Source: an uncultured Bacteroidales bacterium
GTDB lineage: Bacteria > Bacteroidota > Bacteroidia > Bacteroidales > Bacteroidaceae
Length of the DNA: 35,543 bases
Assembly: GCA_902770725.1 (NCBI GenBank)
Contig: CACXUA010000006.1
Span: 1-35,543 of the forward strand
Reading direction: 5' to 3'
Part shown: positions 1 through 35,543 of the stretch, piece after piece
How the letters are laid out: each line of letters starts with the position of its first letter
Position numbering within the stretch: the stretch's first letter is position 1
Notes under the pieces: model-generated
What the model was told of the DNA's origin: nothing
Databases searched by the model: none
The model's input: the letters and a program-made list of their open reading frames with translations, nothing else
Translations under genes and position numbers: made by a program

Positions 1-8
1 GGAAAGTT

Positions 9-36
9 TTGTTGCTCCTTCATGTAGGAGCAACAA
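9..36. terminator. Inverted repeat / possible terminator at left edge
   Basis: TTGTTGCTCCT (9-19) and AGGAGCAACAA (26-36) form a perfect 11-base-pair stem with a 6-base loop. It lies beyond the terminator of the BspA-like gene, so it may serve a gene outside the window. There is no strong T-run, so termination is only a suggestion. Bases 37-113 hold nothing I can identify. Confidence 0.4.
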
Positions 37-113
37 ATTCCCTTTGCCGTGATTGGCATTGCGATGTGTGGGAGAGGTTTGTTCCGCCTGTTCCGCTCTG
101 GGGAGGATATATG

Positions 114-150
114 AAAAAGGACCGGTCCCTTGTTAGAACCGGCCCTTTTT
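114..150 (-). terminator. Intrinsic terminator of the BspA-like gene
   Basis: AAAAAGG-A-CCGGT (114-126) pairs with ACCGG-C-CCTTTTT (138-150), with one mismatch and an 11-base loop. Read on the minus strand the hairpin ends in a T-run, 25 bases after the stop codon of the BspA-like gene at 175-177. The stem is A/T-tailed on both sides, so it could also work on the plus strand. Confidence 0.8.
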
Positions 151-174
151 GCCAGAGTATTTCTTTTCGGTAAG

Positions 175-3100
175 TTACTTGATGACTACCTTCTTGCCGT
201 CATGCACATATACGCCCTTCATCGAAGGCTCGGTGCTGAAACGGCGACCATTAAGGTCGTACCACTGCTTTACTTCCATTTTCGATTGTCCATTTTCGAT
301 TGTCTCGATGCCAGTAGCAGCATCGACAATGTCCAAGTCGAATCGGATGAGGTCGCCTTCTATTGTCATCAAAGACTTGGTACCTTCATAGAAACCAATT
401 TTGTCCTCATCTGTCTTGAGGTATATGCTGCAGGCATCAAGCTTGACGTTCGTTTCGGGATTGCAGAAGGTACTCTTGTTATCGAGGTAGAGCGCGAAAC
501 GGTCGCTGGCGTTGATGGTTACGGCGTCGTAGGAGCCATAAATGCTGACATCGCCAAAGCTTCTGGGATAATACCAATCTGCCGGTACGTACAGATGTAC
601 GCGCTCGAAGCATGGATTGTCAATATCTTCTCCCTCTTCGTCGAAGCGGTAGATGTAGGGGTAGGCATAATAGACTACTCCTTCGTGCTTACTGAAATAG
701 AGGCTCAGCACGTTTTCCTTGCAGTCGGAATTGGTCAACTTGCGTAATTCAGCACCTTCGAGAGGTGTTCCTTCGAGGGTCTCGAGGCTGAAGGGCAGGA
801 AAATTGGGTGCCAGTTTCCGTCTTTGTGGAATGTGATGCCCTTGAATGTGATGTTGCCCACCTTGTCATGAACTCCCTTCAGTTTTGCGAGGTTGTCGGT
901 TGCATCGCTCTGGATTTCGACATCCACAAACAGTACAGCTTCGAAATCTGTGTAGCTTCTGTCGGTTTGCAGCATAGCGCGATAGGGATGCAGAGGCTCT
1001 TCTACAGTCGTGAACTTCATGCTTTCGCCAGTGGGAACGAGTTGTTTCTGGTTCGTGCCCTTACCGTCGATGGTGCCTGTGAAGGTGAAGTAGTTGTCGG
1101 CTTTGAAGACAACGTCGTCGTGTCCACCCTTGATGATGCGCTTGGCTACTGGGAAGTTGTATGTTCCCTCCTCTTCCAACTCGAAGATGTAGGACTTGAA
1201 TGCTTCGATGGAGTCAGCCTCTTCGAGTGTAACTTTGTAGCCTTCCGATGACCTTACCTGAACGGGACAGAGCGTGTAGAGCTTCACGCCGGCAGGCTTC
1301 TCCATGCCGAAGGGCAGGAAGATGGTCTCGGCCCACTTTTCGCTGCTTCTGGTGATGGTGCGGTCGTAGCTGACAATGGCCTCGAAGTCAACAGGAGCGT
1401 TGATGGCAACATTATCCTTCAAGATGAATGTTTGCAGCTCGCCCAAGCTGTTCTGGAAGCGGAAGACGCCATCATCGCCTTGTGTCAGGTTGTAAGTCAG
1501 GCCGTTGTAGTCGAACGATATTTGATTCTGGTAGCTGGCGTCTCTTCTCGTGAAGTTCTTCCAGAGCTCTTGTGATGCAGCAGCAGCTGCGTCGCCAGCG
1601 TTCACCCTCAATATAGCCCTTCCGTAGATGTCGGGCTCGAAGCAGTCGGAGCCTTGACTGCTGCTCATTGTTTCGTCGAGGTCAACGATGACGGTCGAGA
1701 TGAGTTCGCAGTTCTCGAAGGCATTCTTCTCAATCAGCGCGTCCTTAGCCATGTTGAGGCTTACGGTTACGAGGCTGGTGTTGTCGTAGAAGGCATCTTC
1801 GCCGATATAGGAAACGGGTGTTGGAATGATGATGGAAGAGACGGTTGTGTTGCCGTCGCCTACGAGTGCGCTCTTGCCAATTCTGAGTGGACCTGCGCCG
1901 ATGTTGAACGTGATGGAGGCAAACGGGTTGTTGTAGAAGATCTTCTCGGGAATCTCTGTCACGTAGCGGCCGAAGCTTACGTTCGTAATCTTGCGGTTGT
2001 AGAAGTTGTCCTTCTGGTAGCCATCGACATCGACCATGAGGTTACGTCCAACGTAAACCGACCTGAGGTCGCCGCTCTTGTTGTCGTACGAACGGAACTG
2101 GGCGCCTTCCCAAAGGTCGAGCTGTACGGGGCTGTCCTCGATGGTTATCGATACGAGCTTGTCCATATCGTAGAATGCTTCGTAGCCAATCCACGTTACA
2201 CTTTTCGGGATGGTGATTGATGCCACTTCGTCGCAATCCTCGAAAGCATGCTGACCGATGAGCTTCAGGCTCGTTGCTTTCGACATATCGATGGTGTGCA
2301 GGCTGTGGCAGTTCTGGAACATCTTGTTGGGGATTTCCTCGCAGCCCGAGCCGATAGTGACGGTTGTAATCTTGTTGCGGTCGGCAAACTCATAGTTCTC
2401 GTTGCCTTCCTTGAGCTTCAAGGTGCGGCCTACATAGACTTCCTGCAGCTCCTTGCTGTAGCCGTCGTAGCCGTAGAAGACGAAGCCGCCCGTCATATCG
2501 AGAGGCGTTGTGCTGTCCTCGAAGGTAATCTTCCTGAGGTCGTCCATATCGTAGAAAGCCTCGTAGCCGATGCGGGTGACGCTCTTTGGGATGAACACCT
2601 CTTCGGCGTCGTCGCAGTCCTCGAAAGCATGGTCGCCGATGGTCTGCAATATAGAAGCGCCGGTCAGGTTAAGTTCCCAGACGTTGTAGCAGTCCTGGAA
2701 CTCTCCGTCCTTGATGCTGGTGGTTGTGCCGCCAATCCTGATTACATGCAGCTGGCCGCTTCCCTTGCAGGGCTGACTGCTGCTGTTCACCTGACGATAC
2801 TGCTCCCATACCTCGATGTTGCAGTCGTTGAAGGCGTCTTCATCCACATTGATGGCAGTCTCGGCTCGCATGAAGTTGACGCCCTTCACGCGAGCATGGT
2901 CGAACATATGATAAGCGATAGAGCTTACCTCCGGTCCCACGGTCACGTTGAAGTATGAGCCGTCGTTGTTGCGATAGAAGGGAGCATGGACATACTCCTC
3001 GAAATCCCATGTCAGATTGCGCCCTAAATAGACTTCCTGCAGGCCGTCCATATAGGTGAAGGCACCGTATTTGGTGTGTCTGGTGCCGCAGTCGTAGCAG

Positions 3101-3525
3101 TGGAGTCCATCCGGGCCGTCTTGGAAGGTGAGGTGTGTAATCTGGTCGATGTCGTTGAAAACACCCTGCTCAATTACGATGACAGAGTTGGGGATGGTGA
3201 GCTGCTTGCATTTCCCATAGTTCGCACTTTCGCGGAAACGCCAGTCGATGCCGACTACAGGGAACTGTACACCGCCGTACGTGACAGTCGAGGGGATGAC
3301 GGCATTATCGTCTTCTCCCTTATACACTGCCATCGTGCAGACATTGGTCAGCGTCTGGCCACCAGGAACATCGTAACTCTTGTAGAAGAAATAGGCGAAA
3401 TCGCCTACAGGTGTAGCATAGTTACTACTCGTGTTGCCATACATTTCGTTGGCCAACATCCTTGCGGGTGCGAAGACCACCATTAGCAGCACAAGCAGAA
3501 TTTTACAATGTAATGATTCTCTCAT
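175..3525 (-). CDS. Secreted BspA-like leucine-rich-repeat protein
   Basis: Predicted surface or secreted protein of 1116 residues. Residues 1 to about 26 (MRESLHCKILLVLLMVVF...) form a signal peptide. Residues about 90-640 hold BspA-type LRR_5 repeats of the form IGxxAFxxCxxLxxIxIPxSV; two long blocks (IGDHAFEDCD... and IGQHAFEDCD..., each running to IGYEAFYDMD) are near-duplicates. Residues about 660-1060 form beta-rich segments with two 'FLPF' motifs. The tail (WYDLNGRR...KGVYVHDGKK) matches the tails of three other proteins in this window and resembles a type IX sorting signal. I chose the ATG at 3525: a longer reading would start at a GTG (3576) that lies inside the -7 promoter box. BspA-like proteins are known for adhesion to host proteins or other bacteria; the ligand here is unknown. 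It follows the GH85 gene but has its own promoter, so it is probably a separate unit. Confidence 0.85.
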   Translation of the reverse strand: MRESLHCKILLVLLMVVFAPARMLANEMYGNTSSNYATPVGDFAYFFYKSYDVPGGQTLTNVCTMAVYKGEDDNAVIPSTVTYGGVQFPVVGIDWRFRESANYGKCKQLTIPNSVIVIEQGVFNDIDQITHLTFQDGPDGLHCYDCGTRHTKYGAFTYMDGLQEVYLGRNLTWDFEEYVHAPFYRNNDGSYFNVTVGPEVSSIAYHMFDHARVKGVNFMRAETAINVDEDAFNDCNIEVWEQYRQVNSSSQPCKGSGQLHVIRIGGTTTSIKDGEFQDCYNVWELNLTGASILQTIGDHAFEDCDDAEEVFIPKSVTRIGYEAFYDMDDLRKITFEDSTTPLDMTGGFVFYGYDGYSKELQEVYVGRTLKLKEGNENYEFADRNKITTVTIGSGCEEIPNKMFQNCHSLHTIDMSKATSLKLIGQHAFEDCDEVASITIPKSVTWIGYEAFYDMDKLVSITIEDSPVQLDLWEGAQFRSYDNKSGDLRSVYVGRNLMVDVDGYQKDNFYNRKITNVSFGRYVTEIPEKIFYNNPFASITFNIGAGPLRIGKSALVGDGNTTVSSIIIPTPVSYIGEDAFYDNTSLVTVSLNMAKDALIEKNAFENCELISTVIVDLDETMSSSQGSDCFEPDIYGRAILRVNAGDAAAAASQELWKNFTRRDASYQNQISFDYNGLTYNLTQGDDGVFRFQNSLGELQTFILKDNVAINAPVDFEAIVSYDRTITRSSEKWAETIFLPFGMEKPAGVKLYTLCPVQVRSSEGYKVTLEEADSIEAFKSYIFELEEEGTYNFPVAKRIIKGGHDDVVFKADNYFTFTGTIDGKGTNQKQLVPTGESMKFTTVEEPLHPYRAMLQTDRSYTDFEAVLFVDVEIQSDATDNLAKLKGVHDKVGNITFKGITFHKDGNWHPIFLPFSLETLEGTPLEGAELRKLTNSDCKENVLSLYFSKHEGVVYYAYPYIYRFDEEGEDIDNPCFERVHLYVPADWYYPRSFGDVSIYGSYDAVTINASDRFALYLDNKSTFCNPETNVKLDACSIYLKTDEDKIGFYEGTKSLMTIEGDLIRFDLDIVDAATGIETIENGQSKMEVKQWYDLNGRRFSTEPSMKGVYVHDGKKVVIK
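275..302. repeat. 14-base tandem repeat inside the BspA-like coding sequence
   Basis: Two exact copies of TCCATTTTCGATTG stand back to back (275-288, 289-302), followed by a partial copy. On the coding strand they encode the linker IENGQSKME just before the C-terminal DLNGRR tail. Because 14 is not a multiple of 3, the two copies are read in different frames. Confidence 0.9.
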
Positions 3526-3575
3526 AAGTGGATTTTTTTTATTTTTAATTGTTCCTTTTAATTTATTATTTCCCA

Positions 3576-3583
3576 CAAAGATA
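3576..3583 (-). promoter_or_regulatory. Bacteroidetes-type -7 box of the BspA-like gene
   Basis: On the minus strand the sequence reads TATCTTTG, an exact match to TAnnTTTG, 50 bases before the ATG at 3525. No clear TTG is seen at the -33 position. The leader is A/T-rich with no Shine-Dalgarno site, as is usual in this phylum. Confidence 0.7.
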
Positions 3584-3800
3584 GCTCTTACCTTATGAGC
3601 CCTGTTTTTTATGCGTTAAATCGCAAAATACAGCCAATGCTGAAAGTTTTACGGAACTATCGTCAAACGTGTGCCACAGAAAAAGGCCCAACGCGCACTT
3701 CCCAGCCAAACCGACAACAGGGTGTAGCGGCAGAAAAACTACCGTTTTGCGTCGCTCGACAAACCACATTCATCCGGGTCATTCTTTTGGACGATTTCTT

Positions 3801-3866
3801 TGCATGTACATGTATCTGCAATTGCACGTACATGTATATGCAATTGCACGTACATGTATCTGCAAC
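3801..3866. repeat. 22-base-period palindromic array A
   Basis: Two full 22-base units (3817-3838, 3839-3860) differ only in their last base. A shortened unit precedes them (3801-3816) and the start of another follows. Each full unit carries TGCAATTGCA (a perfect 10-base palindrome) and TACATGTA (a perfect 8-base palindrome). The array lies about 220-290 bases upstream of the BspA-like promoter. It shares the 22-base period, and loosely a GCACGT...TGCAA core, with the arrays at 13729, 17078 and 31595. Confidence 0.85.
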
Positions 3867-3922
3867 CAATCCCCTATGTCGATTTGGGTGCGTCGATGTG
3901 TTGTGCGGGGCTGTCATTGCAG

Positions 3923-3962
3923 CAAAAAAGATCCCCGCTGCCCCTTTGTGGGGCGACGGGGA
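3923..3962 (-). terminator. Intrinsic terminator after the GH85 gene
   Basis: TCCCCG...GCCCC (3932-3944) pairs with GGGGC...CGGGGA (3950-3962) around a 5-base loop. On the minus strand it is followed by TCTTTTTTGC. It lies 27 bases after the GH85 stop codon, closes the susC-susD-GH85 operon and separates it from the BspA-like gene. Confidence 0.85.
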
Positions 3963-3988
3963 CTTGTCGAGCCGGTAAAGAGCGATCT

Positions 3989-6900
3989 TTACTTCTTGGT
4001 TATCTTCTTCACAGATCCGTCGGCAAAACGGATAATGTTGATGCCTGGCTGGAGTTTGTTCAGTTTCTGGCCTCCAACGGAGTAGATGCCGACAATCTTG
4101 TTCGATACTGAAGCATCGGGACTGCCAATACCAACAGGGTCTATCGGGTTTTCATAACCCTTTCTAGTGACGCCCAAAATGGTTGGTATCTTACCCGATA
4201 CGGTCGATGTGAAGGTGATGCCCTTTGTCAGTTTGCTCCTGTCGGCAGAAAGTGTGTATTCGAAGATGCGGAAGCGCGTGCGTCCGTCGAACTGGTCGGC
4301 ACTGTAGCCAGAGCCGCTGCCGCGCTTGATGCGGTCGAGGCCGTAGATGGCTTCGCCCTGACCAGAACTGCCGCTATACCAGTCGCCTATTGAGAACTGC
4401 TGGGCAGGTTCCGATGTTCCGTCTTCGTAGTTCACTGCAGCCTTGAGCGTGGATGCACCTTCTGCCGAGATGACGATGAACTTAATCTCTTCACAGCAGG
4501 AAGGCTTGGAGAACTGGAGCATCTTGGGCGAGTTGGCGGTTTTGAGGACTAGGGCATTCTTAGCAGCGGGGTTGATGTTGTATTCCGTACCGCTGTTTGT
4601 TGTCAACTTGCCATCGACTACTTGCAGTGCACCGTTTGCTCTAACCTCTGGAGTAAAGAGGCACCAGCCTTGATTGTCGAGTGTAGCATCTGTGTAGTTC
4701 GTCACAGGCTTGTTTTCAGCAAGGACGTCGTCTGTCCAGTTGGAAATCTCGACGGATGCATTCACGGGAATCACGTCGTCGTACTGCTCGTAAGCCTCAA
4801 CCTCGGCCATAGAAGGATAGAAATAGGCATTTAGGGTAGAGACGATGGCGAGGTACTTCGTGTTCTTGTATTCTGGCAAGATGTATGTAAGTTCGGAGAT
4901 GCCGTCCAGATCGGTGAAGGTCTGGATGGTTTGCATCGATGTCAGGTCATTGCCTACGCAAATCTCGACAATCTTGGTAACTGTTCCCTCGTTGCCGTTG
5001 TCGTTCTCTCCGAAGTTGCCGTTCGGTAGGTAGATATTCACCTTAGCAATGTTCCAACCATCGGCTGTCGGAGCCTCGAAGATGGCCCAGAGGTCGCGCT
5101 TATGGGTGGAGAAGTCTTCTATCTCGAGGAGGCCTTCCTCCAACTTGTCGCCGTCGGTAAGCGTCTGCACATTGTAGGTATTGTATGCAGCTTCGTATGA
5201 GTAGTCGGCCTTGTAGTGGCGAACGGTTGCGGTCTTTCCGGCGAGGACATTCGGCTGGGTATCGGAATCGACGGTTACGGAGATGGTTCGCTCTTGATAA
5301 GCGCCGCCATTGTTGACCGTAACAGTAATAATGTCCTGACCATAGGCGAATCCGGCGTAAATGGGAATGTAGAAGGTCTGATCGCTAACGTTCTCTATGA
5401 TGTGGCCAATGCCGGTCTTGCCTGTCGAAGACCTAGCCGTGCACTCGAAGAGGTCCTCGCGCTTGTCGCCGCCAAGGTCATAATGAACCGTCACACCCTT
5501 GCTTGCGCCGGCCAATATCGTCAGTTCCTTCGGCTCTACGGTCATCGTGAGATTATTGTCTTCCTTGCCATAAACCTCGAACTCCCAAATGCGCAGGGTG
5601 CCGTTGACGTGCGGACGGAGGCGGACATAACGGGCTTTGACGGGAGCGATGTAGTCGCTCTTGATGGAAATCTTCTCGTTGCCAGGCGTGTTGTTATCGA
5701 CAACCGTCTGCCAGTTTACGCCGTCTTGCGAGAGTTCAATCGTGTAGCGGTCAATCTGGTCCACACCAGACTCTGGGCCTGCATTGCCGTCGTAGATGAC
5801 GAAGCCATAAATGCGATAGGCCCCCTCTGCATCGAAGACGACTTCATTGTCGGGAGAGATGTTACACCATTTCGAAGAGGTTGCAGAGGGATTCGTCACA
5901 CCATCGATGATCTTGCCAGGCACCTCGGTCGAATTCGTTGAGCCACTATAGCTGACGACCGTCTTTCCCTTGATGATATTGTAGACGGCGTTTCTTGCTG
6001 CTGCGTCGGCAAAGACGTCGAATGCCTCAGCTGTGTATTCCGTCGTGCCTACTTCGTTAGTGGCAGCAACGGTGAGGCTGATTTTACCTTCTTGATTTGC
6101 CTTAACAGTAACCGACTGATTCGTGAGGCCTCCTGATGCAAGTTCGACACCTTCAGGCAATGTCCATAGGTAGCTCGTTGGGTGGCCAGTGCAGTTCGCT
6201 GTCACGGTAACGGTTTCGCCCACCAGGACATAGCTCTTTGGAGAGACGGAATATGTTACCTTTGGAGCAGTGGGAGCGGGATAGTTCACTTGCAATTCGC
6301 TGGGAGCCTGTTGTACGCCATCCTTCATGACTGGCACGACAAGCACAGAAACATAACTATCAGAACCGTTACGATCGAAGTGCGGAATATAGAAACCCTC
6401 GTCGCGAGTCTGACCAACGAGTTTCTTTACGCCGTCCATTGTCTGCGTATAGATGTCGAAATGGTCGAAGTTGTTGTTCCAAGTGTACTTCCACGTGATG
6501 CGGATGTCGCCACTTTCCTCGCCTAAAGTGCTTGTCGTTGAAAGGTTCGTCACCTGAACAGGAGCAGGCGTGTAGTCCACGGGAAGCACAGCGACCTGAC
6601 CGATGTTCAGCGAATAGTTGCTCAGACTCGCTGAAGACCTGACGTTAAAGCCAATCATGTATATCGTATTGCCATTCAATGAGGAAAGGTCGAAGTCGCA
6701 AACAGTCCAGCCATTCACTTCGGTTGCTGTGCCTGTCAATGTTACATTAGGCGTAACAGAACTTTCCGTAGAAAGCTTGGCCTGCATCGTAACACGCCTC
6801 GATGACTTATACACCAAGCGCAAGACACCACCATTCACGACGGGAATCTGCGTCTTGTACAGGCGCATAACATGGTCGCCAGAGGAAAGTGTACCGGAAA

Positions 6901-8239
6901 TCTTAAAGCTTGAACCTACATTCCAAGCATTGTCCCAATCAATGGATACGGTCAGGCCTGAGCCGCGGTCAATCCACCAACGCCAAGTGGGGAGCACGCT
7001 TTGCATGCCCGAATGATACCAGTCTGCTGTTCCCTGAATCTCGCCTTTCACGAAGCGATGTTTGCCATTACCAACACCCATGTCGCTCACGAAGGGCATG
7101 GATGTGATGACAGAGCGTTCGAGCACACGGCTCGAAACACCTGGGAAGCCACTGGTGACAGCCTGGGAAGGGTCGGATTTGGTATTCACCCACATATCCT
7201 CTTCATTGTCGAAGACGGTCTTGGCAATGGGATAAGCTGTTTCGCCATGACAATCGCTTGCCGATTTGAAGGCACGCTTCGCAGGGTCTTCCCAAATCTT
7301 CGTCTCAGGACAGAAGAGGTCGAGCGAACCAACGTGACCTGTGGTGGGCATAGCACTGTTCAGGGCAGATGTCCATCCAAGGTGACCTGCTTGTGCCAGC
7401 TCGATGCCTGCGTATATCTTCGAGAACGTCTGGGCTTCCGTGCAGTTAAGTTGAGAAGCATAGCCGCGGTAGTCGCCTACAGCACCATACTCCAAGAACT
7501 GGGATGTGTTGACGTGCGTTTTAAGGATGCCTGTATTGGGAGAGCGTGAGGCATTGTACCACTGAATCTCCATCTGCGTGTTCGGGTCGTCGGCCATAGC
7601 AGCAGCATAGAAGTCGCGGCAGAATGCTTCCCATTCACTTTGCGAGCCGCCGCCAGTCTCCTCGTTGATGAACCAGCCGTCGAAGCCATAGTACTTAGCC
7701 ATCTCATACAGTTTCACAGCCATCGGATAGTGACCGCCTTCCTGAGCCAACATCTCACGAACCCAAGTCTGTGTGCCTCCAAAGGCAGCAGGGGGGAAGA
7801 AGATGTTGCCCAGCGACTTCACACCACTCTGGTGGGCTGCATCCGTGGAGCCTGCTGGCGGAATGTTGATGATGCCTTCCGATGCAGCACCAGCCCAATA
7901 GACCAACTTGTCCATGTATTGCCAATAGGTGGGTTGATAGCCCAGAAAGTTGCCTATCTCGCCTTGGGAAGGACAAAGAGAACAAGTAGGATACAGAATT
8001 GTAGAGTTACAAATCTGTCCTTCATAGTATTGGTTAGCGTTAGCTTTCATCAAGGTAGGCTCCTTGAAACGCGCCTGAAGAGGAACCTTTGCCACGTTGA
8101 AAGCATCGTCGGGATTAGAGCCGGGCGTCCAATTCTTGATGTCTTGTGGGTGGCAACATACGTTGAAAGGCTGTTGGCTAAAGCCCATCGTTGTCGTCAG
8201 CAGCAGTGCTGCCGAAAGAGAAAACTGTTTTAGATTCAT
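3989..8239 (-). CDS. GH85 endo-beta-N-acetylglucosaminidase, secreted, multi-domain
   Basis: Likely cleaves the GlcNAc-GlcNAc bond in the core of N-linked glycans, freeing the glycan from protein. Length is 1416 residues. Residues 1-21 are a signal peptide (ALLLTTTMGFSQ). The GH85 barrel spans about 30-420; GFDGWFINEET supplies the catalytic Asn192/Glu194 pair (the family's N-x-E), and Tyr228 in IQWYNAS matches the family's active-site tyrosine. Then come a jelly-roll domain (about 425-555), an Fn3-like domain (560-655), a PKD-like domain (660-745), an F5/8 type C domain (about 750-905), an Ig-like domain (905-1000), two more discoidin-like or carbohydrate-binding regions (about 1005-1370), and a tail resembling the others here (IYSVGGQKLNKLQPG). 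It starts 23 bases after susD and is the last gene of the operon. Family and catalytic pair are clear; the exact glycan specificity is not visible. Confidence 0.93.
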   Translation of the reverse strand: MNLKQFSLSAALLLTTTMGFSQQPFNVCCHPQDIKNWTPGSNPDDAFNVAKVPLQARFKEPTLMKANANQYYEGQICNSTILYPTCSLCPSQGEIGNFLGYQPTYWQYMDKLVYWAGAASEGIINIPPAGSTDAAHQSGVKSLGNIFFPPAAFGGTQTWVREMLAQEGGHYPMAVKLYEMAKYYGFDGWFINEETGGGSQSEWEAFCRDFYAAAMADDPNTQMEIQWYNASRSPNTGILKTHVNTSQFLEYGAVGDYRGYASQLNCTEAQTFSKIYAGIELAQAGHLGWTSALNSAMPTTGHVGSLDLFCPETKIWEDPAKRAFKSASDCHGETAYPIAKTVFDNEEDMWVNTKSDPSQAVTSGFPGVSSRVLERSVITSMPFVSDMGVGNGKHRFVKGEIQGTADWYHSGMQSVLPTWRWWIDRGSGLTVSIDWDNAWNVGSSFKISGTLSSGDHVMRLYKTQIPVVNGGVLRLVYKSSRRVTMQAKLSTESSVTPNVTLTGTATEVNGWTVCDFDLSSLNGNTIYMIGFNVRSSASLSNYSLNIGQVAVLPVDYTPAPVQVTNLSTTSTLGEESGDIRITWKYTWNNNFDHFDIYTQTMDGVKKLVGQTRDEGFYIPHFDRNGSDSYVSVLVVPVMKDGVQQAPSELQVNYPAPTAPKVTYSVSPKSYVLVGETVTVTANCTGHPTSYLWTLPEGVELASGGLTNQSVTVKANQEGKISLTVAATNEVGTTEYTAEAFDVFADAAARNAVYNIIKGKTVVSYSGSTNSTEVPGKIIDGVTNPSATSSKWCNISPDNEVVFDAEGAYRIYGFVIYDGNAGPESGVDQIDRYTIELSQDGVNWQTVVDNNTPGNEKISIKSDYIAPVKARYVRLRPHVNGTLRIWEFEVYGKEDNNLTMTVEPKELTILAGASKGVTVHYDLGGDKREDLFECTARSSTGKTGIGHIIENVSDQTFYIPIYAGFAYGQDIITVTVNNGGAYQERTISVTVDSDTQPNVLAGKTATVRHYKADYSYEAAYNTYNVQTLTDGDKLEEGLLEIEDFSTHKRDLWAIFEAPTADGWNIAKVNIYLPNGNFGENDNGNEGTVTKIVEICVGNDLTSMQTIQTFTDLDGISELTYILPEYKNTKYLAIVSTLNAYFYPSMAEVEAYEQYDDVIPVNASVEISNWTDDVLAENKPVTNYTDATLDNQGWCLFTPEVRANGALQVVDGKLTTNSGTEYNINPAAKNALVLKTANSPKMLQFSKPSCCEEIKFIVISAEGASTLKAAVNYEDGTSEPAQQFSIGDWYSGSSGQGEAIYGLDRIKRGSGSGYSADQFDGRTRFRIFEYTLSADRSKLTKGITFTSTVSGKIPTILGVTRKGYENPIDPVGIGSPDASVSNKIVGIYSVGGQKLNKLQPGINIIRFADGSVKKITKK

Positions 8240-8262
8240 AATATAAGTATTTAGAAGTATTG

Positions 8263-10128
8263 TTATCTGAAGTTGTTGTATGTCTTGCGATGTCCTTCGT
8301 CATCCATCGTATCGTCCACATCCCACCATAGACGTGTGCTTTGCCGGTTCTTTTCCTGCAGCTCGGCATTGTTCTGGAAGTACTGGTTCTGGCTCTCGCT
8401 ATTGGGATAGAGGAGTCGTTTGATGAGGTGATGGTCAAGGATTGGGTCGCCTGATGTGTTGGTGACGACGCCTGTCTCGGTATTGTACATACCCTCCAGG
8501 GCAGGATAATCCGTGCGACGGAAGTCGGCCCAGCCTTCGTTGCCGTTCGGGAAGACTGCCATCCACTTGTGGGTGATGAGTGCTTCGAGGATGCGTTCGT
8601 TGTCCCCGCTTTGGAAGGTTCCATCGTTGAAGCAGACGACGCCGTTAATGTAAGACTGTGCTTCGGCAGCATTCACCTGATAATGATCCATGGAAGCCTG
8701 TATGCCGGCACGCACATAATCTTCTACGCCCATTGTCAGCGCTGTGCCGCTCCAGCCGCGAAGAACGGCTTCGGCCTTGAGGAAGAGACTCTCGGCATAA
8801 CTGAGCCAGACGTGCGGGCGGCAGTAGTTGAAGTAGAAGTCGGGGTTCAAGTCCTTCGATGCAGGCTTTGGCTGCGTCTTGGTGAGGCTGTAGTTGAGGA
8901 CGGACATCGACACTTCGTCGTCCTGCGCATTGCGGTGACAGCCCACATAATCCTCGCGGAGTGACTCTTCGCCTGCTGCAAGGGTTTCCGACGTCATCTT
9001 TGCCCTGAACCAGCACTTCAGGCAGCGCGGGTCGATTATCTTGGTCGTGCTACCTGTTCTGCCAGTCTTGATGGTGTACTCGGCACCGCCTGTCGAGAGG
9101 TTCCGATAGAACTGCTCCATGTCCCACGACAGAACGAATTCGCCGTTGTAGGCAACCGAACACATCGCTATGCCGTTCTCGTCGCCGCCGGAATCCTCGC
9201 CGCCTATGCTGGTAGAGGCATATTTGGGAACCGTTTGCATGTTGTCTTCGTTCGACTCAAGCAGGCCGTATTCGTTGTTGAGGGCTGCTTCGCCTTCCTC
9301 CTTGGCACGCTCGGGGTCAACGTTTGATATGCGAAGTGCCATGCGGAGGCGCAGGGTGTTAGCAAAGCGAAGCCATTTCAGGTCGTCGCCAAAGTAGCAG
9401 ATATCGCCGTCGGTAATGTTGTACTGACTGTCATCGTTTGGCTTGATGGAGTCAACAGCCTGCTCGAGCATGCGGAACATGCAGTCGTAGATTTCCTCCT
9501 GCGTGTTGTACGCCACATTGTTCTGCTCGGGTATCTTGGCCTGCACATACTCCTTGCAAGGCATATCTCCGTAGGTATCTGTGTGAGCAAGCAGGACGAA
9601 AGCCATGTAGATGCGCACCTTGTAGAACATGTTCTTATAGCGTTCCGGGTTGTCGTTGAACTTGAGGGCGCGCAGAATCTCACGGTATTCCGTGCAACGC
9701 TGGTTGTAGAAGTCCTCCCAACGGTAGGCTGACCAGCCATCCGTATAGCCGTATCTGGGCGAACCATTCATGTGCTTCGGCTGGTTGTAGGCGCCGTAGC
9801 CGGAATAGACGTCGTGCGTCAGGTTCGTGGCTCGCTGGTATTGTGAGTAATAACTCTGATAGAGGAAGGAACGGAACTTGTCGGGCACAGCACTTATTTG
9901 CTCTTTCCAAATGGCGGAGTCCTCTGCTGTGACGGCATAGTTAAGGTTGATGTCGGCATATTTCGTATCGTCGTCCACATCGACAATCTCGCCGTTGGCT
10001 GCTCCTCCGCTACCCTCCAATGCATAGGGATTATGGCTCATCTCGGTGAGGTCGTAGCAAGAGGTAAGAAGGAAGAAGGATGAGGTAAGAAGCAGGAGGC
10101 TTACCTTATTATATATATGATGTTTCAT
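8263..10128 (-). CDS. SusD/RagB-family outer-membrane lipoprotein
   Basis: Surface glycan-binding partner that forms a lid on its SusC porin. Length is 621 residues. The signal peptide ends in a lipobox LLTSC with lipidated Cys24. The helical repeat region of the RagB/SusD family follows (IYMAFVLLAHTDTYGDMPC, later WLSYAESLFLKAEAVLRG); the sequence looks closer to the SusD-like_2 branch than to classical SusD. The stop of susC is four bases upstream, showing co-transcription. The hydrophobic core of the signal peptide is encoded by heptamer-phased repeats (10061-10095). Given the GH85 gene next to it, the ligand is probably an N-glycan, which is an inference. Confidence 0.92.
   Translation of the reverse strand: MKHHIYNKVSLLLLTSSFFLLTSCYDLTEMSHNPYALEGSGGAANGEIVDVDDDTKYADINLNYAVTAEDSAIWKEQISAVPDKFRSFLYQSYYSQYQRATNLTHDVYSGYGAYNQPKHMNGSPRYGYTDGWSAYRWEDFYNQRCTEYREILRALKFNDNPERYKNMFYKVRIYMAFVLLAHTDTYGDMPCKEYVQAKIPEQNNVAYNTQEEIYDCMFRMLEQAVDSIKPNDDSQYNITDGDICYFGDDLKWLRFANTLRLRMALRISNVDPERAKEEGEAALNNEYGLLESNEDNMQTVPKYASTSIGGEDSGGDENGIAMCSVAYNGEFVLSWDMEQFYRNLSTGGAEYTIKTGRTGSTTKIIDPRCLKCWFRAKMTSETLAAGEESLREDYVGCHRNAQDDEVSMSVLNYSLTKTQPKPASKDLNPDFYFNYCRPHVWLSYAESLFLKAEAVLRGWSGTALTMGVEDYVRAGIQASMDHYQVNAAEAQSYINGVVCFNDGTFQSGDNERILEALITHKWMAVFPNGNEGWADFRRTDYPALEGMYNTETGVVTNTSGDPILDHHLIKRLLYPNSESQNQYFQNNAELQEKNRQSTRLWWDVDDTMDDEGHRKTYNNFR
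10061..10095. repeat. Heptamer-phased repeat encoding the SusD signal peptide core
   Basis: Five 7-base steps: GAGGTAA, GAAGGAA, GAAGGAT, GAGGTAA, GAAGCAG. The element GAGGTAAGAAG recurs exactly 21 bases apart. Read on the minus strand it encodes LLLTSSFFLLTS before the lipobox Cys. Confidence 0.75.
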
Positions 10129-10132
10129 AATG

Positions 10133-13100
10133 TCAGAATCCTAAGTTTAGAGTGAGTCCGTAGGTACGTGCATATGGCACAGAGAGGAAGTCGAGTGCCT
10201 GCGAGAACATCGTTGTGTCGTAGCCTCCTTCTGGGTTGCCGGGGGCATTCTTCATGAGGAAGCAGAGATTGCGGGCAACGAAAGAGAGTCGCAAGGAAGT
10301 GAGGGGAGTCTTCAGGAACAGTTTCTTCGGGAAGTCGTAGCCGATGGAAAGTTCCTTCAGCTTAATGTAGGAAGCGTCGTGCACGAACTCCTCGGCATAG
10401 CCTTGAGTGTTGGAATAGAGTCCGATTGTCTTGTAATAATCCACCGCATTGGGGAAGTCGCGGTCGAGTGTGCGCTCTGATGTTCCCACGAGCGTCGCCA
10501 TTCCTTCGGAGACGCTGACTATGTCGCCGCCTATCTTTGCGTCGATCAGGCCCGAGAGGATAATGCCGCGATAGTTGAAGGTGGGCATCAAAGACATCAA
10601 CAACTTAGGCTGAATGTTGCCGATAGGGTGGTCGAGGAGCCATTGTTCCTGATTGCCGCCGCCTGTTTCGGGCTGCGGAAGTCCGTTGGCATCGAGTATG
10701 GGATTGCCTGCCGCGTCGCGTTTCATGAGCTTATTGGCATAGATGTCGCCGAGTTTGCCGCCTGTTACGGCACCGACTTTGACGGGCATGTGTGAGTCGC
10801 CGGCAAAGTAGATGCGGTTCACGCCATCAGCCAACTCATCGACTTTGCTGACGTTGTGAGCGAGGTTCAGGTTGAGGTCGAAGGTGAAGTCCTTGGTCTT
10901 GACGGGTGTCGTATAGAGTGTGAACTCGATACCTCTATTGCTGATCTTGCCGGCGTTCACCCATTGCTGGCTCCACGGGGAAGAGGCATCGACCAGCATC
11001 GCCTGGTTCTTTGTGGTATTGTAATAGAATGTGAAGTCGAATCCGAGACGGTTCTGCAGGAACTTCATATCGAGTCCCACCTCGTAGGAGGTCTTGATCT
11101 CGGGCTTCAGGTTGTTGTTCATCTTGATGGTCTGCACGGCGGACTGGCGAACGCCGTTCGAGAAGCTGTACAACTGGGTGTTGTAGAGGTTGTAAGGCTC
11201 TGGGTCTTTACCGACTTGGGCCCACGAGAGGCGGACCTTCGAGAAAGTGACCCATTTGGGGAGCGGCTTGTCGATGGAGTTCATGAAGTCGGAGAAGATG
11301 TAGCTCAGCGAAGCCGACGGATAGAAGAACGAGCGGTTGCTCGAGGGAAGGGTGGACGACCAGTCGTTTCTCGCGGTGAGGTCGAGCGAGAGATATTCCC
11401 TGAAGGCCACCTGAGCGGAGGCAAAGATGGAGTACATCGCCCTGTCGCTGCCGGCGTCTGTCGCGCTGTTGAGTCGCTCGGCGGTATTGAAGAGCCAAGT
11501 GTCTTTGATGAGCATGTTTTGCACGGAAGCCCCGAGGAGTTCGTACTTCTGATACATGATGTTGCCGCCCAGGGTATAGCCGAAGCGCCAATTATCGTTG
11601 AGGGTATAGTCGCCGAGGAACATTGCGGAGATGTTGTGCTCGAAGTGATTCGTCTCGCCTCGGTACATGCCATCGTCGGTTAGCTTCGATTGCCAAGTGT
11701 CGTCGCCAGTAGTAATGGCTTGGAGGGCAAGGCTGAGGTTGGTCTCCTGAATGCGTGTGCGATAGTAGTCGAAAGCATATTTTGCCTGGAACTTCAGCCA
11801 GGGTTTGATGTCGAGGTTGCCTGCGAAGTATCCGAAGGCACGGAGCCTTTCGTCGCTGTTCTGCAGTTGATGGCGGATGTAGTAGGGGTTGAGGTAGTTC
11901 ATGTCAGGCCCGAACCAGTTCTGATGCGGGCGGAGTGGGGTGCTGTACTGTTCCAGGTCGCAGAGTCGAATGTTGGCCGGGATGAGGAGCAGCTGGCCGA
12001 CTTCGCCCCAGAGTCCTGTCTGCGGACGGTTCTCGGCCTTGGTTCTGGACAGAGATATCTTGCCGTCCACGCTGAACCATTTGTTTATCTTTTGTCCTGC
12101 ATTGAGGTCGATGTTTATCTTGTTCAGGCTTTCATCCTTGAACATGCCGCGGTTGTCGTTGTATCCGAAAGAGAGGCGGAAGTGAGACGTATCGGTCTGC
12201 TTGCCCAAAGCCACGGAGTGGTAGTGCGAGAAGCCTGTCTTGAAGTAGTCGGTCAGCTTGTTGCCGTAGGCTTTGTAGGGAATGGTCTGGCCGTTCCAGG
12301 TGACGTCGTCTCTGCCGTCGAGCAGGGGGCCGAAGGAGTTCTGACCAGTCATGCTGACGATTTTCCCATCGTCGTCGTAGAGATATTCCTTTTCGCCATT
12401 ATCGCCCTGACCGTATTTGTCCTGCAACTTGATGGTCTGAGCGGCCTGACTCCAAGTGAAGGTTCCGGAATAGCTGATGCCCCAGCCGTCTTTCTTCGCA
12501 CCCTTCTTCGTGGTGACAAGAATGACGCCATTACCGGCACGAGCGCCGTAGAGGGCTGCCGCATTAGGGCCTTTCAGTACGGAAATGCTTTCGATGTCGT
12601 CGGGATTGAGGTCGAAGACGGTTCCACCTCTATCGTAACCGCCGTAAGCAGTCACGTCGCTCGTCTGGTTGTCGGAGAAGGGAACGCCGTCCACAATCCA
12701 GAGGGGCTGGTTATTGTCTGTGAGTGAGGAGTTGCCGCGAATGGTTATCTTGGTCGAGCCGCCCAGTCCCGTCGGTGCGGTATTCATTTCGACACCGGCG
12801 ATTTTACCAGAGAGGGCTGAGGTGACGGAGGGGTCTCCCGTCAGGTTCAGCTGCTCGCTCTTGAGGTCCTGGACTGCATAGCCGAGCATCTTCTTCTCGC
12901 GTTTGATGCCGAGGGCTGTGACGACCACCTCTTCGAGCTGTGCCGTGTCTTCCGACATTTCCACATTGACCATTGACCACCCGCCATTGACCATCGAGTT
13001 TTGGCTGAGGGCTACTTCCTTTGTCTGGAATCCCATGTAGGAGAAGACCAGTACGGGAGCGTCCTCGCCGGTCATGATGGTGTAGTTTCCGTTGATGTCC

Positions 13101-13357
13101 GTGATGGCTTTCTCGCTGGTGCCTTTGACGGAGATGCTGGCTCCGATGAGCGGTTCGCCCTGCTCGTCGAGGAGTTGTCCGCTAATCTTTCTCTTCGGTT
13201 GCTGCGGTTCGTCGTTCTGCGTGACCTGCGAGGGCTCTTTCTCCCCTCTTTTTGTGGGGATGGAGTAGGCTGTTGCAGTAAGCGACAAGAGCAGCGCCGT
13301 CAACGCGAATCGAACGATGAGGCCGTTCAATCCTTGTGCTGTTCGTTTTTCTTCCAT
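10133..13357 (-). CDS. SusC/RagA-family TonB-dependent outer-membrane transporter
   Basis: Imports oligosaccharides captured by SusD, using TonB energy. Length is 1074 residues, normal for the family. Signal peptide about 1-31; a carboxypeptidase-like domain about 57-115 (ISGQLLDEQGEPLIGASISV); TonB box and family signature LEEVVVTALGI at 141-151; plug about 155-275 with LWIVDGVPF; then a 22-strand-type barrel ending in LTLNLGF. The ATG at 13357 follows an exact TTG-N(19)... promoter by about 30 bases. Odd: residues 121-132 (SMVNGGWSMVNV) are encoded by a run of 7-base repeats and look like an insertion between the N-terminal domain and the TonB box. It leads the operon with susD and the GH85 gene; no hybrid two-component regulator or ECF sigma/anti-sigma pair is next to it. 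Confidence 0.95.
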   Translation of the reverse strand: MEEKRTAQGLNGLIVRFALTALLLSLTATAYSIPTKRGEKEPSQVTQNDEPQQPKRKISGQLLDEQGEPLIGASISVKGTSEKAITDINGNYTIMTGEDAPVLVFSYMGFQTKEVALSQNSMVNGGWSMVNVEMSEDTAQLEEVVVTALGIKREKKMLGYAVQDLKSEQLNLTGDPSVTSALSGKIAGVEMNTAPTGLGGSTKITIRGNSSLTDNNQPLWIVDGVPFSDNQTSDVTAYGGYDRGGTVFDLNPDDIESISVLKGPNAAALYGARAGNGVILVTTKKGAKKDGWGISYSGTFTWSQAAQTIKLQDKYGQGDNGEKEYLYDDDGKIVSMTGQNSFGPLLDGRDDVTWNGQTIPYKAYGNKLTDYFKTGFSHYHSVALGKQTDTSHFRLSFGYNDNRGMFKDESLNKINIDLNAGQKINKWFSVDGKISLSRTKAENRPQTGLWGEVGQLLLIPANIRLCDLEQYSTPLRPHQNWFGPDMNYLNPYYIRHQLQNSDERLRAFGYFAGNLDIKPWLKFQAKYAFDYYRTRIQETNLSLALQAITTGDDTWQSKLTDDGMYRGETNHFEHNISAMFLGDYTLNDNWRFGYTLGGNIMYQKYELLGASVQNMLIKDTWLFNTAERLNSATDAGSDRAMYSIFASAQVAFREYLSLDLTARNDWSSTLPSSNRSFFYPSASLSYIFSDFMNSIDKPLPKWVTFSKVRLSWAQVGKDPEPYNLYNTQLYSFSNGVRQSAVQTIKMNNNLKPEIKTSYEVGLDMKFLQNRLGFDFTFYYNTTKNQAMLVDASSPWSQQWVNAGKISNRGIEFTLYTTPVKTKDFTFDLNLNLAHNVSKVDELADGVNRIYFAGDSHMPVKVGAVTGGKLGDIYANKLMKRDAAGNPILDANGLPQPETGGGNQEQWLLDHPIGNIQPKLLMSLMPTFNYRGIILSGLIDAKIGGDIVSVSEGMATLVGTSERTLDRDFPNAVDYYKTIGLYSNTQGYAEEFVHDASYIKLKELSIGYDFPKKLFLKTPLTSLRLSFVARNLCFLMKNAPGNPEGGYDTTMFSQALDFLSVPYARTYGLTLNLGF
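12964..12998. repeat. Heptamer tandem repeat inside susC
   Basis: Five 7-base units in phase: CATTGAC, CATTGAC, CACCCGC, CATTGAC, CATCGAG. On the coding strand they read as GTCAATG-type units. They encode residues about 120-132 of the SusC-like protein, just before the TonB box. Confidence 0.9.
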
Positions 13358-13387
13358 TGTTTATGTTATTTTGACCTATTTGCCCCA

Positions 13388-13418
13388 CAAAGTTACACAT
13401 TATTAATTATTATAGCAA
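13388..13418 (-). promoter_or_regulatory. Promoter of the susC-susD-GH85 operon
   Basis: On the minus strand: TTGC (13415-13418), 19 bases, then TAACTTTG (13388-13395). This is an exact fit to the Bacteroidetes sigma-ABfr consensus (TTG, 19-20 bases, TAnnTTTG). The start codon is 30 bases past the box. Confidence 0.85.
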
Positions 13419-13728
13419 GCGATATTGTATTTCTTTTGCCCTAAAGTGGGAAAAGCGGAAAAAGAACGGCATTTCCGAGTGCGTGCGGCTTTTGATAAAA
13501 TGTAAGCGAAAGTGGCATGTTCGCTTACTTTCTGTATTTTCCGAATGCTCGAAAAACGGCATCGGAACAGCAGAACTGTGTCTGACCCCAAATTTATCGC
13601 AATTTTCTCGAATTTTGTAACACGTTGAGGTTGTGAGATTTAAGTTTTGTGTGCTTAGACACGGGCAGCAAAATGACCCGATTCCGAGTAAAAAAGTGGC
13701 TTTTTCGACCTGTTTTGTGGGTCGATTC

Positions 13729-13794
13729 GGCACGTTGTCTTTGCAAACGCGGCTCGTTAAGTTTGCAAACGTGGCACGTTAAGTTTGCAAACAT
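13729..13794. repeat. 22-base-period palindromic array B
   Basis: Three contiguous 22-base units (13729-13750, 13751-13772, 13773-13794). Each opens with GGC(A/T)CGTT and contains TTTGCAAAC; in units 2 and 3 this is part of the perfect palindrome GTTTGCAAAC. The consensus is shared with the arrays at 17078 and 31595. Confidence 0.9.
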
Positions 13795-13960
13795 CCCTAG
13801 CCGCGTTGGAGAATTCTCCCTGTCAAGTCGGTCTTCGTGGCGTTTTTCTTTCCATTTTGCCTCGTAGATCGTTAGGTTTTGAAATAGCAAAAAGAAAGTA
13901 GAACGGCGTATTGACTTACTATTTGTCCGGTGGGTTTTCACCTCTTTTCGCCCGTCTTCC

Positions 13961-13996
13961 TTTAATTTTTCACCTTTAATTTTTCATTTTTAATTA
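13961..13996. repeat. 14-base A/T-rich tandem repeat
   Basis: TTTAATTTTTCACC (13961-13974) is followed directly by TTTAATTTTTCATT (13975-13988) and then TTTAATTA. The period is 14, twice the 7-base step seen elsewhere in the window. It ends eight bases before the tRNA promoter box. Confidence 0.85.
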
Positions 13997-14004
13997 TTTT
14001 GTTG

Positions 14005-14012
14005 TACCTTTG
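14005..14012 (+). promoter_or_regulatory. -7 box upstream of tRNA-Arg
   Basis: TACCTTTG matches TAnnTTTG exactly and lies 40 bases before the tRNA. No second promoter is visible between the tRNA and korA, so the same transcript could continue into korAB. No TTG is seen at the -33 position. Confidence 0.65.
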
Positions 14013-14052
14013 CACGCGATTTTAGGATAACCGAGGTACTGATTAAACCTCT

Positions 14053-14124
14053 GCTCCTGTAGTTCAACGGATAGAATAGAAGTTTCCTAAACTTTAGATA
14101 GGGGTTCGATTCCCCTCGGGAGTA
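14053..14124 (+). tRNA. tRNA-Arg, anticodon CCT
   Basis: A full cloverleaf can be drawn. Acceptor GCTCCTG (14053-14059) with CGGGAGT (14117-14123); D stem GTTC/GAAT; anticodon stem GAAGT/ACTTT around the loop TTCCTAA (14084-14090), anticodon CCT at 14086-14088; T stem AGGGG/CCCCT around TTCGATT. The anticodon reads AGG. The first acceptor pair would be G-U, slightly unusual. CCA is not encoded. It sits 40 bases after a TAnnTTTG box and 90 bases before korA. Confidence 0.9.
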
Positions 14125-14134
14125 CTACTTCGGG

Positions 14135-14206
14135 AGTTCATAGTTCATAGTTCAAAGTTAAGAGTTTAAGGGTAACAACTCGTCAACTTGTTTACTTGTC
14201 AACTAC
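14135..14206. repeat. Heptamer-type repeats between tRNA-Arg and korA
   Basis: AGTTCAT, AGTTCAT, AGTTCAA, AGTTAAG, AGTTTAA run in 7-base phase from 14135 to 14169. They are followed by a looser set of CAACTCGT/CAACTTGT/TACTTGT words up to about 14206. Together they fill almost the whole gap between the tRNA and korA. Confidence 0.8.
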
Positions 14207-14214
14207 AAAAAGAT

Positions 14215-16050
14215 ATGGAAATAAAGGAAAAAGAATCTGTAGTAGTAAGGTTCTCTGGTGATTCCGGCGACGGCATGCAGCTCGCCGGAAATATTTTTTC
14301 TACTGTGTCCGCCACCGTGGGCAACAGTATCAGTACGTTCCCGGACTACCCTGCAGACATCCGCGCTCCGCAAGGTTCGCTCACGGGTGTCAGCGGTTTC
14401 CAGGTCCACATCGGTGCCGGACAGGTCTATACGCCTGGCGACCTCTGCGATGTTCTCGTGGCAATGAATGCCGCAGCACTCAAGACGCAGTATCGTTACG
14501 CTAAGCCCGATGCCGCTATCATCATCGATACCGACAGCTTCGGACCTAAAGACTTGGAGAAGGCACAGTTCCAAACCAAGGATTATCTCGGCGAGATGGG
14601 CATCGACCCGGACAGAGTAATTGCCTGCCCTCTCACGACGATGGTGAAGGATTGTCTGGCTGACAGCGGAATGGACGCCAAGAGCGTGAGCAAATGTCGC
14701 AATATGTTTGCGCTCGGTCTGGTGTGCTGGTTGTTCGACAGAGACCTCGACGTTGCCTTCAGCTTCCTGCGTGAGAAGTTCGCGAAGAAGCCCGAAGTGG
14801 CCGAGGCAAACATTAAAGTCATTCAGGCAGGCTACGATTACGGACACAACACGCACTCCAGCGTGGCCAACGTCTATCGCATCGAGACCAAGAACAAAGT
14901 GCCCGGTCGCTACATGGACATCACCGGCAACAAGGCTACGGCGTATGGCTTCATCGCCGCTGCCGAGAAGGCTGGGCTGAAGCTCTACCTCGGATCTTAT
15001 CCCATCACACCCGCTACCGACGTCCTCCACGAGCTCTCCAAGCACAAGAGCCTCGGTGTGATTACCGTTCAATGCGAGGACGAGATAGCAGGCTGCGCGT
15101 CGGCAGTAGGCGCTTCGTTCGCCGGAGCACTCGCTGTGACTTCGACCTCTGGCCCCGGCATCTGCCTCAAGAGCGAGGCGATGAACCTTGCAGTCATCAT
15201 GGAACTGCCCATCGTCGTGCTCGACGTGCAGCGTGGCGGACCCGCGACGGGTCTTCCAACGAAGAGCGAACAGACCGACCTCTTGCAAGCTCTCTTTGGT
15301 CGTAACGGCGAGAGCCCAATGCCAGTCGTTGCCGCAGCAAGCCCCACCGACTGCTTCGAAATGGCTTTCGCTGCCTCGAAGATGGCGTTGGAGCATATGA
15401 CCCCCGTCATTCTCATGACCGATGCCTACGTTGCAAATGGTTCCGCAGCATTCAAACTGCCCAACCTCAGCGAGTATCCCGCCATCACGCCGCCTTATGT
15501 TCCAGAGGATTTGAAAGGTTCTTGGACACCATATATGCGTAATGCCGAGGGCGTTCGCTACTGGGCTGTGCCTGGCAGAGAAGGCTTCGAGCACATCCTC
15601 GGCGGCCTCGAGAAGGACGACAAGACGGGTGCCATCAGTACGAACCCCGAGAATCACGACTTGATGACACGCAAGCGTCAGGCTAAGATAGCTGCCATTC
15701 CTGTGCCCGACCTCGAGGTGCTGGGCGACAAAGATGATGCCGAGTTGCTCATCGTGGGCTTCGGCGGCACCTATGGTCACCTGCATGCTGCAATGGACGA
15801 ACTGCGTGCCCAGGGCAAGAAGGTTGCCCTCGCGCACTTCCGCTACATCAATCCCCTACCCAAGAACACTGCCGACGTTCTGCGTCGCTACCCGAAGGTC
15901 GTGGTAGCCGAACAGAATATGGGACAGCTCGCAGGCTGGCTCCGCATGAAAGTCGACGGGTTTGTTCCCCAGCAGTTCAACCAAGTAAAGGGTCAGCCTT
16001 TTGTCGTAAATGAGTTAGTAGAAGCATTCAATCAGATAATTAAAAAGTAG
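14215..16050 (+). CDS. korA: 2-oxoacid (2-oxoglutarate):ferredoxin oxidoreductase, fused gamma-alpha subunit
   Basis: With KorB it oxidises 2-oxoglutarate to succinyl-CoA and reduces ferredoxin; the enzyme is cytoplasmic. Length is 611 residues. The gamma domain is at about 5-190 (VRFSGDSGDGMQLAG near the start). The alpha pyrimidine-binding domain is at about 215-460, with SYPITPATDVLHEL around residue 262 and CEDEIAGCASAVGASFAGA around 287. A C-terminal transketolase-like domain follows (ELLIVGFGGTYGH). I start at the ATG 14215, giving MEIKEKESVVV; a TTG further upstream lies in repeat sequence. The ATG is preceded by CAAAAAG rather than a true Shine-Dalgarno site. korB follows after 15 bases. 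The substrate is assigned by similarity to Bacteroidetes KorA; a related 2-oxoacid is possible. Confidence 0.93.
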   Translation: MEIKEKESVVVRFSGDSGDGMQLAGNIFSTVSATVGNSISTFPDYPADIRAPQGSLTGVSGFQVHIGAGQVYTPGDLCDVLVAMNAAALKTQYRYAKPDAAIIIDTDSFGPKDLEKAQFQTKDYLGEMGIDPDRVIACPLTTMVKDCLADSGMDAKSVSKCRNMFALGLVCWLFDRDLDVAFSFLREKFAKKPEVAEANIKVIQAGYDYGHNTHSSVANVYRIETKNKVPGRYMDITGNKATAYGFIAAAEKAGLKLYLGSYPITPATDVLHELSKHKSLGVITVQCEDEIAGCASAVGASFAGALAVTSTSGPGICLKSEAMNLAVIMELPIVVLDVQRGGPATGLPTKSEQTDLLQALFGRNGESPMPVVAAASPTDCFEMAFAASKMALEHMTPVILMTDAYVANGSAAFKLPNLSEYPAITPPYVPEDLKGSWTPYMRNAEGVRYWAVPGREGFEHILGGLEKDDKTGAISTNPENHDLMTRKRQAKIAAIPVPDLEVLGDKDDAELLIVGFGGTYGHLHAAMDELRAQGKKVALAHFRYINPLPKNTADVLRRYPKVVVAEQNMGQLAGWLRMKVDGFVPQQFNQVKGQPFVVNELVEAFNQIIKK

Positions 16051-16065
16051 AAAGGACACATAACT

Positions 16066-17058
16066 ATGGCATATACGAGTAATGATTTCAAGAAAGGACA
16101 GCCGCGTTGGTGTCCTGGATGTGGTGACCACTTCTTCCTCGCCAGCCTGCATAAAGCGATGGCAGAGATAGGTGTGGCGCCGTCGCAAACCGCCGTCATC
16201 AGTGGTATCGGCTGCTCCAGCCGTTTGCCTCACTACATGGCGACGTATGGCATGAACACGATTCACGGCCGTGCGGCTGCGATTGCTACTGGTTGCAAGG
16301 TTGCTAACCCCAATCTGACCGTTTGGCAAGTCAGTGGTGATGGCGACGGACTGGCTATCGGAGGCAATCACTTCATACATGCAAACCGCCGTAACATCAA
16401 CCTGAACATGATTCTGCTCAACAACAGAATCTACGGTTTAACGAAGGGTCAGTACAGCCCCACCAGCCCGCGTGGCTTCGTCAGCAAGTCGTCGCCATAC
16501 GGAACGGTTGAGGATCCCTTCCGTCCTGCCGAGCTGTGCTTCGGAGCGAGAGGTCATTTCTTTGCCCGCGCCGTTGCCACCGATGCTCCCGGAACCGTGG
16601 AGATTCTCAAGGCGGCCTACAATCACAAGGGTGCCAGCGTGTGCGAGATCCTGCAGAACTGCGTGATATTCAACAACGGCACGCACGATGCGGTCTATTC
16701 GAAGGAAGGTCGCGCCAAGAATGCCATCTATTTGAAGCACGGCGAGAAGATGCTCTTCGGAGAGAACAACGAGTACGGCATCGTGCAGGAAGGCTTTAAC
16801 ATCAAGGCCGTTAAACTTGGTGAGGAGGGTTACACAGAAGCCGACGTCTTGGTTCACGACGCGAAGTGCGAGGACAACACCCTGCAGCTGAAGCTTGCCG
16901 AGATGGAGTGGCCCGTGGCGCTCGGCGTGATTCGCGATGTCGAAGCCCCAACCTATGACGATTGCGTTTGGAGCCAGATCGAGGAAGTAAAAGCGGCTAA
17001 GAAGTATCACAACTTCGCCGAGTTGCTCGAGACGAACGACATCTGGACGGTAAAGTAA
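16066..17058 (+). CDS. korB: 2-oxoacid (2-oxoglutarate):ferredoxin oxidoreductase, beta subunit
   Basis: The thiamine-pyrophosphate and iron-sulphur subunit that pairs with KorA. Length is 330 residues, typical for KorB. WCPGCGDH (Cys16, Cys19) and GIGCSS (Cys50) supply cluster cysteines. SGDGDGLAIGGNHF (from residue 90) followed by MILLNNRIYGLTKGQ is the TPP-binding motif. It starts 15 bases after korA. Two strong hairpins follow its stop codon before the convergent outer-membrane protein gene. No ferredoxin-like delta subunit is encoded nearby, so a separate ferredoxin must accept the electrons. Confidence 0.95.
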   Translation: MAYTSNDFKKGQPRWCPGCGDHFFLASLHKAMAEIGVAPSQTAVISGIGCSSRLPHYMATYGMNTIHGRAAAIATGCKVANPNLTVWQVSGDGDGLAIGGNHFIHANRRNINLNMILLNNRIYGLTKGQYSPTSPRGFVSKSSPYGTVEDPFRPAELCFGARGHFFARAVATDAPGTVEILKAAYNHKGASVCEILQNCVIFNNGTHDAVYSKEGRAKNAIYLKHGEKMLFGENNEYGIVQEGFNIKAVKLGEEGYTEADVLVHDAKCEDNTLQLKLAEMEWPVALGVIRDVEAPTYDDCVWSQIEEVKAAKKYHNFAELLETNDIWTVK

Positions 17059-17074
17059 ACGTTAACCTATAAAG

Positions 17075-17110
17075 CGAGGCACGCCTAGTTTGCGAATTAG
17101 GCGTGCCTCG
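17075..17110 (+). terminator. Hairpin 1 between korB and the outer-membrane protein gene
   Basis: CGAGGCACGCCTA (17075-17087) pairs perfectly with TAGGCGTGCCTCG (17098-17110): a 13-base-pair stem with a 10-base loop. It is made from the first two units of repeat array C. No T-run follows, so it may be a transcript-end stabiliser or a pause hairpin rather than a complete terminator. Confidence 0.6.
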
Positions 17111-17165
17111 TTGATGAATTAGGCATGTCTAGTTTGCGAACTAGGCGTGCCTAATTTCTTTATGA
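17078..17165. repeat. 22-base-period palindromic array C
   Basis: Four contiguous 22-base units start at 17078, 17100, 17122 and 17144. Their heads alternate GGCACGCC, GGCGTGCC, GGCATGTC, GGCGTGCC; the first two are reverse complements of each other, so neighbouring units fold into hairpins. Units 1 and 3 carry TAGTTTGCGAA. The array fills the gap between the convergent genes korB and the outer-membrane protein gene. Confidence 0.92.
17119..17154 (+). terminator. Hairpin 2 between korB and the outer-membrane protein gene
   Basis: TTAGGCATGTCTAGTT (17119-17134) pairs with AACTAGGCGTGCCTAA (17139-17154) around a TGCG tetraloop: 16 base pairs, two of them G-U when read on the plus strand. TTTCTTT follows. 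On the minus strand the two G-U pairs would be A-C mismatches, so the hairpin suits the korB transcript better. Confidence 0.65.
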
Positions 17166-17171
17166 CCTTAG

Positions 17172-20087
17172 CTAAAATCTTCCACCTCCGCCACCGAAGC
17201 CGCCTCGGCCACCGCCTCCGCCTCCTCGAGAACCACCCTCTCCACGGCCACCTTCGCCTCTGCCGCGACCCATCATGCCGCGTCCGCCGAAGCGACCGAA
17301 GCGCCAGTTGGCCGAGAGCAGAACGTAGCTGCGGACCATCTCGTTCTTCGTGTCTGTTCGGCTCACAGCACTCACGTTGCGGTTCACGTCGTCGCGTTCA
17401 TCGAGGATGTCAACTGCACGCAGGCTTATCGTCAGCTGTTTGTAGGGAAGAAACCTTTGGCTGATGCTGCCGTTCCATATCAAGTGGTTCGTGTTCATAG
17501 CCTCGTCCGAGTAACCACGGCGGCTTTGTTGCTCGATGTCGCTGCTGATAGTCATCCCCCAAGGGAAGGTGATGACGAAACTTCCGCCGTAGTTGAAGTT
17601 GTAATGGTCGAGGTTAGAGGCCGTCGCATTATTGCTGCGATTGAGGTTATAGTTGAATCTTCCGTTCACGTTGGCTTCCACTTGCCAGCCGCTCTCCCAG
17701 TCTTGTCGGAAGGTGAAGCGTAATCTTTGACCGAAGTTGCCGCTCCGCGTGATGTTCTCCACCGTCATCTTGTCCTTGCTTCGATACAGATAACCGATGT
17801 TTTTGCTGGTGCTGAGCGACGTATTCATATCGAAGCGCCAATGCTTTTTGCTGTCGAGGGCGGTGTTGAAATTGTAGTTCGCCGACGCATTCCAATTGCC
17901 GTTCACGTTGACAGGCATCGATACGCGACCGCCTGTCACCTCATTATATTCCGTACGGTTCGTGGTGCTGTTCCTTGTTGTATGGAACTGGATGTTCACC
18001 GCGTTAGTGCGTTGGTAGTCGATAACCGTGCGGCGATACTCAAATTGGACGTTCTGGGTGAAGCTCGGCTTGAGTCCCGCGTTACCAATACGAATGTTAA
18101 GCGGGTTGGCGTCGCTCAGCGTGTCGGGAATCATGTCTGTGATGTTAGGCCAACCTGTATCGGCGTTGTAGCGGAGTTCGAGTTGTTCCTGACGGCTGAA
18201 CCTGTATTGAAAGTTCACGACAGGCGAGGCGTTGACGACGGTGCGGCGCAGCAAAGTGTCGATGCGACCTTTCTGGTAATCCACTTTACTGATTTGCGGC
18301 TGCACGGTTGCACCGACAGTCAGGCGGAATTTGGTGCGGTTGAAGCGTATCTGAGTACGGATACTGTGGTTCTGACCTATGTTGCGCGTGTAGCTGCACT
18401 GTTGCTTGTCCTGCACTACATAAGGCGCATCGAAGAAATCATCATAGTTGGAGGCGTTCACGCCAAGTATGTCGTTGTACGGATCGAAGATGGAGCGGAC
18501 GTCGCGGTCGTTGTCGCGGAAGGTGTATCGATAGTTGTAATCGAGTTGCAAGAAAGTCTGATAGGCAATCGGCTCGCTGTAGCTGAAGCGAACGCGGAAG
18601 TTGTAGTTGTAGTTCGAGCCACGATTGTACTGCACTTTATGATAGACGGAGTCGCCGCCGCTGAGTGCTTCGAGGAGGTAGTAATCCGTTTGCGAGTAGC
18701 TGTTGCCTTCGTTGTTCGAGTCGCCGTAGCCGCCTTCCAAACCCAATGTGATGTTTCGTCCGGGCTTCTTCAGCCTTTTGTTAATTTGCAGAGAGGCAGA
18801 GGCACTGATGTTCTTCGAGCTGTTCCAGTTGTCGCCCAGGCGGTGGTTCACGCCGATTTGCTTGGATAGTTCGAGATAGTCGGCCAGCGGAGTGGGGGAG
18901 AGCAGGAAGGGATTGTCGTTCCAAGTGGCTGATTCGTTGCCGCCTTCGCCATGAGTTCTGCTGAAACTGAGCTCAGGTCGGAACTGGATGTTCCACGTCG
19001 AGTCGGGCTTCCACTCTACGCGATATTGGAATCCGAAATTGCCGTTGTGGCTGTTGCTATGGTTCTTGCTGGCCGAGTAGGCAGAGTTCTTCAGCTCGAA
19101 GTTCTGGGAGTTCGACTCGGAGGCACTGCTCGACTGGCTGAAACTGCCGTTCATGCTGCCGTTCAGCTCCACTTTCTTGTTCTGCCAGTTCATCGTCGCG
19201 CCAAGGCTTTGATTGTCCGAGAGGCCGTTGCCATTAGTATTTCCGGCATTGGCGAAGCCGCTGTACTTCTGGTCTCCGATGAAGCTGTTCATGTTTACTC
19301 GCCCGCTGTATCGGTCGTGAGTGCCGTAGGTTCCGCTTGCGTTGCCGAAGAATCCTTTCTTCCGATCCTTTTTGATAGCGAGGTCGAGCACCGTCCTTTC
19401 GTTTCCATCGTCGATGCCCGTGATGCGAGCCATATCGCTCTTTCGGTCGTAAGCCTTCACCTTATCGACAATCTCTGCAGGCAGATTCTGCAGGACCAGG
19501 TTGCGGTTGTTGCCGAAGAACTCTTTTCCGTCAACAAGGATTTGACTGATGTTCTTGCCGTTGAACGTGTAGTTTCCGTTCTCGTCCTGCACGATGCCGG
19601 GCAACTTCTTGATGAGGTCTTCCACCATCGACCCTTCGGGCAACTTGAAGGCATCAGCGTTGTAGGCCACCGTATCGTCGATGACCGTCATTTCCGGCAG
19701 TTTGCCTTCCACCACAGCCTCAGCCATCACCGTCGCATCCTCGCGCATCATGACGTCGGCCACCTTGAAGTTGCCGGATCTTTGGGGCAGTGCGAGCTTG
19801 AACTTCTGCGTCTTGAAGCCCATGAACGACACTTGCAGGGTGTAGGTGGCGGCAGGAATGCCAGGCAACAGGAACTGCCCGTTCTGCTTGGTCGTCGCGC
19901 CGGTAATCATCGAGTCGCGTTCGTTGTATAGCTTCACGGCAGCCCCTTCCATCGGCTGCAGCTTTTCGTTTTCGAAGACGGTACCGCGGATATTAAGCAA
20001 CATCGCCTGCTTCTGCTGGGCATAACTCAGGGTGGTAGCAAGCAGGAGCAGAAGCGAGGCAATGTATATGGTTAGTCGATTCTTCAC
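17172..20087 (-). CDS. TonB-receptor-like outer-membrane beta-barrel protein with Gly/Arg-rich tail
   Basis: Length is 971 residues. Signal peptide 1-23 (LLLLLATTLSYAQ). A carboxypeptidase-like domain lies at about 33-115 (IRGTVFENEKLQPMEGAAV), a degenerate plug at about 130-240 (MVEDLIKKLPGIVQDENGN, ILVDGKEFFG), then a barrel of the OMP_b-brl_3 type to about 930. The last 40 residues are almost only Gly, Arg, Met, Glu and Phe (GRGRGEGGRGEGGSRGGG... ending GGGGRF). The final Phe fits outer-membrane assembly signals. The only usable start is a GTG at 20087; no ATG lies in frame between it and the upstream stop. The cargo, if any, is unknown; no SusD-like partner is adjacent. Confidence 0.85.
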   Translation of the reverse strand: MKNRLTIYIASLLLLLATTLSYAQQKQAMLLNIRGTVFENEKLQPMEGAAVKLYNERDSMITGATTKQNGQFLLPGIPAATYTLQVSFMGFKTQKFKLALPQRSGNFKVADVMMREDATVMAEAVVEGKLPEMTVIDDTVAYNADAFKLPEGSMVEDLIKKLPGIVQDENGNYTFNGKNISQILVDGKEFFGNNRNLVLQNLPAEIVDKVKAYDRKSDMARITGIDDGNERTVLDLAIKKDRKKGFFGNASGTYGTHDRYSGRVNMNSFIGDQKYSGFANAGNTNGNGLSDNQSLGATMNWQNKKVELNGSMNGSFSQSSSASESNSQNFELKNSAYSASKNHSNSHNGNFGFQYRVEWKPDSTWNIQFRPELSFSRTHGEGGNESATWNDNPFLLSPTPLADYLELSKQIGVNHRLGDNWNSSKNISASASLQINKRLKKPGRNITLGLEGGYGDSNNEGNSYSQTDYYLLEALSGGDSVYHKVQYNRGSNYNYNFRVRFSYSEPIAYQTFLQLDYNYRYTFRDNDRDVRSIFDPYNDILGVNASNYDDFFDAPYVVQDKQQCSYTRNIGQNHSIRTQIRFNRTKFRLTVGATVQPQISKVDYQKGRIDTLLRRTVVNASPVVNFQYRFSRQEQLELRYNADTGWPNITDMIPDTLSDANPLNIRIGNAGLKPSFTQNVQFEYRRTVIDYQRTNAVNIQFHTTRNSTTNRTEYNEVTGGRVSMPVNVNGNWNASANYNFNTALDSKKHWRFDMNTSLSTSKNIGYLYRSKDKMTVENITRSGNFGQRLRFTFRQDWESGWQVEANVNGRFNYNLNRSNNATASNLDHYNFNYGGSFVITFPWGMTISSDIEQQSRRGYSDEAMNTNHLIWNGSISQRFLPYKQLTISLRAVDILDERDDVNRNVSAVSRTDTKNEMVRSYVLLSANWRFGRFGGRGMMGRGRGEGGRGEGGSRGGGGGGRGGFGGGGGRF

Positions 20088-20174
20088 ACTTAATAAGACG
20101 CCCGAAACGACGAAAAGTTTAATCCGAGAAGAAAAATAATGTTAACCTTTCAAATACATGCAGTTACATCGTCA

Positions 20175-20262
20175 GTCCCACCACAGTAGGACTGTCGTCC
20201 CACCATGGGAGGACTCCAGTCCCACCGTGGGAGGACTCGAGTCCTCCTATAGGAAAATTTTA
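20175..20262. repeat. 22-base-period palindromic array D
   Basis: Four contiguous 22-base units start at 20175, 20197, 20219 and 20241. The first three open with GTCCCACC and contain (A/G)GGAC; CCATGG or CCGTGG forms the unit centre. Unit boundaries form GAGGACTCGAGTCCTC, a perfect 16-base palindrome (20231-20246). A further stem AGTCCTCCTA (20240-20249) / TAGGAGGACT (20261-20270) reaches into the next unit. The base sequence differs from arrays A, B, C and E but the period is the same. It lies between the 5' end of the outer-membrane protein gene and the 3' end of the GH43 gene, both on the minus strand. Confidence 0.88.
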
Positions 20263-20285
20263 GGAGGACTGAGTCGATTTAACTC

Positions 20286-21353
20286 TCAAAACTGCGGACG
20301 ATTGACAATCCAGCACGGGTGGCTGGTCGGGTTGCCCTTATGATCGACGAAAGTAAGCTTGCCGTCTATGTCCTTCAGCTCCATCAAAATCATCGGACGA
20401 GGACGGTAATCGCCTCGACGAGGAATGAGGCCTTCGCAATGGGAATGCATGATCATGAACATGCGGCCAGCCCGATCCGTAATGATTTCCCCGTTGTGAC
20501 CGGCTCCGTTCAGTATCGCGTCGGGGCTTTCGGAAGTGAGAACGGGCTCGGGCTCTGTCCAGCCAGAGAAGAGATTGCTGGATGTGCTCAGGCACAAGGT
20601 GTACTCATAATTGTTGAAATGGTTTTTGGAGCAGTAGAAATAGTACAGTCCCTTATATTTATAAATGTATCCTCCCTCGTAAGCCGTCGTGATGTAATGG
20701 GGCTTGCTGCCTTTCGCGTAGGTCAGTCCGTCCTTCGAAAGTTCGCGGATAAAGTTGCCCTTGCTGTTCACGTCGCCATAGACGAGATACTGTTTGCCGT
20801 CGTCGTCGAGGAAGTATTGCCCGTCTTGCGGGGTCGGATGTTCAGGTGTGCCGACGTTCAAGGTGTTTGCATAGCGGAAGGGACTGTCGATGTCGTCAGC
20901 CACGAGGACAACTTGGCGGTCGTTTTCCATTGAGACAAAGAGGGTGAGATACACGACGAGTTTGCCCTCGATGAGTGCTGGAGAAGGTGCCCAGAAGTTG
21001 ATGTTCTGCTTGCCAGCCCCAGTCTTCATGGGGTCGAGCTTGCCGTCGCCAAACGGATCATGCGGGTTTGGGCCAGGGAACATATCGCGATAGTAGGTCC
21101 AGTTGCACAGGTCCTGACTGCGATAAATCTTGATAGGGAAGCCCGTCTTGAAGCAGTAGAACCATTCTCCGACCTGCACTATCGATGGATCTGGGCAGTC
21201 GAAATCGGTCACGGGATTCATCGCGACGGTCTTGTCGGGCATTTCTTTTCTGAGTTCAAACAAGGTCTTGTCGGCGATTTGACGCTCTGTCTGAGCCTTT
21301 GCGGCCAGGCTCCCCAAACAAAAGAGAAGCAGGAAAAGTGAGATTCGGTTCAT
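20286..21353 (-). CDS. GH43-family glycoside hydrolase, secreted
   Basis: Five-bladed beta-propeller enzyme; the family includes arabinanases, arabinofuranosidases and xylosidases. Length is 355 residues, a single-domain size. The signal peptide ends AAKAQ (about residue 21). Likely catalytic residues: base Asp55 in CPDPSIV, pKa-tuning Asp177 in QDGQYF before LDDDGKQYLVYGD, acid Glu226 in TAYEGGYIY. FWAPSP (about 120) is a usual GH43 motif. It has its own promoter (21389-21396). It is not next to a susC/D pair. The substrate cannot be assigned from sequence alone; the family is fairly certain. Confidence 0.88.
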   Translation of the reverse strand: MNRISLFLLLFCLGSLAAKAQTERQIADKTLFELRKEMPDKTVAMNPVTDFDCPDPSIVQVGEWFYCFKTGFPIKIYRSQDLCNWTYYRDMFPGPNPHDPFGDGKLDPMKTGAGKQNINFWAPSPALIEGKLVVYLTLFVSMENDRQVVLVADDIDSPFRYANTLNVGTPEHPTPQDGQYFLDDDGKQYLVYGDVNSKGNFIRELSKDGLTYAKGSKPHYITTAYEGGYIYKYKGLYYFYCSKNHFNNYEYTLCLSTSSNLFSGWTEPEPVLTSESPDAILNGAGHNGEIITDRAGRMFMIMHSHCEGLIPRRGDYRPRPMILMELKDIDGKLTFVDHKGNPTSHPCWIVNRPQF

Positions 21354-21388
21354 GTCTGTGTTACCTTTAACAAATCATCTTTTGCCCA

Positions 21389-21396
21389 CAAATATA
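21389..21396 (-). promoter_or_regulatory. -7 box of the GH43 gene
   Basis: Minus-strand TATATTTG fits TAnnTTTG; the start codon is 35 bases downstream. It stands back to back with the promoter of the DUF3298 lipoprotein gene (21439-21446). Confidence 0.65.
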
Positions 21397-21415
21397 CGAA
21401 AAAAAGACGTATTCC

Positions 21416-21446
21416 TTGCCATTCTTGGAAAAATATACTAATTTTG
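21416..21446 (+). promoter_or_regulatory. Promoter of the DUF3298 lipoprotein gene
   Basis: TTG (21416-21418), 20 bases, TAATTTTG (21439-21446), then a 35-base C/A-rich leader to the ATG at 21482. This fits the Bacteroidetes consensus. Confidence 0.65.
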
Positions 21447-21481
21447 CCTGCAAATAAACCAACCTACCAACCCAACTACAA

Positions 21482-22246
21482 ATGAAAAAGTATCTCTTTA
21501 TCCTTTCTGCGGCAGTCTTCTTCTGCGCTTGCGAAGACTGGAAAATCACTGGTGATGACCAAATCGAACCTGAATGGGGAAAAGCATCTCTGTGCATCGA
21601 TAACCCAATTGCCGAAGGTGACAGCCTCTGCTATCACATCGAGTTCAACCTCGACACACTTTCCGGCGACGGTGCACTGGCAACTCAACTGGCTGCCATC
21701 CTGCGCGACAGCGTGCTCTACCTGCATGGATATGCCACAATCGAAGAGACGATGGCAGCACTTGCAGACAGCCTCGAGACCGAATGGAAAGCAGAAATCG
21801 CAGAACAACTGGCTTATGATCCGGAGTACAGGGACATGTTTCAGTACAACTACAACATAGAAGGCAGTCCGGTCGAAAACGGTAATGACAGCATTCTCTC
21901 CTATCAAACGAGCCTCGACTGCTACCTCGGTGGCGCTCACGGCAGCTATGTAGTGGGCTATTACAACTTCGACAAGAACACAGGCAAACTGCTCAACATA
22001 AAAGACATCGTGCCTGCCGATAAGGAGATGCTGGTTCTGATGGCAATGGAAGAACAGCTCTGCAAGGATTGGGAAGCAAAGGACTTGGCCGACCTGCAAG
22101 AGAAAACCGGCATTACAATGCTGGGCGACCTCTACCTGACCAATAACTTCCTGCTCAAGAACGACAGCATCCTGTTCCTCTTCAACCAGTATGAGATTGC
22201 GCCTTATGCAGCCGGTTTGATAAGCGTGACTGTCGAGAGACCGTAA
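21482..22246 (+). CDS. DUF3298 (RsiV-like) lipoprotein
   Basis: Length is 254 residues. The signal peptide leads to FFCAC with lipid-modified Cys at 17 (Cys15 is the alternative). The rest matches the DUF3298/RsiV fold: a SLDCYLGGAHGSYVVGYYNFD segment (motif LGGAHG) and LFNQYEIAPYAAG near the C-terminus, both typical. In Bacillus, RsiV binds lysozyme and controls a sigma factor. Here there is no membrane anchor other than the lipid and no sigma factor nearby, so the role is unknown. It converges on the C11 peptidase gene with a gap of only 24 bases and no visible terminator. Confidence 0.8.
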   Translation: MKKYLFILSAAVFFCACEDWKITGDDQIEPEWGKASLCIDNPIAEGDSLCYHIEFNLDTLSGDGALATQLAAILRDSVLYLHGYATIEETMAALADSLETEWKAEIAEQLAYDPEYRDMFQYNYNIEGSPVENGNDSILSYQTSLDCYLGGAHGSYVVGYYNFDKNTGKLLNIKDIVPADKEMLVLMAMEEQLCKDWEAKDLADLQEKTGITMLGDLYLTNNFLLKNDSILFLFNQYEIAPYAAGLISVTVERP

Positions 22247-22270
22247 AAAGAGTCTTGTCGGCTTGGGGCT

Positions 22271-23437
22271 TTACCAGCCAGTCTCAGCCCAACCTAAAGC
22301 TTCGTACCACGAAGTCTTCTGGAAATCAGCATTCCAACCATAGGTGTCGTACTTGTTCAAAGGCACGAACATCGAGACACCTCCATAGCACTCGGGGTCT
22401 GCAACAACGGGCTTGTCGCAGTGTCGGGCAAACCATGTGTGGCTTTCGGAGAGTAAACGTAGGGGCACAGCCTTGTCAAAAAGTTCCATCCAAGCAGCAT
22501 AATCTTCCGCTGAAAGCAGTCGGCACATCGTGGTACGCATGTCGAAATAGTAGGTGTACTTGGCCAAGTTGGTGCAGTAGTACTGAAAGTCTGTGCGGTT
22601 ATACTCTTGTCGTTCCATGTATAGAGGCGTCAAGAGAATTCCCGTAGCCTCTGCAAGCGCATCGAGTTGTGTGCAGTCGATGCAAGAAAGCAGAGCTCCA
22701 GGATAAGACCCCATAGGATACCCGCTGTTATAACCATTGATGATGCCGTTGATATCGCCTGCACAAAGGGCCCCAATGACTTTGTCGTAAGGTGCTCCAG
22801 GAGCAGGAATCTCGGCAGGAGAACCTATCATGTAGTGAGTGACGTCTCGCAATTCGTAGGCCACCTCAATGCATTGCATGAAGCAAGCATCAAAGAAGAT
22901 GTAATCGAACTTCGGCAGTTGGGCAAGCACATCCCGCAGAACTGGAATCTCCATCTCGCTCTCCTTTGTCGTCGTTCCATGTGTCTCGTCTTTGCCAAAA
23001 GTGTAGCGACGTGGTGCCCAACCTGTTGCATGCGACCAGAAAGTGATGCCATAGTGGCGGGCAGGAAAGTAATGCTCTATCTGTCGAAGCACGTCGAGCA
23101 TCACATCCTGATTTGTGCTGCACAACTCCTCGCCATATCGCTTCCATGGCTGCATGCCGTTTTTTGCCGACAACTCGTAGATGGCAGGCTTATTTGGCTT
23201 GTCGTCAATATAAACGATAACGTTGACGTTCTCGGGAATAAAGTTCTTGCCCCTCACCATCTCCATGGTGTCCTCTCTAACGTTAGAGGTTAAAGAGTTA
23301 TCGGCAGCCATATAGACGATGACGGTACGCTCGGCTTCTGCCCGAGGTTGTTCTTCTGGAAGCACAAGCGTGTCGCGGCATCCTGACAGCAGAAGCACAT
23401 TATATAATATAATAATGTATAGAGCGAAGCGTTTCAT
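22271..23437 (-). CDS. Clostripain-family (C11) cysteine peptidase lipoprotein
   Basis: Length is 388 residues. MKRFALYIII...LLLSGC gives a lipoprotein signal with Cys20. The C11 catalytic pair is His136 in ITFWSHATGW and Cys185 in FFDACFMQ. C11 peptidases usually cut after Arg or Lys; the specificity pocket cannot be judged here. I start at the ATG 23437 because the lipoprotein signal begins there and because a TTG-N(19)-TACCTTTG promoter ends only four bases upstream; a much longer open frame upstream overlaps the histidine kinase gene and is spurious. The histidine kinase gene is divergent, 72 bases away. Likely located on the outside of the outer membrane or in the periplasm. Confidence 0.88.
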   Translation of the reverse strand: MKRFALYIIILYNVLLLSGCRDTLVLPEEQPRAEAERTVIVYMAADNSLTSNVREDTMEMVRGKNFIPENVNVIVYIDDKPNKPAIYELSAKNGMQPWKRYGEELCSTNQDVMLDVLRQIEHYFPARHYGITFWSHATGWAPRRYTFGKDETHGTTTKESEMEIPVLRDVLAQLPKFDYIFFDACFMQCIEVAYELRDVTHYMIGSPAEIPAPGAPYDKVIGALCAGDINGIINGYNSGYPMGSYPGALLSCIDCTQLDALAEATGILLTPLYMERQEYNRTDFQYYCTNLAKYTYYFDMRTTMCRLLSAEDYAAWMELFDKAVPLRLLSESHTWFARHCDKPVVADPECYGGVSMFVPLNKYDTYGWNADFQKTSWYEALGWAETGW

Positions 23438-23441
23438 GCTG

Positions 23442-23471
23442 CAAAGGTACGAAGAAATTCTTAATTCACAA
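23442..23471 (-). promoter_or_regulatory. Promoter of the C11 peptidase gene, nearly leaderless
   Basis: Minus strand: TTG (23469-23471), exactly 19 bases, TACCTTTG (23442-23449), then GCAGC-like spacing of four bases and the ATG at 23437. With the box centred near -7, the transcript would begin at or within a few bases of the start codon. Confidence 0.75.
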
Positions 23472-23509
23472 TACAATAAGCAGGCATTTCTTTTCGTTAT
23501 TATACTGTT

Positions 23510-24667
23510 ATGCAATGGATAAACAGAATACGTCAGGTTAAGATTGTCTTGATAATCTTGGCAGTTGTGCTCTGCGTGGCATCGCTCGTAGTCTCTAACT
23601 TCCTTGTGCGCGACCTTAAGGTCGAGGAGCAACGCAAGATGGAGATATGGGCCGAGGCTCTGCGTTCGTTGAATAATGCGGATGAGACTACCGACCTTAC
23701 CCTCGTGTGGAGAGTGCTGAACAGCAACAATACCATTCCCGTTGTAGTGCTCGATAGCGAAGGACGTGTACAAGACTATCGTAACATGGAGGTAGGAGCA
23801 ACGTCTGGTGCATCGCTTGACTCCTTGGTGCTTCACGAGGCTCTGTCTATGAAACAGGCAGGAAGGACAATCCGCATCAACTTCGGCGACAACGATTATA
23901 TGGAGATATGCTATGCAGACAGTCTCATCCTGACACGTCTTGCATGGTGGCCCTATGTGCAACTTGGTGTTGTGCTCATCTTCGTTGTGGTTGCCATTTT
24001 TGCTCTGCTAAGCAGTAAAAGGGCAGAACAGAACAAAGTGTGGGTAGGCCTGAGCAAGGAGACGGCACATCAGCTTGGCACTCCCATCAGCAGTCTAATG
24101 GCTTGGCATGAGGTTCTTCGGGAAACATATCCGGACGACGAACTGCTTCCCGAAATGGGAAAGGACATCAAACGCCTGCAACGCATTGCAGAACGCTTCA
24201 GCAAGATAGGCTCTCAACCAGAGCCAAAGCCCGAGAACCTCAATGAGGTGCTTAATAATGTGATGCAATACATAAGCCGCAGAACAAGCAACCGCATTAC
24301 GATGAAGTGCAACTTGCCTGCTGAGCCACTCATTGCTCCCGTCAGTGCTCCCCTGTTCGAATGGGTGATAGAGAACCTCTGCAAGAACGCTATCGACGCA
24401 ATGGAGGGCAAGGGAAGCATCACGCTTACGGCAAAGGAAGAGCTCGATTGCATCAGTGTGGAAGTCTGTGACACAGGCAAAGGCATTCCCAAGAATCGCT
24501 TCAGTTCAGTCTTTATGCCAGGTTACACGACCAAGGAACGTGGCTGGGGCTTAGGACTTTCACTTGCCAAGCGTATTGTTGAGGAGTATCACGATGGACG
24601 TATTTTCGTGAAGAATTCCGAAATTGGAAAGGGTACAACGTTCCGTGTAGAACTCAAAAAGCGCTGA
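23510..24667 (+). CDS. Sensor histidine kinase, orphan
   Basis: Length is 385 residues. Two membrane segments (about 11-29 and 148-168) frame a short extracytoplasmic sensor region of about 115 residues without a recognised fold. There is no HAMP domain. The dimerisation box has phospho-acceptor His187 in KETAHQLGTPIS. The ATPase domain has an N box (ENLCKNAIDAM, Asn293), DTGKGIP (321-327) and GWGLGL (345-350). No response regulator is encoded next to it. It is divergent from the C11 peptidase and is followed by yceD, which has its own promoter. Its signal and partner are unknown. Confidence 0.92.
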   Translation: MQWINRIRQVKIVLIILAVVLCVASLVVSNFLVRDLKVEEQRKMEIWAEALRSLNNADETTDLTLVWRVLNSNNTIPVVVLDSEGRVQDYRNMEVGATSGASLDSLVLHEALSMKQAGRTIRINFGDNDYMEICYADSLILTRLAWWPYVQLGVVLIFVVVAIFALLSSKRAEQNKVWVGLSKETAHQLGTPISSLMAWHEVLRETYPDDELLPEMGKDIKRLQRIAERFSKIGSQPEPKPENLNEVLNNVMQYISRRTSNRITMKCNLPAEPLIAPVSAPLFEWVIENLCKNAIDAMEGKGSITLTAKEELDCISVEVCDTGKGIPKNRFSSVFMPGYTTKERGWGLGLSLAKRIVEEYHDGRIFVKNSEIGKGTTFRVELKKR

Positions 24668-24716
24668 TAAGGCATTTTTTTCGTGCCAAAGTTGTACAAG
24701 TAATTGATTTTTTTAC

Positions 24717-24724
24717 TAATTTTG
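24717..24724 (+). promoter_or_regulatory. -7 box of the yceD-rpmF-fabH-era operon
   Basis: TAATTTTG fits TAnnTTTG. The yceD ATG (24732) is only seven bases past the box, so the leader would be about 0-5 bases. The nearest TTG upstream is 22 bases away, a little far. Confidence 0.65.
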
Positions 24725-24731
24725 CAGCCCG

Positions 24732-25217
24732 ATGGGAAAACTGGACGGTTATATAGTTGATTTGAAAGGTCTTTCCTCTGATACTGTGTCGTACCATTGG
24801 AAGGCTGACAATGACTTCTTCTCCGCCGTTCAGGGATCTGAAATCAAGGCTGGTTCGCTCGATGTTGCATTACGGGTGAAACAGACATCTGGCACCTTTG
24901 AGCTGGAGTTCCAGCTGAAGGGCGAGGTGGAAGTAACTTGCGACCGCTGCCTTGAACCAATGTCCCAACCCATCGACGCCCTGTGCACGTTGCGTGTCAA
25001 GATGGGCGAAGAGTATGCCGACGACGGCGATGTCGTCACCATCCCGGAGCGGGAAGGCATCATCAACGTGGCCTGGAACATCTACGAGTTCGCAGCTCTG
25101 CAGATACCTCTGCGTCACGTGCATCCCGACTGCCCTTCTTTGACTTCGATGGAAGAAGAGAAGGAAAGCGACCCAAGATGGGACGAACTAAAGAAAATAT
25201 TACATAACAATAAATAA
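24732..25217 (+). CDS. yceD: YceD/DUF177 family protein
   Basis: Length is 161 residues. DUF177 proteins are encoded next to rpmF in most bacteria; in plants and E. coli they have been tied to 23S rRNA accumulation. The CDRC motif (Cys70, Cys73) after GEVEVTC is the family signature. rpmF follows after eight bases, so the two are co-transcribed. Start chosen at the ATG seven bases after the promoter box. Confidence 0.9.
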   Translation: MGKLDGYIVDLKGLSSDTVSYHWKADNDFFSAVQGSEIKAGSLDVALRVKQTSGTFELEFQLKGEVEVTCDRCLEPMSQPIDALCTLRVKMGEEYADDGDVVTIPEREGIINVAWNIYEFAALQIPLRHVHPDCPSLTSMEEEKESDPRWDELKKILHNNK

Positions 25218-25225
25218 TTAAAGAA

Positions 25226-25405
25226 ATGGCACATCCAAAAAGAAGACAGTCCAAGACCAGGACTCTCAAAAGAAGAACTCACGACAAGGCAGTAGCTCCC
25301 GCATTGGCAGTATGTCCTAACTGCGGCGAGTTCCACATCTATCACACCGTTTGCCCTGCTTGCGGTTACTATCGCGGCAAGGTGGCCATCGAGAAAGAGG
25401 CTTAA
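25226..25405 (+). CDS. rpmF: 50S ribosomal protein L32
   Basis: A 59-residue protein beginning MAHPKRRQSKTRTLKRR. The zinc-ribbon cysteines are CPNC (Cys30, Cys33) and CPAC (Cys43, Cys46). This is the C+ form of L32. It lies between yceD and fabH, the usual place in Bacteroidetes. Confidence 0.97.
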   Translation: MAHPKRRQSKTRTLKRRTHDKAVAPALAVCPNCGEFHIYHTVCPACGYYRGKVAIEKEA

Positions 25406-25408
25406 AGA

Positions 25409-26494
25409 TTGGAACAGATTAATGCCGTCATAACTGGTGTGGGCGGATACGTGCCCGACTACATCCTCGATAACGAAGAGATGTCGAGGATTGTGGATAC
25501 CAGCGATGAGTGGATAATGGAGAGGATTGGCGTCAAGACACGCCACATCCTCAAGCCTGAGCAAGGCAGCGGTACTTCGTACATGATGACGAGGGCCGTT
25601 GCTCAGCTTTTGCGTAAGACTGGGGCAGATCCCGACAGCATTGAACTCGTCATCTGCGCCACCACGACGCCCGACTACCATTTCCCTTCTACGGCGTCGC
25701 TCGTCATTGGCAATTGTGGGCTGAACAATGCTTTCGGTTACGACATGGAGGCAGCCTGTGCAAGCTTCCTTTATGGAATGGAGGCAGGAGCGGCCTATAT
25801 CCGTTCGGGTCGCTACAAGCGCATCATCGTTTGTGGCGGCGACCACATGAGCTCGATGACCAATTATGAGGACCGTAATTCATGTCCTATTTTCGGCGAT
25901 GGCGCTGCTTGCGTCATGATGGAAGCCACGACGGAAGAGGTCGGCCTCATGGATGGTTACTATCGTGTTGACGGCAAGGGTTACCAGCCTCTCCATATGG
26001 CAGCAGGCGGTTCTGCCAAGATGCCGAGCCACGAGACCGTAGATGCCCGCGAACATTTCGTCTATCAGGAAGGCCGTGCGGTGTATAAGCATGCCGTTCT
26101 CGACATGACGAGCGCCGTCAAGACCATCGTCAAGCGCAACAATCTGACGAAGGAAGACATCGCTTGGGTTGTGCCTCATCAGGCCAATATCAATATCGAG
26201 GTTTCCGTCGCTCAGCGCATAGGCATCGAGAAAGACCATATCATGATCAACATCGACCACATGGCCAACACCAGTGGCGGCACGCTTCCCCTTTGTCTTT
26301 GGGAGTACGAGCCGCAGCTCAAGAAGGGCGACAAACTCGTCTTTACAGCATTTGGCGCTGGCTTCACCTGGGGCGCAAGCTACATGATATGGGGTTACGA
26401 TGGTGCGAAAGAAGCAGCCAAGGAGCCTGCACAGTTCTATAAGGAAGGACTGATGACTAGGGAAGAATGGTACAAGCTTCGCCAAAATGTTTAA
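25409..26494 (+). CDS. fabH: 3-oxoacyl-ACP synthase III
   Basis: Starts fatty-acid synthesis by condensing acetyl-CoA (or a branched starter) with malonyl-ACP. Length is 361 residues. The catalytic triad is Cys117 (EAACASF), His257 (PHQANI) and Asn287 (MANTSGG). The start codon is a TTG three bases after the rpmF stop; it gives MEQINAVITGVGGYVP, the N-terminus expected for Bacteroidetes FabH, and no ATG lies in frame nearby. The stop overlaps the era start by eight bases. plsX, which separates rpmF and fabH in many other phyla, is absent. Confidence 0.95.
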   Translation: MEQINAVITGVGGYVPDYILDNEEMSRIVDTSDEWIMERIGVKTRHILKPEQGSGTSYMMTRAVAQLLRKTGADPDSIELVICATTTPDYHFPSTASLVIGNCGLNNAFGYDMEAACASFLYGMEAGAAYIRSGRYKRIIVCGGDHMSSMTNYEDRNSCPIFGDGAACVMMEATTEEVGLMDGYYRVDGKGYQPLHMAAGGSAKMPSHETVDAREHFVYQEGRAVYKHAVLDMTSAVKTIVKRNNLTKEDIAWVVPHQANINIEVSVAQRIGIEKDHIMINIDHMANTSGGTLPLCLWEYEPQLKKGDKLVFTAFGAGFTWGASYMIWGYDGAKEAAKEPAQFYKEGLMTREEWYKLRQNV

Positions 26495-27368
26495 GTCTGG
26501 CTTTGTTAATATCGTAGGCAACCCGAATGTCGGGAAGTCAACGCTCATGAACCTTTTGGTTGGTGAGCGCATTTCTATTGCTACCTTCAAGGCACAGACC
26601 ACTCGACATCGCATCATGGGCATCCTCAATACGCCCGAGATGCAGATATGTTTCAGCGACACCCCAGGCGTCTTGAAGCCCAACTACAAGTTGCAAGAGC
26701 AGATGCTTCAGTTCAGCGAGAGTGCCTTGCAGGATGCCGACGTCTTGCTCTACGTCACCGATATGGTGGAGACGCCCGACAAGAACAGCGATTTCCTCGA
26801 TAAAGTCAAGAAGCAGAAGGCACCCATCCTTGTGCTCATCAACAAGATAGACCTTAGCGACCAGAAGGCTCTGACCGAGAAGGTCGAGCTTTGGCACGAG
26901 GCATTGCCCGAGGCAGAGATTATCCCCATCAGCGCATTGCACAAGTTCAATATTGATAACGTGCTGAAGCGCATACAGGAACTCCTGCCCGAGTCGCCCG
27001 CCTATTTCGACAAAGACCAGTGGACCGACAAACCTGCTCGCTTCTTCGTCACCGAAATCATCCGCGAAAAGATACTCCTCTATTATGATAAGGAAATACC
27101 TTATAGTGTGGAAGTTGTAGTCGAACAGTTCAAGGAGACGGACCGGAACATCCGCATCAGCGCGGTTATCTTCGTGGAAAGGGAGTCGCAGAAGGGCATC
27201 ATCATCGGTCATCAAGGCGTCGCCTTGAAGCGCGTCTCGACCGAGGCACGCAAGAGCCTGGAGAAGTTCTTCGGCAAGAGCATCTTCCTCGAGGTCTTCG
27301 TCAAGGTCGATAAAGACTGGCGACAGAGCGACAGAGCCATGAAGGCATACGGATATAATTTGGACTGA
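26487..27368 (+). CDS. era: GTPase Era
   Basis: Ribosome-assembly GTPase that binds the 3' end of 16S rRNA. Length is 293 residues. GNPNVGKST (11-19) is the P-loop, DTPG (58-61) is G3, NKID (119-122) is G4 and ISAL is G5. The KH RNA-binding domain is at about 200-285, with GIIIGHQGVALKRV. Its ATG overlaps the end of fabH by eight bases. A run of seven 7-base repeats starts at its last stop-codon base and runs to the purN start. Confidence 0.97.
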   Translation: MFKSGFVNIVGNPNVGKSTLMNLLVGERISIATFKAQTTRHRIMGILNTPEMQICFSDTPGVLKPNYKLQEQMLQFSESALQDADVLLYVTDMVETPDKNSDFLDKVKKQKAPILVLINKIDLSDQKALTEKVELWHEALPEAEIIPISALHKFNIDNVLKRIQELLPESPAYFDKDQWTDKPARFFVTEIIREKILLYYDKEIPYSVEVVVEQFKETDRNIRISAVIFVERESQKGIIIGHQGVALKRVSTEARKSLEKFFGKSIFLEVFVKVDKDWRQSDRAMKAYGYNLD

Positions 27369-27416
27369 CAACAGACAATAGACAACAGACAACGAACAAC
27401 AGACAACGGACAAATG
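27368..27416. repeat. Seven perfect-phase heptamers filling the era-purN gap
   Basis: ACAACAG, ACAATAG, ACAACAG, ACAACGA, ACAACAG, ACAACGG, ACAAATG. The first base is the last base of the era stop codon and the last three are the purN ATG. There is no other sequence between the two genes, so purN must be translated from this array. The same unit, reverse-complemented, encodes the signal peptide core of the M60-like gene at 28232-28259. Confidence 0.95.
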
Positions 27417-27989
27417 ACAAGCATCGCTATTTTCGTGTCCGGCAGCGGCACCAATTGTGAGAACCTGATACGCCATTTCGAGCATTCCGACGCGGTGAAA
27501 TGTGCGTTGGTCGTCAGCAACAAGCCCGACGCCTATGCCTTGGTGCGAGCTGAGCGACTGGGCGTACCCACGGCTGTCATCACGAAAGCACAGCTTGCCA
27601 ATCCCGATGAGACGCTGCCCTTACTCGAGAGCTACGGCATCGAGTTCATCGTGCTGGCAGGCTTCCTGCCGCTCATTCCAGCCTACCTCATCGAGGCCTT
27701 CCTCCGCAAGATAATAAACCTGCATCCAGCCCTGCTGCCCAAATTTGGCGGGAAGGGTATGTGGGGACACCATGTCCACGAAGCCGTTAAGGCTGCCGGC
27801 GAGACCGAGACAGGCATGACAGTTCATTACGTTACCCCCGTTTGCGACTCGGGCGAGATTATTGCACAGTTCCGCACAAGCCTCTCCCCTTCTGATAGCG
27901 TCGATGACATAGCAGAGAAAGAACATCAACTGGAGATGGAACACTTCCCCAAGGTCGTCGAAAAGGTAATCTCCGAATTGGAGAAATAG
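27414..27989 (+). CDS. purN: Phosphoribosylglycinamide formyltransferase
   Basis: Third step of purine synthesis: formyl transfer from 10-formyl-tetrahydrofolate to GAR. Length is 191 residues. SGSGTN (9-14) binds phosphate. The catalytic Asn102, His104 (INLHPALLPKFGGKG) and Asp145 (PVCDSGEI) are all present. It follows era by 45 bases of heptamer repeats and is closed by a terminator at 28011-28035. In many Bacteroidetes der (engA) follows era; here it is purN. Confidence 0.95.
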   Translation: MTSIAIFVSGSGTNCENLIRHFEHSDAVKCALVVSNKPDAYALVRAERLGVPTAVITKAQLANPDETLPLLESYGIEFIVLAGFLPLIPAYLIEAFLRKIINLHPALLPKFGGKGMWGHHVHEAVKAAGETETGMTVHYVTPVCDSGEIIAQFRTSLSPSDSVDDIAEKEHQLEMEHFPKVVEKVISELEK

Positions 27990-28010
27990 AGAAAAGAAGC
28001 AGAATAATAG

Positions 28011-28035
28011 AAGGAGCCGTTGAGGCTCCTTTTTT
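28011..28035 (+). terminator. Intrinsic terminator after purN
   Basis: AAGGAGCC (28011-28018) pairs with GGCTCCTT (28024-28031) around a 5-base loop, followed by TTTT. It closes the yceD-rpmF-fabH-era-purN run 22 bases after the purN stop codon. Confidence 0.92.
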
Positions 28036-28133
28036 GTGAATAAAGTCCCAGCACTCTTTTGCCTGAAGAGGCGGTGACCTGAGCCCTTGCGGCATTCATT
28101 CTTCCTTTTCCCGTTATTTTTGCCTCTTTCTCT

Positions 28134-28163
28134 TGCAGGGTTCATTAGAAAAAAGTAAATTTG
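28134..28163 (+). promoter_or_regulatory. Promoter of the first M60-like peptidase gene
   Basis: TTG (28134-28136), exactly 19 bases, TAAATTTG (28156-28163), then a 29-base A-rich leader to the ATG at 28193. A complete match to the Bacteroidetes consensus. Confidence 0.85.
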
Positions 28164-28192
28164 CGTGCGAGAAACTATAAACTAACACAAAT

Positions 28193-31100
28193 ATGAATCA
28201 GAAAATCTACACAAAATGCCTTAGACTACTGTTGTCTGTGGTCTGTTGTCTGTTGTCTGCCAACCTCTGGGCTGTGACGGAAATCAACGTCGAGACGGCC
28301 GGTACGCTGTCCTCCTTGCTTACGAGCACCGATAAGGAGCTGAAGGTGACGGGTGTCATCAATGGGTCGGACATTAAGTACATGCGTCAGCTCGTTGTGG
28401 CTGGTACGGTGACGAAGCTCGACTGGTCGGGCGTTCGCATCGTGGCTGGCGGCGAAGCCTATACAGGAAGCTTCGTGGCGAAAGCCGACGAGATAGGCGA
28501 GCAGATGTTCTACGAATGCTCGAAACTCGAATCGATCGTGCTGCCCCAAGGCATCACAGCTATCCAGACCAATGCGTTCGCCAGAACGGGACTGAAAGCC
28601 ATCGACATCCCCAGCACGGTCAGGGTGCTTGGCGGCGATGCCTTCGCCTATTGCAGCGCGCTGGAGACGGTCGTCATCGGGCGTAAGGTAAGCCAGCTTT
28701 ACCAAGGCGTCTTCTATAGTTCCAACGTCAAGACAGCCTACGTGAAGCCTGCCACGCCTCCCAGCACGCCAGCGTACCTCTTCTCTTCGAGCCCGAAGAT
28801 TTATGTCTATAGCGAATCTTTAGCCGATTACAGGACGTCCAGTTGGAAGGACTATGGCACCATCTACGGCGGTTTGGAGAATACCTATCCAGTGGAACTT
28901 GACCCCAACGACGTTGCCAAGATGCTGTGCGGCGACTTCTTCGAGGATGCTGCCTGCACCCAGCTGAAGGCCGAATACCAGGCGATGAGCGACGAGGAAC
29001 TGACGGCAGCCCTCACTGCTGTCGGCATGCCTGATTTTATGGTCAGCATTGCCATCAAGATTAAGAACCAGGCGTGGGCAAGCTATGAGCAGGACTTCCG
29101 CATCCACGACTACAAGCCCTATAGCGACGCCAACTACTGGAACGACAAGATGATGAGCAGCGGCGGCTCCTATATGGGCAACCCGACAGGCATCTATGCC
29201 CAGAACGATGGCGACGAAATCTATGTCTTCGTAGATGATGATGTGCCGAGCGATGCAACGCTCTACTTCGCTGGCTGTGTGGAGAACCAGCTCGTAACGA
29301 ATGCCAAGACGGGAATCAAACTGACGAAAGGCCTCAATATCATCGACGGCACGAAGAATGCCCTCTACTATGTTGTCTATGTGGCCGACACGAAGAGCAT
29401 GACCAAGACCCTCAGCGAGTGGCCCGACATCAAGATACATATCGAGGGCGGCAAGGTGAATGGCTACTACGACATCAGCCGTCATAGCGATGCCGAGTAC
29501 AAAGCCCTCCGCAATGCTTCGACGCTCGGTCGCTTCACTGTTCGCGGAGAACATTCCCTCATTCACCTCAAGACAGCTTCTTTCAAGACCGTCTTCCCCA
29601 ACACTGTTGACAAGAGTATCTGCTGGTACGATAGCGTCGCTGTGTGGGAGAAGGATTTGATGGGCATGACGGAGGCTGTGGCTACTGGAAAGAAGGCGGG
29701 CTACCCGTGGTATCTGACGGGTGGCGAAGCGATCTATCCCCTCTATTACAACAACCCGAATTTCGCAATTGAAGGCGAACCTGAAGATGCCGGCTATGCC
29801 AACTCGAGCGGCTACCGCGTGTCGTACAACGGCATCGACTGCATCAAGAACTGCCTCAATGCTCTGAACCCCAACATGGACGACTGGTGCGCAGGTCATG
29901 AATGCGGCCATAACAACCAGAGAGCTATCAACGTGGAAGGTTGCACCGAGGCGTCGAACAATGTCTTCTCGAACCTCGTTCGCTACCTTGATGGTCTCAA
30001 TGCATCGGGCGGCTCGACGTTGGCTACCGTCATGGACGAATATGCGCGTCGCGTGCCGTTCTATTTTAGAGACGTGAACAGTAGGCTTCGCATGTACTGG
30101 AACTTCTATCTCTATTATCACCTTGGGCAGAAGAACACATCCTTCTATCCGGAACTCTTCAAGGCGCTTCGCAAAGACCCATTGGTTCTGTATAATAGCA
30201 GCAACAACAATAACGGAGGCTTGAAGTTCGTGCGCAAGGTTTGCGAAGTGGCTCAGGAGGACCTGACCGATTTCTTCGATATCTGGGGTTTCTTCGAACC
30301 CATTAAGGTTGGTTCCAAGATTGAGGACTACGGCGTACATCCTATTGCCGTGACAAAGACCAACATTAATGCCACGAAGGCCAACATCGCAAAATACGAG
30401 AAGAAGAACCGCGAGATTATCTTCGTTGAAGACCGTGCCGACTTTGTCCCCTCGACAGGTTTCCTCACGCCGGTAGGTCAGCAGAGGAATGGTTCTAACC
30501 AAGTCGGTCAATGTGGCGAGTTGGGGCAGTTCTGGGATTATTGGGCAGAGAATTACCAGCCATCGGAATATGGATATCTGTGGGCTGATAGTCTCTATGC
30601 TTTCGAGGGCAGCGGAGGCTTGGGCTTCCTTATGCTTGATGCCGACGACAATGTTAAGTTTGCCGCCAATGCCAAGAATATTTGCATCCCGACGAACGTG
30701 GGAAGACCAGAGAAGGACTTTACGATTTATTCTCTTGATTCTGATGGTGCCCTGCACGAGGTTACGAAGATAGGCGGTGCTACTGAACTCGTCAATGTTC
30801 CGCTTGCAGGAAGACTGGAAACAACGCTGACGAACAATAAGGTTATCAAACTTGTTGTCACCGGAAAGATTAACGGAAAGGACATCAAGTACATGCGTCA
30901 GCTCATCAACGAGGGCAACCTCCTGAACATTGACCTTACGGATGCCAGGGTTGTTGCGGGTGGCGGATACTATTACCAGACCTATGGAACCTCCACGAAC
31001 AATATGGGTAACTATTGCTTCCACGACTTCAAGAAGCCCATCTCCATCAAATTGCCCGAAACGATTACCACAATTGGTTCGAATGCTTTCTCTGGGTCTA

Positions 31101-31573
31101 GTATCAAGAAGATAATAATCCCCGATAAGGTTACTTCGATTGGTGGCGATGCCTTTGCTTACTGCAATCATTTGGATGTTGTGCTTATCGGTAAGGGCGT
31201 CAGGACGATGGACCAAGGTGTGTTCTATAGCACATCCGCCAAGGAAGTCTATATCAAGGCGACCACACCGCCAAATCTGACGGGCGTTACAGATTATCTG
31301 TTCTCTGGAAAGGATCGCCTCATCCATGTTTACGAGAGTTCCCTCACCGCTTACAAAAACAAAGGTTGGGACAAATACGGCACCCTCGTGGGCGACCTTA
31401 CAGATGATATGGCTGATGGCATAGAGGCTATTGAAGCAGACCAAGACGTGAACGATGCTCAAACCTCTGTGTTCAGAGATGCTACCTACGACCTGATGGG
31501 CCGCAGAGTAAGTGAACTGAAGCCGGGCACCATTTATATCAGGAACGGCAAAAAGTTCATGATGACGAAGTAA
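28193..31573 (+). CDS. Secreted M60-like metallopeptidase between two BspA-type LRR blocks (copy 1)
   Basis: Length is 1126 residues. Signal peptide about 1-27 (ends ANLWA). First BspA-type LRR block at about 30-225 (IGEQMFYECSKLESI..., GGDAFAYCSALETVVIG). M60-like region at about 245-840 with the zinc motif HECGH (569-573) and the downstream Glu586 in GCTEASNN, fitting HExxH-X(8-28)-E. Second LRR block at about 890-1085, clearly homologous to the first: both contain DIKYMRQL, GGDAFAYC, DQGVFYS/YQGVFYS and end KYGT/DYGT...GDL/GGL. The tail DLMGRRVSELKPG...GKK matches others in the window. M60-like enzymes include mucin and glycoprotein peptidases; that is the likely role, with the LRR blocks perhaps for binding. 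It has its own promoter; a paralogue follows. Confidence 0.9.
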   Translation: MNQKIYTKCLRLLLSVVCCLLSANLWAVTEINVETAGTLSSLLTSTDKELKVTGVINGSDIKYMRQLVVAGTVTKLDWSGVRIVAGGEAYTGSFVAKADEIGEQMFYECSKLESIVLPQGITAIQTNAFARTGLKAIDIPSTVRVLGGDAFAYCSALETVVIGRKVSQLYQGVFYSSNVKTAYVKPATPPSTPAYLFSSSPKIYVYSESLADYRTSSWKDYGTIYGGLENTYPVELDPNDVAKMLCGDFFEDAACTQLKAEYQAMSDEELTAALTAVGMPDFMVSIAIKIKNQAWASYEQDFRIHDYKPYSDANYWNDKMMSSGGSYMGNPTGIYAQNDGDEIYVFVDDDVPSDATLYFAGCVENQLVTNAKTGIKLTKGLNIIDGTKNALYYVVYVADTKSMTKTLSEWPDIKIHIEGGKVNGYYDISRHSDAEYKALRNASTLGRFTVRGEHSLIHLKTASFKTVFPNTVDKSICWYDSVAVWEKDLMGMTEAVATGKKAGYPWYLTGGEAIYPLYYNNPNFAIEGEPEDAGYANSSGYRVSYNGIDCIKNCLNALNPNMDDWCAGHECGHNNQRAINVEGCTEASNNVFSNLVRYLDGLNASGGSTLATVMDEYARRVPFYFRDVNSRLRMYWNFYLYYHLGQKNTSFYPELFKALRKDPLVLYNSSNNNNGGLKFVRKVCEVAQEDLTDFFDIWGFFEPIKVGSKIEDYGVHPIAVTKTNINATKANIAKYEKKNREIIFVEDRADFVPSTGFLTPVGQQRNGSNQVGQCGELGQFWDYWAENYQPSEYGYLWADSLYAFEGSGGLGFLMLDADDNVKFAANAKNICIPTNVGRPEKDFTIYSLDSDGALHEVTKIGGATELVNVPLAGRLETTLTNNKVIKLVVTGKINGKDIKYMRQLINEGNLLNIDLTDARVVAGGGYYYQTYGTSTNNMGNYCFHDFKKPISIKLPETITTIGSNAFSGSSIKKIIIPDKVTSIGGDAFAYCNHLDVVLIGKGVRTMDQGVFYSTSAKEVYIKATTPPNLTGVTDYLFSGKDRLIHVYESSLTAYKNKGWDKYGTLVGDLTDDMADGIEAIEADQDVNDAQTSVFRDATYDLMGRRVSELKPGTIYIRNGKKFMMTK
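28232..28259. repeat. Heptamer repeat encoding the signal peptide core of the M60-like protein
   Basis: Four in-phase units: TTGTCTG, TGGTCTG, TTGTCTG, TTGTCTG. They encode residues 14-22 (LSVVCCLLS), the hydrophobic core of the signal peptide. The unit is the reverse complement of the era-purN repeat (CAGACAA). Confidence 0.92.
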
Positions 31574-31594
31574 ACGAGTGACGTTTGGAAACGA

Positions 31595-31682
31595 GGCACG
31601 CCAAGTTGCTCAACTTGACGTGCCATCTTTACCAATTCGACGTGCCATGTTTGCCAACGCGGCAGGCCGCGTTTTCAAGTTA
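31595..31682. repeat. 22-base-period palindromic array E
   Basis: Four contiguous 22-base steps start at 31595, 31617, 31639 and 31661. Heads are GGCACGCC, GACGTGCC, GACGTGCC and GGCAGGCC; the middles are AGTTGCTCAA, TCTTTACCAA, TGTTTGCCAA and CGTTTTCAAG. The second and third units are the closest pair. GGCACGcCAAGTTG (31595-31608) folds on CAACTTGaCGTGCC (31611-31624) with one mismatch. It lies between the two M60-like genes. Confidence 0.85.
31656..31675 (+). terminator. Likely terminator between the two M60-like genes
   Basis: AACGCGG (31656-31662) pairs with CCGCGTT (31667-31673) around CAGG, and the stem runs into TTTT. It is the last part of array E and lies 82 bases after the first M60-like stop. 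No TAnnTTTG box is visible between it and the second gene (17 bases), so the second gene may depend on read-through. Confidence 0.6.
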
Positions 31683-31692
31683 AACAAACTGT

Positions 31693-34600
31693 ATGAAAAT
31701 GAGAGACATAGGATTCCGAGGAATGTTCCGTGCGACGATGGTCGGTTTGGCGTGCTTCTTTGCGTCGAACGCCTGGGCGGAAGACACGATTCATGTAGCG
31801 ACGGCTGGAACTCTTTCGTCCTTGTTCGAGACAACTGCTAGGCAGCTAAGGATAACGGGTCTCATCAACGGCACCGACATCAAGTTCCTCCGCGAAAAGA
31901 TAGGTGCGGGAAAGGTGACGAGGCTCGACCTTTCCGATGTTCGCATCGTGAGCGGCGGCGAGGCTTATTTCAGTTCACATCACACAGCAAACAATGTCAT
32001 CGGCGACTCGATGTTCTATAGCTGTTCCAAACTCACTGGCGTAACTCTGCCCACCACAGTCACCGACATCCGCAAGTCAGCCTTCCAGCTGTCGGGTATC
32101 ACCAAGGCAGAAGTCCCCGACGGCGTCACTCACTTGGGCGGCGCGGCGTTTGCCAATTGCAGTTCCCTCAAGACGATTGTCATCGGCAAGAAGGTCTCCA
32201 GACTCGACCAGGCTGTCTTCTACAACTCGTCCGCCATCACGACTGTCTCTGTGAAGCCCAAGACACCGCCTTCGCTCGATGCCTACATGTTCACGGCCAG
32301 GCCGACGATTCGTGTCTATTCCAGTGTCCTCGAAGACTACAAGGCATCGAGCTGGAGCCAGTATGGCAGCATTGTCGGCAAGTTGGAGAACTATTATCCA
32401 GAGGAGTCGGACTATAGCGATATCGTCAACGAGCAGGCTGGTAACTTCTTCGAGGACGTTGCCTGCACTCAGTTGAAAACCGAGTTCCAGTCGATGAGCG
32501 ATGAGCAGTTGACGCAGAGCCTCGTCGAAGCGGGTATGCCGGAGTATATGGTGAACATTGCCCTCAAGCTGAAGAACGAAGATTGGGCAGCCTACGAGAA
32601 GGACTTTCGCATCCACGCCTACAAGCCCTACAGCGATGCTGGCTACTGGAACAGTAAGTTGAGGACTACCGGAGGCTCCTTCATGGGCAATCCGACCGGC
32701 ATTTACACAGCAGACAGCGACCCCTTGTACGTCTTCGTGGACAGCGACATCCCCTCGGATGCTACGCTATACATAGCCGGTTGTGCAGGCAACGACCTCG
32801 TCACATCTGCCAAGCAGGGCAAGATGCTCAAGAAGGGACTGAACGTTGTGGACGGCAAAACAAATGCCCTCTTCTATATTATCTATACAGCCGACACGAA
32901 GGCGATGACCAAAACCCTCGGTGAGTGGCCCGACATAAAGATTCACATCGAGGGAGGCATCGTGAATGGTTACTACGATGTGGCACGCAAGAGCAACGCA
33001 GACTACAAGGCCATCCTCTCCAAAGCCACGCACGAACGGTTCACCGTCAAGGGCGGGCAGGCGCTCTTCAACTTCAAGACGAGCACATACAGAAGCGTTT
33101 GGCCGACAGCCATCGACAAGAGCATCTGCTGGTACGACAGCGTGACTGTCTGGGAGAAGGAGTTGGCAGGCATCAGCGAGTCAGTGGCTTCGGGCAAACG
33201 TGCCGGCGCTCCCTACTACCTGACGGGGGGCGAGTCGTACTTCCCGCTATATTACAACAATCCGAACTTCGCTATAGAAGGGGAGGAGACCGATGGCGGA
33301 TTTGCCAACTCGGCATCCTTCCGGACGATGTATAACACGATGGGTTGCGTCGAAAGCTCCTTTAACGTGGGCAAGCCAGCGACCTTCGACGACTGGTGCT
33401 GCGCACATGAAAGTGGGCACAACAACCAGGGACCAATCACCGTGGAAGGCGGAACCGAGGTCTCCAATAACCTTTTCTCGAACTACGTACGCTTCCACAC
33501 GGGTCTCATCACCTCGAGTGGCTCACCGCTTTCCACTATTATGGACGAATACGCACGCCACGAACCTTTCTTCACTCGCCCGCTCGACAGCCAGATGCGC
33601 ATGTATTGGCAACTCTACCTATACTATCATCTGGCACAGCGGAACACGTCGTTCTATCCGACGCTCTTCAACGCTCTGCGCAACGACCCGTTGACGCCGT
33701 ATGGCTCCAACACGGGCTGCCTGAAGTTTGTCCGCAAAGTGTGTGAGATTGCAGGGGAGGACCTGACCGATTTCTTCCGCATATGGGGCTTCTTCGAGCC
33801 GCTCACGAACTATACCGTCAATGATTACGGCGCTCATTCGATGACGGTGACGCAGTCCGACATCAACAAGACATTGGCAGAGATAGCCAAGTATCCCGTC
33901 AAGAATCGCGAGATAATCTTCATCGAGGACCGCGTGGACTATGTGCCTACGACTGACTTCCTCACCACTGCCGGGCAGCATCGTCGCGAGTCGGAACAGG
34001 TCGGGCAGTGTGGCGACGTAGGCCAGTTCACCGACTATATGCCGGGTGCTTGCTCCGCCTCGGAGTATTCCTATCTGCAGGCCGACTCGCTCTATGCCCT
34101 CGATGGCGAAGGCGGTTTGGGCTTCGTGGCACTTGATAGGAACGACGACCTCAGGTTTGTTGCCAACTCGAAGGCTTTCTGTATTCCCAGAAGTGCTGGT
34201 ACAGGCCTCACCCTCTACTCGTTCGATGCCGACGGGTCGCTGCACAAAATTACCCGTGCCGGCAGTGGCGCGGCGTATGTTGAAATGCCGAAAGCCGGCG
34301 TCTTGGCGGATTCCCTCTCGCCTTCAGTTATAAAGGCGACCATAAGCGGCAGGATTAACGCAAAGGATATAAAGTGTTTGCGCCAACTCATCAGCGAGGG
34401 GAACCTCCAGTCGATCGACCTTGCGAGTGCCAAAATCGTCAGTGGCGGCGGCTACTACTATTCGAGTTATGCGACCGCCCTCAATGTGATGGGAGACTAT
34501 GCCTTCGACAGCTTCAAGAAACTCGTTTCGATGCGTTTGCCGCTGACGATAACCAAGATAGGGGCCAGAGCCTTCCGCTTCTCCGGACTCAAGATGATAG

Positions 34601-35037
34601 AGATTCCCGATGCCGTCACGACGATTGGCCTCGAAGCCTTTGGCGGCAGCGACAGACTTACGACTGTCATCATCGGCAAGAAGGTCAACTCTTTGAGCCA
34701 GGGCGTCTTCTACAACTCGCCCGTCAAGAATGTCTATGTCAAAGCACTCACGCCGCCGACCCTCTCGGACTACATCTTCAACAGCAATCCCACGATTCAT
34801 GTCTATGCCAGTACGCTTTCGAAGTATCAGGCATCGAAGTGGGCAACCTTTGGCACCATCGTGGGCGACCTCACGGACGAGATAATCGATGGCATCGAGG
34901 CTGTCCAGGAAGAGGAAATGTTCAATGTTCAATGTTCAATGATCAATGATACATTCGACCTCACAGGCCGTCGCGTCACCGACCTCAAGCCAGGCCACAT
35001 CTACATCCGTGGCGGCAAGAAGTTCATCCTTCCCTGA
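31693..35037 (+). CDS. Secreted M60-like metallopeptidase between two BspA-type LRR blocks (copy 2)
   Basis: Length is 1114 residues, a close paralogue of the gene before it across its whole length. Signal peptide about 1-27 (CFFASNAWAED). First LRR block at about 30-225, M60-like region at about 245-840, second LRR block at about 885-1070. Zinc motif HESGH (572-576) with Glu589 in GGTEVSNN. The tail DLTGRRVTDLKPG...GGKK matches copy 1. The linker before the tail (EMFNVQCSMIND) is encoded by a heptamer array. It follows copy 1 by 119 bases that hold array E. The likely role is the same: cutting glycosylated proteins outside the cell. Two copies may differ in target; this is inference. Confidence 0.9.
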   Translation: MKMRDIGFRGMFRATMVGLACFFASNAWAEDTIHVATAGTLSSLFETTARQLRITGLINGTDIKFLREKIGAGKVTRLDLSDVRIVSGGEAYFSSHHTANNVIGDSMFYSCSKLTGVTLPTTVTDIRKSAFQLSGITKAEVPDGVTHLGGAAFANCSSLKTIVIGKKVSRLDQAVFYNSSAITTVSVKPKTPPSLDAYMFTARPTIRVYSSVLEDYKASSWSQYGSIVGKLENYYPEESDYSDIVNEQAGNFFEDVACTQLKTEFQSMSDEQLTQSLVEAGMPEYMVNIALKLKNEDWAAYEKDFRIHAYKPYSDAGYWNSKLRTTGGSFMGNPTGIYTADSDPLYVFVDSDIPSDATLYIAGCAGNDLVTSAKQGKMLKKGLNVVDGKTNALFYIIYTADTKAMTKTLGEWPDIKIHIEGGIVNGYYDVARKSNADYKAILSKATHERFTVKGGQALFNFKTSTYRSVWPTAIDKSICWYDSVTVWEKELAGISESVASGKRAGAPYYLTGGESYFPLYYNNPNFAIEGEETDGGFANSASFRTMYNTMGCVESSFNVGKPATFDDWCCAHESGHNNQGPITVEGGTEVSNNLFSNYVRFHTGLITSSGSPLSTIMDEYARHEPFFTRPLDSQMRMYWQLYLYYHLAQRNTSFYPTLFNALRNDPLTPYGSNTGCLKFVRKVCEIAGEDLTDFFRIWGFFEPLTNYTVNDYGAHSMTVTQSDINKTLAEIAKYPVKNREIIFIEDRVDYVPTTDFLTTAGQHRRESEQVGQCGDVGQFTDYMPGACSASEYSYLQADSLYALDGEGGLGFVALDRNDDLRFVANSKAFCIPRSAGTGLTLYSFDADGSLHKITRAGSGAAYVEMPKAGVLADSLSPSVIKATISGRINAKDIKCLRQLISEGNLQSIDLASAKIVSGGGYYYSSYATALNVMGDYAFDSFKKLVSMRLPLTITKIGARAFRFSGLKMIEIPDAVTTIGLEAFGGSDRLTTVIIGKKVNSLSQGVFYNSPVKNVYVKALTPPTLSDYIFNSNPTIHVYASTLSKYQASKWATFGTIVGDLTDEIIDGIEAVQEEEMFNVQCSMINDTFDLTGRRVTDLKPGHIYIRGGKKFILP
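34914..34948. repeat. Heptamer tandem repeat in the C-terminal linker of M60-like copy 2
   Basis: GGAAATG, TTCAATG, TTCAATG, TTCAATG, ATCAATG in 7-base phase. It encodes residues about 1074-1086 and sits between the second LRR block and the C-terminal tail, where copy 1 has an unrelated linker. Confidence 0.92.
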
Positions 35038-35166
35038 CTCTCCCGTATAGACAGAAGGCATCTTTGCCCGTTTCCTAACGTGTTATACCACTGAGGGGAA
35101 ATAATATTTTCTGTGCTTTATGGCAGTTTTTTCTGTTTTTATTATTCAAATTCCAATTTATAATCG

Positions 35167-35174
35167 TAACTTTG
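35167..35174 (+). promoter_or_regulatory. -7 box of the partial BspA-like gene
   Basis: TAACTTTG fits TAnnTTTG and lies 43 bases before the ATG at 35218. No clear TTG is seen at the -33 position. The stretch from 35038 to here shows no terminator or other feature. Confidence 0.6.
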
Positions 35175-35217
35175 TGGCACAGATAAGTACAAACTAAACC
35201 ACCCAAAGCATTCTGTT

Positions 35218-35400
35218 ATGGCAAGAACATTTACCTTCAGCACATGCAAGCACATGTTGCTTCTTGTTGCCCTTTGGCTTTTGCCCCTCGCAGCACAGGC
35301 CGCTGTTTTCCAGTATGGGTCCCTCTTCTACGAAACGTCTTCCGACGGAACGGCAAAAGTAGTGGCCAATCCTAATGGCTCGAAGTATTCCGGAAACATC
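35218..35400 (+). CDS. BspA-like surface protein, N-terminus only
   Basis: The first 61 or so residues: a signal peptide (MLLLVALWLLPLAAQA) and then VFQYGSLFYETSSDGTAKVV...YSGNI, the usual opening of a BspA-like LRR protein, where IPSSV or similar should follow. At about 35400 the reading frame stays open but the protein turns into sequence with no LRR character, because the bases there encode CsrA on the other strand. The true gene is therefore cut off by a junction, not by a stop codon. Confidence 0.75.
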
Positions 35401-35401
35401 A

Positions 35402-35543
35402 GTATTCTCAGTAGCCTGTTTATTCTCATTCTGGATCTGAATGTAAACTTCTTTTCTATAGATTGGAATCTCCTTTGGTGCTGCGATTCCAAGCTTGATC
35501 TGGTCACCCCTGATATCCAGAACTGTAATCTCAATATTGTTGT
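35402..35543 (-). CDS. csrA: Carbon storage regulator CsrA, fragment
   Basis: On the minus strand the frame beginning at 35541 reads NNIEITVLDIRGDQIKLG then IAAPKEIPIYRKEVYIQIQ and NENKQATENT. This is unmistakable CsrA: the GDQIKLGI core, the APKEIPIYRKE segment with the RNA-binding Arg, and the C-terminal helix. The first ~18 residues lie beyond the window and no stop codon is found before the sequence becomes the BspA-like gene on the other strand. By hand count the segment is about 38% GC, lower than the genes around it. CsrA is an RNA-binding post-transcriptional regulator not expected in Bacteroidetes, so this is probably foreign sequence joined in assembly. Confidence 0.85.

Follow-up and report, generated by a model that had tools for sequence, protein, structure and literature searches.

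Five intergenic arrays in the window

The analysed DNA, a stretch of 35,543 nucleotides referred to here as the window, belongs to a MAG (G000) that is 80.6% complete, and its intergenic regions hold five arrays of 22-bp units (Table 1). Array A sits 123 bp past the stop codon of a GH85 gene, and array E begins just past that of an M60/LRR gene. Array C is flanked by A-rich sequence on its left and T-rich sequence on its right, which gives the order A-tract, hairpin, T-tract. Tandem Repeats Finder (TRF) and a lag scan agreed on the predicted step of exactly 22 bases at arrays A to D, with 0% indels. Array E falls below the thresholds of both methods, yet it matches the class-1 profile over four units, a fit that is not independent, since array E belonged to the 46 arrays from which this profile was built. 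The common consensus proposed for B, C and E corresponds to our class 1 (GGCACGTTAAGTTTGCCAACTT), and A and D represent different classes. CRISPR was rejected as an explanation, because the units are contiguous at exactly 22 bases and no unique spacers separate the repeats.

Table 1. Position, composition and gene neighbours of the 22-bp arrays in the window (TRF at period 22).
Array	Position	Composition	TRF span	Basis	Neighbouring features
A	3800..3865	three 22-bp class-4 units (TTGCACGTACATGTATCTGCAA)	3800-3865	TRF 3.0 copies; three CATG-centred units	GH85 gene 3989-8239
B	13728..13792	three 22-bp class-1 units, divergent gap	13728-13792	TRF; class-1 profile	left, TonB-receptor (SusC-like) gene 10133-13357, minus strand; right, tRNA-Arg 14053-14125, then ORF at 14215, plus strand
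C	17077..17157	about 3.5 class-1 units, convergent gap	17083-17157	TRF; class-1 profile	TPP-enzyme gene 16066-17058; outer-membrane barrel gene 17172-20087
D	20173..20244	about 3.3 units, GTCC..GGAC class	20173-20244	TRF	barrel gene 17172-20087; GH43 gene 20286-21353
E	31595..31682	four degenerate class-1 units		22-bp-register profile fit	M60/LRR gene 28193-31573

The 22-bp period across the genus

The phenomenon is real and extends far past the window. Within 821,250 lag-scanned bases of G000, 84 segments repeat at a lag of exactly 22, compared with none at lags 20, 21 and 23 and two at lag 24. In a sister species, represented by a MAG of approximately 89% completeness (G005), the corresponding counts are 45 at lag 22 and 1, 2, 0 and 0 at lags 20, 21, 23 and 24. 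The period also stands above shuffled sequence: 45 segments were found in 426,222 bases of G000, for which 17 of 20 stretches had been picked at known class-1 matches, against 0 after one shuffle in 50-base blocks. Another 20 stretches of G000, five of them at known class-1 matches, hold 39 segments. Arrays with more than 2.35 copies number 87 in G000, 49 in G005 and 33 in nine other members of the genus. All ten other genus members sampled contain 22-bp arrays, often with different letters, and the lag scan detected none in 231 kb from 10 genomes of other families. Most arrays consist of three to six contiguous modules without spacers. Arrays of at least three units are common, unlike near-exact two-copy repeats, of which three genome sets hold only 5, 0 and 3, with diverged two-copy repeats escaping detection.

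Sequence classes, symmetry and folding

The class-1 profile (22 columns, 46 arrays) conserves CACG and a TT separated by four bases from AA. Modules of classes 1, 3 and 4 each contain two dyad-symmetric blocks with centres 11 bp apart. Class 3 has three units in all seven of its G000 arrays and class 4 in all four, while G005 has one class-4 array of three units and one of four. Between units of classes 3 and 4, three positions show paired changes, two loci carry identical class-3 units, and some classes occur only once. Isolated class-1 units are frequent at the lowest threshold of the profile (runs of one, two and three units were counted 74, 25 and 50 times), part of the single units being fragments of broken arrays.

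The arrays had been described as rich in dyad symmetry. This applies to 29 of 84 consensus units in G000 (p<=0.05 versus shuffles) but likewise to 16 of 59 arrays at control periods, so that the full-unit symmetry test says little. Some classes show little dyad symmetry, and symmetry of the full unit was rejected as the invariant. The suggestion that the ability to fold is kept does not hold generally, because dinucleotide shuffles of the class-1 consensus fold as well as the consensus itself (p=0.55) and only 8 of 29 classes exceed their shuffles at p<=0.05, compared with 5 of 21 controls, of which four are 21- or 23-bp arrays from this genus. Covariation in class 1 was clear for one pair (columns 21 and 8) and weak for two, but not seen for the others.

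Position and orientation relative to genes

Only 3 of 83 merged arrays in G000 are genic. Between tandem genes, the array is closer to the upstream stop than to the start that follows in 36 of 45 cases in G000 and in 22 of 25 in G005, and in both genomes the array density decreases from convergent over tandem to divergent gaps, the last holding 15 of 74 arrays. Such a positional bias could arise from promoter exclusion alone. Class-1 arrays are oriented sense to the upstream gene in 24 cases and antisense in 22, and sense-strand mismatches across class-1 dyads show no G-U excess (G-T 154, A-C 173); hence, class 1 carries no RNA signature. Array ends show no enrichment of T-tracts, with 5.60 T per 20 bases downstream of stops versus 6.00 facing a gene.

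Turnover between related species

Comparing G000 with G005 by reading, we scored an array as kept at 13 of 15 mapped loci. Automatic scoring at threshold 17 gives a stricter count; among 65 mapped gaps it scores an array in both species for 9, in G000 only for 5, in G005 only for 5 and in neither for 46. The unit number often differs between the two species, and of 19 array-bearing gaps, 15 have a length difference that deviates by at most one base from a multiple of 22, six of these differences being zero; the four exceptions are -144, -6, -2 and +108. Whole modules are thus gained and lost. Some arrays switch their sequence class in place, and one array is missing from the sister species together with its surroundings (143 nt).

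Four arrays of the window, B to E, were compared at the same loci in G005. Arrays C and D are retained there, D with changed letters, but B and E hold a different 22-bp class. With the period running through the genome as well, neither outcome proposed in advance as a refutation was observed. At locus B, G005 carries CCCTATAGGG-type units in the same position and register, with 31 of 65 positions identical at shift 0 where other shifts average 16.2, and array E is replaced by four CCCTATAGGG-type units in a gap longer by 44. At locus C, the distance from anchor to anchor is identical (85 bases) in the orthologs of G005, G087 and RGIG4467, while in G124 it is 41, exactly 44 less; paired changes among these orthologs were read by eye. 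The distance from the stop codon to a conserved anchor at locus D is 138 bases in G005 and G052 as well, and the comparison with G005 gives 30 substitutions in 70 positions and zero indels. Thus, lengths at loci C and D are equal or differ by 44 bases across five and three species, respectively. Farther afield, 110 korB loci, a few of which stop at the gene end, were surveyed over 700 bases downstream, and only two, the window's own and L096, have a lag-22 class-1 array. Diverged or shortened versions of array C, noticed by eye and then measured, occur in L097, L099 and L125, and L107, L142 and L174 have lag-22 repeats of other kinds.

Substitutions between G000 and G005 were counted at 14 loci, which together hold 36 orthologous class-1 units. 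The high-information columns (CACG and TT-four-AA) changed at 11 of 288 positions and the other columns at 54 of 504 (p=0.0004), i.e. about one third as often; the slow columns make up only part of the blocks, and the defining profile shares some arrays with this test. Picking the units in G005 gave 12 of 288 versus 58 of 504. In contrast, the 3-nt stretches that we read as linkers evolve no faster than the blocks between the sister species (19/228 versus 50/608, both approximately 8%), and same-class arrays as a whole (33/504, approximately 6.5%, a manual sum across seven loci) equal ordinary gaps (452/7,185, 6.3%).

Comparison with known repeat families

REP/BIME elements, such as the BIME-2 of E. 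coli and the GTAG/CGTC families, resemble the arrays in being short, dyad-symmetric and intergenic, in their many clustered copies lying mostly behind genes, and in their fast turnover between relatives (PMC3733652). The intergenic, mostly downstream position is shared by our arrays, as given above. Unlike REP/BIME, they step contiguously by exactly 22 bp without spacers and have no fixed family sequence, and by eye no constant GTAG or CGTC tag appears in the class consensus units. Moreover, the Y1 (RAYT) transposase domain PF01797 had no match in G000 (80.6% complete), while control searches were positive in 5 of 14. A RAYT reading was therefore not supported, and of the REP-like mobile family initially considered, dispersal and turnover fit but tag and transposase do not. 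BIME-2 are gyrase sites with a motif in which GC is phased at about 10.75 bp (PMC6379681). GC phasing at 11 bp (S/W power) reached p<=0.05 in only 1 of 29 class consensus units, and a gyrase-phasing reading was not supported on this ground.

Another relative in unit length is the BrickBuilt MITE of Porphyromonas gingivalis, also of the Bacteroidales, with 23-nt spacer-less intergenic tandem repeats; it forms a single sequence family that comes with a leader, a tail and terminal inverted repeats, and for strain W83 the same paper mentions tandem repeats of 41, 23 and 22 nt (PMC4596501). The arrays differ by their many unrelated sequences at 22 bp and since inverted repeats at the flanks are no general feature of them (3 of 83 at a score of at least 10 within 40 bases on each side, versus approximately 1.2 expected from 1.5% of random pairs). 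Outer inverted repeats are striking at a few loci, e.g. L026:16803 and L011:16312. PINSR of Prevotella intermedia/nigrescens likewise lies between genes and is confined to a lineage, and two strains carry 177 and 184 copies of it, but it is a single 188-bp repeat for which the available part of the report describes no 22-bp step (PMC4755523). We recognised no paper describing the present arrays in the literature searched, which excluded most subscription papers and preprints.

Interpretation

Our preferred explanation, to which we assign a probability of roughly 0.4, is that the arrays act at the DNA level as series of dyad-symmetric sites, spaced by two helical turns, placed behind genes and turned over in concert, and that they would be bound by a protein. 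The main rival, a doubtful but serious possibility, is a selfish or neutral minisatellite, in which some process that measures length would duplicate stretches of 22 bp and make them uniform, the arrays surviving where no promoter or gene is disturbed. It would explain why arrays as a whole accumulate substitutions like ordinary gaps, why the 3-nt stretches are no faster than the blocks, and why unit numbers change and classes come and go, and the density order of gap types fits promoter avoidance. On the other hand, the rarity of near-exact two-copy repeats beside common longer arrays, the constant three units of class 3, the slow high-information columns of class 1 and the in-register class change at array B argue against it. 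We know of no process that measures 22 bp.

Arrays of RNA hairpins at 3' ends, one per unit, acting as terminators or mRNA stabilisers, are improbable in our view. The placement behind stop codons, the hairpin of array C between its A and T tracts, the paired changes seen by eye in its orthologs, the better-folding minority of classes and the paired changes between classes 3 and 4 speak for them; the missing strand bias, G-U excess and better-than-shuffled folding of class 1, the flat T counts, the arrays in divergent gaps and a gathering search of the window in Rfam that returned tRNA only speak against. The transcript-end structures originally suggested fit array C, with its hairpin and T-tract, but T counts and class-1 orientation lend a general terminator reading no clear support. 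Tn7 and Mu carry 22-bp end repeats, and MITE-like elements built of transposase-binding repeats, akin to these or to BrickBuilt, would agree with the dispersed families, the identical class-3 units at two loci and the array lost with its surroundings. However, besides the absence of Y1 in G000 and of general flanking repeats, rve (PF00665) gave no match in G000 or G005 (MAGs approximately 81 and 89% complete) while matching in 2 of 6 genomes searched. This leaves end arrays of DDE transposons (Tn7/Mu/IS21-like) unsupported and makes the MITE-like origin very improbable.

Returning to DNA-level sites, we read the arrays as BIME-like in position, yet without fixed sequence. In this group of gut bacteria the unit is always 22 bases while its letters vary by place and species, which suggests that the conserved quantity is the spacing along the DNA, i.e. 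two helical turns. The lag spectrum, the in-place class switches and the gap differences in multiples of 22 support this part of the original prediction well. Its nucleoid-protein binding arrays are compatible with the data and became our leading reading, with the protein itself a candidate. A dimeric protein of a DNA-bending or architectural kind, or a few such proteins differing in specificity, may bind successive modules, which two turns apart would face the same side of the helix, and arrays bound in this way might mark or insulate gene ends. New variants may spread from locus to locus by ectopic conversion or copying; letters would then change fast while the step stays fixed. With so many classes, the binding-protein view would need relaxed or multiple specificity. 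The broader proposal of a genus-wide element defined by length, mostly three to six two-turn modules with free letters, read by an architectural protein of relaxed specificity at gene ends, appears unlikely on present evidence.

The intergenic repeat families known so far are told apart by sequence, whereas here the length is the conserved quantity. Either a protein reads the two-turn spacing nearly regardless of the letters, or a process copies DNA in 22-bp steps, and to our knowledge neither has been known so far. If true, a length-defined element would be a spacing code for gene boundaries without a described counterpart in the literature searched. Homology searches detect such elements only class by class, hence similar ones may sit unnoticed in other genomes, while a lag scan reveals 22-bp elements at once. 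The in-place class switches between species represent a natural experiment in concerted evolution.

Recovery of the arrays and the genome-wide period

Four of the five 22-base arrays reported in the window were recovered by Tandem Repeats Finder (period 22, zero indels), and the fifth, array E, is a degenerate class member recognised by the class-1 profile, which was built on 34 of 46 arrays with E among them. The genome containing the window (G000) is a MAG of 2,256,434 bases in 134 contigs, 80.6% complete. Eight window proteins were scanned and look ordinary (LRR; GH85; SusD-like; TonB receptor; TPP enzyme; outer-membrane barrel; GH43; M60 with LRR). A similarity search with one window protein found relatives that are mostly MAGs from ruminant or other gut, with records named Bacteroidaceae, Bacteroidales or Prevotellaceae.

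The original prediction had also called for a genome scan for this period, and a lag scan, recording segments self-similar at a given offset, found it genome-wide in G000. In 426,222 bases (20 stretches, 17 containing previously seen class-1 matches) 45 segments occurred at lag 22, 27 at lag 44 and 6 at lag 66, with none at lags 20, 21, 23 and 24; one block shuffle of the same bases gave none at lags 20 to 24. Twenty later stretches, five of them placed at known class-1 matches, added 39 lag-22 and 2 lag-24 segments. The total is 84 lag-22 segments in 821,250 bases, a density near 10 per 100 kb, and the whole assembly would at that rate hold roughly 230. The second frequent step is 7 bases, with 23 segments at lag 7 in the 426 kb; seven-base tandem repeats also occur in the window, and 7 of the 10 genus members sampled have them too.

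According to a simple home-made gene caller, 3 of 83 merged G000 arrays are genic, at a coding fraction of 0.88, and 74 arrays could be assigned to gaps. In tandem gene pairs their medians are 39 from the upstream stop and 160 from the next start, compared with 97 and 92 for random placement. Array density per kb is 1.08 in convergent, 0.96 and 0.99 in tandem and 0.57 in divergent gaps of G000; in the sister species G005 it is 2.38, 0.91 and 0.77, and 0.34 (11, 25 and 4 arrays).

Sequence classes and unit anatomy

Greedy grouping of 129 consensus units from G000 and G005 resulted in 20 groups, the smallest being singletons; two smaller groups, AGGCATGCC.. and TTCGACGTGCC.., appear to be variants of class 1. 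Information in the class-1 profile is high at CACG and TT-four-AA and lower between. We read the class-1 unit as 8 + 3 + 8 + 3 = 22, its two dyads being centred 11 bp from each other. Class 4 reads as TGCAATTGCA + 3 + ACATGT + 3, and class 2 has a single clear dyad plus a variable 3-nt stretch. The 3-nt stretches, read as linkers, changed no faster than the blocks between G000 and G005 (19/228 vs 50/608, one locus counted twice), which is evidence against this anatomy. Three class-3 arrays carry class-1-like half units on their flanks (e.g. AGTTG, CGAAC), as if placed at a class-1 dyad centre, and two others have identical units, pointing to recent copying.

Array classes among the G000 and G005 consensus units, and positions of further repeats
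Feature	Unit	Arrays	Position
Class 1		74	
Class 2	CCCTATAGGG	15	
Class 3	TTAAATATTCATGAA	7	
Class 4	TTGCACGTACATG	6	
Class 3, class-1-like flanks			L010:18600; L019:10939; L023:11899
Class 3, identical units			L264:19831; L268:1148
Steps of 21 or 23			L047:9533, L048:12413, L049:11421 (G013); L068:14968 (G017); L072:17917 (G021)
Seven-base tandem repeats			window 13961-13995, 27367-27420, 28229-28259, 34917-34948

Comparison with the sister species

Fifteen of 46 G000 arrays could be mapped onto the G005 sequence examined, and by our reading 13 of these loci keep an array there, in line with the predicted persistence in close relatives. The array at L026:16803-16881, with inverted AAACCTCCC..GGGAGGTTT nearby, is gone from G005 together with the DNA around it (143 nt), and no array is present in G005 at L027:6110.

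At some loci the class or the letters differ. Four loci (B, E, L011:16312 and L013:4421) hold class 1 in G000 but class 2 in G005, and the arms of array D are GTCC..GGAC in G000 vs GTAC..GTAC in G005. By eye, class 3 stands opposite class 4 at L279:593-874, and the cores GGCACGCC and GACGCGTC are opposed at L012:1774, with adjacent letters retained. The register test, done at B and D only, showed the two classes of B in register (31/65 positions identical without a shift, 28 when shifted by +22 or -22, and 16.2 on average otherwise) and gave 40/70 vs 17.1 at D. In a further genome, G124, the position of D downstream of the GH43 gene (L236) holds a different 22-base class, GTGTGACGTTTGCAATTTACTA, which was found once in G000 (L022:18777).

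Gaps that hold arrays tend to change length in steps of 22. Among the 65 of 357 gaps mapped between both genomes, 19 hold arrays; in 15 of these the length difference is at most one base off a multiple of 22, six of them having no difference at all, and 9 of 13 non-zero differences are that close. Of the 46 gaps without arrays, 30 show zero difference and 2 of the remaining 16 miss a non-zero multiple of 22 by one base at most. The anchor-to-anchor stretch at korB, the gap with array C, is 85 bases in G000, G005, G087 and RGIG4467; in G124 it is 41, shorter by exactly two units. At array D, 138 bases separate stop codon and anchor in G000, G005 and G052. In G052 (L100), another genus member, CACGTG-centred units occupy the corresponding place downstream of korB. 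Indels between G000 and G005 are absent from C, D and L012:10958; L012:14960, L021 and L022:16017 have a single indel each, sized 22 or 44; L019 has two summing to 22, and L012:145 one of 23. Ordinary gaps show 46 indels per 452 substitutions. Small indels are thus few in arrays, in a small sample outside of which fall the poorly aligning class-swapped loci.

Nature of the arrays

Seventy class-1 arrays of G000 and G005 were orientable, 46 of them in tandem pairs, where 24 had the sense and 22 the antisense orientation relative to the gene. Sense-strand dyad mismatches in those arrays were 154 G-T and 173 A-C, and T counts adjoining arrays showed no difference between directions. An RNA helix under selection is expected to favour G-U. 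The even orientation, mismatch counts and T counts therefore speak for arrays acting at the DNA rather than the RNA level; individual loci, array C for one, may still hold terminators.

Several features fit a DNA-bound array with two-turn spacing: units step by 22, dyads lie 11 bp from each other, polarity is lacking, some columns are constrained and unit number is limited; a protein would occupy the arrays at this spacing. Between G000 and G005 the eight high-information columns of class-1 units changed less than the others (11/288 vs 54/504, p=0.0004), also when units were chosen in G005. Regarding unit number, near-exact two-copy repeats are rare (5, 0 and 3 in three genome sets, arrays above 2.35 copies numbering 87, 49 and 33), a count biased because diverged two-copy arrays score below detection. 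Class-1 runs at the lowest profile threshold comprised one unit in 74, two in 25, three in 50 and four in 40 cases, with some single units being fragments of broken arrays and symmetric units countable on both strands. In G000, 7/7 class-3 and 4/4 class-4 arrays have three units, and a few isolated units of both classes are present. A length-biased selfish minisatellite is a serious rival to the DNA-bound array: sequence classes turn over fast and overall constraint is weak, same-class orthologous arrays differing at 33/504 positions (hand sum over seven loci) and ordinary gaps at 452/7,185.

The features tested, in the arrays and in the incomplete MAGs, gave no support to a reading as REP/RAYT, MITE, rve-transposon or gyrase-phase elements. 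Tn7 and Mu have 22-bp end repeats.

PMC3733652, PMC4596501, PMC4755523, PMC6379681 and PMC5771137 deal with related systems, and PMC4596501 mentions previously described 41-, 23- and 22-nt tandem repeats in P. gingivalis W83.

Distribution among relatives

At least one lag-22 array was found in each of ten other genus members (45 to 80 kb each, regardless of gene position). Class 1 was recognised in G005, G008, G012 and G024, and arrays of G003, G011, G013, G016, G017 and G021 have non-class-1 sequences; class-1 matches partly guided the choice of stretches in G005, G008, G012, G013 and G024, but not in the other five. Ten genomes from other families of the order had zero arrays in 230,741 bases (2,427 apparently N). 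A DNA search with array B, scoring at most 21 candidates in some genomes, matched at least 7 of 41 genomes, all of those listed being within the genus. Around korB in named relatives (650,988 bases) there were 5 segments at lag 22, 2 at 21, 2 at 23 and 4 at 24, and the lag-22 preference is therefore weak there. A few arrays in G013, G017 and G021 step by 21 or 23, likewise counted regardless of gene position, and these members possibly represent lineages with a shifted step.
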